From Eledone cirrhosa (taxonomy: Eukaryota > Mollusca > Cephalopoda > Octopoda > Eledonidae): 64,000 bases of DNA. The stretch is from the NCBI GenBank assembly GCA_964016885.1, contig OZ024743.1:170395333-170459332 (forward strand), written 5' to 3'. Below the pieces are notes generated by a model, which saw nothing but the letters and a program-made list of their open reading frames with translations, did not search any database and was not told the DNA's origin. The translations under genes were made by a program, and so were the position numbers. Of this stretch, positions 1-64,000 are shown piece after piece (positions within the stretch are counted from its first letter, which is position 1; every line of letters begins with the position of its first letter).

Positions 1-177
1 GCAGTAGCTGTATCATTTTTGGAGGTAAGTCTTGAACGTTTCCATGTGGGCATAACGGCGTGTAACGAAGCTGTTAGGTTAGAGAGGGGTGATTAAGTAC
101 AGAGAGAGGTGACACCAGATTCGCTAGCATGGTTACTGGCGAATGGGAAGGTTTTGAAATATGATTATAATAACTTA

Positions 178-438
178 CCGAATTTTCCGGCCTATAAAGT
201 GCACTTAAAATACCTAAATTTCATTAAAAAAAACAGCTCTGCGCTTTATACTCCGGTGAGCCTTATGATGTATAAATAATACAATGGTAATCAATCACGG
301 CTCTAACAGAAGTCATAGATCTAGACTAAAAGTAAAGAAGATAGCATTTTCCTGGTTGGCCTTACACACCGTTGCACGGACCTGATTTTAAATGATACGC
401 CTTATATCCCGGTGAGCCTTATAGAGCGGAAAATACGG
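178..438. mobile_element. TA-flanked MITE (pogo/Tc1-like ends)
   Basis: Imperfect terminal inverted repeats of about 27 bp: the left end reads CCGAATTTTCCGGCCTATAA and the right end, reverse-complemented, CCGTATTTTCCGCTCTATAA. Both ends abut a TA dinucleotide, the usual target duplication of Tc1/mariner/pogo elements. Inside, the phrase CCGGTGAGCCTTAT occurs twice. These CCTTATA/CCGGTG blocks resemble pogo-like DNA transposons I have seen in other animals. There is no transposase, so it is non-autonomous. The superfamily is inferred from the ends alone. Confidence 0.6.
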
Positions 439-440
439 TA

Positions 441-1589
441 TCTATTGGAAAAGAATACAAATTCATGACCAAGGTGTGACAACATTGGCGTCTATACAGT
501 GCTTGAAACAAACTTGTCCCAAACCCTGGGATCTTTCTCGTTAAGAATCCACCCAAAAGGAACCGTTTCTTAGTTACAAAAAATAACTAAAGTGAATAGT
601 AGCTATATTTCTGACATATCATGCCAAAAAGAACAATATATTCAAAAAAGTTTCTAAAGTACATTCAATCTCTCTTTTTGACCGATGTCTTAATAAGCAA
701 ATTATCGATTTTTTATTAGCTGTCAGTGTTTATCTGCATGCAGATGGTCTATGAGAACTAATTAAAAAATTAAAGAACAATAGCAATTTGCAAATGCGCT
801 CATAACATTTAGTCGTAAACAGAACCAAAAATGCCATTAGAGGTGGGCTAATAATGGAAAAGACACAAACCCTGGTGAACTTACGTTTAAAAACCCGAAA
901 ACTTACTCACTTCCTGTGCAAAAGGCTGTGACAGTAGTGTTATGAATTAAGTAATTTTTTAGAACCTTTTGTTTAAAAAAGGAAAAAATTGGTACTGACG
1001 TAACATTTTTTACAACTTTGTATGTGTCCAATACAACTTGGTTAAAGTATTATTTAGTAAATTTTTTTTAAAAAGCATGATTATTGAAAATTTAGCTTTT
1101 AGCTTTTGGCATCACAAAAGACACCATTAAATTTGGTTTCCTTTTAGATAGGGATAATACTGTATTCGCACTTGAAAAGGGGGAATATGAAAAGTTTAAC
1201 GTTAAGATGTCGACAATCCCCTAGTCCCAATGGGGATTTTTAAATTTAAGGAAGGCGAAAAATGAATTAAATTTAACTGAAACGGCATGCAGGTAGTCTA
1301 AATAAATAAGCACTAACTCACCGATAAGTAAGTGGGCAAATTCTGTAAAGGTCCGTTTAGTGTGATGGCTGGATTTATTGTTGTTCACAAAAAGCGGATA
1401 CACACAAAGAGAAAAAGGCAGTTCGCACGTGCGTACATACCTGTTTGTGTATCTATCGTTGAGAAAAGATACTGCTCGTGGTATAGTCCAATCAATAATG
1501 CATGTGATGTGCATGCTTATATGGGCATATGAAATTGATTTTGATTGCGCCAGGTGTAAACTAAAAGTACTTGTGTTCGAATACATACA
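441..1589. other. AT-rich stretch without recognised features
   Basis: No coding region, RNA gene or repeat could be supported. The open frames between 1221 and 1605 overlap one another on both strands, resemble nothing and have no family motif. Confidence 0.6.
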
Positions 1590-2252
1590 CATTAAATTTC
1601 ATTGAAATCGAAAGATTTTTGAAAAAAATATGAAAAACATTCTGTCATATTTTGTTGACTGTACAATTATTTAAGAATTAAGAATTCTACTTAAAGAACC
1701 CTGAATATCTGTTTGTAAAGCCTTCCATTTTCCCATAAAGAAAGGCATAGATTTGCATATTTCCGCAATATTGCACCATTGATAATTAAACTATGAATAA
1801 TTGCCTGCCCTAACTCTTAAAGGTCTCATTTAACGCATGATTTATGAGTTAAAAAAACTTTCTGAATTTTTGCAGCCTTGGAGTAACTCCTAATGGATCT
1901 ATTATTGTGGTAATATCAAATTTCATTGAAATCGGACGAATTCTGAAAATATCGATTTTAGCCTCTGGTGATCCAATTTAATGTAGCCCATGTTCATTCC
2001 CGGATCAAAATACAAACTTGCGTCAGGTTTCATCGAAATCGGACGATTTTTGAAAATATCGATTTTTGGCTTCTGAGGGCCCGATTATCGATCTTTCGAA
2101 AATTTCAAGTAGCCTATTCCAATCTACGGGTCGAGTTTTATATATGTGTCAAGTTTCATGAAAATCGGATGAACGGTGTAGCCTGCAAGTTCGGGACACC
2201 AAACAAACAAACAAACAACGCCCAACTTCACTTTATATATATAGATATATAA
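1590..2252 (+). repeat. LINE 3' end (RTE/BovB-style tail)
   Basis: The phrase TTTCATYGAAATCGGAYGA recurs four times with divergence (near 1597, 1921, 2029 and 2154), followed by CAAACAAACAAACAAACAA and an AT-rich end in ACTTCACTTTATATATATAG. This 'aaaatcgg ... acaaacaaacaaac ... ttatatatatagat' ending is familiar from RTE-type non-LTR elements of invertebrates. No coding part remains. Confidence 0.45.
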
Positions 2253-2311
2253 AAGTAAAAAACAAAAACAATAACAATGAATGCAGTACGAACAGTGTTG
2301 GTATTAGATTC

Positions 2312-2312
<1 letters not shown>

Positions 2313-2372
<60 letters not shown>
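2313..2372. repeat. (TA)n microsatellite
   Basis: Almost uninterrupted TA dinucleotides. Similar tracts separate many of the transposon fragments in this window. Confidence 0.95.
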
Positions 2373-2373
<1 letters not shown>

Positions 2374-2397
2374 GTATGTATACATATATATATGTAT

Positions 2398-2880
2398 ATC
2401 ATCATTATCATTTTACGTCCACTTTTCCCTGCTTGCAAGGGTTGGACGGGTCCTATTCAGCACAACATATCTCCAATTGTCACAGTCCTTCATCATCTCC
2501 TCGGTGAGTTTCAGCAATCTGAGGTCTGCTCTCTCCACCTCCACCCTTGTTTTACGTGGTCTACTCTACTGCTTCTTCCTTCTACTGGGATTTCTTGGCA
2601 CTTCTTTGCCCAGCGGTCATCATCCATGTGCATCACATGTCCATACCATCGCAATCTTCTCCTGCACACCACAACTTATCCCTCTTTCTCAACTCGTCTA
2701 TTCTTGGTCATTTACGCACATTGACATTGCACATCCAACGGAACATACTTGCTTCATTTCTCTCCAACCGTCGCATATCCTCTGCAGTTGCTGCCCATGT
2801 CTCACTACCATGCAGCATCGCGCATCTCACACAGGCATCATAGAACCGTCCTTTCCTACGCATATAACCGTCCTTTCGTA
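2398..2880 (-). mobile_element. LINE-A fragment, C-terminal end of ORF2
   Basis: Reading the minus strand, the sequence encodes the conserved tail of LINE-A ORF2: a '[18 protein letters not shown]' block, '[20 protein letters not shown]', then a basic region and the terminal 'TLASREK'-type end followed by a short GAT-rich 3' tail (ATC repeats on the plus strand). The upstream RT is absent, so this is a 5'-truncated copy, as expected for target-primed reverse transcription. It is cut at a TA tract on the right. Confidence 0.8.
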
Positions 2881-2904
2881 TATATATATATATATATATA
2901 TATA

Positions 2905-2955
2905 CCCTTGCAAGCAGGGAAAAGCGGACGTAAAATGATGATGATGATGATGATA
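2905..2955 (+). mobile_element. LINE-A 3' tail, opposite orientation
   Basis: CCCTTGCAAGCAGGGAAAAG followed by CGGACGTAAAATGATGATG is the last 50 bases of LINE-A in plus orientation. It sits about 25 bp of TA repeat away from a minus-strand copy, so two LINE-A 3' regions lie in opposite orientation here. The GAT repeat is the element's own tail. Confidence 0.8.
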
Positions 2956-3075
2956 TATATATATATATATGTATACATATATATATGTATACATATATAT
3001 ATCTATATCTATACATATATATATATATATATGCATGCATATATATGTATACATATAATATATATATATATATTT

Positions 3076-3106
<31 letters not shown>
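2956..3106. repeat. (TA/TG)n microsatellite
   Basis: Low-complexity TATATG/TATACA sequence between the LINE-A tail and the Helitron end. No gene. Confidence 0.9.
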
Positions 3107-3930
3107 CTAGCTGGCCTGTCCTGTTGGCTTCCGGCTTGGTATACCGGCATTTTATCTTTTCAAGTATCCCCCCTACACTCCAGTGCAAAGATACCGCACG
3201 CCCTCTCAAGTCAGCGAGGGGGGGGGGGGGGTTAACGTGCTCTGATGTTGAGTTTGAATATTTTTAGGATTCCCCAGTTCAGCAGCCAGTACGTTAAAGA
3301 AAATTGATAGTTACAACAATAAAGGTTGAACAGAGAACACATTTTTTAACAAACAATAATTTGTACAACCATAATGGAAATTCCAAGTAACAGAAAATAT
3401 TTAAATTACATTGTTAGAGCCTCAGAGTATACAATATTTTTTGTTTGGCCCTCCGGAGCAAAGATGAAGAGAGATTGTTTGGCGAGCTCACCCTAGAGCA
3501 TCCTACATACAATTGACCATGGGAGAATCACTGATTTCGTAGCTCGTCTCGCAGCGAAGCTCTGTAGATGTTGACCTCTGGATACTCCTGTCAGGAGCTG
3601 TAGTGACTTAGAGGCCTACCACCAATCTCCAGGACACTGTTTTCAAGACAAATGAGCACCTCATTGAAAACAACATCGTATGTTACGTTTGGATTATGTG
3701 TGCGGTGGAGGATGTCCTCAGCTAGACTTTCATGGTGGTTGTTCCACAGTGCGAGAGGGTCGGCGAGATCGCAGTTGTGCAGCATAATAGCAAATAGTTT
3801 TTGCCGCTGAGAACGGACTTTAGCAGTTGCTGCTTCTTGTAGGGTGAGGTGCCAATGGCTGTCATTCTGTAACATACCGCGCATCTGGCAAGCCAAACGG
3901 TAAGTGGAACATTGATACATATATATATCT
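3107..3930 (-). mobile_element. Decayed Helitron, 3'-terminal part
   Basis: On the minus strand the block ends in CCAGCTAG followed by T, matching the Helitron 3' rule (CTRR inserted before T). Inside are two pieces of the Helitron helicase: a 110-residue internal segment and, downstream in another frame, the C-terminal signature 'FSHGQLYVGCSRVSSPNNL', whose continuation 'FIFAPEG' needs a frameshift. The sequence between these pieces in complete elements is missing. I see no strong terminal hairpin. A G(15) run near 3220 lies in the 3' non-coding part. Confidence 0.75.
3591..3920 (-). pseudogene. Helitron helicase, internal fragment
   Basis: Encodes 109 residues with the linker motif seen before the Pif1-type helicase motifs of Helitron proteins: 'CQMRGMLQNDSHWHLTLQEA', then 'KLFAIMLHNCDLADPLALW' and 'LAEDILHR'. 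In intact elements this connects the HUH replication nuclease to the SF1 helicase that unwinds DNA during rolling-circle transposition. Here it ends at 'LSHY' and the helicase motifs do not follow. The C-terminal signature resumes within 100 bases after a large internal deletion. Not functional. Confidence 0.75.
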
Positions 3931-4069
3931 ATACTATAAAGAATCTTGAACTAATCTTGAAAAGACTGTGGTCCTCTAACCTCGAACAGTAACAATGACA
4001 ATAAGCCGTCTGTGCTTTCGTGAAATAAATGGGTTTTTGTTTTTGTGTATGCAAAAATATATGTACACA

Positions 4070-4180
4070 AATATATATATTAAAATAACAGATTAAAGTT
4101 TAAGCAAAGATTGCTGCTTTCACCCTTAATGTGATCTTCTGAAGCTAAAAAATCCGTCTGTGAACGCAGAAGTAAATATT
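4070..4180 (-). repeat. Penelope-like pseudo-LTR fragment (family G)
   Basis: The minus strand carries TTCAGAAGATCACATTAAGG and GTGAAAGCAGCAATCTTTGC, the same motif as in the palindrome at 52505-52800 and the copy near 44900. The hammerhead-like fold described there is only partly preserved: the helix-II hairpin is weakened by base changes. Confidence 0.5.
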
Positions 4181-4329
4181 TCGAAAAACGTTATCTAATG
4201 CAGACAGCCAGACATACAGAGACATATTATAAGGGCGCTACGTTATAGCTATGTATTTATCTAAAAACAGACTAAGAAAAAGAGGGGAATGTTGTGCGAC
4301 GTCATAAGAAAAAGTGAGGAATGACGTAT

Positions 4330-4512
4330 AACCGGAAGTATTGACATTTGAAATAATATCTTTAATCTTTTAACAAAATTCAGTAGACAAAAATACCCTC
4401 ACTTTTTTACTTGGAAAAAGTTACATCTATGGTGTAAATTTGGTGCTGTTTGGTCCAGCCGTTTGGCGGAAAGTTTGTTACCTACATACGGCTATCAGCT
4501 TTATAGTATAGA
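4330..4512 (+). repeat. LINE 3' end fragment
   Basis: AT-rich block ending in GGTCCAGCCGTTTGGCGGAA ... TATAGTATAGATATATA. 'Tgg tccagccgttt ... tatagtatagat' is a common ending of RTE-like elements in invertebrates. No coding part remains, so clade assignment is tentative. Confidence 0.35.
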
Positions 4513-4617
4513 TATATATATGTATACCTATGTATATGTATACATACATATATATATGTATACATATATATATATGTATACATATATATATATGTATACA
4601 TATATATATGTATACAT

Positions 4618-6107
4618 ATCATCATCATCATCATTTTACGTCTGCTTTTCCCTGCTTGCAAGGGTGGGACGGGTCTTATTCAGCACAGCATCTCTCCACT
4701 TGTCACGGTCCTTCGTCATCTCCACCGTGAGCTTCAGCGATCTGAGGTCTGTTCTCACCACCTTCTCCCATGTTTTTCGTGGTCTACCTCTACCACGTCT
4801 TCCTTCAACTCGCATTTCCTGGCACTTTTTCACCCATCAGTCATCCTCCATGCACATCACATGTCCATACCACCACAGTCTCCTCTCTCGCACACTACAT
4901 TCTATCTCTCTCAGACACAGTTTCTCTCTCAACACATCCATGCTGGGTTGTTCACGCACATTGACATTGCACATCCAACGGAGTATGCTTGCCTCATTTT
5001 TCTCCAACCGTCGCATATCCTATGTAGTTGCTGCCCATGTCTCACTACCATGCAACATTGCGCACCTCACACAGGCATCATATAACCGGCCTTTCGTACG
5101 CAGGAAGAAACCCTTCTTCGTCAGCAGAGGAAGCAGCTCCCTAAACTTCTTCCAACCCATCCTTATTCTAGATACTATAATCTCGGAACACCCCCTCCTC
5201 CCATGCTAATCTGATCACTTAGGTACCAGAAGCTATCCACCACTTCTATAGCACCCGCCTGCATTTAAAAAAATGTGTCTATCAATGCAACTTCTACTGT
5301 CTAATTTTCCTGTACATCTACTGCATACGTATTTCTCCCTACCTGTTAGTTTGTCTGTTATCCCACTACATATCTTGTGTACCCAGGATCTGCATTGTGT
5401 GCATTTTATAGAATTTATGCCAGTTCCTTTTCTGTATATCGAACTTGGCTATTTCCCTGACGGAATCAGAGTTTTGTCCTCTTTGCTACTCATCAACACT
5501 TTTGTCTTAGCTAGGTTCACTCTCAGTCCTCTTGCTTCCAACTGCTGTTTCCATAGCCAGAATTTATTCTCTAGCTCCTCTACTGATTCTGCTATAAGAA
5601 CCAGATCGTCAGCATAGAGAAGTTCCCATGGACAGCCAGTCTTAAACTCCTCTGTTATGGCTTGGAGGACTATAATGAACAAGAGCGTGCTGAGGGCCGA
5701 ACCTTGATGTACTCCTACTTGTATCTGGAATTCCTCACTAAACTCCATTCATACCCTGACTTTACTGACAGCACCTCTGTACAAAGATTGCACTGTCCTC
5801 ACAAGCCATTCCTTAGGGACCACCAGATGATAGATCGGGGTACCCTATCAAAGGCCTTCTCTAGGTCAATAAAGGCTAAGGCTAGTGGCCTATTCTTCCC
5901 TAAGAACCTCTCTTGTAATTGTCTCACCAAGAAGAGGGCATCTGTTGTACTTTTCCCAGGCACAAAACCAAACTGCATCTCATCTAGTTTGACTCTTTCT
6001 CTAATTAGTTGTGCTAATATCCTTTCTGCCATTTTCATAACCTGATCCATCAGTTTTATACCCCTATAATTGTTCCTCTCTAGAGCATCCACTTTACCTT
6101 TGTAAAT
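4618..6107 (-). mobile_element. LINE-A copy, RT to 3' end
   Basis: A 5'-truncated copy of about 1.5 kb. From 5' to 3' on the minus strand: RT motifs, Cys/His finger remnant, 'SFWYLSDQI'-type C-terminal block, and the basic tail 'GRPRKTWEKVVRTDLRSLKL' ending in 'TLASREKQT', then an ATG-rich 3' tail. The 5' end is joined to a different repeat (6112-6545), suggesting truncation or later insertion. Frames are interrupted several times. Confidence 0.85.
5449..6107 (-). pseudogene. LINE-A reverse transcriptase domain
   Basis: Two overlapping frames give the palm of a non-LTR RT: 'FGFVPGKSTTDALFLVRQLQ' (fingers), 'LAFIDLEKAFDRVPR' (motif A aspartate), 'VHQGSALSTLLFIIVLQA' (motif B), 'LLYADDLVLIAES' (motif C, catalytic YADD), 'LRVNLAKTKVL' (motif D/E). 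The enzyme would copy the element's RNA onto a nicked chromosome. A frameshift separates motifs A and B and the thumb is followed by a broken Cys/His finger, so this copy is dead. Close to the reverse transcriptases often annotated in molluscs beside 'craniofacial development protein 2-like' endonucleases. Confidence 0.85.
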
Positions 6108-6111
6108 AAAT

Positions 6112-6545
6112 GTTATGTAATGCGAATAATAAGATAAGATAGTAGCATTCAAAAATGTTTATATTAGTGTTTATGTAGAAATGTTTATGTTGGGTGTAAA
6201 GTAAATGTTCAATATTTAGGATGTATATATTTATAGTTGTATCGTATTTAAAATTTTTACTATAATGCATGCCATTTAAATTTTTTTTTAACATTCTGTA
6301 TGTAATAAGCTTGATATATTCATTTTCTGCCTTACGTTATGCATGCTTTTATTAATATTCTGTATATTTTTCCTTCATATACCCTTATTATACACCTTTC
6401 AATGCTATGATATCTTTTTACTGTAAAAATATCTGTTTGCCCCTGTATTACCTTTATGAATAATTTTCTATGTAATATGCTCACTCTTATCACTTTGGAT
6501 GGTGCTTAATACTACCCTTTCATATTTATAATTATATATAACTCA
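6112..6545 (-). repeat. Dispersed AT-rich repeat R1
   Basis: About 430 bp reappear in the opposite orientation at 12552-12990, with shared blocks such as ACTATCTTATCTTATTATTC and AAAAGATATCATAGCATTGA (read on the plus strand of the second copy). No coding capacity or terminal motif was found. It could be part of a PLE or LTR element. Confidence 0.7.
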
Positions 6546-6582
6546 TATATAAGTATAAATAATATTATTAGCATTATATATG

Positions 6583-6614
<32 letters not shown>

Positions 6615-6662
6615 TATAAATAAATTATACAATTATCAAAGTTGTGTTCAAATCATTTAATA

Positions 6663-6713
6663 GCTGACAATCGTTTCTTCCAAACTCTCGTATGGAATCA
6701 CCCGAGCATTATC
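6663..6713 (-). ncRNA. Hammerhead-like motif, family 4, left arm
   Basis: Minus-strand counterpart of the motif in the right arm. The core is degraded to CGGGTGA and the 5' strand of helix II carries changes that unpair part of it, but the downstream GAAACGATTGTCAGC is intact. Confidence 0.4.
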
Positions 6714-7408
6714 AATGTTTGCACATATAATTAACATCCTATTCAACTGAACAATAATATAGATACATATAAATTGATGTTGTGAGCAACAGTTTCGTAT
6801 TTACAGGGTGGAATGGATGTGACATATTTTACGAGAATTGTACAATAATTGTACAAACATTCAAGTTCAAATTAAAATTTAAATTAAATTAAAATCAAAA
6901 GCACGGAGTGGAATACATGCAACAGTTAAAACAAGGGAATAGTCCAAATATTAAAGAGGCATTGAGGAAGTAGTTTTGAGAAAGCAAGAGTGCAATAACA
7001 ATTCACATGCAGGCGTGTAGATAGTGTAACTGTGTAAGTCATATACATCAGAAGGAGACAAGCAAAGCTATTATGCATATATAGATGAATAAATACTGCA
7101 CGTTAAGCAAATATGTTAATGTAATAGAATCTATGGTGGATGTTGAATGTTGATAGTGTTCGAATTAATGTGTGTTGAGAAACATACAGTTTTTGCAGAC
7201 TTTTCCATGACATATGTTGAATTAAATTTTGATTTTAATTTAATTTGAATTTGAATTTGAACTTGAATGTTTGTACAATTATTGTACAATTCTCGTAAAA
7301 TATATATTCCACCCTGTAAATACGAAACTGTTGCTCACAACATCAATTTATATGTATCTATATTATTGTTCAGTTGAATAGGATGTTAATTATATGTGCA
7401 AACATTGA

Positions 7409-7462
7409 TAATGCTCGGATGACTCCAAACGAGAGTTTGGAAGAAACGATTGTCAGCTATTA
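7409..7462 (+). ncRNA. Candidate hammerhead ribozyme, family 4
   Basis: Order: helix I 5' strand AATGCT, core CGGATGA (consensus CTGATGA, one change), helix II TCCAAAC-GAGA-GTTTGGA (7 bp), GAA, helix III ACGATTGT (self-complementary with one G-U), cleavage base C giving a GUC site, then AGC and TATTA pairing back to helix I with one bulge. The same layout occurs at 50515-50570 and 13236-13295. Activity is inferred, not shown. Confidence 0.6.
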
Positions 7463-7599
7463 AATGATTTGAACACAACTTTGATAATTGTATAATTTAT
7501 TTATTTTCCTGCTCTGTAAAACAACTGATGTTCATACATTGTGCTATTTCTCTTACTGGTAATAAGGTAATTAAGAAATTACTGACCTTCCTGTTTATA

Positions 7600-7734
7600 G
7601 TTGTTTATACTATATACATAACTATAAATAGTATTTATAGTTATATATATATATATAACTATTATAGTTATATATATATATAACTATTATAGTTATATAT
7701 ATACATAACTATTTATAGTTATGTATATATATAA
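7600..7734. repeat. Palindromic minisatellite
   Basis: Repeats of a TATAACTATTATAGTTATA-like unit, each itself a palindrome, between the foldback element and the PLE. Confidence 0.85.
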
Positions 7735-7789
7735 AATTGAAAAAGTGAAGAATAACATGGTCAACAGTACAAAAAAGGGGATTTATTTA

Positions 7790-7900
7790 CAGTCTAACAA
7801 TTGTTTCTCTGATTAAGTTGTCTAAAAATTGCTGAACACTATAAGCAGTGCCACTCAATTTCAAATACGATGTTAGCTTAATCAGATCATCAGAAACTGT
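7790..7900 (-). ncRNA. Hammerhead ribozyme in PLE-1 pseudo-LTR (family 3)
   Basis: Read on the minus strand: helix I strand ACAGTTT, exact core CTGATGA, helix II TCTGATTAAG ... CTTAATCAGA (10 perfect pairs closing a loop of roughly 60 nt), GAA, helix III ACAATTGT (8-nt palindrome), cleavage base T, then AGACTGT, which pairs with ACAGTTT over 7 bp with one G-U. All invariant parts of a type I hammerhead are present. Known role in PLEs: RNA self-cleavage during element processing. The palindromic helix III would be stable only between two copies. Confidence 0.75.
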
Positions 7901-8663
7901 TACAAAAATATATATAACCAGTAAATTTACAAATTCAAATTACATCATCAATAATAATATTAATAATAAAGATAGAGAGAGAAAAAAGAAATAAAGGAAA
8001 GAAAGATAGAAAAAGAAAAAGAAAGAAGAAGATTACAGAGAAAACATAGAGAGAAGAGAATAAATGGATAAATGATGATAGAAAGAGGAGAGACGTGCTT
8101 AAGGAGAGAAAGAACAATAGAAGGAAAATAATATCAACAATAAATGAATAAACGTTAATACATGAATAAATGTAAATAAAAATAAATAAATAAATTACAT
8201 CTAATATGATAATAAATGGTATAAAATGTGAGAAATGAAAAATGAAAATATGAAAATAAATAAGTAAAAAAGTAAAAAATGAAGAAAATTTAAACATATT
8301 AAGATTATTGAAAGTGGTTTTTGAGAGTGGCTAAAATATAGAGATACGAAGGTATAAATATGATAATGTTAAATACATTTATGTGTGTATTGGTTATTTT
8401 AATAAATAAATAAATTAATTAGTTGTAAGTTATATTATATTATAAAATAAAATGTCAGAGATGAAATAAATTTAGGGAGAGAAATATAGAGATAAAAAGT
8501 GAAAGGTAGAGATTTATAAAATAAGAATGTAAATATAAGAGGTTTTGATGTTGTTCATTGATAGATGATGACAATTATAATAACAATGATGATGATGATG
8601 ATAATGTGATATTATAATAGATCTAAGTGGTACAATCTTGGTTATGGAATAGATAAGATGAAA

Positions 8664-10205
8664 TTAAGCTGGTCTAAAGTTCTGGAATTTGGTCGCCGTT
8701 TTATGTCGACAGAAAATAGTTCTTTCAATTTTACTGTTAAGCATTCTGTTGAAATTTAAAATTTGGAAAAGTTCCATATTACATAGACCACAGTGGGACA
8801 TACCAACTTGATAGCTTCGTCCAGCTGATTTTATATTCCATGTTTGCATCCTTGAGTTGCCAGACTTTATTGACGAGAGTCGTTGTATTTAAGAGCTTCC
8901 TGTTAATCATAGAGTGTCTATGGATGTACCACCTTTTCTTAAACACTCCAGCTGTGGAGCCAATGTAATGCCATGCTAAGGTACCTGAATTTATAGTACA
9001 TAGGTATACTATATTTGTCTCTAGGCATCTATTTTGTAAAGGACATTTGTCAGGTAGATGGCAATTACATTTAGATGCTTTCCTATGTGCCGGTTCTTCG
9101 ATATGGTTTTGTAGGTTGCTATGTACGAGCTGAGAATTGGGTTTGTTGATGTATTGTGGTGATGTGTTCTGACGTGTGTTCGGTTGCGATGATGTTATAT
9201 GCTTATGTTCTGTATTTGGTGTACTTATTTGCGGGCTACTTGAATTATAAATTCTTTTATAATTAATTTTGTGAATGTGCGATTCTATGTTATTGGCAGT
9301 GGAGTATGATAGTTTGATAGTTTTTCTATTAAAGATTTTATGATATTTATGAATTTTAGGAAAGTGTTTGTCAACCAGTTTGAAGAAAGTGTAAGGTAGT
9401 TTTGTTTTTATAGAGGAGTTAAACATTGGATTGAACCATAAGTAGTTTCTATCTCTACATCTTCTATAGTTATTAGTGGTCTTTATATTAGTATTCTGTT
9501 CAATTAATTTACGTGCTTGTTGCCAATTTCTATGTTTAGTCCTAGATTTGTTGCTTCTATAGGTATGGATAGTATTATTAATATTACTATGGATAGTATT
9601 ATTAATATTTTTTGTATCTGGTATGTATCTGAGTCGCTCTTTATGTCCTGCCTTAAGTAAAGCTATGTTGTAGTAGTTAGCGTGTTCGTTAAAAATATCT
9701 AGGTTAGAAGATAGGCGCGAGATAGTATTATTAATATTACTATGGATAGTATTATTAATATTTTTTGTATCTGGTATGTATCTGAGTCGTTCTTTATGTC
9801 CTGCCTTAAGTAAAGCTATGTTGTAGTAGTTAGCGTGTTCGTTAAAAATATCTAGGTTAGAAGATAGGCGCGAGATTCTAAGGGATATACTATGTGCTAT
9901 GGAGTTAATTATGGATCGAGGGTGAAAAGAGTTATAATCAATGTAAGCTTAATTTCCATTATTTGTATGTACTGTGTTAAGGTTCAGCGATACATCTAAG
10001 AAGTTAGCTTTTTTAGAGTTGAGATCAAAAGTGATGTTAAGGCCTAAATTATTAGAGAATTTTCTAATCTTTTTCCTTAATCTTTCTAAGTTTTGATTAC
10101 TTAGGTTTTTAGCTAAAAGTAGTGTATCGTTTCTATAAATTCCTCCTTGTAGGTTATCAGATTCCCTATGTAAGATATGTGCTATATAAATTCTGACAAT
10201 GTCTG
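8664..10205 (-). pseudogene. PLE-1 polyprotein: RT fragment and GIY-YIG endonuclease
   Basis: The minus strand first encodes RT motif C as 'GGIYRNDTLLLAKN' (PLEs normally have YRDD here), then 'HPRSIINSIAHSISLRISRLS', the PLE linker, a 51-codon tandem duplication, and 'FPKIHKYHKIFNRKTIKLSY'. After this come the CCHH-like block 'CNCHLPDKCPLQNRC' and the GIY-YIG nuclease 'WHYIGSTAGVFKKRWYIHRHS ...', ending in 'KFQNFRPA'. The nuclease nicks target DNA and the RT, related to telomerase, copies the RNA. Upstream RT motifs are missing and there are stops, so this copy cannot move by itself. Confidence 0.8.
9568..9873. repeat. 153-bp tandem duplication inside PLE-1
   Basis: Two head-to-tail units (9568-9720 and 9721-9873) differ at one position (GTCGCTC versus GTCGTTC). 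The length is exactly 51 codons, so the frame is kept. The near identity shows the duplication is recent compared with the decay of the surrounding ORF. Confidence 0.95.
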
Positions 10206-10214
10206 TAATTAAAA

Positions 10215-11672
10215 CGACATAAAGCAGCGACCAAATTCCAGAACTTTAGACCAGCTTAATTTCATCTTATCTATTCCGTAACCCAAATTGTACCACTTAG
10301 ATCTATTATAATATCACATTATCATCATCATCATCATCATTGTTATTATAATTGTCATCATCTAACAATGAACAACATCAAAACCTCTTATATTAGAATT
10401 CTTATTTTATATATCTCTATCTTTCACTCTTTATCTCTATATTTCTCTCCCTAAATTTATTTCATCTCTGACATTTTATTTTATAATATAATATAACTTA
10501 CAACTAATTAATTAATTTATTTATTAAAATAACCAATACACACAAATATATTTAAAATTATCATATTTATACCTTCTTATCTCTATATTTTAGCCACTCT
10601 CAAAAACCACTTTCAATAATCTTAATATGTTTAAATTTTCTTCATACATTTTTACTTTTTTACTTATTTATTTTCATATTTTCATTTTTCATTTCTCACA
10701 TTTTATACCATTTTGTATCATTAGATGAAATTTATTTATTTATTTATTTATTTTTATTTACATTTATTCATGTATTATCGTTTATTCATTTATTGTTGAT
10801 ATCATTAAACGGAAAAAATGAAACGAAATTTCATTTCTCACTCTTAGTACGGCTGTTACTTAAATATAAGTATGTATACGTACATACATATCTGTATACA
10901 GACGTACAGTAGTATGTATATATATATATACATGCACACATATATATATGTACGTATGGATTCACCGAACATTTATTATAATGCTCGGTGTGTTTGTAAA
11001 CAAACATCCCAAATTAAGCCGTACAGTGTCTAGCAACCATCGTTGCTCATTTGTTCAACACTGACAAAGGAACTAGTTTCAAGCTTATTAGCTATCGTCA
11101 GCAACATATACCTTCCTGCCAGATGATTGAACCTCTGAAAGTATATACTTTCCTTATGCATATTAATGGCTGAGTTAATCGGCCGGGCGCACCGAAAACG
11201 ATAAACGGAAAAAATGAAACGAAATTTCATTTCTCACTCTTAGTACGGCTTTTACTTAAATATAAGTATGTATACGTTGATATCATTATTTTCCCTCTAT
11301 TGTTCTTTCTTTCCTACGTTATTTCTCCTTATGCATGCCTCTCCTCTTTCTATCATCGTTTATCCATATATTCTCTTCTCTCTATATTTTCTCTGTATTC
11401 TTTTTCTTTCTTTTTCTTTTACTTTCTTTCCTTTCTTTCTTTTTTTCTCTCTATCTTTATTATTAATATTGAATTTGTAAATTTGCCGGTTATATATATT
11501 TTTTGTAACAGTTTCTGATGAGCTAACATCATGTTTGAAATTGAGTAGCACTGCTTCTAGTGTTCAGCAATTTTTAGACGACTTAATCAGAGATACAATT
11601 GTTAGACTGTAAATAAATCCCCTTTTTTGTACTGTCGACCATGTTATTCTTCTCTTTTTCAATTTTATTACT
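10215..11672. repeat. Right inverted arm of PLE-1, split by an insertion
   Basis: Reverse complement of 7731-8711, for example TTTTAGCCACTCTCAAAAAC and TCCAGAACTTTAGACCAGCT. It is interrupted at 10807-11276. The hammerhead motif near 11508-11610 is broken: about nine bases of helix II are deleted and GAAAC has become GATAC. Confidence 0.85.
10807..11276. mobile_element. 470-bp insertion with 74-bp terminal direct repeats
   Basis: Flanked by an 11-bp target duplication TTGATATCATT. Both ends carry the same 74-bp sequence beginning AAACGGAAAAAATGAAACG and ending AAGTATGTATACG, with one mismatch. The ends do not have TG...CA, so it is not a standard LTR. On the minus strand near 11071-11103 is CTGACGA, a small hairpin AGCT-AATA-AGCT, then GAAACTAGTT, a partial hammerhead without a visible helix I. 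Small elements with repeated ends and hammerheads (retrozymes) are known in animals. This one is not assigned. Confidence 0.65.
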
Positions 11673-11684
11673 CCAAGATAAACT

Positions 11685-11836
11685 TACATAGGAATACAAG
11701 TGAAATCATAAACTCATCATCTACGTAAACCGCTTGTTGAGTCAAACAACGCCGTACGCTAAAACTATCCATAATAAAAAGTATTCACAACCTCTTATTG
11801 GATTACCTATAACGATATTTTGTTATCCCTTATATA
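11685..11836. repeat. PLE pseudo-LTR fragment
   Basis: Shares CTTGTTGAGTCAAA and TTGGATTACCTATAACGATA with 30170-30230, next to another PLE-type hammerhead relic. The GATAWYTTGTTATC core is a palindrome. No gene. Confidence 0.5.
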
Positions 11837-11878
11837 TATATATATATGTATGTATATATGTATATATATATATATATA

Positions 11879-12289
11879 TCATCATCATCACCGTTTAACG
11901 TCTGTTCTTCCACGCTAGCATGGGTTACACGGGTTGTCCTGTTGTGGGCAGTGTCCGGTTGGCTGACCTAGTCTTGCTCATACGGGAACTGATTCTGGCT
12001 TGATTTCTGCAGCTGGATGCCCTTCCTAACACCAACCTCATTTACAGTGAGTGCTGGGTGCTATTTTCCGTGGCGCCTACACGTCCACTTTACTGTGTGG
12101 GCTGGGTGCTTTTTTGCCGTGGCACCTCCATGACCACTTTGCAGCGGGAGAGTGTGGGGGCATATTGTCTATATGCTTCAGCTTCGGCTTGTACCCATGG
12201 GGGGTCGGGCCTTCTGTATTACTGCGTGATGCTAGAGGTCACGGTTGTGTGTCATCGCCTTTGAGAGGTGTAATTGGGTAAGGTCGGCT
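11879..12289. repeat. ATC-headed cephalopod dispersed repeat
   Basis: Starts with (ATC)n, then GTTTAACGTCTGTTCTTCCA, CGCTAGCATGGGTT, GCTGGATGCCCTTCCTAACA and GTGCTTTTTTGCCGTGGCAC. The same sequence, in either orientation, recurs at 16430, 19979, 22558, 37652, 46498, 54900, 55160, 55505 and 59765. No coding potential. It behaves like a SINE or a non-autonomous LINE derivative with an ATC/GAT tail. Confidence 0.8.
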
Positions 12290-12440
12290 TTTATCACCAC
12301 TCCGCGGTTTCCAAAGACTTTTAGTGCTCTGCACCTTTTTATGCAGCTGTCATCTTTCAAACGCATCACATGTCCATACCAACGCAACCGCCTCTCCTGC
12401 ACACAGCATTTGATTCATCTTATGCTCAGTCTCTCTCTCA
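12290..12440 (-). mobile_element. LINE-A 3' fragment
   Basis: Contains CGCATCACATGTCCATACCA and CTCTCTCTCAATCATATA, matching the C-terminal coding part of LINE-A seen at 2640 and 4850. Joined directly to the ATC-headed repeat, cut by a TA tract on the right. Confidence 0.65.
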
Positions 12441-12508
12441 ATCATATATATGTATTCATATATATATGTATACATACATATGTATACATATATATATGTA
12501 TACATATA

Positions 12509-12551
<43 letters not shown>

Positions 12552-12552
<1 letters not shown>

Positions 12553-12990
12553 TAAATATGAAAGTGTAGTATTAAGCACTATCCAAAGTGATAAGAGTGA
12601 GCATATTACATAGAAAGTTATTCATAAAGGTAATACAGGTGCAAAAAGATATCAAGCAAATACATATTACAGTAAAAAGATATCATAGCATTGAAAGGTG
12701 TTATAATAAGCGTATACAAAGCAAAAATATACAGAATATTAATAAAAGCCTGCGTAATGTAAGGCAGAAAATGAATATATCAAGCTTTTTACATACAGAA
12801 TGTTAAAAAAAATTTTTAATGACATGCATTATGGTAAAAATTTCAAATACGATACAACTATAAATATATACATCCTAAATATTGAACATTTACTTTACAC
12901 TGAACATAACCATTTCTACATTAACTTTAATATAAACAATTTTGAATGCTACTATCTTATCTTATTATTCGCATTACATAACATTTATTT
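12552..12990 (+). repeat. Dispersed AT-rich repeat R1, second copy
   Basis: Reverse complement of 6112-6545 with moderate divergence. Both copies end near ATTCGCATTACATAACATTTAT. Confidence 0.7.
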
Positions 12991-13045
12991 TTCATATCAT
13001 TACAAAATTTTTTTAACATTCTGTCTGTTAAAATATGATAATATA

Positions 13046-13138
13046 ATTGTTTCTATTTTTGGCACAAGGCCAGCAAATATTCCAATGTATTACTGGTACT
13101 TTATTTTATCGACCCCGTAAGGATGAAAGGCAAAGTTT
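13046..13138 (+). mobile_element. Cephalopod tRNA-derived SINE, partial
   Basis: TTGTTTCTATTTTTGGCACA, AGGCCAGCAA and ATCGACCCCGTAAGGATGAA identify the family. It stops after GGCAAAGTT, so the tRNA-like part is missing. Confidence 0.85.
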
Positions 13139-13235
13139 CATTTTACAAAATTTTCAATATGGTGCCACTGTTAATAATATTGTATCTTAATGAATGTTCT
13201 AAAGACTAGGAATGCAATTACTTGTTTAAACATTG

Positions 13236-13295
13236 TGTAAGCTCTGATTCCAGACAATTATCTGGAAGAAACAATCGTCAGCAATTAAATGTATT
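13236..13295 (+). ncRNA. Hammerhead-like motif, family 4, diverged copy
   Basis: Helix I GCT/AGC, core CTGAT with the following three bases lost, helix II TCCAGA-CAATTA-TCTGGA, GAA, helix III ACAATCGT, C, AGC. Helix II differs from the copy at 7409 (TCCAAAC/GTTTGGA) but remains complementary, which supports a real RNA fold. The core deletion probably inactivates it. Confidence 0.5.
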
Positions 13296-13339
13296 AAGCA
13301 AATATGTGATTGTTTTATATTTTGTATATATATGTATAA

Positions 13340-13527
13340 ATACATATAATATATATATATATATATGTGTGTGTATACATATATATATGTGTGCGTAAAT
13401 ACATATATATATTTATGTGTGTGTATACATATATATATATGTGTGTATACATATATATATATATATATATGTCTGTGTGTATATATATATGTGTCTGTGT
13501 GTATACATATATATATATATATATATA
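13340..13527. repeat. (TA)n/(TG)n microsatellite
   Basis: TATATG, TGTGTG and TATACA runs only. Confidence 0.9.
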
Positions 13528-13578
13528 GAATAAGGAAAAGCGAAGTAGTTTCAGATGTTCAAGTCTTTTAATAATAAT

Positions 13579-13652
13579 GCTGTTATATATATTTCAATGA
13601 CGACACTGGCCACACTGTTCTGTGTGCCAGTGTCGCGACATCGTCAGACAGC
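13579..13652 (-). ncRNA. Hammerhead-like motif, family 1, left arm
   Basis: Same as the right-arm motif but with core CTGACGA (position 7 of the core tolerates changes) and A as cleavage base. Helix I GCTGT/ACAGC and helix II GACACTGGC/GCCAGTGTC are intact. Confidence 0.6.
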
Positions 13653-14010
13653 TTGTTACATAATAAGGTTATGTTTGGGGAGAGGTAGTATTGGGACCTG
13701 TAAATACTAACACTTTTCCATCCCCACTGGCTTTCGGCTGACTGCCACAGACGGGATGGGTAGCAGTAAACTATGGTACAGGTCTGAATGGGTCATTGTT
13801 TGGCTGAGAGGGGGAACTGACCAAGCGAATTTCGTTGAAATCTGTGGTAGCTAATGGTCAACTTCCTTCGGACATGCGCCTGCGCAGACTGGTGGGGGTG
13901 AATTGGTACTCACAGGGGAACGGATGAAGAACCCAAAAGCACATACTTCGTCCATTCCCATGTCGATTCAATTTGGATTGCCTCGAAAACATAACCTTCT
14001 TATGTAACAA

Positions 14011-14084
14011 GCTGTCTGATGATGTCGCGACACTGGCACATAGAACAGTGTGGCCAGTGTCGTCATTGAAATATATATCACAGC
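14011..14084 (+). ncRNA. Candidate hammerhead ribozyme, family 1, right arm
   Basis: Helix I GCTGT, exact core CTGATGA, helix II centred on GACACTGGC ... GCCAGTGTC (9 bp), GAA, helix III ATATATAT (8-nt palindrome), cleavage base C, then ACAGC complementary to GCTGT. Extra bases between core and helix II make the junction looser than consensus. Confidence 0.65.
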
Positions 14085-14728
14085 ATTATTATTAAAAGAC
14101 TTGAACATCTGAAACTACTTCGCTTTTCCTTATTCGATATTTACTCCTTCACTCCTATGTGGAAAAAGTACGTTGAGTGCTTGAATTGAATTGCATCAAT
14201 ATTTACCCTAAGTATATATATATATATATGTGTGTGTGTACATATATATATATATATGTATACATATCATCATCATCATTATTTTGCGTCTGCTTTTCCA
14301 TGATTGCAGTTGCTGCCCATGTCTCACTACCATGCAGCATCGCACATCTCACACAAGCATCATATAACCATCCTTTCATATGCAAGGAGAAACCTTTCTT
14401 TGTCAACAGAGGAAGCAGCTTCCTAAACCTCTTCCAATCCGTCCTTATTCTAGATACTATGGCCTCGGAACACCCGCCTCCCATGCTAATCTGATCACCT
14501 AGGTACCGAAAGCTATCAACCACTTCTATAGAACCCAGCTGCATTGGAAAAAATGTGTCTATCACTGCGATTAATACTGCCCAACTTCCCTGTACATCTA
14601 CTGCATACGTAATTTTCCCTACCTGTTAGTTTGCCTGCTATCCCACTACATCTCTTGTGTACCCAAGATCCGCATTGCGTACATTTTATGGAATTTATGC
14701 CAGTTCCTTTCTTACATATCGAACATGG

Positions 14729-15121
14729 CTATTTCCCTGATAGAATCAGAGTTTTGTCCTCTCTTCTACTTATCAACATTTTTGTTTTAGCTATGTTCAC
14801 TCTCAGGCCTCTTGATTCCAACTGCTGTTTCCATAGCCAGAATTTATTCTCTAGCTCCTCTACTGATTCTGCTATAAGAACCAGATCATCAGCATAGAGA
14901 AGTTCCCATGGACAGCCAGTCTTAAACTTCTCTGTTATGGCTTGGAGGACTATAATGAACAAGAGCGTGCTGATGAGGACCGAACCCTGATGTACACCAA
15001 CTTGTATCTGGAATTCCTCACTAAACTCCATTCCTATTCTCACTTTACTGACAGCACCCCTGTACATTGCACTGTCCTCACAAGCCATTCCTCTACACCT
15101 AGTTTCCTTAGGGTGCACCAA
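14729..15121 (-). pseudogene. LINE-A reverse transcriptase, palm C-terminal half
   Basis: 130 residues with 'FQIQVGVHQGSVL' (motif B), 'LLYADDLVLIAES' (motif C) and 'LRVNIAKTKML' (motif D/E). Downstream on the same strand, at 14203-14565, lies the post-RT block 'SIEVVDSFRYLGDQISMGGG'. A nearby frame at 15296-15580 has the fingers region 'IKEMKNGKAAGPSGIVAEML'. Separated by frameshifts, so inactive. Confidence 0.85.
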
Positions 15122-15572
15122 ACAACAGATCGGGGTACCATATCAAAGGCCTTCTCTAGGTCAACAAAGGCTAAGTATAGTGGCTAAGAACCTCTTGTAG
15201 TTGCCTCATTAAGAAGAGGGCATCTGTTGTATTTTTCCCAGGCACAAAACCAAACTGCATCTCATCTAATTTGACCCTTTCTCTTATCAGTTCCACTAAT
15301 ATTCTCTTGCCACTTTCATAACTTGATCCATCAGCTTTATGCTCCTATAATTTCTCCTCTTCAGAGCATCCCCTTTACCTTTGTAGCAATTTAAGAGAAT
15401 ACTGCTGCACCAGTCTTTGGGTATGACACCACCATATATAGCTTGATTAATGATGCATACAACTAGTTTAGTGCCTACTTCTGATGCCTTCAGCATCTCA
15501 GCAACTATCCCCGATGGTCCAGCAGCCTTACCGTTCTTCATTTCCTTAATTGCTTCTTGTACCCTATATTCG

Positions 15573-16135
15573 TCAGTCAATAGCTGGTCCCTCTGTCAGG
15601 TCTACTGGGGGTAATTTCTCTCTGTCACATTCGTTCTCTACATTTATCAGTCTGTCATAATGACATTTCCAGGCCTCCTTTCTTTGATCATTTGTGACAC
15701 TAAGTACACCTGTATCATTCCGGACACACTTATCTCCAACAATATCCTGATTTGCACTGACACACTGCCTTGCAATGCGGAACACCGCACGTCTCGGATC
15801 TTCCCGTACACCTGAGGTCTAGCTTCTCTCTTAGCGGCTGTGTAGCCTTCTCTACTCCCACCATTTTTCCAAGCTTTCCATGCCAGTCTTTTATCTCTAA
15901 TGGCCCTATCTACTGTGCTGTTCCACCACCAGGTCACTCTCTGTCTGGTTGAAGCTCTGCCCCAACCACAAGTTTCTTCAGTTGCCTTCAGTAAGTTGTC
16001 ACGCAAGAAATTCCAGTTATCATCTATGTCATACAACTCTAAATCGTCTTCTTTTTCATCATACACATCTTGAAGGGCTTTGCTAAATTTATTTTTAATG
16101 AAAGGTCTTTTAGCTTCCAGACCTTTCTTTTCCAC
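15573..16135 (-). pseudogene. LINE-A linker between endonuclease and RT
   Basis: Encodes 'DNWNFLRDNLLKATEETCGW', 'RVTWWWNSTVDRAIRDKRLA', 'REARPQVYGKIRD' and, in another frame, 'FRIARQCVSANQDIVGDK'. This linker is present in all longer LINE-A copies here (28900, 48800). Its function is unknown. It is rich in basic residues and may bind the RNA. Confidence 0.75.
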
Positions 16136-16440
16136 ACCTTCCTGTATGTCTCATTCTTTCTCTTGCTTACTGAGATGTCACTAACGACAAACCTATGCTG
16201 TGGGTACATTCTTCCCCAAGGTATGCCTTAGTATTTGACACCATCTGTCTGTCTCGCTGTCTAACTAGCAGGAAGTCAATCTGTCTTATGTGCTCGCCTG
16301 ATTTGTAGGTTATTAATTAGGTGGTTGGTAGGCTTCTGGAAGTTAGTGTTGCAAATGGTTAGTGCATTTGCATCACAAAATTCAAGAAGCCTCACTCCTT
16401 CTTCATTTCTTGAGCTGTAACCGTGCTCACGATGTACCAC

Positions 16441-16545
16441 CAACCACATTTATGGTGTGAACTGGGAACTGTTTACCGTGTTACCTACACGGCCACATTA
16501 CAGCGTGGTCTGTGTGTCTTTTTGTCGTGACCTCAATCTCGATCT
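16441..16545. repeat. ATC-headed dispersed repeat, internal fragment
   Basis: ACCAACCACATTTATGGTGT and CTACACGGCCACATTACAGC match the internal part of the copy at 11879. Confidence 0.6.
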
Positions 16546-16564
16546 CATTATCTCATTTATTTGA

Positions 16565-16570
<6 letters not shown>

Positions 16571-16624
<54 letters not shown>
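16571..16624. repeat. (TA)n microsatellite
   Basis: Uninterrupted TA dinucleotides between LINE-derived sequences. Confidence 0.95.
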
Positions 16625-16626
<2 letters not shown>

Positions 16627-16703
16627 TCTATGTTTGGGCTTCACTAAGGCATCCTGATTTGAGCGATCTTTATACTGTTATTGTTTGAAACAAGTATTCA
16701 AGC

Positions 16704-18078
16704 TTGTTCACAGAAAACAAATCCCTCACAGAGACATATGCTCACCTGTTTCAAGCAAATGATGAAGCATCCAAAGAGCTTCTTCCACAAAAAAAGAACG
16801 ACAAAAAGAAACAAATGTCAGCTGATCCACGAGAGAGAAAATCTGAAAGGATTCTAGGGCATAGGCGGAGAATCCAACAGAGCGCAATCGCCAGAAACTT
16901 CAACGATGCAAGAGTACACTGCAGAAGGCATATGACATTATTTCCGAGGAAGGAAGTAGAATCTGCAGATGCGAAATCGAAGCATGAAGAAAGCTGGAAG
17001 CTAATAAACAAGATGACTGGGAGGAAATCTGTCAAACAAGCCATGATAAAAGCAAACTCTAAGGAAGATTGCATCAAGAAGTGGTACTCACACTTCAAAG
17101 AATTACTTAGAAAAGAGCGTAAGGTTGTGGGTGAGATCAGCGAAATTGCACCAGTGATGAAAAATCTGGGAATCTCAGACACACTCTTCACACCTGCTGA
17201 ATACTCAATAGCCAAGAAGTTTCTGATGGAGAGGAAAGCCTTTGGATCTGATGGCATCGGCCCAGAAGTTTTCAAGCATTGCAACCTGGATGACATCATG
17301 CTCGGCTATGTCAACAAGCTGATGGTCGGCGAGAAGCCTAACCAATGATCAGAAAGCGAGGGGAATAGCTTTGTCCTCCATTGCAGCAAAATTGGCAAAT
17401 GGAATGCTCCTCAACAGAATTCGACCAAAAATCAATCTATGACTACGTCCGAACCAGAATGGCTTCCGACCAGGAAGGTCGACTATTGCACATATTCTTG
17501 CATTGAGGAGATTAATCGAGGGTTTCCAATCACACAACCTAAAGGCTGTCTTGACATTTCTAGATTTTCAAAATGCATTCGACAGCATCCACCGAGGGCG
17601 AATGCTCCAGATCCTGAGAGCATAAGATGTGCCTGAAAAGATAGTCAAGCTATAGGTCTGATGTACGAGAGTACTCAAGCTTGCACCAGATGGAAACACT
17701 GATTACTTTGAAATTCTCACAGGTGTTCTGCAAGGCGACACACTTGCACCCTTTCTGTTTGCAGTTGTCCTTGATTATGCAATGAGACAAGCCATTCGTG
17801 GGAAGGAAGAAGAGTTGAGTTTCAAATTGAATCAAAGGAGAAACTGTCGTCACCATCCAAAAGTTGTCACTGACACAGACTTCGGCGATGAAATTGCCTT
17901 GATCACAGAGGAAATCAGCAAAGCAAAAGCACTGCTCACACGTGTCAAGGTTGAATCAGGTAAAATAGGATTGCACCTCAATGCAAAGAAGACAGAAATC
18001 ATGCACTACAATCAGGTTGATCCAGCTCCAGTTCTTGCTAAGGACGGTACAACAATCATACTTTGCATTTTTTGTTGA
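16704..18078 (+). pseudogene. RTE-like LINE reverse transcriptase (LINE-B)
   Basis: The first 214 codons encode an RT N-terminal extension ('NKMTGRKSVKQAMIKA', 'IAKKFLMERKAFGSDGIGPE' = fingers). After a break, other frames give 'NGFRPGRSTIAHILALRRLI', 'AVLTFLDFQNAFDSIHRGR' (motif A), 'GVLQGDTLAPFLFAVVLDY' (motif B) and 'DFGDEIALITEEI' where motif C normally reads FADD, then 'IGLHLNAKKTEIMHYN'. Frameshifts, stops and the changed motif C mean it is dead. No endonuclease lies upstream, because a TA tract cuts it. Similar to RTE/BovB-type RTs, but clade not proven. Confidence 0.8.
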
Positions 18079-18079
18079 T

Positions 18080-18280
18080 GGATGGCGTGGCAGCCGTTTA
18101 ACTCTTCAAAAAGCGATTTTTTCCACCTCGCACATATTCCATACGATTTCACTCAACATTTCGCTATTTGCTACACCTTACGACCGATTTTCAAGAAACT
18201 CGCAATCACTAACATCATCACCTTTTCATCAAATGAGATATTATTTTACCTACCCAGGCAACACTGGATACTGCTGCTAG
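18080..18280 (+). mobile_element. Helitron-type 3' end
   Basis: Ends CTGCTGCTAG then T, with CCAGGCAACACTGG able to form a small hairpin about 9 bases before the CTAG. The layout matches a Helitron 3' terminus and resembles the reversed end at 56950. The 5' end is not found: it may lie inside or beyond the LINE-B sequence, which would make that a captured fragment. Confidence 0.45.
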
Positions 18281-18311
<31 letters not shown>

Positions 18312-18313
18312 TT

Positions 18314-18493
18314 AATTGTTTCTACTTTTTGGCACCAAGCCAGCAATTATCCCAGTGCATTACTGGTACTTTTATTTTATCGACCCTGTAAGGATGAAAG
18401 GCAAAGTTAACCTTGGCGAGATTTCAACTCAAACCGTAAAGGAACGTAACTCTATGTTGGTGCCTGACCCTCTACCGATACTGCCAATCCAAT
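18314..18493 (+). mobile_element. Cephalopod tRNA-derived SINE
   Basis: From AATTGTTTCTACTTTTTGGC to CTCTACCGATACTGCCAATC, nearly full length with small changes (CACCAAGCCAGC, GAGATTTCAACTC). The GAGATTTCAACTC part corresponds to the tRNA B-box region (GGATTTGAACTC in better copies). Confidence 0.9.
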
Positions 18494-19978
18494 ATATACG
18501 GGGTGCATTTGAGGAGAGATTTATATTTATAGAAAAACAGATATATAATAACAAATAATAACTTAATTATTGAAAAAATGTTATAAGCATAAAAATAAAT
18601 CATTTTTTAAATAATTTTATTCAGTAAAGCCACCTTCAACTTCAATAACTGCTTCTATGCAAGATCAAAATCATCTACATGCTCGAAGTTTATAGCTATG
18701 GTCCTTTACAGTCCTTTACATTCAATTTTTTCATTCATCTTGACGTTGATAAAAATAGGGATTATTTTAATGTGCAGCTGATCCCTACTGTGTGTTCTAA
18801 ATCTGATTTTGTGCAGTAAGTTTACATTTTGTGTCAAATACTACATGCACTTACTTGGTAAATGGTGGTTAAAATACTTGAAACACTCATAAAATGTTTA
18901 AAATAGCTCCATTACATTACAAATACTTTTTAGACTCAGAGAATATCAAGCACTGAGTCATGACAAGTGCAAGATTTGTGAGGTTCTAAAATTTCCTTCA
19001 AATAAACTCTGGATAAAAATTAAGTATCAGTCAATTACTGGGGTAGCTTTAATATTCCTATATAGTATTCTAGATGTGAATTGTATTATAGAAGGCTAAC
19101 TGTGGTTAACTTTACATTTCATCCCTCTGGGTTCAGTACTAGTAAAGTACTGTATCTGTTTAATAATTCTATCATCCTAAATGTGAATAGATTTATAATA
19201 GAAGACAGAAGACTAAGACTTGCCCAGCATTTTCCCTCTTTTCTCCTGCTTTTACCACCCCACCCTCTACAACTATTGTGTGTGTGTCAATTGAAGATGT
19301 AAACACTTGAGCCAAAAGCCTATCCTATAAGTAAAATTGTTGTTGTTGATGGTGTGATGTGAGAAGTAGAAGGTCTGACTGACTAATGAGTGGTAACCTA
19401 CTTTAGTTTTCTTTAACCTACCTCCTTCTCAACAACAACACCACCACCACCACGATCACTTCTACACTGTCACCATTACATATTAGCTCCAGTAATAGCA
19501 GCCAAATCTCCCTCAAATCTCACCCTACTAACTTAAAAAGGACATGGTGGATAATATGGTCTTGGGTTCCTTGAACAGGAAAAAAAAAGAACAGGTTAGT
19601 TTTGACTGGGATGCTTTTAATCAAAGATCTACTTGATCAGGACTGATCTGGGGCTAAACTACAAACACTATTGCCTCTAACATGGCTACACTATTACCAC
19701 TGCCACTACTATAACCACAGCCTTCTCTATATTAGATGCTTTTTCAGTGTCTGTGGGTGCAGCCCCAACACTGCCACACCCTAGGCCTAGACCCCCCCCC
19801 CTTCCTCCTTCCATTCTCCTGTGATCCCAGAGCCGTTGCCCTTCCTTTCATTTTCCTTTTTTATCGGCTGTAATGTTGTTATTTGAAATAGATTTGTTTA
19901 TGATTTTCACTAAATTCTTGGTTGATTTTTTTAAGTTTTGTTCTGAACTTAGCTGTTAATCACCATTATAACATTGAA
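18494..19978. other. Intergenic, no gene; contains a dispersed ACC-associated repeat
   Basis: Nothing coding is supported. Around 19480-19690 lies a repeat with CAGCCAAATCTCCCTCAAAT and GGACATGGTGGATAATATGG, also seen near 24500, 26290 and 38860. TGTTGTTG/ACCACCACC short repeats and a C(10) run at 19792 are present. Confidence 0.6.
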
Positions 19979-20040
19979 TCATCATCATCATCATCATCAT
20001 CATCGTTTTACGTCCGTTCTTCCACGCTAGCATGGGTGTC
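19979..20040. repeat. ATC-headed dispersed repeat, short 5' copy
   Basis: (ATC)8-9 followed by GTTTTACGTCCGTTCTTCCA and CGCTAGCATGGGT, then unrelated sequence. Downstream to 20420 is low-complexity CCA and CTTT sequence, with a PLE-like relic (CCAATGAAGGATTAGCTTTT, then GAAAT) near 20285. Confidence 0.75.
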
Positions 20041-20428
20041 CAATTTCTACACTGTAACCACTTTACCACAACCTTTATTTTTATCATCTCTACACCACCA
20101 CCACTACACTACCATCGCAGTACTACTATACCATTTTGCCATCACCACTATCTCCATTATACCACCACCACAACCTCTAGACCCTCTCATAGTCTATAGA
20201 TCACAATTTTTTCTCCCTTTTTCTTTCTTTTCTTACTTTCTTTTATTTTCTTATTTCTTCTCTCTCCCAAACATCCTTTCTTCTCTTTCTCATTCTATCT
20301 TCCAATGAAGGATTAGCTTTTGAAATATTAAATCTCTTTTCCAACCATATCAAGCATTAAATAAAGGTTTAGTGATAGAAGCAAGGATTATTGTATGAAA
20401 CATGTGAAGAAGAAAGAATGGTATTTAA

Positions 20429-21469
20429 CTAATGTAATGGTACGCGATGGGGCCCACCCACAGCCCCGGCGGACAGAATGGAGAAGGCGTTTCCTCGGAG
20501 GACGGCAAGGGAGACGCGCTGGAAAAGCCACTCCAACTCGCGGGGCTCACACCTACGGCTGGCCAGCTCAGCGCCTATGGTGGTGAGTAAGGAGGTAGCC
20601 CTGGAGCCGAGGACACCAGAAGTTTCCACTGCCAGGGGAACGACCGCAAACCTGTCGGAGAGCGACCGGTATTTGAGGAGTTTGGCCCCCTCAGCCCGAC
20701 ATGCAGCAGAACCTGGGTCAGTTGCAGACTACACCAGGTTGCAGCTGCAGAAAGTGTCGGTGCAAGTGGCATCCCAGACGAGGGGTTTGCCACCGCGGAA
20801 CGGGAAGATGGTCATGCCATCTGGCCTTTTGCCATCCCCTCGATCCAGCCCCACCGGCTCGAGCTGGGAAGGGAAGCCTGCAGCGTCCAAGCCATGCTTA
20901 ATGACTTCGTTGAGGGCAGTATGGTGTGGAATGCGGCCGGCACTATGGCGACAGGAAAGCGGGTGGAGGCCGAAAGAGTCCACGGTGGAACCGCAGCGAC
21001 ATTGGTGTGGCTCGCAGATCCGGATGCCGAGCTTCAGGGAAACGCCGATTCGCAGGCTATGGTTGTCTAGCTGCGTGCCAGTGGAGAAGGAGGGCAGAGC
21101 ATGGAGCCAGGCACCACTGTGGGGTTTGGAGGCCGCATGAAAACAAGCAAGGCGGTGTTGGTCGAGCTTGTGTGTGAGCCTGTCTGAGGCCAGGCTGCAC
21201 TGGATGGCATCCCAAGTGCGTTGAGGGGACTTGACGTCAACAGGGGGTGAAGGAGGAGGGACGTCTACTGGGCTAAATCCCAGCTGGTCCCACGTCTCAC
21301 AGGCTGCCTCACGTTCTCTGAACACACAAGGTTCTGTTGTGTTTTGAAGACCCCTCTGACGAGGACGCGCCACGAGGTTACCGACAAAAGATACTCCGGC
21401 AAAGCTAGTGAGATCAGGGACCGGAGGCCTAGGCCGCCATACCTGACCAGTAAAGTGGCCTGTTGCCAC
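20429..21469 (-). pseudogene. RLE-element C-terminus: zinc finger and PD-(D/E)XK nuclease
   Basis: Residues 'CRCGSTVDSFGLHPLSCRHS' form a CX(1)C...H(X4)C finger. 'NEVIKHGLDAAGFPSQLEP' and 'DGKRPDGMTIFPF' plus 'LVWDATCTDTF' give the nuclease core, with RPD and the WDATC-D strand as likely catalytic residues. A later frame supplies the C-terminal part 'ELASRRCEPRELEWLFQR' and 'LAVLRGNAFSIL'. The nuclease nicks the target for primed reverse transcription. The frames are split, so it is inactive. Confidence 0.7.
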
Positions 21470-22490
21470 CCTATGTCATCAAACTTGACGTTGCATATCC
21501 CCTCGGCTGTTGCTCGGATACAAGTATCGAGGTCAGTGAGGAGAGATGTCTGGGTGCAGCATGGAGCGCTGCGGAGTGTATAGAGGAGCTTCGGCATGGC
21601 GAAGTAGTTCCTCAGCAGAAAGAGAGCTGGGTGGCCGTCAATCAAGCCCAGTCGGCTCATGAGAGTCTGGACCTGATGGTGGAGCGGATTGCCGGCGGGT
21701 GGATCGGTGACCCGAGGATGAGGACATCCTCTTTGGGGGTCACCTGAACCTGGCAGAGAATGGACCGCACGTCCAAGACGGAGGCTGCAAAGCTCACAGC
21801 ATCGAGGCTGACGTTCACCACCTCCGACTTGGCCGAGTTGACCTGGAGGCCGATTCCCGCCAGGGCAGTAATCACCGATTGAAGGTCATGGCAGCCTGTC
21901 CGTACGGGCCTGCCCAATGTAGCATCATCCAGATACCAAACGTTGAGAGGGGCCATGATACTCCGGGCGATGTGGTCAATACCAAGAGCAAACAAGAGGG
22001 GTCCCTGTTGGACCCCAGTAGCCGAGGGTATGACCGTATCAGCAGCTAGGAGCATGCTCGGGGCTCCATATGACAGGTGGCTCGGCTGAGGCAGGCCTTG
22101 AGCAGATGATCCCGGCGAAAAGAGTTAAAGGCATTCCTCATGTCAAGCTTGACAATGAGGTGCCTGGAGTCCCTGGATGCCGGTACCGATGGGCAGCTGC
22201 TGAAGAACTGCCTGATTGCATGAGAGGCTCCCTCACAGCCACCGGACACGCCAACACTCAGTTGCACCGGACTAAACTCCTCACCGGACTAAACTCCTCA
22301 CCCAGATCACCTTGGCAGCCAGCCTCCGGAAGACATTGCCCACAGCAATGGGGCGTATGCCACCCTCTTTCTTCCTGAGAGCGGTGAGGCTGGCCGAAAA
22401 AAAGAGGCCTCGGGCGTAAGGGTCGAGGGCACCATGAATGAGCCTATTGGTGAGTGCCACAATTGCACTCAGAAGGCGGCGCCAACATTA
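20430..22490 (-). mobile_element. Non-LTR retrotransposon with restriction-like endonuclease (GC-rich)
   Basis: A 2 kb block visibly richer in G+C than all neighbours. The minus strand encodes, in broken frames, RT fingers ('LTALRKKEGGIRPIAVGN'), RT palm ('KLDMRNAFNSFRRDHLLKAC', then 'WYLDDATLG'), thumb, a CCHC-like finger with PD-(D/E)XK nuclease, and a C-terminal domain. This order (RT first, nuclease last) is that of RLE-type non-LTR elements such as R2, R4, NeSL and CRE relatives, often site-specific. The clade cannot be fixed by eye. Confidence 0.75.
21265..22450 (-). pseudogene. RLE-element reverse transcriptase
   Basis: Frames at 22046-22267, 21657-22055 and 21265-21660 join to one RT: motif A 'KLDMRNAFNSF', motif B 'GVQQGPLLFALGIDHI', motif C 'WYLDDATLG', motif D 'IGLQVNSAKSEVV', then the thumb with 'LFLLRNYFAMPKLLYTLRS'. 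The catalytic YLDD is intact, but two frameshifts and a 17-bp tandem duplication (CGGACTAAACTCCTCAC twice, 22267-22300) upstream of motif A break the ORF. Confidence 0.75.
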
Positions 22491-22557
22491 AAACATTGTA
22501 TTGTTCTCCTGTGTTATTTTTCTTTGTTGCCTTCTTTATATGTACACATACATATCA

Positions 22558-22860
22558 ACATCATCATCATATCCTTTTAATATCTATTTTACATACTTTA
22601 GACAGATGTCGCATTCTGAGACCTAACTGCTCAGGTAACTAGGACCTGCTTGTATGCTTTGTTTCGGCTTGTTTCTATGATTGAGTGTGCTTCCTAATGC
22701 CAACCATTTTACAGTGTGTACTTGGAGCATTCTATGATGGCTCTGGCACTACCATCTTACTGGGTGGACTGGGTGCTTTTCATCATGGTACCAGCACCAA
22801 CTCATTACAGAACTAAGGTACTCAGTGCCCTTGGTTTTGCTGTGGAGGTTCAGGTTAGGA
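22558..22860. repeat. ATC-headed dispersed repeat, strongly diverged
   Basis: ATCATCATCATATCCTTTTA, then a clear match in CTTCCTAATGCCAACCATTT, ACAGTGTGTACTTGGAGC and GACTGGGTGCTTTTCATCAT. Older than the other copies by its number of changes. Confidence 0.6.
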
Positions 22861-22929
22861 TACCATCAACATCAACACTATTACCACCCACCCTGTCATC
22901 AACATCATCAATACTTTCTCATTATCCGC

Positions 22930-23100
22930 ACCACCACTATCATCACAGCTAACAACACTCCTATCACCATAGCTAACACTACCACCACCATTACTGCCAT
23001 CACAGCTAACACCACCACCATTACTGCCTTCACAGCTAACACCACCACCATTACTGCCTTCACAGCTAAATACTACAACCAGCACCTCTACTACCACCAC
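22930..23100. repeat. 30-bp minisatellite (CACAGCTAACACCACCACCA)
   Basis: Tandem units ACACCACCACCATTACTGCC plus TTCACAGCTA, three nearly exact copies with weaker ones on both sides. The Thr/His-rich frames here are by-products. Confidence 0.9.
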
Positions 23101-24279
23101 TAGCATCATAGCTAACACCACTGCAATCACAGCTCTGCAATCACAATTAACACTACTAGCACTATTATTGAAGCTAACTCCACCACCACTACTAGCACAG
23201 TGAGTACATAAAAAGTGTTTGTTGTCCTCTCTAAGAGATGTGTGCATAAGGTATCTCTCCTCCTTCTCTCCTTCTGCCTTTCTCCTGTTCTCTTGTTATC
23301 TTTTACAGCAAGCTACCACACCCTTTCTTAGTCCCACTCTCTCTCCCACCCTCCCAAGTTGTTGATAGTGTTATTTGGAGGAAGAGGTTGAGTGGGAGTG
23401 AAGTTGGGAATGGGAAATGAGGTTGGTTGTTGTTTAGTCACCCCAACATCAGGTCTGACTGATCAACAGACCTATGATTAAAGGAATTCCAGCCATAATA
23501 ATCTCTTTTTAGTCTTGTGTCTTTTGACTTGGTATAATTTGAGTGAATCTAGCTTCTATTTCAAGCAGGCCAAGCAACTTAGGCCCTTAGAGGCAACCTG
23601 AGGTATTGTGGTGGTAGTAGAAGTAGTAGTAGTAGTGTTGTAGTTTAAGCGATCGGACCTACCTTGCATCTCCAATTTAATCCAGACTGAATCATCCACT
23701 GCGACGACGTCCACGTGACTTATGTCCAACTGAGTATAACAGAACCTCTCTCACTCACTTTTGCAAACACCTCCAAACTCGGCCACAACCTGATGAAAAA
23801 GAGGCAATCGATTGGCTCCGAACCCTGATATCTGTCACGCGTCCTTCACTTCTGGTAAGACATCCCCCAGCTGTCTTACCAGCCACTGGTCAGTCCTGCC
23901 TGGCACATCAGTAATATCTAGATACACAAATAAGGTACACTAAATATATTATGACACTGACCATAACGTGCTTCAGCTCATATTGTGCCACTGTCCATAT
24001 TGAATCACAAGCCACTGTGCCACTGCCCAAACTGGGCTTATTAATACCATCAGAGCCAACAAGGTAGCCTGTATGTGGGTTGCTTTACCTCTAGAATAGT
24101 AGTCAGATCCTCCTAGACACATTGGATAAGGTACATACATACTCACTCCTAAATATATATATGGTGGAGGTTGCAGTTGGAATAACTTTGATCATAGATA
24201 GGTCTGCTAGATAAGGTTTGACCTTGGACTAAACAACCACTACTATTACCACCCTACAATTATTGTCACAACTAATAAT
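23101..24279. other. No gene recognised
   Basis: Contains CT-rich sequence, part of the CAGGTCTGACTGATCAACAG dispersed repeat near 23455 and unique AT-rich DNA. Nothing codes convincingly. Confidence 0.5.
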
Positions 24280-24469
24280 ATTTGTTTCTACTTCTGGCAC
24301 AAGGCCAGCAAATACCCAGTGCATTACTGGTACTTTATTTTATCGACCCCGTAAGGATAAAAACCAAAGTTAACCTTGGCGGGATTTGAACTCAGAATGG
24401 CGAGGGTCGTAACTCTATGCATCAAAGCATGGCGTTTGACCCTCTACCGATACTGCCAATCCACCGCCC
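24280..24469 (+). mobile_element. Cephalopod tRNA-derived SINE with 12-bp target duplication
   Basis: Complete copy from TTTGTTTCTACTTCTGGCAC to CCGATACTGCCAATCCACCG, flanked by ACAACTAATAAT on both sides (24268-24279 and 24470-24481). The flank proves LINE-mediated insertion and defines the full length of about 190 bp. Confidence 0.95.
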
Positions 24470-24639
24470 ACAACTAATAATTGCCAGTCAACAAGAGAAC
24501 CTGATAGAAATAACAGCCAAATCTAGCATATCAAAAAGGGAGGAAGGACACATTGCATAATGTAGTCATTAATAAGGAAAGATAATCACAGCAAGAAGGT
24601 TTTTGATCAACAACAACCATCTTCATTATAAACACCACC

Positions 24640-25035
24640 AACCTACAATCATTATCACCATTACTACCACCACACTACTATCACCATCACCACACTACAA
24701 TCACCATCACCACCACCACACTACAATCACCATCACCACCACCACACTACTATCACCATCACCACCACTACACTACAATCACCATCACCACCACTACACT
24801 ACAATCACCATCACCACCACCACACTACAATCACCATCACCACCACCACACTACTATCACCATCACCACCACCACACTACAATCACCATCACCACCACCA
24901 CACTACAATCACCATCACCACCACCACACTACTATCACCATCACCACCACCACACTACAATCACCATCACCACCACCACACTACAATCACCACCACCACC
25001 ACTACACTACAATCACCACCACCACACTACTATCA
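24640..25035. repeat. 27-bp ACC-rich minisatellite
   Basis: About 14 units of ACTACAATCACCATCACCACC ACC type, with two alternating variants (CTACAATC and CTACTATC). It translates to His/Thr repeats without meaning. Confidence 0.95.
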
Positions 25036-25039
25036 TCAT

Positions 25040-25160
25040 TTTTATTACGGCCCTTTCCATTCTGAGTTCAAATCCCGCCGAGGTCAACTTTGCCTTTCAT
25101 CCTTACGGGGTCGATAAAATAAAGTACCAGTAATGCACTGCCAAAAGTAGAAACAATTAT
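25040..25160 (-). mobile_element. SINE copy, partial
   Basis: GAGTTCAAATCCCGCCGAGG and CGGGGTCGATAAAATAAAGT in reverse orientation, directly at the end of the minisatellite. Confidence 0.9.
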
Positions 25161-25172
25161 TATAAACACTAC

Positions 25173-25368
25173 CGGGCAGTGAATTGGCAGTATCAGTAGA
25201 GGGTCACACGCCATGCTTTGCAGCAAAGAGTTACGGCCCTTTATGGTCTGAGTTCAAATCCTGCCGAGGTTAACTTTGCCTTTCATCCTTACGGGGTCGA
25301 TATAATAAAGTACCAGTAATACACTGAGATAATTGCTGGACTTGTACCAAAAGTAGAAATAATTATTA
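25173..25368 (-). mobile_element. SINE copy, full length
   Basis: Reverse copy from GGCAGTGAATTGGCAGTATC to AAAAGTAGAAATAATTATT. ATTATTATAAACACTACC occurs before and after it (25155 and 25363), probably a long target duplication or tandem insertion of two SINEs. Confidence 0.9.
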
Positions 25369-25439
25369 TAAACACTACCAACACCCTCCAACTATCATCA
25401 TTAGTGTAGGACATGTTTTGTGGTACTGGTTGTTTATAC

Positions 25440-25560
25440 TGAGTTAAAATCCTTTCCAGGGTAGATAAAAAATGAAGTACTCAGTCAAGTACTGAGGTCC
25501 TTAAAATTGACATCCCCTTCCTTCAGATTGCTGGCCTTGTGCCTAAATTGAAAAGCATCA
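25440..25560 (-). mobile_element. SINE copy, old
   Basis: Weak match: GAGTTAAAATCCTTTCCAGG, GTAGATAAAAAATGAAGTAC and CTGGCCTTGTGCCTAAATTG. Confidence 0.6.
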
Positions 25561-25830
25561 TTATAAACACTATTAACACCACAACCATCTACAATCATCA
25601 TTTTCATAACAACAATGTCAGCAGCTGCTGAGAAGGGAGAGGTCCTTCTCTTTCTTCCCTCTCCTCCTAAAGTCAAATAAATAGACTGAGTTGACTGTGT
25701 GGGAGTGGGAGGTTATGGTGGTGGACAGAGGAGGATGAGTAATGATAGTGGGGAAGGGGTAGACAAACAGAAGAATGAAAGAGAGGTAGCAAAAACTGTA
25801 TTGGGGAAGGTGGAGATGGTAGTAGTGTTA

Positions 25831-25936
25831 AATAATTGTTTCTACTTTTGGCACAAGTCCAGCAATTAGCCAGTGCATTGTTGGTACTTTATTTTATAGA
25901 CTGTAAAGATGAAAGGTAAAGTTAACCTCAGTGGGT
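25831..25936 (+). mobile_element. SINE copy, 5' part only
   Basis: ATTGTTTCTACTTTTGGCAC to AAGGTAAAGTTAACCTCAGT, with deletions in the CGACCCCG region. Confidence 0.85.
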
Positions 25937-26279
25937 AGTAGAGCTGATGGGAATGGTGGGATGAATAAGAGGGTGGAGATGGCGGTGGTGATAGTGATTT
26001 CGAGAGGGGGTTTGGAGGAGTAGGAGTATGCAAAGAAAGGTGGGTAGCAGAGTGAGGGAGGGGAAAGAAGTGTTGAATAAAAACAATGGAGGGAGGAGTG
26101 GAGGAAATGTGTGAATGGTTGTTGTGTGTAAAGAAACTGTTTCTCTTCCACTTCCATCTTCATATATCTCTCTCACTCTTTGTCTTTCATTATACACTGT
26201 TAATCAAGTCAAAGCCCCAGCTAACACTACTGCCACCATCATCATCATCACTATCACCACTTGGAAGTGTCTCTAAATG

Positions 26280-26520
26280 GGTGCTCTATCACTAAAATAA
26301 GCAACCAAATCTCTTTCAAATCAGACCCTAACATCTTTTAAAAAGACCCACATTGGATAATGTAATCCTTGTTTCTCTTCAAATGGGGGAAGAATCTAAG
26401 ACTAAGTGACCACATACACCATTCAAGAAGTGGTGTTGATCTTGTTGTTTAACTCCACATCAACCAGACCTGTGATCAAAGGCGTTCCAGTAATGGCCAT
26501 CCTTTTGTTATCTAGTATGT
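26280..26520. repeat. Dispersed CAGCCAAATCTC repeat
   Basis: GCAACCAAATCTCTTTCAAA, CATTGGATAATGTAATCC and AACCAGACCTGTGATCAAAG are shared with copies at 19480, 23455, 24500 and 38860. Unclassified. Confidence 0.55.
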
Positions 26521-26924
26521 TCTTACATAAGACAATTAAAGTGATAATTGAGGCAGATTTGTATCCTATTTTTAGCAGATGCAGCAATAATTACACTAGT
26601 TTAATTACACTAGTAGTGAAAGTTATTAGTTGTGGTGTTAAACTAAAAGTGAATGAAGGGAGTGAGTGAGAGAGACTTCATGATATATATTTGTTTGCTC
26701 TTACATAAAGGAAAACAGGACCCAGATTCCCTCTGGGAAGTGGCCTTGCTCAGTGTGCAAGAAAGGAGTAGGTAGAAATTCCATCCTATGTCCCAAATGC
26801 TAGCTATGCAAACACAAGAGAGTGGGATCACATGTAGGCTGTCAAAGAGCAGAGGTTTTATATGTGGCCAATGCACCAGTATAATAATTAGCAAGAGCCC
26901 ACAGAATACTAACTCCTTCAAATG

Positions 26925-27315
26925 CCCAGAGTGTTCTGTAGTAGTTGACAGTTTCTGCTATCTCAGTGACCACATTAGCAGTGGAGGAGGGTGTTCCAAA
27001 AGTACAGTAGCCTGAGTGAGAAAGTGATGGAGAAAGTTCAGCGAGCTACTATCGCTGCTAGCTACAAAAGGTTTTTCCTCAAAATAAAGGGCTGATTTGA
27101 TGATGTATGTATCCAAAAAACAATGTTGTATGGTAATGAGACCTGGGCACTGTGTTCAGAGGACCTGAGAACTTTGGAAAGAAAGGCATACTCCAATGGA
27201 GGTGTAATAGTAAAATACATTTAAAAGCATAAATGAACATAGAGAGAAACTGGGCATAAGAGGGATCAGATGTTGTGTGCAGGAGAGGCGATTGCATTGG
27301 TATGGATATGCGACG
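26925..27315 (+). mobile_element. LINE-A C-terminal fragment
   Basis: Encodes 'VVDSFCYLSDHISSGGGCSK' and, after stops, the 'YVSKKQCCMVMRPGHC' and 'RERRLHWYGYAT' blocks of the LINE-A tail. Old, with many changes. Confidence 0.7.
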
Positions 27316-27464
27316 TGTATGTATGTATATGTGTGTGTGTGTATTTATATATATATATTTATAACCTTCTCGTTTGTTTTTCTAAAATAACAATCTCGTT
27401 CGTTTAATTTTGGCCGAAAATTCTAGGGTTTATAAAATGGCCTCCTTACCCTTCCTAATCTTTA

Positions 27465-27520
27465 CTACCCCCCCCCCCCCCATATCGTATAGGCGCCTGC
27501 TGGTTCCCCCCCCCCCCCTC
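27465..27520. repeat. Two poly-C tracts
   Basis: C(14) and C(11) runs within 50 bases, on the 5' side of the LINE-A at 28030. Confidence 0.9.
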
Positions 27521-27747
27521 TCTCAATCACTCCCTGCTCTCACCAAATATAAAATAAACCTGTTACCAGGTACGAATCTCAGAATTTGTCAAATATTATT
27601 AATGGTCACACACTGCTCAGTCTCCTGTGAAATGTAATGTAAAATGCCATTTTCTTTTCTTGTCTCTCCATCTTCCCGGTCCATCTCAATGCTATTCTAT
27701 AATTCTGTCTGGTTGTTCTAAATATTATTCGCTTATTATTGTTATAT

Positions 27748-27831
27748 GCTTGTCCAATTATGCCCAAAATTCGAGGATTTTATTTAAATGCTTGTCCAGT
27801 TATGCCCAAAATTCGAGGATTTTATTTAAAC
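27748..27831. repeat. 42-bp tandem duplication
   Basis: CTTGTCCARTTATGCCCAAA with its continuation ATTCGAGGATTTTATTTAAA occurs twice in tandem with one difference. Confidence 0.9.
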
Positions 27832-28029
27832 CTTCACGCTAACTACCCCATACCCCTCCCATCCGCCCCCACTCACCACCATTATTATTTCGACCAATCA
27901 TAAGTCAGCGGCCTATGCTATCACTTCTTCCGGTTGCCTTTCGATATGATGGATGGACTAGGGAATTCTGGAGAGTCTGAAAAATCTGAACACTCAGTGA
28001 CAATGCCAAAGATAAATACAAATTCACCT

Positions 28030-29525
28030 CATACTGCCGGATGAAAAGGCAAGGATTCCTCTTTATTTCGGCCGCAGATGGCCAACATAACCCCAACACC
28101 AGCCCCCTCCCCGTGCCCCACCGTTCCCACCCACCAAACGCAATCCAAAACTTCAGAGTTGGTACCATGAATGTAGGCACCTTAAAAGGTCGCTCTAACG
28201 AGGTTGTAAAAATGCTTGAACGTAAGGAGGTTGATGTTTGATGTATCCAAGAGACCAGGTGGAGGGGTGGGTCTGCTAGATTCATTGTGGGTAAAAAACG
28301 ATGCTATAAGCTTTTCTGGGTGGGAAATGACAACGGGCTGAGTGGGGTAGGAATCATGTTGGCAGAAAAATGGGTAGATAAGATAATAGACGTAAATAGA
28401 GTGAATGACAGAATAATTAAAATAAGACTTGTCCTAAATAGAACTACTGTGACAGTAATATCTGCGTACTCACCCCAATCCGGACTGCCTGGCATCATAA
28501 AAGACAGATTCTATGAGACATTGATGCTTACTACCTCCCAAATAACCGACAGTGACTACATAATTATTGCTGGAGACCTAAATGGTCAATAACCTAACTG
28601 TCTGTAACACTAACTTCAAAAAACGAGACAATCACTTGATCACCTATAGATCAGGGGAACACGCCAGTCAGATAGATTATATCCTTACCAGAAGACGTGA
28701 TAGAGTGTCTGTTGTAAACACTAAATCCCTCCCCCATGAAGAATGCACCTCCCAACATAGACTCATAGTCAGCGGCCTCATAGTCAGGACAAGACGTACT
28801 CGACAGCAGAGGAAGACTATCCTCAGGAAAAAAATATGGAAGCTAAAGGACCCCACAGCCAGTAATAAATTTAAAAGCATATTACTTGATGCTTTCGACA
28901 GTAAGGAAGAGCAATTAGAGTCGCACAATATAGAGGAACAGTGGGAATTCCTGAAAGCTAACCTGCTGAAGGCGGCAGATGATGTCTGTGGCTGCAGCAG
29001 GCCTATAGGGAGGAGGAGAGTAACGTGGTGGTGGAACAGTAAGGTGGCGCAGTCAATTAAGGCCAAAACGCAGGCTTGGAAAGTATGGCGGGATGGGGGA
29101 AGTAGAGAAGACTATCAAGTGGCCAGGAGGGAAGCTAGGAGACAAGTGTACTTCGCAAGAAGGGAAGCAGAGGAAAGAAAGTTCAAGCATGTTCTACAAC
29201 GTGAGGTGTTCAGGATTGCTAGGCAATGTGTCAAGGAAAACCGTGATATTGTCGGGGAGAAGTGTGTCCTTAATGATGATGGTGTACTTGCCATCACTGA
29301 CGCCGATAAGAAGTTAGCTTGGAAGTGTCACTACGAAAGGCTACTAAATGAGGAGAATAATTGGGAGAAAGACAGTCTCCCCCACATTGATCCAATAGAG
29401 GGACCAGCAGTGCTAGTTGAAGGTAGTATAATAAGTAAGGCAATCAAAGATATGAAGATGGGTAAGGCGGCTGGGCCTTTGGAAATAGTTGCTGAAATGC
29501 TGAAAGCATCTGGAACAGTGGGACA
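28030..29525 (+). mobile_element. LINE-A 5' half (endonuclease and linker)
   Basis: The only plus-strand copy with the 5' half. It begins with 'FISAADGQHNPNTSPLP' (possibly N-terminal ORF2), runs through the APE endonuclease and the linker, and stops in 'KMGKAAGPLEIVAEMLKASG', just before the RT palm, where a TA/TG tract starts. A 3'-truncated LINE is unusual and points to later deletion rather than incomplete insertion. Confidence 0.8.
28146..29523 (+). pseudogene. LINE-A APE-type endonuclease and linker
   Basis: Motifs of the exonuclease III/APE fold: 'VGTMNVGTLKGRSNEVVKML' (start strand), 'QETRWRG' (catalytic Glu), 'TVTVISAYSPQSG', 'DYIIIAGDLNG' (GDFN motif) and 'SQIDYILTR' (the D of the SDH-like end is shifted). 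A TGA replaces the Cys codon before 'IQETRW', and about 40 codons after 'GDLNG' are deleted with a frameshift. The linker 'RRRVTWWWNSKVAQSIKAK' follows in one 330-codon frame. The enzyme would nick target DNA. It is dead here. Confidence 0.85.
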
Positions 29526-30000
29526 GATATATATATATGTGTGTGTGTGTATATGGATACATATATATTTATAGATACATATACATATAGAAAAAATAAA
29601 TCAAAGAACGCCTATATACTTATACAATTTTTATTCGCTAACAATGTTTCATCCATACCGTGGGGCAGGAATCCTCATAGCGTCATCAATAAAAGCTTAG
29701 TCACCAGAACAGTAGAGAAACTGTACAGGATAGCATGAGGGAGATTGGATATGTGAAGGATGGAGAGAATGCCTACTGGGTTTAATAGTCAACATTATAA
29801 CAAACCATGATAATACAATAACACAGGCATATTTTCCCACAAGAGACTGGGGCATGTGAAGGCAAACAAAAGCAATCTTAAGCACTTAAAGATAATTAAA
29901 AATATATATATATAAAAAAAAAGAAGAATTTTAAGAAAAATAATTTTAAAATAATACTTAAAAGTAATTAAAAATAATTATATATATATATATATAGTTA

Positions 30001-30234
30001 AAGGATGAAGATTAACATGGTTGGCTGTACAATAAAGGCTTTATTTAAAGTACTGACAATTGTTTCGTTGATCATGTGGGTCTAGAGTTCGCTAATCGCT
30101 TGATGTTGCGTTATTCGATCTCCAATACATTATTCTCCTATGGTCAACACATCAGATCATGTAGATAGCATCTTGTTGAGTCAAAAAAAGCCTCTAACTG
30201 GATTACCTATAACGATAACTTGTTATCCCATATG

Positions 30235-30235
<1 letters not shown>
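30001..30235 (-). repeat. PLE pseudo-LTR fragment with hammerhead relic (family 3)
   Basis: Read on the minus strand (30051-30168): CTGATGT core, GTTGACCAT pairing with ATGATCAAC (one mismatch) as helix II, then CGAAACAATTGTCAG, giving the same ACAATTGT helix III and a GUC cleavage site as family 3 at 7790. The 3' flank CCTTTATTGTACAGCCAACC ATG also parallels PLE-1 (CCTTTTTTGTACTGTTGACC). So this is a distant relative of PLE-1. Confidence 0.6.
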
Positions 30236-30269
<34 letters not shown>

Positions 30270-31563
30270 ATATACATATACATTTTGAGTAAAAAAGACG
30301 TGTGTCAGCCATTTTGGAGAAATATATATGTGTCATCTGATTATCACGATTTAGCTATTAAAGGCTTATTTAAATTCTACTTTGATTGAGTACTTTTTCT
30401 CATGTTTGTCAATAATACATGGGTGTGTATGTATATATTCTTTGTTTTTGTTTTGCAAAATTTCTTATCTGAAAACATGTATTGAAACAGATATTGTTGT
30501 ACTTTGTTGTACTGCCAATAAAAACACACGCATCTGTTGGTTTTCACTTCAATTTATTATAAATTACCAGTTGGTTAGTATAATAATCAGATGGTTGTTT
30601 ATTTTTTGTCAAAGCTCTTTTGACACACATTCTGTGACCTCTTCATTGACTAATTTTTATTTTGTGTCTCTCTTTGTTCTGTGCTACACCATATTGTTTT
30701 TGTGAGCTCACAATTAACTTTGTTTATTCATATGTTATATATATTTTAGTGATAACCATTATGCAACAGCTATGACCTCACCAGATAGCTAGAATTTGAA
30801 GAGAAACTGCTTTTATAACAGCGAATATGAATAAACAAAGTTAATTTTCAACCTGTTGAGTTACACTTCTTGTTTTTAAATATACTCCAGAGTAAACAGA
30901 CCCACCTGTGTACTTTGTCGAGTGCTCTTCCCTGCATACTGAAGTGTCAGTAATTAACCAACACATACTTGAATTAATGTTTATATATGTAGATAAATCA
31001 ACCAAAATATACGGCAGTGTCCAATCCGTATGAAGAACTCAATGTAATCCAAATATCATGAAAAGAAAAGATGCATTCAAAAATTTTTTCGATGAAAATC
31101 ACAGGAAAACAGAGTCAAGATAAATTAATAAAAACAATGAATAAAAACAAAGAAACAGTTCCTTATATTAAAAAATTCATCATTTTACGATCGTTTCTAG
31201 GATATATATGTGTGTGTTGGTATGTATATCATATAGATCTATGTAAAAATTTTACAAACTATCAGAGGGAATATACATACCTACACATATATATGCTGTC
31301 TTCAGAAATAATGATATTTGTTATTGAAAAACACCAACAAAGATTTAATATAATAGGTCTGTTTGGGAACAGGTTTTGAATTGGCCAATAGAAGAGTAGT
31401 AAGTGGTCAAGTTGATAGAATAGTAGTAGTAGAAATTTAATTTAGGGGTAGAAATTTAATTTAGGAATGCTGACTTCAGTTTTGAATGGAAATAATACTT
31501 TGAATGAAAAGATTCCTTTGGGGATGAAAAGAGGTCAAGCTAGTGAAATGTACACGAAAATTT
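30236..31563. other. AT-rich intergenic DNA
   Basis: No gene. A perfect 20-bp inverted repeat (TTAACTTTGTTTATTCATAT near 30716 and its complement near 30824) about 90 bases apart is the only structure noted. Confidence 0.5.
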
Positions 31564-31925
31564 GATGTTATTAAAGAATAATACTAATGTTAAAATCGAA
31601 GGAGAATAACATTGTGGGATTAATTTTTTTAGTGAGAAATACCAATCTTATTAAAAACATAAGGAATTTAGATCTATAAAAAGAAATTAAATTAATTTAA
31701 TTGATAGGATACTTATAGGATAAATTTATATTAATTTATATAAATGTGAAAAATAAGAGTTAGATGTTATTAAAGAATGTTGTTAAAAACGGAGGAAAAA
31801 AAAATTGAGGGGGGATAAATGTATTAGTGAGAAATAACAAACTTATATAGACTACAAGGAATTTAGATTCATAACAGGAAATTAAAATAGTTTATATGTA
31901 TACTTATAGGTATTAATTTTAGGAA
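31564..31925. repeat. Two diverged direct repeats of about 200 bp
   Basis: GATGTTATTAAAGAAT, TTAGTGAGAAATA, AAGGAATTTAGAT and ATACTTATAGG occur in the same order in both units. Possibly a remnant satellite. Confidence 0.6.
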
Positions 31926-32128
31926 AAGATAGCTGTAAAAGGGAAATAAAATTATGAAGTTCTCAGTAGTAAAATACTAATTATAGGTTAACTAAATTTA
32001 AAAAAAACAAAAAAAAACTAATTATAATAATTTGTAAAATAAAAGTGTATATTAATTAATATATATATATAAAGTGAAATTACAGGAGGCCAAAAATGTT
32101 GAATTTCCTTAATTATTCATTTCTGCAA

Positions 32129-32183
32129 ACACTATGCATATTTGAGCCAGGTTGTGTAAAAACCTGGTGACATCTTCAGGTGT
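32129..32183 (-). ncRNA. Hammerhead-like motif, family 7
   Basis: Minus strand: helix I ACAC, core CTGAAGA, helix II CCAGGTT-TTTACAC-AACCTGG (7 bp), CAA (consensus GAA), helix III ATATGCAT (contains palindrome ATGCAT), A, then GTGT complementary to ACAC. Two core positions deviate, so cleavage is doubtful, but all three helices are present. Confidence 0.5.
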
Positions 32184-32267
32184 ATATTGTGTACTATATA
32201 TATAAACAAATATCTACTTAAGAATTGGGAAAATTTGAAATGTGTGCTTAACAATGTAAATAACCAT

Positions 32268-32454
32268 AATTGTTTCTACTTTTGGCACAAGGCCAGCAAT
32301 TACCCAGTACATTACTGGTACTTTATTTTATCGACCCCGTAAGGATGAAAGGCAAAGTTAACCTCGGCGGGATTTGAACTCAGATCGTAAAGGGACATAA
32401 TTATGCTGGAAAGCATGTCCGACCTTCTACCGATACTGCCAATCCACCGCCCCT
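32268..32454 (+). mobile_element. Cephalopod SINE with 10-bp target duplication
   Basis: Complete copy. AAATAACCAT lies directly before and after (32258-32267 and 32455-32464). It inserted next to the family 7 repeat. Confidence 0.95.
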
Positions 32455-33311
32455 AAATAACCATGATAGTTGCTCATAATAACCATAATGATAGTAGCTG
32501 AAAAAATTGGGTAAATTATCCTTGGAGATGGAAGAAAGTCAACAGAGGCACTAGGATGCAGATGCTTCAAATTTTATATATAACAGTGCACCCCTGGTTC
32601 TCGTGGTCCTGGCATTTGCGGTTCCGGTTATTCACGAAATTTTTCTTAGAACCTAACTAATAATTGTTTGTGGAAAACCACTACATATTCGTGAAATCGT
32701 AAATATCTTTTGTGATTTTTTAATGGCTCTTTTCGTGGCAATCTATATTTTTCATGTTTTTAAAAGCTAAATTATTAATAACTGTATACCGTATTTACCA
32801 ACCTACATTTTATGTTATATTTTAATGTTTATAGGCATTTTTATGGACCATGTCCAATATTCATGGTTTTTCACTCTTCGCGGGTGCTCTAGGAGTGTAA
32901 CCCCCATGAATTATAGGGGACAAGTGTATATATATATCCAAAATGGCTGACTGAATATGTACATGTGTGTTTTTTCTCAGTTTTTTGTCTGTTCCTTCCT
33001 CTTCTCACTTTCCATCTTTCTATTTCATCTTTTATTTCTTATTCTATCTTCTGATGAAGAATTAGTGTTTGAAACATAAAAACTCTTTTCCTATTATTTC
33101 AAGATTTAAACTAATATATTTCTTCATTGTACTGTGTTGTTTGCTTTGTTATTTCTGTTTACATTTTACATACACATATTTATATAAACAGAAGCATATT
33201 AACAATATGCTTCTATATGGCACAATTCCACCTCTAATGCTTGTACTTATACATTTCTCATTAGTTATGCAAATCACTTGCTTAATATTTTCTATGTTAA
33301 ATTCACTCTTT
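32455..33311. other. Intergenic, PLE-like relic near 33050
   Basis: No gene. TTCTGATGAAGAATTAGTGT then TTGAAACATAAAAACTC near 33050-33090 matches the layout at 44068 (CTGATGAAGGACTAGTGTTC GAAACG) and a weaker copy near 20285. Confidence 0.45.
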
Positions 33312-33316
33312 GAAAG

Positions 33317-33572
33317 TGTTGTATTCCTCTCGGTACTCGCAAAGAAAACACGAGTTATATCAAATAATTTGTGTATTGTGCAAATCAACCAGTAGCAGAA
33401 TAACATAAAGTAAGTAAGTAGTCTGTGACCGAGTTTTTAATACCAACGCTGACTGACTGCCCAGGTCACGTGATTCATATGCAAATGTGTGAGCACGTGT
33501 AAATTGAACAAATCAAATTTAACAGTCCATACAACAATGAGGTTGTGAGTTCGATTCATAGTCCATACAACA
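33317..33572 (-). repeat. Gypsy 3' LTR
   Basis: 256 bp, TGTTGTAT...ATACAACA. It lacks a stretch of about 18 bp (AAAACGCCCCTCCTCACA) present in the other LTR and differs at few other places. Confidence 0.95.
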
Positions 33573-33582
33573 CCTCCCCACC
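33573..33582 (-). promoter_or_regulatory. Polypurine tract of the Gypsy element
   Basis: GGTGGGGAGG on the minus strand directly before the 3' LTR, the expected primer for plus-strand DNA synthesis. Confidence 0.7.
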
Positions 33583-33606
33583 GAAATTGATGCGACAAAA
33601 GAAGCA

Positions 33607-34998
33607 TCAACAGCAAAGTCTCTCTGGGGGTTTACGAGTTCTCTTGGACCGTCTTCGATTGTCTGGTCCATACTCTGGAACGGGCAACAAGGTCTTGGGT
33701 CTGGTCTGTCTTGGAGTTAGTGGCACGATTTCCGAGATCTCCATCGGGTGATCTGTTGCAAATTCAAAAACAGTGTCTACTGCATCACCAGGTTCATTGT
33801 CTTCCTCAGTAGTGTACCACGGTTGCAGCTGTTCCCAGTGTCGTCTCCACACCGGGCCATGAGGTATGACCTTAACGTTGAAGCAGCGAGTACCCAATGA
33901 CTTCTTAATGATTGCTGGTACCCATCGAGGATCTTTGTCTCGGCGAGGTCCGTAGTACAGTGCATACACATGATCTCCAGCCTTGTACTGCCTGGTAACC
34001 TTAGCGACACCTGCCGAGTCCGGAGTCATCTGAGACTTATATGCTTCCTTAGACTGCTTGCCTTGAGCGATGTGTGCTGGCGAGGGCAGCAGAGAATCAA
34101 TCCTTGTCCATATCTGCCGGTGATTCAAAAGTTCACTCAGAGAGAATCCACTGGATGTCGGTGTTCTCTGGTACTGCATCAAGAACTCTTGAAGTGCTCG
34201 CTTCGGCGGAAGAGAAGTCTTCCTCAGAGCTTGTTTGAAGGTCTGCACCAAACGTTCCGCTGCTCCGTTGGCAGCTGGGTGGTAAGGTGCCCCTGTCAGG
34301 TGCGTGATCCCACGTTCTTTGCACCAGCTCTGGAACTCCTCAGAAATAAAAGTTGGTGCATTATCGGTGACTAGCGTGTGAGGAAATCCGAAGTGCGCAA
34401 AGTCTTCTTCAAGCAGATCTAAAGTGGCTCTGGAGGACGTGGATGACGTAGGATGAATGCATGGATACTTGGAATAAGCATCCATGATCACCAACCAATT
34501 ACTGCCCATGAAATTTATTGCGTGGTCCAGGTGTAAGCGGCTCCACGGCTTTTCAGGTAACATCCATGGGTGAACTGGAGACTTGGATGGCTGGTTTTGA
34601 TGTTCACCACACAAATCACATTGTCGACTGGTTTTCTCTATAGCAGCATCGATACCAGGCCAATAAACAGCAGTTCTTGCCAATTGTTTCATGCGCTCCA
34701 TGCCAAAGTGTCCGAGATGCAGAAGATTGAGAATCTTTGGCTGTAAGCTATGTGGAATCACAACTCTCGATCCATGGATAAGGCATCCGTGGCAGATACT
34801 GAGTGAATCCGATAACTTCCGGAACTTATTGACTTCGTCATTGATCTCAGTATTCTTTGGTGGCCAGCCTTCACGGACGTAGCGTATCACTGTAGATATC
34901 ACTGGATCTTTCCCTGACTCTTGACGGAGGACGTTAGCATCGATAGGTTGGACTTGAAGACAGAGCTTTGATGGCGCACACCATGTCCATGTCTTCAC
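33607..34998 (-). pseudogene. Gypsy integrase
   Basis: 463 codons without a stop. Residues about 75-140 form the HHCC zinc domain ('LLHLGHFGMERMKQL ... CDLC'). The catalytic core has 'LHLDHAINF' (D), 'LVTDNAPTF' (D) and 'GAAERLVQTF' (E), the DDE triad. After it comes a GPY/F-like module ('GDHVYALYYGPRRDKDPRW ... HWEQLQPW') and a basic end 'RRRSKRTRKPPERL'. The N-terminus starts inside what should be RNase H/RT sequence and overlaps the preceding frame by 65 bases in another phase, so it cannot be made as one Pol product. The integrase itself looks intact. Closest in style to 'K02A2.6-like' Mag-lineage proteins. Confidence 0.9.
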
Positions 34999-36385
34999 GG
35001 CGACATCTGAGTCCTTTGTCGCACAGACGTGTGAGCAGACACTTTAGGTTGTTCAGGTGATCGTTTGCATCTTTCCCACTGACGAGCATGTCGTCCTGGA
35101 AGACGGCCACACCAGGTAGATCTTGAGTCAGGTTTTCCATGATCTCCTGAAAGTAACCAGGTACTGACTTGATTCCGAAGGGGAGTCGTTCCTGCAGGAG
35201 CACCCCACGGTGAGTGCTGAGTGCAAGCCTGCGTTGACTTTCTGGAGCCAGCTTGATCTGATTATAGGCGTCAGCAAGATCAATCTTTGTGTATCCGAAT
35301 CCACCTCCGAGCTTCTGCATCAGTTCCTCTGGGAGTGGCATTGGATGACGATGATCTGCAAGTTGGTCATTAATTCCCACAGAGTAGTCACCACAAATCC
35401 GTAGTTTGGGCTTCAGGTTGCCTGAAGTATGTGCTTTACGAATCGGTACCACTGGCGTTCCGTATTCGTTGAACTGTACTGGCTTCCAGATTCCTTTGGC
35501 GATGCCTTCTTCGTAACCTTTGGCCAGGTCATCACGAAGAGCAAACGGGACCGGGCGTGCCTTGTGAAAGACCGGTGTCGCGTCCGACTTGAACTTCACT
35601 TCCAGTTCGAAGTCATTAAGACATCCCAATTCTTGCTTGAAGAGATCTGGGAATTCATCACACATGTTGTGACAATCTCGTTGCATGGAAATATAGGGCT
35701 CATTTGAGGTCTTTGGATGCATCACTTCTGCACCCTCACTCTTGGCCTGGCTGTCTATGCTTTTCAATCCTAGAGCATTGTCCACGGAAATTCCCAGAGT
35801 CTGGATAGCGTTTCGTCGCAGCAAATTAAGATCAGGCATCTTGGTGACGATGTAGGGTATTGAATTCCGTTTACCGGTCGTTGGATCCTTGGTTTGGCCC
35901 ATGAAAGTTCCCAGAACGGGCAGGTCGTGCTTGCTGGCTGATTCAAACCGATGTTTGACATCTTGCAGCTTCGGTTTTCCTAATTGTTTCCAAACTGACA
36001 AGGAAACAAAATTGCCTGTAGTAGCTGTGTCCAATTCCATTGTGAAAAGTCTGTTCTGGATTGTTATTGGCACATTCAAACTATGAGTATCGTGGGGAAC
36101 TTCACCAAGGATCGCCTTGACTAGCTCAGCTTTCGTGATTCTTTTCACGTAATTCTGTGAGCGATGATTACGTTGCTGATGTTGTTTCTTTCTACACACC
36201 GCTTGCAAATGTCCCTTTTTGTCACAAAAAAGACATTTGGCTTCTTTGAAGGGGCAGTCTGTCGCTTTGTGGGCCTTTCCACATCGGTAGCACATCTCCT
36301 GGTCTGTGGAATAAGACTGCTGATGGTTCTTTTGCCGCATCAATTTCGGTGGGGAGGTGTTGTATGGACTGTGAATCGAACTCAC
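34934..36385 (-). pseudogene. Gypsy nucleocapsid-protease-RT, chimeric N-terminus
   Basis: The first ~20 codons are the antisense of the LTR edge and polypurine tract, not gag. Then a CCHC knuckle 'CYRCGKAHKATDC' with a second 'CLFCDKKGHLQAVC', a degenerate protease ('MELDTATTGNFVS' where DTGA is normal), and RT: 'KLRICGDYSVGINDQL', 'YTKIDLADAYNQIKL' (motif A), 'LPFGIKSVPGYFQEIM', 'VAVFQDDMLVSG' (motif C, FQDD). The RT ends in the palm: thumb and RNase H are deleted and the frame shifts to the integrase. A non-autonomous relic. Confidence 0.9.
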
Positions 36386-36410
36386 AACCTCATTGTTGTA
36401 TGGACTGTTA
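36311..36410 (+). repeat. Inverted copy of the Gypsy PPT/LTR junction
   Basis: 36358-36410 is an exact inverted copy of the outermost 53 bp of the LTR (36869-36921). The adjoining 36311-36357 is an inverted copy of the internal 3' end with the polypurine tract (33573-33620), with a few changes. It sits where the capsid gene should be. Confidence 0.9.
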
Positions 36411-36429
36411 AGTTTATTGGTGTCGCTAA

Positions 36430-36590
36430 TAAACTCTGTTGTTCAGAATCTCGAGCACCAAACAGTTTTATCAGTGTCCATATCTTTCTTGTGTTGTTGC
36501 ATTTGTTGTTCCTGTTGTTGCATTTGTTGTTCCATCTGTTCTCTAAACAACTTTATTAATTCGCTGTTTGTTGTTCCGCCATGTTTTTGT
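36430..36590 (-). pseudogene. Gypsy gag N-terminal remnant
   Basis: Begins 'MAEQQTAN' and continues after a frame change as 'ELIKLFREQMEQQMQQQ ... HKKDMDTD', a Gln-rich coiled-coil-like start typical of Mag-type Gag. It then meets a stop. The capsid fold is missing. Confidence 0.65.
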
Positions 36591-36619
36591 GATAAACAAT
36601 TTCCCGGCAATGTAGGTAA

Positions 36620-36640
36620 ATCCTATCGGCGACGCCAATA
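36620..36640 (-). promoter_or_regulatory. Putative primer-binding site
   Basis: ATTGGCGTCGCCGATAGG on the minus strand just inside the 5' LTR. TGGCGTCGCC would pair with a tRNA 3' end in CCA; the tRNA species is not decided here. Confidence 0.5.
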
Positions 36641-36645
36641 AACTC

Positions 36646-36921
36646 TGTTGTATTCCTCTCGGTACTCGCAGAGAAAACACAACGAGTTATATCAAATAAT
36701 TTGTGTATTGTACAAATCAACCAAAACGCCCCTCCTCACAGTAGCAGAATAATATAAAGTAAGTAAGTAGTCTGTGACAGAGTTTTTAATACCAACGCTG
36801 ACTGACTGCCCAGGTCACGTGATTCATATGCAAATGTGTGAGCACGTGTAAATTGAACAAATCGAATTTAACAGTCCATACAACAATGAGGTTGTGAGTT
36901 CGATTCACAGTCCATACAACA
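36646..36921 (-). repeat. Gypsy 5' LTR
   Basis: 276 bp, TGTTGTAT...ATACAACA. On the minus strand it starts TGTTGTATGGACTG. The same 14-bp motif occurs twice within the first 53 bases, so the LTR edge is itself a small direct repeat. Confidence 0.95.
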
Positions 36922-37005
36922 GAAAGTTTGCCTTTATTTTTGCTATTTTCATTGATGTGTTAAGAAAATCAATATTTCTCTCTATTTTTTCCTTGAAGAA
37001 ATAAT

Positions 37006-37092
37006 TGTTTCTACTTTAGGCACAAGGCCAGCAATTACCCAGTGCATTACTGGTAATTTTATTTTATCGACCCCGTAAAGATGAAAGGCAAA
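37006..37092 (+). mobile_element. Truncated SINE with perfect target duplication
   Basis: From TGTTTCTACTTTAGGCACAA to GATGAAAGGCAA, flanked by GAAGAAATAAT on both sides (36995-37005 and 37093-37103). The duplication proves that the short form inserted as such; it did not lose its end later. Confidence 0.9.
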
Positions 37093-37103
37093 GAAGAAAT
37101 AAT

Positions 37104-37651
37104 GACCTGTATTTTGGTGCCACCTAAATTATTGATTTTTTATATTTGACCAATTAACTCATCAATTCCATGTGCCAACACTAAGCTTGCCCCCATTGAA
37201 ACATTTGCCGAGATTAATGAAATTTGATTAACAACTTCATCTACCAGTACCTCAACCCTTTAGACTATACCTTGGACTTGGATTCCTGCATGTATATCTA
37301 TTTATCTAGCTCTTTTGCTTTGTGCATGAACATAAATAAATAATATAATATATCAGCTCTCATCCCTGATTGAGCACTGATTCTTTTTTCATTTTTCACA
37401 CCTATGTATATTTTCTGTATACAGCTTCCTTTGTTTCCTATTTTCATTTTCTTTTTTGTTTTCTTATGCACAGTCTGTCTTCCATTGGCCTTCAATATTT
37501 GAAATTTTTATTTGTTTTATTATTTTTGTTTTTCCCTTTTTTAATTTTTTTATTGCTTGTCTCACTAGTTCTTTTGAGTACTCGATACTTCCCCTAGTCT
37601 GTCATGGCTTACTAGCTCTATACGGACGTTTACATTGATTAAATATATATA
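37104..37651. other. Intergenic AT/T-rich DNA
   Basis: TTTT/TTTC-rich sequence. No gene. Confidence 0.5.
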
Positions 37652-38010
37652 TATATCATCATCATCATCATTACCGTTTAACGTCCATTTTTCCACGCTA
37701 GCATGAGTTGGATGAGTTGCACAGTTGTGAGAAATGCCAGGTCAGGTGACCATGTCTTGTTCATACAGACGGGATTTTGGCTTGGTTTCTACAGCTGGAT
37801 GCCTTTCCTAATGCCAATCTCATTTACAGTGAGTACTGGGTGCTTTTTTTGTCATGACACCTACATGATCACTTTACAGTCTGGGCTGGAGGCTTCAGTA
37901 GATGTATGCTTCAGACTGTCCTCATAGGAGATGTATGGGAGGGTGGGGTGCTGCTTACTATATATATGTTCAACTTCAACCTGTGCCCTTGGGAAGGCGG
38001 GTCTTATATG
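37652..38010. repeat. ATC-headed dispersed repeat
   Basis: (ATC)5, TTACCGTTTAACGTCCATTT, CGCTAGCATGAGTT, GCTGGATGCCTTTCCTAATG, AGTGAGTACTGGGTGC and CATGATCACTTTACAGTCTG. Nearly full length. Confidence 0.85.
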
Positions 38011-38532
38011 CATGTATGTGTGTGTGTGTGTTGGCAATTACATGAAAAACCAGCATGCAACTTATTGACAAGTATATTTGGCATTATATATATATATATC
38101 TGTGTGTGGTGTGTGTATCTGTTTATGTATGTATGTGTGTGTGTGAGAGAGACAACTCATTCACTGTTACACTTGCATATACATAAGTATACCAATCATA
38201 GAAATTGTTTACTATAAATTTGGTATTTTGGGTTATATTTTTATATAGTGGCAGGGAAGAGGAGGGCCCCCTGGGTAAATACTATGGCTGATACTCTATT
38301 GAGTGTTGTGCATATGTATGTAGGTGTGTATGTGTATGTCAGTTGTAAGGACGATGTGTATGTATATGTGTGTGTAAAAGAGAGAGAAGAGAGAGAGAAT
38401 AAATGTGTGTAATTTTATATATGTAAGGAATATGTGTATGGCTGGGCAGGGAGAAATAGAGTGGGGTGTATGTGTATGTGTAAGATGCCATGTTATAGAG
38501 CCTCACTTAGCAACACTGTTTTGGTCTGCTAA
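38011..38532. repeat. TG-rich microsatellite region
   Basis: GTGTGTGT, TATGTATG and GAGAGA short repeats with unique DNA between. No gene. Confidence 0.7.
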
Positions 38533-38636
<104 letters not shown>

Positions 38637-38819
38637 AGCAGTAGTGAGTGAGGGAACAGCTTTAGAGCATTGAAGAAGAAAAGAAGGATAAGGCGAGGAG
38701 GAAGAAATAGAAGAATAATTCAAAGTTTTGGTGTGTGTAGAGAAGGAATAGGAACAAAATCAGAAAGTGTATTTCGCTGTAGAAGCTAGAAAACAAAAAA
38801 GAACAAAAATGTGTATTAG

Positions 38820-39015
38820 AAATAGCAGCTGTGTCTCCCCCAAACAACACTCTACTAAGGAAGAATGATACATTGGATGGACTATGATTGTGGATCCTTC
38901 CTTATATACACTGTACCTGAAAAAAGAAAGATGGGATGGTCATGGCGGGAACAACTTCAATCATAAGTCTGTTAGATCAGGGTTGACTTGGGATTAAATT
39001 ACTACACATGTATAT
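38820..39015. repeat. Dispersed repeat related to 19480 and 24160
   Basis: CATTGGATGGACTATGATTG, GGTCATGGCGGGAACAACTT, AATCATAAGTCTGTTAGATC and GGGATTAAATTACTAC match in order the copies near 19550-19680 and 24160-24235. Confidence 0.6.
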
Positions 39016-39589
39016 CCTCTGCTAGAAAGTTTGATTTCTAATTAAGTACACACACACATGCATACAGCATTTTTCAGAAAGTTAAATTTCTAATCAAGCC
39101 CACACACACAGTCCAGGCTGTATATTCCTTTCCCTCATTAACAAATTAATCGTTCCCCTTCACTTCTTTCAGTAACTTCAAATAATACTTATCCCCCTCT
39201 TCCTCCTTAATACTACCAATATTATTATGGTTGTTATTAATTTTACTTACTCTACTTCATCATTTTTATCTTTGACTTTGCCTGTTAATCTCCCCTCTTT
39301 CCCTCTTTCTCTTCCTATCTTCTGTTTCACCATTTCCATTCTTTACTTTCACTTGTCCTTTCTGGAACTGATAGACAAAAATAGATTTTAAAAATATTTC
39401 TTTATTCTTTATCCACATCCCTTTTCCCCCTTTTTTCCACACATACACATTATATATTAAATGTAATTTCTAAGTCGTCTATTAATCACCATCATCATTG
39501 TCATCATACTGTATTCATTTCCTATTTTTCCTTCCACTTCAACCATTCACTTTCCTTCTTTCCTTACTCTCTCTCTCACACACACACAC

Positions 39590-39666
<77 letters not shown>

Positions 39667-40680
39667 GTACCAGCTTTCACATATGTGTAGCTATCACTTA
39701 GCCCTGGCATTGATGCGCATCAAATCTTCTGTGGAATGTTACCTACTGTCAGTTGTCTTTCTATCCAGGAGGCAGGTGTTTGGTTCATTCACAAACTAAT
39801 GAATCTGATTGTCTATATGTGCCTCTGTGCCAGTTTCAAGTGGTACAGTGCCTCCTGAAGAAGAGCAATGTAGTATTTCATTTAATTGTGTTATTTCATC
39901 ATGCAACCAAATGTACCTACATGCAAGTTAAACTCCTTTCTCCAACACACTCATATATACATTTACACAAACATTTATTCTGTGCCTGACTTAACACCAT
40001 CACCTGGCCCTTGAGTATCTTTAACCACTCTGTTGTAAGCATTCAGACTAGGTATACTTTATGGCTAACTCCACAGTCACAAGGACTCTAAAAAAGGACC
40101 ATGGATACAACCCTGTTTTCTCTGATAAAAAAAGACACAAATGAATCACCCTGCACACATACCACACTCACATATCTGCTCCCCCTCAAACACGAATCAG
40201 CACTTCACTTGTCCCTTAAAGATAATGTTATTCATTATGTTAATGAGAGAGCATCCAAATCATGGAGAGGGTTGTCGGTAATATATGTGCCATGCCCAGT
40301 AATATACTTAAGTCAATTATGTCAACAAAACTCTCCTGCGAAAAATTGGCTTTGGACTAATTAAGAAAGCAATTGTCAGGTTTCTTTTCCTTTCAATCTC
40401 TCACACATACACATACATAATTGTTCTCCCATACACATATACATACTTACAAACATACATACGCACATTCATTCATACACATACATATATACACATGTAT
40501 ATATTCATACATATCCACAGATGTGTATTTGCATGTGTGATAACATGTTATCATTGGTATTTTCATAATTTATCAACATGACAACACGTGCAGTTATCTG
40601 TTAACTTGTGCACCTCCCCATAAACACACACACCCACACATATAAATATATAATTGGCTGACATGCCAATCTTACCTTTC
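39016..40680. other. Intergenic with (TA)n tract
   Basis: CT-rich sequence, (TA)37 at 39592-39664, CACACA and ACATAC repeats. No gene supported. Confidence 0.5.
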
Positions 40681-40710
40681 ACACCTCCATCCCAATCCAC
40701 AAGGACAACA

Positions 40711-40825
40711 ATGAATTCTTTGGATTATCCTTACCGGTGGTGTAGGAGTTTTAGTGAACGTGTCCGCAAATGTGGAGAAACTTACGCGGCAAAGTTCCAA
40801 AGGCAGAGACAATATAAGCTAGCAG
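40711..40825 (+). CDS. Possible first coding exon of a host gene
   Basis: ATG in a good invertebrate context (GACAACAATG) opens 38 codons, 'MNSLDYPYRWCRSFSERVRK' and further to 'RQRQYKLA', followed by CAG|GTATAT, a normal splice donor in phase 1. Upstream is a pyrimidine-rich stretch with CACAAG|G, so it could also be an internal exon. Codon use and G+C differ from the TA-rich flanks and it matches none of the repeats seen here. The downstream exon would be outside the window or unseen. I do not recognise the protein. Confidence 0.3.
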
Positions 40826-41040
40826 GTATATATATAAATATTTGTTTGTATATATATATATATATATATATAAATGTATTTGTTTGTATGCATGTATATA
40901 TATGCTTGTGTATGTGTGGATGTGTAGACCCTATATAGGGAATGTTTTTAAATGAAATTCTTGTGTATTTTCAGAGATTTAAGAGTGAAACTTGAGTCAA
41001 ATAACTGACTCCTAATTACATTATGTTAGCTGTTATTTTG

Positions 41041-41206
41041 TGTGTGTGTATATATGTATATATATATATATATAAATATAATAAATATTAATAATCAACC
41101 AGCATTCGTATTGAAACATGTTAAAGAATGAACTTTTGATAAAATTCTTCACTTCATGCCTAATGTTTGTTTTTCCTATACATTTAAATATATATATATG
41201 TATATA

Positions 41207-41278
<72 letters not shown>

Positions 41279-41279
41279 G

Positions 41280-41348
<69 letters not shown>

Positions 41349-41440
41349 GACATACATATATGTATATGTGTATATATGTATGTTTGTATACATGTATGTA
41401 TATGTATATATGTATTTACATATGTATATACATATATGTA
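41041..41440. repeat. (TA)n/(TATG)n microsatellite
   Basis: Two long TA runs separated by an exact duplicate of TATACATAGACATACATATA, ending in TATG/TATAC repeats. Confidence 0.95.
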
Positions 41441-41559
41441 AGCATCTTGTATTCATCCCCCTGGCTCTACTGAGTACATTTTATTGTGGTATAAGCACTA
41501 GGTAGGTTGCAATGTTCTCACACACACTCATCAGGGATTACCTCTTCAACATATAAGTA

Positions 41560-41650
41560 TTATTGTTAGCTGTGGCAGCATTTTTACATCTGTTTTTTTC
41601 CATGCTGGCATGGGTTGAAGAAAATTTCCTCAGTTTCTGTCTTACAAATT
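41560..41650. repeat. ATC-headed repeat, old fragment
   Basis: TTTTTACATCTGTTTTTTTC CATGCTGGCATGGGTTGAAG matches the start of the family. No ATC tract remains. Confidence 0.5.
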
Positions 41651-41927
41651 CATTCAAAAGGCATTTATCATTCCAAGGCTATTGTAGAAGGTATTTGCCT
41701 GAGATGCCACTGGGAATGAATGTTGTGATTCAAATTTCCTAACCACAGTCATGCCTGCACCTTATATAGATTCCTTTCTAATAACATTTGATATCTATCT
41801 GTGGTGCTTTCTATCTCTTGCTTTTATGATGAGGCGAATGTTTTGTTAAATTATTCCCAGGCATAAACTACATACATATGTACATAGTTACTCAATCACA
41901 CTTACAAACATAAACATATGCAAATTA

Positions 41928-41966
<39 letters not shown>

Positions 41967-42020
41967 CAGCAGCAGTAGCAGTGGCAGCAGTAGCAACAGC
42001 AGCAGTAGTAGTAGTAGTAT
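41928..42020. repeat. (AGT/AGC)n trinucleotide array
   Basis: AGT repeats with interspersed AGC and GGC. The Val/Ala frame is meaningless. Confidence 0.95.
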
Positions 42021-42274
42021 ATTTACATTCACAAATCAAGTCTGTTTTGGTTTACACACATGATTTAGGTGTCTATTTGTGTTTGTGGGTTGGGGTGGGT
42101 GTTATTATGTATGTTAAGTTTATCAATTCTTATACAGAGATGCATTTTGAGTGAACATACATGCATACGTATTTGTATAAACATAACTATATATGTGTGG
42201 GGGGGGGGTGAGATACACACACACATATACAAATGTAGTGGTGATGATGATGGTAGTAATAATTACACAAGAGC

Positions 42275-42790
42275 TCAAAGTTTCCCTGCATTCTTTCTTG
42301 CCAGTTGGTGGGCTACTATCTTCTTCTTCTCCTCCTCCTGAGAGGGTCATGTTCCTCAAATACTCCTTCCAGTGGGTCCTGTCAGATCAACGTTTTCAAC
42401 TGATCCAACTGGATCTCCAAGTGAGACCAGCTGAGCTCATGGATGTTATCCAACCACCTTACTTGGGGTCTACCCCTGGGTCTCCTGCGAGTTGGTTTTG
42501 CCCGTAAAATCTGTCCAGTCATTCTTGCCTGAGACATTCAAATCACATGTCTATAATATCAGCCCTGTGGTCGCTCAATTCAAAGAAATAGCAGCTCTAC
42601 CTGGAGCAACTCTCTGATCTCTGAGCTACACACTCTATCGAGTAACGTTCCTCCAGAGACTTTTTGAAGGCACCCCCATTTCAACTGCTTGTATTTGTGA
42701 TCATATTCTTTCAGTCATTACCCAAGATTCATGACCATAGTTGGCATGACTACCGAATTGAAGATAACGAGTTTGGCTTTTATGCTTCTG
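42275..42790 (-). mobile_element. LINE C-terminal fragment, separate family
   Basis: The minus strand yields 'KAKLVIFNSVVMPTM' and, after stops, 'HVI*MSQARMTGQILRAKPT', 'RRPRGRPQVRWLDNIHELSW'. This is the 'PTLxYGSETW ... GRPRxxWxD' tail shared by many RTE/Jockey-like elements, diverged from LINE-A. No RT left. Confidence 0.6.
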
Positions 42791-42889
42791 CTTCAATGAA
42801 ACAGAATCACACATTTTCAAAAGTTCCTGTTTAAATTAAATCTTCCGACATAATTTTCATAAATTATGTATGGTGCGAATACCATCTAA

Positions 42890-43435
42890 TTAGTAATGAA
42901 GGAGATTACTTTGAGAGCATCATAGCTCATAAGAACTGGATGGAAAAAGTTCAGAGAGCTTGTTGACAGCAAAAGGTTTGAAAGAAAGGCTATCTGTATG
43001 ATGCATGTATGTGAAGTGATGCAAGAAAGTGAAACATGGGCAAAAAATGTAGAGGATATGCAAAAGCTAGAGAAAAATGAAGCACACAGGCTTCGATGGA
43101 TATGTAATGTTAATAAGTATGAACAACAACACATGGATCAGCTGAGAGAAAAGTTGGGTATAAGAAGAATCAGATGTAGTGTGCAAGAGAGAAGACTCTG
43201 CTGGTATGGACATATGATGCATAGGATGAAGAAGTGCTAAAAATCCTTGTGGAAGGAAGCTTCAGTAGAAGGTGACGAAGGAAGATCTGGGCAGAGATTG
43301 CGAGAGCTGTTCTCAAATTGTTGAAACTCACAGAGGAGATGACGTAGGGATTCTGTACTTAATGGAAAAGACCCACCCAACCCATGCATGCATGGAAAAG
43401 CAGACATAAAACAATGATGTTGCTACTGGTGATGA
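42890..43435 (+). mobile_element. LINE-A C-terminal fragment
   Basis: 'MMHVCEVMQESETWAKNVED', 'KNEAHRLRWICNVNKYEQQ', 'QERRLCWYGHMMHRMKKC' in one 80-codon frame, then a decayed basic tail and 3' end AAAAGCAGACATAAAACAATGATG. Confidence 0.8.
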
Positions 43436-43564
43436 TATATACATACATATGTATTTTACACATATGTGAATATTTACCTGCTATCTGCATGTGCACGTGT
43501 GGATTTGTTGTGTGTTTTAACACCCTGCTTGCTATAAACACATGTAGATGCTGGAAGCAATAAT

Positions 43565-43749
43565 TGTTTCTGCTTTTGGCACAAGGCCAGCAATTATCCC
43601 AGTGCATTATTTTATTTTATCGACCCCGTAAGGATGAAAGGCAAAGTTAACCTCGGCGGGATTTGAACTCAGACCATAAAGGACTGTAACTTTTTGCTGC
43701 AAAGCATGACGTCCGACCCGCTACCGATACTGCCAATCCACCACCTTAA
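43565..43749 (+). mobile_element. Cephalopod SINE with short target duplication
   Basis: Complete family match. CAATAAT occurs on both sides (43558-43564 and 43750-43756). The CATTACTGGTACT part is shortened to CATTATTTTATTTT. Confidence 0.9.
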
Positions 43750-44035
43750 CAATAATGAAAGAGTGGCAGAGAAGGTGGAGAGATAAGTAAAAGAGAAAAG
43801 GTGGAGAATTCAGTCAACTACTGGGTGATGTAATATGATTCTAGGGTGTGGGTACCAATTTCTGGCAATATTCACTCTCAAATACTTTATGGTATGGTCA
43901 TTTTAAATTCATTAAACTAATGTTGTATATAAACTTATGCATATATATATTTATGTGAGAGTGTGTGGTTTTATGTAAAAGGTAAACAGATATAACAAAA
44001 ATAACAAAACAAAAAGCACAGTACATGGAAGAAAT

Positions 44036-44106
44036 ATATTAGTTGATCACTTGAAATAGCAGGAAGAGTGTCTTAACGTTTCGAACACTAGTCCTTCATC
44101 AGACAC
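44036..44106 (-). repeat. PLE-type end with hammerhead-like motif (family 5)
   Basis: Minus strand 44106-44068: GTGT, CTGATGA, GGAC-TAGT-GTTC hairpin, GAAACGTTAAG, ACAC. Helix I GTGT/ACAC and helix II hold, helix III AACGTT is a 6-nt palindrome, but two extra bases precede ACAC. Related, weaker copies are near 33050 (GAAT-TAGT-GTTT still pairs) and 20285. Confidence 0.5.
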
Positions 44107-44870
44107 CAGTATCTGTCCTTAGGGCATCAATATATGTCATCCTCGGTCTCCCTCTTCTAGTGTGTCTGTGTAGGGGATCCCAAAGGACCATTGAGTGCAG
44201 TGTCAACTCTGAATGTTGGTGAGCATGTCCAGCTAACCTCAGTCTCCTCTGTGCTACTTTCAAGCTGACTTTGGGGATTCTCATGTACAGCTCTGAGTTC
44301 TCCACCCTCAGTGTATACTGATTAATGATCAGAGCCATCCTCAGCATTCTGAGTGAGTCTTTTGGTCAGTGTCCAAGTCTCAGACCTGTACAGCAGTACA
44401 GACTCCACTGTAGCGACAAAGAGGTGAATTTTCAGGTCATTACAAAGGTCCAACTGCCACACCGACCTCAAACTGTGACACATCACCCAGGCATTGCTCT
44501 TCCTCTCCAGCACATCTGTGTTCCCAATGTGTTCTCAATCTTTGCTCCCAGATACAGAAAGTCCTCAACCAACTCTGGTGGCTTCCCACCTACATTCATA
44601 ATCTCTGGCTTTTTAATGTTCTGTACCAGATACTTCATCTTACTCTCATTCATTCTCAGCCCCACACTCCTCGACACAGTCTCCACCCCCTGCATCAACT
44701 CCTCTGCCTCCTTCACTGTGTTTGTCACCAGAACTACGTTGTCAGTAAATTCAGCATCTGATATCTTTTTAGCCTTAACTCTCCTGCTCCGAGCTAGCGC
44801 AACAGTAAAGCCCAAGTCCTGGTGTTTTTCCATTGCAAGGCGCATACAATAGTCCACTGTGATGATAATG
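44107..44870 (-). pseudogene. LINE reverse transcriptase, C-terminal part (RTE-like, LINE-B2)
   Basis: Three frames: 'DYCMRLAMEKHQDLGFTVAL ... KKISDAEFTDNVVLVTN' (motif C altered from FADD), 'SVGLRMNESKMKYLVQN', 'VEDFLYLGAKI'; then 'CNDLKIHLFVATVESVLLYR SETWTLTKRL'; then 'LRLAGHAHQHSELTLHSMVL', 'GRPRMTYIDALRTDTGV'. This is the post-palm region of an RTE-like ORF. Its missing 3' end resurfaces at 52265-52440. Inactive. Confidence 0.8.
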
Positions 44871-44995
44871 TATCTCCCTGCTTTCGCCCTTAACAGGATC
44901 TTCTGAAATTAAAAAAGAAACCAATCTGTGAACGCAAAAGTAAATATTTCGAAAAACGTTGCAACCGAAGGAAGTCAGGAAGACGATATTTTGGT
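44871..44995 (-). repeat. PLE pseudo-LTR fragment (family G)
   Basis: Minus strand TTTCAGAAGATCCTGTTAAG GGCGAAAGC, the same as in the palindrome at 52505-52800, followed by AAATATTTACTTTTGCGTTC ACAGATTGG. Confidence 0.6.
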
Positions 44996-45780
44996 TCGTG
45001 AAGACGTTCCCTGGCAATGAATGGAAAAAAAGCGAAGATAATACGTCGTTATGTGGAGCAATGAGAACAAATAGACGCAAAGACAAAACCATGTCTATGG
45101 TATAAATGGAGTGGTAGACCAATATTCTATTTAGGAAATATTTAAGAATAATGAAAATAAAATTAAAATAATAATAATTAAACACATATGTACATAAACC
45201 CGTGCGACACATGTACCCGCACACCTACGAACGTATACACCAAATACACATAAAAAATATATGTGTGTATACATATATACATATTATATGTGTGTGTATA
45301 CATGTTTACATATAATTATATAAACGTATATAAATAACACACATAAATACGTATATAACGCACACACACACATACCTACAGGTAAATACACATATTTTCA
45401 CCAAACGTATGTATACCAAAACTCAATGTGCACATACACACCTTACATCTGTACAAACACGCATACACAGACTAACACAAAATACACATAACCATATACA
45501 CATATACCAGAATAATATTATATAGACCTATAACAAATACAAGCATATATATACGTACGAGAAATTATACGTACCTCCAGAAACATACAGGTAAGGTATA
45601 CTTACCTATACAAATAAGTAATGGTATAAACATAAAATATACTTAGCTACCACAGCAAGACATAAATTATCCGCGTATTGTTTGTACTATCCGTTAGGGT
45701 ATAATACAGGAAAGTTTTATACAATTTATGTTTACAAGCCGAAATTGCCTCACATTTTTGTTTAAGATGTGGTCATTGGC
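44996..45780. other. Intergenic, CA/TA-rich
   Basis: Many ACACATA and ACGTATA short repeats. No gene seen. Confidence 0.5.
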
Positions 45781-45789
45781 TTAGAGTAT

Positions 45790-46205
45790 TTCCAGGGCTT
45801 CAGCGACGTTTGCGCCGCTGAAGCCCTGGTCATTTATTCCATTATACGCATTATTCGCATTATTCGCATAGTCATTTATTTCCATTATACGATCTAGCTT
45901 CAGCTAGGATCTCCCAGTGTAACCTATATTGGGTGTGGTTGTCTTTTAGACTCCAGATATGAGCTGAAAGTGACGTCATATTCTTACTTAAAGAATTAAG
46001 AAAAGAATGGGTGTGCATGTAAAGACACTGCTTCAATTTATTGGCAGTTAACCCTATGTAGGCCCTACTAGACGTGGGTGTGTTGACCTTACATTTGTAG
46101 ACAATGTTACTGGAGAGGCATTGCCCGGATAGAGGGCAGTCAACCCGATTCCTAGAATTACAGTTAGTACTAGCTACAGGGTTGCACGTGTTACTACGGC
46201 TAGAT
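45790..46205 (-). pseudogene. Penelope-like GIY-YIG endonuclease fragment (PLE-3)
   Basis: Minus strand: 'CNSRNRVDCPLSGQCLSSNI VYKCKV' (the Cys block before the nuclease), 'RAYIGLTANKLKQCLYMHTHSF' (GIY-YIG strand: YIG present), 'LSAHIWSLKDNHTQYRLHWE ILAEARSYNG'. That is the C-terminal endonuclease typical of PLEs. After 'YNG' an AT-rich insertion with TTCGCATTA repeats interrupts it. A 14-bp inverted repeat CCAGGGCTTCAGCG/CGCTGAAGCCCTGG (45792-45829) follows. Confidence 0.75.
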
Positions 46206-46227
46206 AATTTATATTATATATATTATA

Positions 46228-46420
46228 GGGGCGGTAGATTGGCAGTATCGGTATAGGGTCAGACGCCATGATTTGCAGCAAAGAGTTACGGCCCTTTATG
46301 GTCTGAGTTCAAATCCCGCCGAGGTTAACTTTGCCTTTCATCCTTACAGAGTCGATAAAATAAAGTACCAGTAATGTACAAGGTAATAGCTGGCCTTGTG
46401 CCAAATGTAGAAACAATTAT
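46228..46420 (-). mobile_element. Cephalopod SINE, full length
   Basis: GGGCGGTAGATTGGCAGTAT to CCAAATGTAGAAACAATTAT in reverse, with AAATCCCGCCGAGGTTAACT intact. Confidence 0.95.
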
Positions 46421-46497
46421 ATATATGATATATATATATGTGATATATATATATTATATATTATATATATATATATATTATATATATTATATATATA

Positions 46498-46830
46498 TAT
46501 CATCATCATCACCGTTTTACGCCCGTTCTTCCACGCTAGCATGGGTTAGACGGGTTGTCCTGTAGTGGGCAGTGTCTGGTCGGCTGACCATGCCTTGCTC
46601 ATACAGGAACTGATTTGGCTTGATTTCTACAGCTGGATGCCCTTCCTAACACCAACCTCATTTACAGTGAGTGCTGGGTGCTTTTTCGTGGCGCCTACAC
46701 GTCCACTTTACAGTGTGGGCTGGATGCTTTTTTGCCGTGGCACCTCTACGACCACCTTGCAGTGGGGGGGGGGGGCATATTGTCTATATGCTTCAGCTTG
46801 TACCCATGGGAGGTCGGGTACTCTGTATTA
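46498..46830. repeat. ATC-headed dispersed repeat, full length
   Basis: CATCATCATCACCGTTTTAC, CGCTAGCATGGGTTAGACGG, GCTGACCATGCCTTGCTCAT, CTGGATGCCCTTCCTAACAC, then CGTGGCGCCTACACGTCCAC. The best copy in the window. It ends in a G run and a TA tract. Confidence 0.9.
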
Positions 46831-46850
46831 TATATATATATATATTATAT

Positions 46851-46900
<50 letters not shown>

Positions 46901-46929
46901 AATTCAAAAAATTTATTTATTATAACAGA

Positions 46930-47125
46930 TTCAAAGCACTCTACAAGTTTCCTGGAGTATAATATCAATGATATTAATAAATGGAAACTATATTTATAAA
47001 ACCATATTTATTTTATTATATATATTTCAAGGGTACCAAAAAAACTTTGGTACGCTCTCATCAGATAAAATACAAAATTTGTTTTATAATTAGTGACATA
47101 CCCGATAAACCAGACCTTAACGGTT
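46930..47125 (-). repeat. PLE pseudo-LTR fragment (family 2)
   Basis: Matches 54420-54590 over its whole length (shared ACTGTTAAGGT / AACCGTTAAGGT, CCATTTATTAATATCATTG) and 51990-52140 in part. Carries the hammerhead motif listed separately. The left side continues into a PLE-like 3' region. Confidence 0.7.
47010..47071 (-). ncRNA. Candidate hammerhead ribozyme, family 2a
   Basis: Minus strand: helix I ATTTTAT, exact core CTGATGA, helix II GTACCAAA ... TTTGGTAC (8 bp), GAA, helix III ATATATAT, A, then ATAAAAT, an exact 7-bp partner of ATTTTAT. Two sister loci keep the helices with different bases. Confidence 0.65.
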
Positions 47126-47491
47126 CAGGATCCATCTCAGCCTTCTCTCCTGCACCCCGCAACTTATCCCTCTTATACCCAGTTTCTTTCTCAACTCGTC
47201 CATGCTTGGTCATTCACACACATTGACATTGCACATCCAACGGAGCATACTTGCTTCATTTCTCTCCACCGTCGCATATCCTCTGCAGTTACTGCCCATG
47301 TCTCACTAATATGCAGCATCGCGCATCTCACATAGGCATCATATAACCGTCCTTTCGTATGCAGGGAGAAACCCTTCTTTGTCAACAGAGGAAGCAGCTC
47401 CCTAAACTTCTTCCAGCTCATCCTTACTCTAGATACTATGGCCTTGGATCTCCCTCCCATGCTAATCTGATCACCTAGGTACCAGAAGCTA

Positions 47492-48050
47492 TCAACCACT
47501 TCTATAGAACCCACCTGCATTGGAAAAATGTACCCAAGATCCGCATTGCGTACATTTTATGGAATGTATGCCAGTTCCTTTCCTACATATCGAACATGGC
47601 CATTTCCCTGATGGAACCAGGGTATTGTCCTCTCTTTTAATTATCAACATTTTTGTCTTAGCTATGTTCACTCTCAGGCCTCTTGATTCCAACTGCTGTT
47701 TCCATAGCCAGAATTTATTCTCTAGCTCCTCTACTGATTCTGCTATAAGAACCAGATCATCAGCATAGAGAAGGTCCCCTGGGCATCCAGTCTTAAACTC
47801 CTCTGTTATGGCTTGGAGGACTATAATGAACAAGAACGGGCTGAGGACCAAAGCCTGATGTACACCTACTTATATCTGGAATTCCTCACTAAACTCCATT
47901 CCTAGTCTCACTTTACTGACAGTACCCCTGTACATAGCTTGCACTGTCCTCACAAGCCATTCCTCTACACCTAGTTTCCTTAGGGACCACCAGATGACAG
48001 ATCGGGTTACCCTATCAAAGGCCTTCTCTAGGTCAACAAAAGCTTAGTGG
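47492..48050 (-). pseudogene. LINE-A RT palm and Cys/His finger
   Basis: 'LLYADDLVLIAESVEELENK' is motif C, 'LRVNIAKTKMLI' motif D/E. Immediately after lies 'CSICRKGTGIHSIKCTQCGS WVH', a CX2C...CX2C...H pattern resembling a PHD/RING-type treble-clef half. The same finger, with 'KRCSGIAGKL' continuing it, occurs in the copy at 61090-61293. Role unknown. It could bind RNA, DNA or histone tails. Confidence 0.75.
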
Positions 48051-48346
48051 CTTATTCTTCTCTAAGAACCTCTCTTGTAGTTGCCTCACTAAGAAGAGGG
48101 CGCAGTTGTACTTTTCCGGGGCACAAAACCACACTTCATCTCATCTAATTTGACCTTTTCTCTAATCAGTTGCACTAATATTCTCTCTGCCACTTTCATA
48201 ACCTGATCCATCAGTTTTATGCCCCTATAATTGCTCCTCTCTAGAGCATCCCCTTTACCTTTGTAGCAATTTATGAGAATACTGCTGAACCAGTCTTTGG
48301 GTATGACACCACCATATATAGTCGGATTAATGATGTGTGCAACTAG

Positions 48347-49402
48347 TTAAGTGCCTACTTCTCCTGATGCCTTCAGAATCTCAGCAACTATCGCCAACGC
48401 TCCAGCAGCCTTACCATTCTTCATTTCCTTAATTATCTCTTGAACCCTATATTCGTCAATCTCAATAGCTGGTCCCTCTGTCAGGTCTACTGGGGGTAAT
48501 TTCTCTCTCTCCCATTCATTCTCCACATTCATCAGTCTCTCATAATGACATTTCCAGGCCTCCTTTTTTTGATCATTCGTGACTCTAAGTACACCGGCAT
48601 CATTCCGGACACACTTATCTCCAACAATATCCTGATTTGCACTGACACACTGCCTTGCAATGCGGAACACCGCACGTCTCTGATCTTCCCGTCGCAGAAC
48701 ATTGGCAAACCTCCTACTCTCAGCCTCCCTGCGTGCTAAGTACACCTGACGTCTAGCTTCTCTCTTTTCCATGCCTTCCATGCATGTCTCTAATGGCCCT
48801 ATCTACTGTGCTGTTCCACCACCAGGTCACTCTCAGTCTGTTTGAAGCTCTGCCCCAACCACAAGTTTCTTCAGTAGCCTGCAGTAAGTTGTCACGCAAG
48901 AAATTCCAGTTATCATCTATGTCATAGAACTCTAAATCGGCTGCTTTTTCGTCATACACATCTTGAAGGGCTTTGCTAAATTTATATTTTAATGAAAGGT
49001 CTTTTAGCTTCCAGTCCTTTCTTTTCCACACCTCTCTGTATGTCTCATTCTTTCTCTTGCTTACTGAGATGTCACTAATGACTAACCTATGCTGTGGGGT
49101 ACATTCTTCCCCGGGGTATGCCTTAGTATTTGACACCATCTGTCTGTCTTGCTGTCTAACTAGGAGTCAATGTGGCTTATGTGCTCGCTTGATTTGTAAG
49201 TTATTACGTGGTTGGTAGGCTTCTGGAAGTTAGTGTTGCAAATGGTTAGTGCATTTGCATCACAAAATTCAAGAAGCCTCACTCCTTCATCTCTTGAACT
49301 GTAACTGTGCCCAACATGTACCCCACTGTATCCATCCCGGAGCTGTCCAACATGACCATTGAAGTCCCCTGCTAGCATAACGATGTCTCTGTCCTCTGTC
49401 AT
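48347..49402 (-). pseudogene. LINE-A endonuclease C-terminus and linker
   Basis: 'DIVMLAGDFNGHVGQLRDGY' (GDFNGHVG motif of APE nucleases), 'RLLEFCDANALTICNTNFQK', 'TNHVITYKSSEHISHID', 'EECTPQHRLVISDI'. Then the linker 'KDLSLKYKFSKALQDVYDEK', 'RVTWWWNSTVDRAIRD', 'RREARRQVYLARREAESRRF' and RT start 'VQEIIKEMKNGKAAGALAIV'. Two frameshifts. The N-terminal endonuclease strands (to about 49830) are more damaged. Confidence 0.85.
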
Positions 49403-49862
49403 TGAGGCTGTTTCTAAAAGTTGCTCATAAAACGCAGTCTTTCTCTTCTTTACCTAGGCCTGCCTGGGGAGCATAGGCAGAGATGATTGTCAGTAGTCAC
49501 TTGCCTACAACTAATCTAAGCTTAATTATACTATTACCAACTCTCACTACCTCTATTGTCTTATTGATCCCTCTCTCAGCCAGTAATATGCCCACCCCCA
49601 CACATCATCATTACCCACCCTGAAAAACTTATAACTACGATGTTTGCCTGCAATTAGTCTTGCAGAGGCACCTCTCCATCCCACCTCTTGCACACAGCAC
49701 ACATCCATATGCCATGTAACGTCTTGTTCTTTTTCCTGTTGTGTGATTGCCTGATGACGGTCATGGGGCTCTCACACATGGCCTCACTAGCCACCCCACT
49801 ACCATGCGCAGCCCTAATATGGTTAGCGTTATTGCTGTTTACGCAGCTGGTTTTGTGCGTTT

Positions 49863-50605
49863 GTTAAAGAGACATTGAGGAAGTAGTTTTGAGAAAGGAA
49901 GAGTGCAATAACAATTCATATGCAGGCATGTGGATAGTGTAACTGCGTAAGTTATATACATGAGGAGGAGACAAGCAAGGCATATATAGATGAATAAATA
50001 CTGCACTTTAAGCAAATATGTTAATGTATTAGAATCTATGGTGGATGTTGAATGTTGATGGTGTTCGAATTAATGTGTGTTGAGAAACACAGTTTTTGCA
50101 GACTTTTCCATGACATGTGTTGAATTAAATTTTAGTTAATGTTTATATTGAATGTTTTAAGTTAGTTAGATCAATGGATTGTAAATTAGTCTTAATGAAT
50201 TCATATTCATTTTCTATATTTGATCAGCTGTTAAATTTTCAATCGTTAATTTCCTCAATGCCTCTTTAATATTTGGACTATTCCCTTGTTTTAAATGTTG
50301 CATGTATTCCACTCCGTGCTTTTGATTTTAATTTAATTTGAATCTGAATTTGAATTTGCACTTGAATGTTTGTACAATTATTGTACAATTCTCGTAAAAT
50401 AAATGTCACATCCATTCCACCCTGTAAATACGAAACTGTTGCTCACAACATCAATTTATATGTATATATATTATTGTTCAGTTGAATAGGATGTTAATTA
50501 TATGTGCAAACATTGATAATGCTTGGATGACTCCAAACGAGAGTTTGGAAGAAACGATTGTCAGCTATTAAATGATTTGAACACAACTTTGATAATTATA
50601 TAATG
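49863..50605 (+). repeat. Dispersed repeat, non-foldback form of family 4
   Basis: Matches the centre and right arm of 6620-7505 in one continuous orientation and contains an extra 180 bp (about 50140-50325) deleted there. It appears to be the ancestral arrangement. The 3' end AATGATTTGAACACAACTTT GATAATT is shared. No ORF. Confidence 0.75.
50515..50570 (+). ncRNA. Candidate hammerhead ribozyme, family 4, third copy
   Basis: Helix I AATGCT/AGC-T-ATT, core TGGATGA, helix II TCCAAAC-GAGA-GTTTGGA, GAA, ACGATTGT, C. Same as 7409 except for the first core base. Confidence 0.55.
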
Positions 50606-50689
50606 TATTTATTTATATATATATAAATATATATATATATATTTATATGTATGTGTATATATACAGTATGGCCTTACCGTGGGAAATGG

Positions 50690-51240
50690 ATGGAACCGCG
50701 ACAGAAATTGCAACTGCCAATACAGGGGACGCTGCCCCTTAGAGGATACTGCTTGACTGATAGGGTTATATATATGCACTGTAACTAGCCACAATAGCGT
50801 TAAACATTATATAGGGGATACCTCCGGCCCATTCAAAATTAGGTTTCGAACACATCTCCACTCTTTCACAAATAAGAAATTAAGACACTCTTCTTCGCTC
50901 GAGGACTACATCACATCATTAAAGGACTTAAACATCAGCTTCTCCACGCACTGGAATATTGTCGGCAGGGCTGCACCATACAACTTCAAGAGGAAGTGCG
51001 ATCTTTGCCTCATGGAGCTCTACCACACCATAACTGCACCCCACAAGCTCATCAACAGCAGAGCTGAAACAGCGATAAGTTGTACACATCGCTTTAAAAT
51101 ATCCTTCTTCAGATGGGTTAAGGATGAGGAGTGAAACCGTGTACCGGATCTCCCTGCAACAAGTTTTAATACCCCGGTGGGCAGGCGCTGCAAAATAACA
51201 CCCAGAAAACTAACCATGCATACCAGACCCAGCCTCAAAC
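50690..51240 (+). pseudogene. Penelope-like GIY-YIG endonuclease (PLE-2)
   Basis: Plus strand: 'NRDRNCNCQYRGRCPLEDTA' (Cys block), 'KHYIGDTSGPFKIRFRTHLH SF', 'LRHSSSLEDYITSLKDLNIS' and 'WNIVGRAAPYNFKRKCDLCL'. These are the GIY-YIG signature and the conserved C-terminal part of PLE proteins. One stop lies in the Cys block and another after 'RWVKDEE'. The RT part upstream is replaced by a TA tract. Its 3' flank leads to the hammerhead-like motif at 51509, as expected for a pLTR. Confidence 0.8.
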
Positions 51241-51508
51241 GACCCAGGCAAACAGGTGCGGAAAAACAAACATCTCAAAATAAGCGTTGATTACATGACC
51301 CTGTGCGTATCGACAATGGTAAGGTTGTAACCACATCTTGTAATGGATAAAAATTTGTCCGGGAAAGACTGCCCTAACACCGGCCAGAGTTACCTCCCTT
51401 GACCTGCTCCAAAATCAAAACACGCTATTTTTGCGAGCAATGAATCTTGACATGAACCTAACCCCAAAAACTCTTTCCGAGCAATGTAAGGAACATTTTT
51501 GGTTATTT

Positions 51509-51552
51509 ATGCCCTTGAGAAGCCCAACTGGGCGAAACGTACGTAGGTGCTG
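51509..51552 (+). ncRNA. Hammerhead-like motif 3' of PLE-2 (family 8)
   Basis: CTTGAGA in place of CTGATGA, helix II GCCC-AACT-GGGC, GAA, helix III ACGTACGT (perfect 8-nt palindrome), A, GG pairing with CC before the core. It lies about 300 bases after the PLE-2 coding relic. Confidence 0.5.
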
Positions 51553-51671
51553 TTTTAAATAAACATGTTTTAACGGTCTATTCTCCGATTTCTTACTTTT
51601 CCACGTGTGTATATATATATATATATATAAATGTAATGAAGGAGTAACCAATCGTCCTTGTTATCCTTTCA

Positions 51672-51707
<36 letters not shown>

Positions 51708-51786
51708 CGAAGGAAATGTGGTAAGGAACCAGGTGGACCATAACGCACCAAAGTACTCAATACTTAGCGTAGTAGAGTGGGTAATA

Positions 51787-51900
51787 GGAACGAGTAGGAC
51801 CCCGACGGCTGAGCTCAAGCCGTTTCGACGGCTAATTCTGGACTCCAGAATTAGCCGTCGAAACGGCTTGAGCTCCGCCGTCGGGGTCCTGCTCGTTCCT
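51787..51900. repeat. Near-perfect palindrome, 56-bp arms
   Basis: AGGAACGAGTAGGACCCCGA ... TCTGGA and its inverse meet at a 1-3 bp centre, with only two or three differences. GC-rich in TA-rich surroundings. Contains GCCGTCGAAACGGC. Probably an inverted pair of PLE pLTR ends. Confidence 0.9.
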
Positions 51901-51936
51901 ATATATATATATATATATATATATATTTAAAAGTTA

Positions 51937-52270
51937 AACAAGGTTCAATGAATACATCAAAGAATGAGTTTTACAATAGATTGGAAGCACTCAACAGTTA
52001 AAATGGTTTCCAGAGTTATTAATATTAATTCAAAATATTAACAAAATAGATATTCTTGTGATCAATTATATTTTATTATACATATTTCAGAGGTACTGAG
52101 TTAAGTTCAACAGTACGTCCTCATCAGATAAAATAGAATGATGCATGACATAGTAGATGGTTAAGATTCAGTCATGGTAGCCATGACTGAATCTTAACCA
52201 TAAATGAAATATGTATAATAAAATATAATTGATCACAAGAATATCTATTTTGTTAATATTTTGAATTAAT
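51937..52270. mobile_element. Foldback PLE-type element (family 2b)
   Basis: Outer arms of about 70 bp (near 52024-52092 and 52200-52270: AATATTTTGAATTAA, TTGATCACAAGAATATC) enclose a second, perfect 21-bp palindrome ATGGTTAAGATTCAGTCATG G around TAG at 52150-52194. The left half carries the hammerhead motif, and the right arm starts exactly after it. Confidence 0.75.
52070..52134 (-). ncRNA. Candidate hammerhead ribozyme, family 2b
   Basis: Minus strand: ATTTTAT, CTGATGA, helix II GTACTG ... CAGTAC (6 bp), GAA, ATATGTAT, A, ATAAAAT. Helix II differs from family 2a (GTACCAAA/TTTGGTAC) but is still complementary. Confidence 0.65.
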
Positions 52271-52445
52271 CTATCTATCTATCTAAGGCGGGTAAAATTC
52301 CCGAGATCCATGGACGAGTTCTCTCCAGCGGTCTCTGTCCCTCATTATCGCTGCCATATCCTGCATCTCCAACAGACCAGTGTCTGTCCTTAGGGCATCA
52401 ACATATGTTAACCTTGGTCTTCCTCTTCTAGTGTGTCCATGAATT
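52271..52445 (-). mobile_element. 3' end of LINE-B2
   Basis: Minus strand encodes the end of the ORF after 'RRGRPRLTYVDALRTDTGLL', '...RDRDRWRELVHGSREFYP' and then a (TAGA)n tail. It overlaps the last part of the copy at 44107, so together they define the 3' end of that family. Confidence 0.7.
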
Positions 52446-52461
52446 AATATGTATATTTATA

Positions 52462-52463
52462 TA

Positions 52464-52512
<49 letters not shown>
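52462..52512. repeat. (TA)n microsatellite
   Basis: Uninterrupted TA. Confidence 0.95.
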
Positions 52513-52517
<5 letters not shown>

Positions 52518-52800
52518 TAAAATAACAGATTAAAGTTTAAGCAAAGAATCGTTGCTTTCACCCTTAACGGGATCTTCTGAAACTAACAAAGTCAATCTGT
52601 AAACGCAGAAGTGGATATTTCAAAAAACGTTGCAACCGGAGGAAGACAGGAAGACGATACGTCTTCCTCCGGTTGCAATGTTTTTTGAAATATCCACTCC
52701 TGTGTTTACAGATTGACTTTGTTAGTTTCAGAAGATCCCGTTAAAGGTGAAAGCAGCGATTCTTTGCTTAAACTTTAATCTGTTATTTTAATAAATATTT
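52505..52800. repeat. Long palindrome of PLE pLTR family G
   Basis: Arms of about 140 bp (TTTATTAAAATAACAGATTA ... GGAAGACAGGAAGACG and its inverse) around a centre of a few bases. The plus-strand half (52709-52781) folds hammerhead-like: CAGATT and AGTT upstream pair with AACT and AATCTG downstream, core CAGAAGA, hairpin ATCC...GGT, GAA, and AAGCA...TGCTT as helix III, H17 = A. Two core bases deviate from CTGATGA. Confidence 0.85.
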
Positions 52801-52834
52801 GCTCTACAGTTCTTATATATTTGATATATATTTA

Positions 52835-52890
52835 TCCTTATCGAGCCCTCTTTGGAATTTAGTCTTCAAATTTATTATTATTACTATATA
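52835..52890. repeat. Short shared end sequence
   Basis: ATCCTTATCGAGCCCTCTTT GG, then TTAGTCTTCAAATTTATTAT, found again at 61938-62000 in front of an (ATT)n run. Confidence 0.65.
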
Positions 52891-52909
52891 TATATATATG
52901 TATGTATGT

Positions 52910-53860
52910 ATTCATTTCATTTCATTTCATTTGAGTTTGAGTCCATGCTCAGGCCAAGTCGAAGACTCCACCCTCAGAGTCTGGTGTGGTTGCCAGGTTG
53001 GATTCTCTGTTTAATTTTGACATGTGTAGGAGCGAGTTTGAGTCAGTTTGTGCTCATTGTGTATATCCTGGGAGATGGGGTTCATCTCTAATGGTGCTTA
53101 AGTATCTATCCAGCTGCAATTTGAATGATTCCACACTGCATCCTGATAGATTTCTGACATGTACCGGAATGGAGTTGAATAGTTGTGTCCCTCTAACCAA
53201 CAGACTTGACTCTCGCAGGGTTTTTGCGGCCTGGCCAGCCCTTTTGTTGATTGGTGGTAGCTGGCAGCGTCTTCCGTGGCGCAGTGAGTGGTAGGTTTTG
53301 ATACCAAAGTTTGGCACCTTTTGCTCTATCATTTTCCAAATGTATATAATTTGGTATCGCTCAAATCTTCTTTCTATTGAGTACATCTTCAAGGTTCTGA
53401 GTCTTTGCCAATAGTCCAGGTCCCTCGTTTCTGAGAAGTATGAGGTAAAATTTCTTTGGAGCGATTCCATCTTAGATAGTTGGCCCTTTGTTGTTGGTGA
53501 CCACAACTGAGAACAGTAGTCAATCCTCGGAAGTATCATACTGTTCCAGAGGGTTTTCATTGTTGAGGTATCTCTTGATTTGCAGGTGTGCAAGATCCAC
53601 CCGCTGTACTTTCTTGCAGTAAGACAGACTGAGTCAAGGTGTTCTCTGAATTTTAGGCTGGTTCCCATGTGGATGCCTAAATCTTTCACACACTGTTTTT
53701 CCATTATTTGTTGTCCTGATGGGTTTCTGTAGTTTGTTGTATTTTTCAGATTTTGATCTGTTCCGTAACGAATTAGTTCAAACTTCTTATCATTGAACAA
53801 CATGTTGTTTGTTTCCTGCCATTTGTGGTTAGGTCCTTTTGTAAGGCCTCTGTATCCACC
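52910..53860 (-). mobile_element. Jockey/CR1-like LINE, 5'-truncated (LINE-C)
   Basis: About 950 bp with an ORF of 249 codons and, at its 3' side, a (GAAAT)n tail (ATTTC on the plus strand near 52915-52932), which is the usual short tail of the element. The 5' edge is cut by a TATG minisatellite. Confidence 0.85.
53054..53803 (-). pseudogene. LINE-C reverse transcriptase C-terminal region
   Basis: An open frame of 249 codons. It starts right after the RT palm: '[14 protein letters not shown]', 'VKDLGIHMGTSLKFREHLDS' (the KDLGI block after motif D), 'GWILHTCKSRDTSTMKTLWN', 'LPRIDYCSQLWSPTTKGQLS', 'YWQRLRTLKMYSIERRFERY', 'LFNSIPVHVRNLSGCSVESF KLQLDRYL'. It lacks the catalytic palm, so it is not an active enzyme, but having no stop in 250 codons marks a rather young copy. 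Frequent in cephalopods and cnidarians. Confidence 0.85.
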
Positions 53861-53861
53861 T

Positions 53862-54030
53862 GTATATATATATTTATATGTATGTATGTATGTATATATA
53901 TATATATTTATATGTATGTATATATATATATTTATATGTATATATATATATATTTATATGTATATATATATATATTTGTATGTATATATATATACATATA
54001 TATATTTATATGTATGTATATATATAGTTA
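53862..54030. repeat. (TATA/TATG)n minisatellite
   Basis: TTTATATGTATGTATATATA-like units, about 20-30 bp, repeated seven times. Confidence 0.95.
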
Positions 54031-54419
54031 TAACTCATAATTGATATATAAACAACTAATACATACGCAATTTATTAATATATATAGATATTTATATACA
54101 TATAACCTATCCTAATGTAATAAGATAAAAATACTTACAACCATAATTCTTCATATAATTCTAATTGATTATATATACTATATTATAACTCATAATATAG
54201 GTAAATAAACGTTGCCCCCCAAATTAACGTAAATACCAGCCCTTCTTCTTTTCTCTTCTTTCCTATGCATACAATAACTTATCATAATTATTTAAATTTT
54301 TCATAGCGTCTAAAATAACTTTTTTTCATCCCTTTTACATAAACCTCATTTGCATACTCATCTTAATAATTTGAAATATCTGAGTTTTCTTTCTTCTCTT
54401 CCCTTCACTATCCAGTGAT

Positions 54420-54590
54420 AACTTGAACTGTTAAGGTATATTATCCTTGGTTATGTCAAAATTTATAAAACACACCTCGTATTTTATCTGATGATAGCAT
54501 ACCAAAATTGTTGGTACCCTTGAAATATATATAATAGAATAAATATGGTTTTATAAATATAGTTTCCATTTATTTAATATCATTGTATAT
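54420..54590 (+). repeat. PLE pseudo-LTR fragment (family 2c)
   Basis: Plus-strand equivalent of 46930-47125 with the hammerhead motif at 54481-54540. Confidence 0.7.
54481..54540 (+). ncRNA. Candidate hammerhead ribozyme, family 2c
   Basis: ATTTTAT, CTGATGA, helix II TACCAA ... TTGGTA, GAA, ATATATAT, A, ATAGAAT (a G-U replaces A-U in helix I). The 5' helix-II flank CATACC lost one pair compared with 2a. Confidence 0.6.
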
Positions 54591-54894
54591 ATATTTATAT
54601 GTACGTATATATATATAATACATATATAATTTATATAGATATATATGTATATATATATATCAATAATATTGATAAATGGAAAATATCTTTATTTATAAAT
54701 AAATTTATTAATATTATTAATATTAATGATACTCCAGAAAAACCCGTTCACTGCTTCTAATTTGTTGTAAATTAACTTTGTTGAATAATCAACGAACCAA
54801 ATAACTCATTGTTTATATATATATATATAAATAATACATATATAGGCACATGGAGGCACAAAAGGTTGTGAGTTCAATTCTCAGACCGGTGAGC

Positions 54895-55142
54895 AAGACA
54901 CTTTATTTCACATTGCTCCAGTTTACTCAGCTGTAGAAATGAGATGATAGGGACTGGGGTCCATATCACTCCACTGCAAAGTGGTCGTGGAGGTGCCACG
55001 GCAAAAAAGCACGCAGCACTCACTGTAAATGAGGTTGGTGTTAGGAAGGGCATCCAGCTGTAGAAATCAAGCCAGAAACAGTTCCTGTCCCACCCTTGCA
55101 AGCAGGGAAAAAGCGGACGTAAAATGAAATGATGATGATGAT
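54895..55142 (+). repeat. ATC-headed repeat fused to a LINE-A tail
   Basis: GGAGGTGCCACGGCAAAAAA, GTTGGTGTTAGGAAGGGCAT and GCTGTAGAAATCAAGCC run into CCCACCCTTGCAAGCAGGGA AAAAGCGGACGTAAAATG. So the dispersed repeat and LINE-A share one 3' end here, which hints that the LINE-A machinery moves the repeat. Confidence 0.75.
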
Positions 55143-55159
55143 GATATATAATTTATAGA

Positions 55160-55255
55160 TATCATCATCATCGTTGAACCTCTATCTGCCACACTTTCAT
55201 GGGTTAGACGGGAGTTGTCCCATTTGAGGCAATATTGGTCACGTGACCGTGTCAT
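55160..55255. repeat. ATC-headed repeat, 5' fragment
   Basis: ATCATCATCATCGTTGAACC TC, then CATGGGTTAGACGGGAGTTG. Old copy. A reverse fragment (CCGTCTAACCCATGCTAGCG TGG) follows at 55508-55555. Confidence 0.7.
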
Positions 55256-55462
55256 ATATATATATATGAGAAAAACCACAAACCCTCCATCTCAATTCTA
55301 CTTTTGAAAAGCAGAAGAAGTGCGAAACCGGTAAAGGAACCAAATAAATATATATATTTTTTTTAAAGACTCCAGTTGCATTTTCGATTTCATCTTTTTT
55401 CCTTATACTTTCACTCGTGTAGGACACCTCGGTTATTTTTCATTTTGTAAAAAAAACCTCAC

Positions 55463-55513
<51 letters not shown>

Positions 55514-55572
55514 TAACCCATGCTAGCGTGGAAGATGGGCGTTAAACGAAGATGATGATATATATGTGTATA
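55256..55572. other. Intergenic with TA tract and repeat fragment
   Basis: AAGCAGAAGAAGTGCGAAACCG at 55310 looks like a PLE end, weakly. (TA)n at 55470-55507. No gene. Confidence 0.4.
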
Positions 55573-56270
55573 TCTGTATATATATAAAGACGAAGTTTTC
55601 TGTATGTGTGTGTGGACAATTTTTAATGAGGGCTCATATATTCTAAACCATTCATGTGATTTCTTTGAAATTTTTTACAGAGCTTCTTGCACAAAACCTG
55701 TACATGATCTACAAAGGCTTTCAAAAATCGATATTGGTGCCTTTGGAGACATTAAAAAAGTTTCGGTTATTTGTGTGAATTTTCGTGATTAAGTAAGACA
55801 AGAGTTATCTTTAAGTAATACAAGAGTTATCTTTCGTAATTCGGCTCATTCGGATTTTAATTTACTCTTTGTACTTGAAACAAAAGGTACGCTTCCTTGA
55901 GACTAACAATATCATTTTGTATATTTCACAACCAGCAATTACTAAGTTAAGTTATAGATTTGACATTGTATAATTTATCATTTCAAGCTTGATGTTCATA
56001 CATTAAGTGATGTCATAACTTTTACAATATTATGCTTTGTACATAATAGTGTCTATTATTCACTTCACTTTTCTATTACATGATGCGCTTTTACTGTTAT
56101 CAAAAAAGACACCGAGCTCACATATTAATTATTTCGCTGGAATAGTGCCTAAGGTTTTCATGTTTACATAAAGTACGTTTTTCTTCTATGTATTCAAATT
56201 TACTTTGTTTAGTTTAATGAGCTACATCGAAAGCTACTTGAACCGTCCAAAGGACGGGTAGTTTAGCTAG
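55573..56270 (+). mobile_element. Non-autonomous Helitron (698 bp)
   Basis: Starts TCTGTATATATATAAAGACG after A and ends TTTAGCTAG before T, as Helitrons inserted between A and T do. Fifteen bases, CCGTCCAAAGGACGG, form a 6-bp hairpin 9 bases before the terminal CTAG. The start 'TCTrTATATATA...' is frequent in mollusc Helitrons. No Rep/helicase coding remains. Confidence 0.8.
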
Positions 56271-56333
56271 TATATATATATATATAATACATATATAATT
56301 TATATATATGTGTATATATATATATATATATAT

Positions 56334-56584
56334 CAGTGGCAAAGGGTAATCTGGAAAGCAGGGCATGCAGTTCAATCGCCATGGCGGAAAGTGGGGCTGT
56401 GCAGCCTTACCCCCCCCCCAATTCCCTCTAAATGACTCTCCCGGTCAAAGCCGTATGTAGTGTTATCTAGTGTGTGTGTGTGTATATCTTTTTATGTGTC
56501 TACGATTTAGTAAGCAGCCAAAATTCTGCTTGCTTCAACCAACGCAATTGATCAACTCAAGATTCTATGCACCCTTCGCACCTG
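56334..56584. mobile_element. hAT-like MITE
   Basis: Terminal inverted repeats CAGTGGCAAAGGGT and CAGGTGCGAAGGGT (right end reverse-complemented). CAGNG...GC starts are characteristic of hAT transposons. The 8-bp target duplication cannot be seen because both flanks are TATATAT. The interior has a C(10) run and no ORF. Confidence 0.55.
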
Positions 56585-56621
56585 ATATATATATATATAT
56601 ATATATAATACATATATAATT

Positions 56622-56666
<45 letters not shown>

Positions 56667-56949
56667 CATATATAATTTATATATATATAAATATATATAT
56701 AATTTATATATATATATATAAATATATAATACATATATAATTTATATATATATATATACACAATACACAATACATATATAATTTATATATATATGTATAT
56801 ATATATATATATAATACATATATCATTTATATATATATATGTATATATATATAATACGTATATAATTTATATGTATATATGTATATAATACATATATAAT
56901 TTATATGTATATATATATATATATAATACATATAATTTATATATATATA

Positions 56950-57570
56950 CTAGCAGTAAGGCATTGCCCTGGGCTGCTCAGTAGCTGTGTTAAAGTTACA
57001 ATGTTAAGTTCCTTTCTTGGCTTAAAAACTGTAGAGTCTACAGTGTAGACTTTCATACGGTACTTTTGATTAATATTCCCTCAACCAAGAGGATACCTTA
57101 TGAAGTTAAGAAAACATAACCCTAACCCGAATGTTAAAACAAAAGAGGATGCTGGGGATAAATACTGCACTGGTAATCTATTAACAAAAATCGAAAATGT
57201 AAACACTGCAACACTTGTCTCAGAGAAAAACATCAGTTTCACCAAACTATCAGTTATTTTGAAACAAAGAAATTGGATGGACATGAAAAACAAAAAAAAA
57301 ATGCGTTATCTGTCTGTCAATGAAAATCTCATAAGGCTTTATTCGAGATCAATGTTTTTTTTACAAAACATTTGCTTGTTTTACGGTGTATTCAAATAGG
57401 CTTGTTTTCAACTAAAAACATTGTTTTAAAAGAGTTTTTAATGGAAATGAAGCAAAATGGAAGCCTAATGTTGAAACTTCGAACTCATGAAATTTGAACG
57501 TACAGTTTAGGAGGAGATGTGTGCTGACCGTTTTAGTAGACAGACAGCCAGATAACCTCAGTTTTATATA
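56950..57570 (-). mobile_element. Helitron-like element in reverse orientation
   Basis: Minus strand ends GGCAATGCCTTACTGCTAG then T and starts around TATATAAAACTGAGGTTATC TGGCTGTCTG. The CTAG end resembles 18280. Open frames in the middle (57081-57399) overlap on both strands and are not convincing. Confidence 0.5.
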
Positions 57571-57745
57571 TATATATATATATAATACATATATAATTTA
57601 TATATATATATATGTATATATATATATGTGTGTATGTGTATATATATAATGCATATATATATATATATAATTTATATATATATATATATAATACATATAT
57701 AATTTATATATATATATATAATACATACATAATTTATATATATAC

Positions 57746-58199
57746 GCGTGTGTGTGTGTACATATGAAGAACATTTTTTGTTTGTCTGTTTTTCTCCAAT
57801 GCCTCTAAAATCCAGTGGCCCAATCATATGCATGAATAGGTTTTCGTCATACTTGGTTGTCATGGAATGAAAGAAACATAAAGAATGTGAAGCAAGTGAG
57901 TCATATGCGTTCAAACATCCCTCCCCTTCCTCTGCGTTCAACATATTAGCCATCCTCTCATCTATCGGCTACAGCATGCGTGGTCATATATTTATATTAC
58001 TTACTTATGGTCATATCTACTTCACATTTAACCTGTGTGTATATATTCTCCATATCTTTCCCTTATTCATGTATATATGCTACCTGTTTGTATACAAGCT
58101 CCAAAATCAAATTGATTTATGGAAACACTACTAAAAATAACATTTGTGAAACTTTGTAATTGTTTTTTGCATATTCATTTCCATTAGTTTTTGTTGTGT
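57746..58199. other. Intergenic DNA
   Basis: No recognised feature. Confidence 0.4.
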
Positions 58200-58389
58200 T
58201 TTCCACAAGATAGCTCAAACAACTCAAAGGCTATGTCAATAGAGAGCAAGAACAGAATACTTACGAATTAAAAAGATTGCCTCAAGAACTGTTAATTCAA
58301 ATTTCCTCAAATTGTCCAAATTGAGGTGCTGAAGAATGGAATGGTGAGTCAATTGGATTGATGAAATTAAATACATGAACAACCAGAAT

Positions 58390-59130
58390 TCTCGAGGAGA
58401 CTGCTGATTGGTACAACTACTGAATCAAGACACTTTCTTCAAAATATCCAGAAGTACAATAATGCATTCCAAATGACATCATTTGGTGCAAATGTCATCC
58501 ATGAAGGTGGCTTTATGCTCATTTTCAAGATCCAAGAGCAATTGGACCACTTTAGCCACTTTCAGAAGAAGATATGAAAACCCAAGCACTGACAAGGTAT
58601 GAAAGGAATAAGGAAACATATTGCAACTACAAGATATGTTACATAGCTATATTAGAAGTTTCAAATTTGACCTAGGAAATGCACCTGTAGAAGAACTCAC
58701 AGTACTGATGAATGCTGACAGGAGACCACCAGGAGAGCATTCATGCTGTTATAATGCACCTGAATGTAATGAAGTTGCTATTGTAATATCTGGAGAAGAG
58801 CATGGTGAACGTGACATAATCCTTCATAGGAGAGATAATCAGTTACAGAGAATAAATGAAACATCGCTCTTATGATGTCCTCCAGTATGCTTTAATTTAT
58901 GTGAATGGAGAAGATGGACACCATTTTAAAATTCCTCAAAAAGATGAAAAGGAAAATACCAGGAAGACAGTCTTGGGTATGGATTTTTACTCCTATTTTA
59001 TGGTTCAAGACAATTTCAATTTCCTCCACAGAATGCAAAATTTGTTCCATCAATTTGCTGTGGACATGTATGCAAAAGTTGAGGCAGAAAAATTAGCATT
59101 AATCAGATATCACCAGAAAAAAATACAAAA
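58390..59130 (+). pseudogene. Helitron N-terminal (Helitron_like_N) domain
   Basis: Residues 'YIRSFKFDLGNAPVEELTVL MNADRRPPGEHSCCYNAPECN', 'VAIVISGEEHGERDIILHRR', then in another frame 'RSYDVLQYALIYVNGEDGHH FKI' and 'MDFYSYFMVQDNFNFLHRMQ NLFHQFAVDMYAKVEAEKL'. This order is the conserved region before the HUH nuclease of Helitron replication proteins. At least two frameshifts. It breaks off at 'LIRYHQKK', after which LINE-A sequence starts. Confidence 0.85.
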
Positions 59131-59149
59131 TGTTTTGCCCTGCATACAA

Positions 59150-59335
59150 AAAGATGACTGCATGACGCCTGTGAGCGAAGTGCAATGCTGCATGGTAGTG
59201 AAACGTGTGTTGTGACTGTAGAGGACATGTGTAGACTGGAGAGAAATGAAGCAACCAGGCTTCGTTGGATATGCAATGTAAATGTGAGAGAGAGGCAGGG
59301 CTTGAATGAGCTGAGGGAGAAGCTAGGTTTAAGTA
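59150..59335 (+). mobile_element. LINE-A fragment inside the Helitron
   Basis: 'DDCMTPVSEVQCCMVVKRVL', then TVEDMCRLERNEA-, RLRWICNVNVRERQGLNELR-like reading in shifted frames. Only the C-terminal block is present and it lacks the 3' tail. Confidence 0.7.
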
Positions 59336-59764
59336 TCAGTTGAAGGTATCAATAAGTCGTTTTATAGTCTTTGATTTTTTACAGAACAAAGAAAAATTGA
59401 TACTATTTGAAATTTATCTACACTCCAGTTTTATCCATATACTATTTACAGTCCATCCTAACAAAGCAACACTTCAGAAGCAATGTTATGCGGTATATTG
59501 CTGTGTTTCAGATGACATCCTTTGGAGATGAAAAAGATCATACTGACTATGGTTATTTCACAACATCCAAGGCCAATGCTACCATTTAATCCCCAGCCTA
59601 ATAAAGGAGTTTTTTTTTTATGTCTCCCTCACACACACTCACACACACACATTACGGTCTCACCTCATACCAGACAACACATCCAATACAGTCATTTTCT
59701 CTTTTATCTGTCTTCTCTTAACTGTTCTCCCGAGTGAAGCGGAGTATTTCAGCTAGTGTTCTCA

Positions 59765-60055
59765 CAGGTACAAGCTGAAGCATATAGACAGTATGCCCTC
59801 ACCCCGCTCCCACTGCAAAGTGGTCATGGAGGTGTCACGACAAAAAAGCACCCAGTCCACACTGTAGAGTGGCCGTGTAGGCGCCATGTAAGAAAGCACC
59901 CAGTACTCACTCTAAATGAGGTTGATGTTAGGAGGGCATCCATCTGTAGAAATCAAGCCAAAATCAGTTCCTGCATGGGCAAGACATGGTCACCTGACCT
60001 GACACTGCCCACAACAGGACAAACCCGTCTAACCTATGTTAGATGTATGAGGTTA
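59765..60055 (+). repeat. ATC-headed dispersed repeat, reverse orientation
   Basis: CCACTGCAAAGTGGTCATGG AGGTG, CACCCAGTACTCACTCTAAA TGAGG, CATCTGTAGAAATCAAGCC, CACAACAGGACAAACCCGTC TAACC. It begins directly behind the Helitron end. Confidence 0.8.
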
Positions 60056-60489
60056 TAGTGAATAAGTTCACTATTTTCATTGGTAAGATAAGTTAAGCTG
60101 AATGTCTCTTTTTCACTTTGTTCATCATGAGTGAATAGCTAGGGTAGCTGATCATTTATAATTCAAACTTCAGTAAGATTAAAATTATTGTTTATTTACA
60201 CATCTATGCACGTTTCAATACAACACTATATTATACATCTATAATAGAGAAAAATGAAAAATGTTCAGTTAATTAACTTCATGTAATTGCTTTACTTCAG
60301 GCTGTATCTCTTCAAGAAGTAGAAAAGGCAATAATATTTAACATCAAAAAGAAAAGCATGAATTTCATAGGATTCCTTGTACAAAAGCAAAAAAGCAATA
60401 TTATATACTTATGTTCATAAGTACATATATGTATATAAATATATATCCATATATATATACGTATATAAATATAGATATATATATATATA
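60056..60489. other. Intergenic AT-rich DNA
   Basis: No gene. Ends in a TATATATA/TATG stretch before LINE-A. Confidence 0.5.
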
Positions 60490-60835
60490 TCATCATCATT
60501 TTACGTCCGCATTTCCCTGCTTGCAAGGGTGGGACGGGTCCTGTTCAGCACAGTATCTCTCCACTTGTCACGGTCTTTCATCATCTCTTCTGTGAGCTTC
60601 AGCGATCTGCCAATGTTTTTCGTGGTCTTCCTCTACTGCGTCTTCCCTCTACTGGGATTTCTTGACACTTCTTTACCCAGCAGTCATCCTCCATGTGCAT
60701 CACATGTCTATGCCATCGCAGTCTTCTCTTCCGCACACTACAACTCATCCCTCTTAAACACAATTCTCTCTCAACTCATCTATGCTTGATCATTCACGCA
60801 CATTGACATTGCACATCCAACGGAGCATGCTTGTT

Positions 60836-61293
60836 TCATTTCTCTCCAGCCGTTGCATTTGCTGCCTCTGCAGTTGCTGCCCATGTCTCACTACCATGCA
60901 GCATCGCACATCTCACACAAGCATCATGTAACCGGCCTTTCATACGCAGGGAGAAACCCTTCTTTGTCAACAGAGGAAGCAGCTCCCTAAACTTCTTCCA
61001 ACCCGTCCTTATTCTAGGTACTATGGCCTTAGAACATCCCCCTCCCATGCTAATCTGATCACCTAGGTACCAGAAGCTATCAACCACTTCTATAGAACCC
61101 ACCTGCATTGGAAAAATGTGTCTATCACTGCGACTTCTACTGTCAAATTTCCCTGTACATCTACTGCATATGTAGTTTTCCCACCTGTTAGTTTGCCTGC
61201 TATCCCACTACATCTCTTGTGTATCCAAGATCTGCATTGTGTACATTTTATAGAATTTATGCCAGTTTTTTTCCAGATATCGAACATGGCCAT
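60836..61293 (-). pseudogene. LINE-A finger and post-RT block
   Basis: 61090-61293 encodes 'IKCTQCRSWIHKRCSGIAGK', the second half of the Cys/His finger, then 'CAVDVQG', 'VIDTFF'. 60836-61108 encodes 'QVGSIEVVDSFWYLGDQISM GGGCSKAIVPRIRTGWKKFR ELLPLL', '[18 protein letters not shown]'. The two frames overlap by a frameshift. This is the best preserved version of the region behind the RT. Confidence 0.8.
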
Positions 61294-61438
61294 TTCTCTG
61301 ATGGAATCAGAGTTTTGTCCTCTCTTCTACTTATCAACACTTTTGTTTTAGCTATGTTCACTCTCAGGCCTCTTGATTCCAACTGCTGTTTCCATAGCCA
61401 GATCGTCAGCATAGAGAAGTTCCCATGGGCAGCCAGTT

Positions 61439-61825
61439 TTAAACTCCTCTGTTATGGCTGAGGACCGAACCCTGATGTACACCTACTTGTATCTGGAATT
61501 CCTCACTAAACGCCATTCCTACTCTCATTTTACTGACAGTACATAGCTTGACTGTCCTCAAAAGCCATTCCTCTACACCTAGTTTCCTTAGGGACAACCA
61601 GATGACAGATCGGGGTACCCTATCAAAGGCCTTCTCTAGGTCAACAAAAGCTAAGTATAGTGGCATATTCTTCTCTAAGATCCTCTCTTGTAGTTGTCTC
61701 ACTAAGAAGAAGGCATCTGTTGTACTTTTCCCAGGCACAAAACCAAACTGCATCTCATCTAGTTTGACCCTTTCTCTAATCAGTTGTGCTAATATTCTCT
61801 CTGCCACCTTCATAACCTGATCCAT
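61439..61825 (-). pseudogene. LINE-A RT, fingers and palm N-terminal half
   Basis: 'MDQVMKVAERILAQLIRERV', 'QFGFVPGKSTTDAFFLVRQL', 'LAFVDLEKAFDRVPRSVIW' (motif A), 'VHQGSVL' (motif B start). One of the longer undamaged RT pieces, ending before motif C because of a deletion. Confidence 0.85.
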
Positions 61826-61937
61826 CAGTTTTATGCCCCTATAATTGCTCCTCTCCAGAGCATCCCCTTTACCTTTGTAGCAATTTATGAGAATATTGCT
61901 GCACCTGTCTTTGGGTATGACACTGCCATATATATAT

Positions 61938-61974
61938 AATCCTTATTGAGCCCTCTTTGGATTTTAGTCTTCAC

Positions 61975-62010
<36 letters not shown>

Positions 62011-62012
62011 CG
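61938..62012. repeat. Shared end sequence and (ATT)n run
   Basis: TAATCCTTATTGAGCCCTCT TTGG and TTAGTCTTCACATTTATTAT as at 52835, then ten ATT units. Confidence 0.75.
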
Positions 62013-62197
62013 TGCTGAATCTCTTGAGACTTGTGTAACTATGAAGGAGTAAGTCAGTTGAATTTTACTCTTTCAAAGGAGGTGGATTTTTAACTGTATC
62101 TCACGCCCTTAAGGGCTGAATTTGTATTCATTTAGAATCTTACCCCTCAATTTAAAAATAAAAAAATCATGAAAAAAATTGTCCACAGGGAAGAACA

Positions 62198-62512
62198 GTG
62201 GGTTGTTCGGAGGGTAGAACAGCTGATTCCGTCCAATCACAAGGCACAGGCAAGAACAACAGAAACAGCAGCAGCCACAGTGGTGTTGACAACAGCAGCA
62301 ACAACGACAGTGACAGTGGTGGTGACAACAGCAGCAGCAACTTGAACAGTAGCACCAGCCTCTCAATGTCAAACTACTATGAACATTTTCCATCATTAGA
62401 AGGATCAGGCACCACCGCCACCTCAATAACAACAATAACAGCAGCAACAACCATAAAGAACCCAGGGAGCAACAACTGTAACAGCAGCAACACAGAAAAA
62501 AAAAGAAAGACC

Positions 62513-62543
<31 letters not shown>

Positions 62544-62629
62544 GCAGCAACAAAGGCAAGACTAGCGATGAGTCAACACAGCAGACCACAACCACATCGT
62601 TCATTAAAGCCACAAAAAATGTCCAATGA
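62198..62629 (+). pseudogene. LINE ORF1 (Gag-like), low-complexity N-terminal part
   Basis: 143 codons, extremely rich in Ser, Asn and Thr ('SSSHSGVDNSSNNDSDSGGD', 'TTTTTTNNNNNSSNKGK'). Only 'SMSNYYEHFPSLEGSG' looks like ordered protein. It is followed, after stops and frame changes, by 'NVQ*GDKASQDVG', 'VTKVPPSVKITWPMMAVLAD VEDST' and the zinc knuckle at 63118. From position and what follows I infer ORF1 of a LINE. A host Asn/Ser-rich protein is less likely. Confidence 0.5.
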
Positions 62630-62856
62630 GGAGATAAAGCAAGCCAAGATGTTGGTTAAAAAGACTGCACACAGGGTAAGTCTCAACCACCCAGCTTATA
62701 TAATGGAAAACAAGCTTTTGTGTTCGGTCAATTTTCTGGGCACAGAAAACATACATAGCCCGAGAATCAAGGTATGGCACTGTGGATGTACCCTTTGCTA
62801 CACCGGAAGAAGCCAGAGCACACTCCATTGCGCCACTCCACAGTGACTAAATAATA

Positions 62857-63924
62857 ATGATGCCCACATACTGTGGCCAGAGGGTCATGATGGTTCGAGT
62901 AACCAAGGTTCCTCCTTCAGTGAAGATCACGTGGCCGATGATGGCTGTCCTCGCTGACGTGGAGGATTCAACAACTATCCTCGACGTCATGTGGATAAGA
63001 CAGGAGAATTGGACAGGGTCGGGGATGGAGCTAATCACCCAAGAAAACCATGAGAGTATTGAGGCCATCCCCGATGTAATAGACCTGGGTGATGGCAGCC
63101 ATCTACCCATGACTGTCGAAGGTAAGCGCCCAAGGTGTCATGGATGAAGTGACAAGACGCACCTTAAGGCCTTCTGCCCCAAACTCACCAAGATGGGCAC
63201 ACGCTCCCCCGTTCTCCCTGCGCCGTGTCCCGCGACTGGAGTGGACAAACAAACAAAGACCACAGTGGCAGAAGAAAATTCCTTATCACCAACAACAAAA
63301 ACACCATCTCCTCCACCACCAACAGAACCAATGGAGAGCATGCTCCTTCCCAATAGTGCTAAATCGGACAAGGCATGCGATGAAGTCGAAGGATGGAAAA
63401 CCATCCCAGAAAAAAAAAAAAAGAACTCCCTACCTTCGCTCTCCAAAAAAAAAAGAGGAAGAAAGAAACCCAAAAAAGAAAATGAAAACGACCCCACCTC
63501 CTTCACCACCATCAACAGCCACACCTCCACAACCACCTACACCATCACCACCACCACCACCATTAGCATCTACCTCATCGTCTCCTCCAACAACACCACA
63601 GCAAACACAGAGAGCACCAACACCCCAACAACAGACACAATACACAGCCATAGACACAGACAACACAAAGCTTTTAAATTACATTCAACATCACAGAAAC
63701 AAACTACGTACAGACCACCAAAATTGCCCCCCCCCCCCCCCCCCACACACACACACATAAAAATAATAGAAATCATGACACAAAAAAATTACATGACATT
63801 AAAAAGAATGTTCCCCACATCAATTGGAGACTACCGAGGGAACATCACTAAAAGAATATTCACAGACATTCTCGTCGAGAAACCCGCCACTGTGTGTTCC
63901 GGAGAAGTCTGGATCTCAACGTAG
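62857..63924 (+). pseudogene. LINE ORF1 C-terminal part with CCHC zinc knuckle
   Basis: 'VTKVPPSVKITWPMMAVLAD' and 'IPDVIDLGDGSHLPMTVEGK RPRCHG' lead to a CX2CX4HX4C knuckle: C-H-G-[stop]-SDKT-H-LKAF-C. The second Cys codon has become TGA. After it, 63193-63924 is Pro/Thr/Ser-rich with a basic stretch 'KKKKNSLPSLSKKKRGRKKP'. A knuckle preceded by 'EGKRPRC' is typical of ORF1/Gag proteins that bind the element RNA. Broken by the stop and a frameshift. Confidence 0.6.
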
Positions 63925-64000
63925 TCTGGACCCAGAAGGTAAGTACGTGGTGCTGGACGTGACTAGCGGAGAAGGGCAAGCTTTCAGGCTAGTGGCCGTC
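63905..64000 (+). pseudogene. Start of a LINE APE endonuclease, cut by the window end
   Basis: The frame 'SQRSLDPEGKYVVLDVTSGE GQAFRLVAV' matches the second and third strands of APE-type endonucleases ('LDPEGRYVVLD ... LVxVYAP'). The preceding 'CVPEKS' part is disturbed. It is plus-strand and directly behind ORF1, which supports one LINE (LINE-F) continuing beyond the window. Not LINE-A, whose nuclease has a different sequence. Confidence 0.65.

Follow-up and report, generated by a model that had tools for sequence, protein, structure and literature searches.

A 64-kb stretch of the Eledone cirrhosa genome, referred to here as the window, carries divergent repeats that resemble hammerhead ribozymes with a palindromic helix III. 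This raises the question of which of these sites are hammerheads, to what elements they belong and whether they would act singly or as dimers. A sequence-only reading had named 11 sites, described as seven or more divergent repeats of one architecture, and had suggested cleavage as RNA dimers.

Hammerhead sites in the window

The window was scanned for type I hammerheads and the scores were compared with those of three sets of 100 shuffles (300 in total). Seven sites belonging to five sequence families (A1, A2, B, D and I) scored 34.1–42.1, namely 47009-, 54480+, 52069-, 13579-, 14011+, 7789- and 31178-. The top shuffle scores in the three sets were 26.5, 31.9 and 34.3, and the third set gave 0.01 hits per sequence at scores of 32 or more. 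Five of the seven sites outscored every shuffle. The remaining two, among them 14011, scored 34.1 and were exceeded by one shuffle in 300, because the top shuffle reached 34.3. A second scan left the self-complementarity of helix III unscored. GAA, A15.1, U16.1 and H17 were imposed in it as conditions, and the test is therefore one of the excess of such sites over shuffles. In both scans, all seven sites have the CUGANGA...GAA core, an H17 other than G and the A15.1-U16.1 pair. Motif and retained pairing together support the assignment of these sites as type I hammerhead ribozymes, with self-cleavage predicted at H17.

The highest score, 42.1 (36.9 in the palindromy-blind scan), belongs to the A1 site at 47009..47072 on the minus strand, whose family has at least 45 genome-wide matches among the matches listed. 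Its helix I is TATTTTAT/ATAAAATA, its core CTGATGA and its helix II 29 nt long with a C·C mismatch at pair 4; on the 3' side, GAA is followed by helix III ATATATAT and by an A at H17. The second A1 copy (54480..54541, plus strand, score 35.3), which aligns with 46962-47127 over 171 columns, retains pairing of its helix I strand ATAGAATA via T-G. The A2 site at 52069..52135 (minus, 38.5) also has C·C at helix II pair 4, and its helix III, ATATGTAT, includes one G·U. It lies inside a unit at 52024..52270 that self-alignment shows to be self-inverted, with a right arm that starts within the hammerhead, preceded by a second inverted repeat (52157-52201, 93% self-inverted).

Family B, with at least 41 genome-wide matches among those listed, is represented at 14011..14084 (plus, 34.1) by helix I GCTGT/ACAGC, a 45-nt helix II with C·C at pair 4, helix III ATATATAT and C at H17. 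Its divergent inverted partner at 13579..13652 (minus, 34.1) is held with it in a 96% inverted repeat (13520-13676 / 13987-14143). The D site at 7789..7900 (minus, 40.0) combines helix I ACAGTTT/AGACTGT and helix III ACAATTGT with a 79-nt helix II region that has a 10-bp base. Family I (31178..31313, minus, 37.9), present in 12/12 fetched genome copies, has helix I CATTATTT/AAATGATG, a helix II of 101 nt, again with C·C at pair 4, and helix III ACGATCGT.

Five of the 11 sites named earlier (7790, 14011, 47010, 52070 and 54481) are borne out as strong sites within this score range; two others have altered cores, two are weak, one is a broken copy and one is spurious. "Seven or more" is correct as a count of strong sites but not for those listed, since the strong sites at 31178 and 13579 on the minus strand had been missed. 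Also absent from the earlier list, and likewise on the minus strand, are sites at 30051-30159, 11070-11102 and 6663-6707. The first of these, family J (30051..30159, weak score of 25.0), is a decayed hammerhead homologous to D (blastn E 4e-22). The second is a decayed copy of family M (11070..11102, weak score of 23.9) reading CTGACGA TAGCTAATAAGCTT GAA ACTAGT; M copies elsewhere in the genome (L134 and others) have helix I. The third belongs to family C, to which the sites named at 7409 and 50515 also belong. These are hammerhead-like, although without U at core position 4: the first lies at 7413..7457 (plus, 26.4; core CGGATGA, helix III ACGATTGT), and alignment and scan place its divergent inverted partner at 6663..6707 (minus) and a third copy at 50521..50565 (plus).

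The sites named at 32129 and 51509 are also hammerhead-like, but their scores fall within shuffle noise, where shuffles yield several hits each. One, at 32126..32186 (minus, 19.9), has core CTGAAGA and CAA for GAA; the other, family F at 51513..51547 (plus, 19.7), lies downstream of a GIY-YIG fragment and has helix III ACGTACGT and a core read by the scan as TTGAGAA. The site named at 44068 belongs to family E, a real family with a 4-nt palindrome, but the copy is broken (44060..44112, minus): a LINE reading frame is joined where helix I should begin, and the local score is at most 15.6. The site at 52709 was rejected as a hammerhead, as it scores at most 15.8, is without a proper core and lies in a 362-bp self-inverted repeat.

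Pairing and variation among copies

The earlier claim that pairing is kept while the bases diverge is supported across the five strong families, in which each family's own strands form 25/25 base pairs in helix I and 34/40 in the helix II base (A1 and A2 share helix I). Swapped strands average 2.9/5 and 3.7/8 pairs, respectively, and among 120 strand permutations the observed one alone attains 25/25 and 34/40. Compensatory changes number two between A1 and A2 and three between D and J in the helix II base, where one further pair is broken in J. The C·C mismatch at helix II pair 4 recurs in A1, A2, A3, B and I while adjacent pairs change.

Conservation of the motif within families is mixed when genome copies of A1, B and D are compared. 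The A1 copies vary by 0–0.9% in helix I, core, GAA and the helix III block, against 3.2% at H17 and 3.1% in the 68 nt upstream; the 59-nt tail, at 1.0%, is similar to the motif. The helices and block of B are conserved, but so is its upstream sequence (0.5% variation). D varies by 7.5% in the core, 9.5% in the 5' strand of helix II and 4.1% in that of helix I, compared with 2.8% upstream and 3.0% in the tail, and its helix II changes are frequently uncompensated; the motif was found in 19/20 fetched genome copies and the CTGANGA core in 14/20. Family C is young, its 40 scored full matches being 97–99% identical, and core position 4 is C (CCGATGA) in 12/12 genome copies read, the three copies in the window having G. 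Ribozyme activity may therefore not be needed for spread.

Penelope-like elements and inverted repeats

An open reading frame part at 8782..9948 on the minus strand extends from the end of a reverse transcriptase (RT) to a GIY-YIG endonuclease, and a further RT part of the same element occupies a separate frame at 9952..10245 (minus), with YRND in place of the YRDD of homologs. RT with a C-terminal GIY-YIG endonuclease identifies a Penelope-like element. Two more Penelope GIY-YIG fragments match the first by tblastn, at 45875..46213 (minus, E 4e-15) and 50757..51131 (plus, E 3e-13). The first reading frame is enclosed by D terminal repeats at 7731-8138 and 11276-11668; the latter, inverted and on the plus strand, is an 83% match to the former, and in the alignment the 5' strand of helix II is missing from its hammerhead. 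Both A1 and D flank Penelope-like RT/GIY-YIG reading frames as divergent inverted repeats, which directly supports a Penelope origin of these two families.

Penelope protein homology lies within 1.5 kb of 10/30 A1 loci, 3/30 B loci and 0/8 Rfam loci, counts that have no random-locus baseline. Close inverted pairs point outward in all 18 cases counted, and the 13 B loci that hold both strands are all divergent; two long elements (L151 and L152) have a hammerhead at each end. No target-site duplication was evident by eye in the printed flanks, where the boundaries fall in AT repeats.

Palindromic helix III and mode of action

The palindromy-blind scan selected an 8-nt helix III block at 7/7 strong sites, as the sequence-only reading had claimed. 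Six of these are Watson-Crick palindromes and one contains a G·U, compared with 14/246 among the background blocks. A set of 139 sites from 104 loci of the 2.98-Gb genome plus the window, in which overlapping loci are counted repeatedly, resolves into 11 clusters, whose best member is palindromic in eight, has one G·U in two and is non-palindromic in one. The palindromes differ in sequence and length (ACTAGT, ACAATTGT, ACGATCGT, ATGCGCAT), with 6 nt also found and 10 nt in one weak case. At the strong sites and in most clusters, a long closed helix III is absent and the self-complementary block stands in its place. At 31178 the double-hammerhead dimer has the same energy as the cofold optimum, and at the other six strong sites it is less stable than the optimum by 1.7–7.2 kcal. 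Comparison and energetics thus suggest that cleavage may occur in dimers.

We consider it probable that these are minimal type I hammerheads in the pLTRs of Penelope-like (GIY-YIG) elements and in ORF-less derivatives, acting as double hammerheads. From the motif, the palindrome, the kept pairing and the element structure of A1 and D, we infer dimerization, cleavage and a use in processing. Each RNA would comprise helix I, the CUGANGA/GAA core, helix II and a short self-complementary helix III (8 nt in the strong window families). Pairing via the helix III block would join two separate transcripts, or two copies in tandem on a single transcript. The core of each copy would then form helix I with its partner and cut that partner after H17. 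The products would be element RNAs of unit length with 5'-OH and cyclic phosphate ends.

Action as monomers seems distinctly unlikely; the 8-nt block would then form a 2-bp stem capped by a 4-nt loop, an arrangement seen in some amphibian hammerheads, and its palindromy would be incidental. Every 8-nt block here can be read in that way, yet the inner four bases of such a loop need no self-complementarity and are self-complementary, with differing bases, in most clusters; palindromes of 6 nt and the weak 10-nt case also exist. An origin of the inverted repeats as ends of DNA transposons or foldback elements, with the hammerhead resemblance a by-product, is already disfavoured and highly improbable: many sites do lie within inverted repeats, and 52709 is a false site of just this sort, but core, GAA, H17 and pairing are kept inside single arms across unrelated families, and the element bodies of A1 and D encode Penelope RT and GIY-YIG.

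Somewhat less improbable is a relic status, in which the ribozymes came along with the pLTR, experience little selection today and play no part in mobility. The missing U4 in 15 copies of family C and the excess variation of the D motif over its flanks point this way, as does the in vitro insertion of PAc, an Anolis Penelope, without its hammerhead, described in PMC11167929. The same paper reports protein-assisted cleavage. On the other hand, the A1 motif except H17 varies at least threefold less than the 68 nt upstream, with the tail similarly conserved, and palindromes are retained across clusters. We give a comparable, rather low, likelihood to some families, B above all, being retrozymes, ORF-less tandem repeats moved via hammerhead-made circular RNA. 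B does occur in four places in the genome as tandem arrays of two or three units of ~1.3 kb, and one 9-kb B array region has no ORF over 122 aa on either strand; such a unit, however, far exceeds the 150–450 bp given in the excerpted text of PMC7229834, and the divergent inverted B copies and nearby Penelope homology resemble Penelope.

Minimal type I hammerheads of Penelope elements are credited to Cervera and de la Peña (2014) and to Lünse, Weinberg and Breaker (2017) in passages of PMC7761336, PMC11167929 and PMC10085705, and the title of the 2017 paper states that hammerheads cleave as dimers. Dimer-acting Penelope hammerheads having been published, the window set is therefore a new set of members. 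Like those of 2014 and 2017, as far as the citing papers describe them, the window sites have the type I core, an open helix I, a reduced helix III and a location in pLTRs; they differ in their varied, mostly 8-nt palindromes and in a helix II of up to 79 or 101 nt. The sequence-varying palindromes and the retained C·C mismatch are possibly new features. We would only tentatively go further and propose a previously undescribed subclass of obligate double hammerheads in E. cirrhosa Penelope elements, in which selection would hold the self-complementarity of a 6–10 nt helix III while its sequence drifts, amounting to comparative proof of dimer function, and in which C·C at pair 4 would be a peripheral contact replacing the usual loop-loop contact.

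Newt and axolotl satellite retrozymes, according to parts of PMC6155905 and PMC7229834, share a weak helix III and a palindrome with the window sites; theirs is a palindromic tetraloop, and dimers cut better than monomers. Those retrozymes are ORF-less tandem repeats of 330–350 bp, whereas many divergent pairs occur here, with Penelope ORFs in A1 and D. The inverted Penelope pLTRs of PMC3846280 likewise show divergent repeats, palindromes at the inverted junction and GIY-YIG; "hammerhead" is absent from its main text, and the window ORFs have a YRDD-type RT motif. A passage in PMC7761336 calls the role of the hammerhead in Penelope elements unknown. The earlier reading called the diversity in the window notable, and the set is indeed varied, although 16 hammerhead families are reported for one coral genome in part of PMC7229834. 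With many families in a single genome, some of them with copies 97–99% identical, with differing palindromes and with one young altered-core family, comparison and a few transcription assays can test both the dimer hypothesis and whether cleavage is needed.

A search with type I hammerhead models had also been proposed, and the Rfam scans made of the window showed no match to Hammerhead_1 (RF00163). No Rfam family matched the window at gathering score, no hammerhead appeared among the best 150 of the 156 matches obtained with E values of 10 or less, and none was found when short segments at 47009, 7789 and 14011 were scanned separately. The window sites share the core and helices I and II with this model. 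In view of the missing match they are filed as a minimal variant rather than as canonical Hammerhead_1, of which 14 loci lie above cut-off elsewhere in the genome. Because these Rfam scans did not pick up the window sites, animal genomes probably hold more ribozymes of this kind than have been counted.

Hammerhead sites in the window

A scanner for helix I followed by CUGANGA, a helix II of at most 130 nt, GAA, a self-complementary block (helix III), H17 (the base before the predicted cut) and the helix I partner gave seven window sites scores of 34.1-42.1: 7789-7900 (-), 31178-31313 (-), 47009-47072 (-), 52069-52135 (-), 54480-54541 (+) and two family B sites, 13579-13652 (-) and 14011-14084 (+), both at 34.1. 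These sites fall into five families sharing sequence, namely A1 (n = 2), A2, B (n = 2), D and I. Control maxima were 26.5 (100 order-3 Markov sequences), 31.9 (100 order-5 Markov sequences) and 34.3 (100 local shuffles), so that five sites exceed all 300 shuffles and both family B sites all but one; the reversed window reached 21.6. The hammerhead architecture proposed by the sequence-only reading at several positions is thus upheld, and the set represents real, well-supported Penelope-type hammerheads of an already known kind.

The present set is more complete than that earlier list and partly different from it. The strong sites at 31178 and 13579 had been missed, and of the listed positions, 32129 and 51509 score inside the noise. 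Position 52709 is rejected, as it scores at most 15.8, has no proper core and stems from a 362-bp foldback unit, 88% self-inverted, at 52474-52835; this unit has relatives at 4057-4192 and 44875-44988. Position 44068, with a best score of 15.6, lies at the junction of a LINE reading frame and a family E repeat. Fourteen copies of this repeat were fetched, and the eight aligned contain CTGATGA in 8/8 and GAAACGTTAAGA in 5/8, a sequence pattern suggestive of a minimal hammerhead whose helix I pairs UCUU with AAGA and whose palindrome is the 4-nt ACGU. The window copy at 44068 is broken, as it does not have the helix I strand seen in this UCUU/AAGA pairing. Family E, present in the window at 43975-44105 and 33049-33172, represents a putative hammerhead class with a 4-nt palindrome and one additional A ahead of helix II.

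The listed sites at 7409 and 50515 are core-altered copies of family C, with a third copy at 6663-6707 (-). Core position 4 is G in all three window copies (7413, 6663 and 50521) and C in 12/12 readable genome copies (L201-L216; 4 of the 16 fetched failed a text filter). Family C, with 40 scored full matches at 97-99% identity, is young, and U is absent from core position 4 in the 15 copies read. Changes at U4 weaken hammerheads. The altered core of this young family is relevant to the question of whether spread depends on cleavage.

Helix pairing and the palindromic block

Strand pairing at the hammerhead sites is specific. Across the five families, own strands pair at 25/25 helix I and 34/40 helix II base positions, compared with 2.9/5 and 3.7/8 for swapped strands, and the observed assignment alone among 120 attains this total; A1 and A2 share helix I, and because the sites were found by pairing, the scanner shuffles are the cleaner control. 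Less circular evidence comes from families aligned by sequence. Between A1 and A2, one A-T pair of helix II is replaced by G-C and one G-C pair by A-T, and the homologous families D and J (E 4e-22) differ by T-A to G-C, C-G to T-A and T-A to C-G, with one more pair broken in J. The earlier claim that pairing is kept through changed bases is thereby supported.

A rescan blind to palindromy, with block length free (4-20) and only a starting A and final T demanded, ranked the same seven sites top at 28.9-36.9, while the best score among 100 shuffles was 27.0 and the next site in the window reached 23.5. It chose a length of 8 at 7/7 sites; six blocks form Watson-Crick palindromes and the seventh (ATATGTAT) contains a central G·U, as against 14 palindromes among the 246 A......T 8-mers following GAA in the window, hammerhead sites included. 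The short palindromic helix III described earlier is accordingly borne out with palindromy unscored. Run on the window together with 104 genome loci totalling 245,645 bases, which were picked for their similarity to Rfam or to families of the window and hence are not a random sample, the same scan gave 139 sites at or above 25.5 in 11 clusters, with some sites counted twice in overlapping loci. Taking the best member of each cluster, 8/11 have a palindromic block (7 nt long around a single central base in one of them), 2/11 have a block with one G·U, and one, a single 16-nt case at L097, is non-palindromic. Block sequences include ATATATAT, ACAATTGT, ACGATCGT, ATGCGCAT, ACTAGT, ACTAATTAGT and ACATTGT; the ACTAGT and ACATTGT clusters (three or four sites each) and ACTAATTAGT and L097 (one each) score only 26.1-26.6 at best, close to the shuffle maximum. 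The 10-nt palindrome ACTAATTAGT occurs in hammerhead-like sites at L126 and L128. Across clusters, the block changes bases and length yet mostly remains a palindrome, as expected under dimer pairing, and this series could be new.

Another point that could be new is a C·C mismatch at helix II pair 4, present in 36/41 A1, 1/2 A2, 4/4 A3, 49/51 B and 14/14 I sites (104/112, some counted twice in overlapping loci) and in 0/19 sites of family D. The neighbouring pairs differ from family to family. No description of the mismatch was found in the parts of the literature covered, two founding papers lying outside them.

Proposed dimer cleavage and conservation

We consider it likely that these are dimer-type hammerheads of Penelope-like elements. 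Two blocks of identical sequence would pair and bring the core of one RNA next to H17 and the helix I strand of its partner; in the resulting double hammerhead, helices I and III would form in trans. With core contacts unscored, this structure is predicted to match the cofold optimum in energy at 31178 and to lie 1.7-7.2 kcal above that optimum at the remaining six sites. Cleavage of tandem or read-through transcripts would then release unit-length RNA. Reviews describe cleavage of Penelope hammerheads as dimers as a possibility and give the role of these ribozymes as unknown (PMC7761336); for one lizard element, cleavage is reported to require the protein and to be dispensable for insertion in vitro (PMC11167929). 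Within 30 nt after H17, a post hoc search placed AATAAA 4-12 nt past the predicted cut in 5/10 families (A1, D, J, K and F) and ATTAAA in two more; cutting would therefore remove a poly(A) signal.

Alternatively, the ribozymes may be inherited relics under little present selection, a reading we regard as rather unlikely. Motif conservation inside families is mixed. Variation in A1 is 0-0.9% at helix I, core, GAA and block and 3.2% at H17; for comparison, it is 3.1% in the upstream sequence, 3.5% for helix II and 1.0% for the tail. In family I almost all positions are conserved. The block and GAA of family B are invariant, and since its upstream 26 nt vary by merely 0.5% there is no contrast with the motif; the 5.1% variation of its core comes chiefly from the free N7 position. 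Variation in family D is higher in the core (7.5%) and the 5' strand of helix II (9.5%) than upstream (2.8%) or in the tail (3.0%). This argues against selection acting on D at present, slightly raising the weight of the relic explanation and slightly lowering that of dimer-type hammerheads.

Genome-wide copies and neighbouring elements

In the genome (2.98 Gb, 1582 contigs; window at C4:170395333-170459332), DNA queries matched at least 45 (A1), 41 (B), 42 (D), 47 (I, six weak and internal), 40 (E) and 42 (C) times, lower bounds with about 40 scored of 1016-2568 first-look candidates. Hammerhead scores of at least 24 occur in 29/30 A1 and 30/30 B loci, and the motif in 19/20 D (CTGANGA in 14/20) and 12/12 I copies; individual copies are frequently damaged. 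Rfam Hammerhead_1 exceeded its cut-off at 14 genome loci among 74 scored candidates, none within the window, and at none in 14 control genomes. This model identified a further family (L083-L090; 14 loci over the cut-off), ATTGCC CTGATGA GTCCTAAATAGGAC GAA ACATTGT C GGCTAAT, an inverted copy of which adjoins at L083.

Tandem arrays of family B, built of 1297-1321 bp units, occur at L153 (G000:C2:232127000-232136000), L132, L135 and L138 and are a possible source of long retrozyme-like circular RNA. L153 has no ORF above 122 aa and carries one inverted family B copy besides the array. The window also contains an LTR-type retrotransposon encoding RT and integrase domains at 33610-36442 (-), and a 153-bp tandem duplication (two copies, 99% alike, 51 codons) within a Penelope ORF at 9568-9876.
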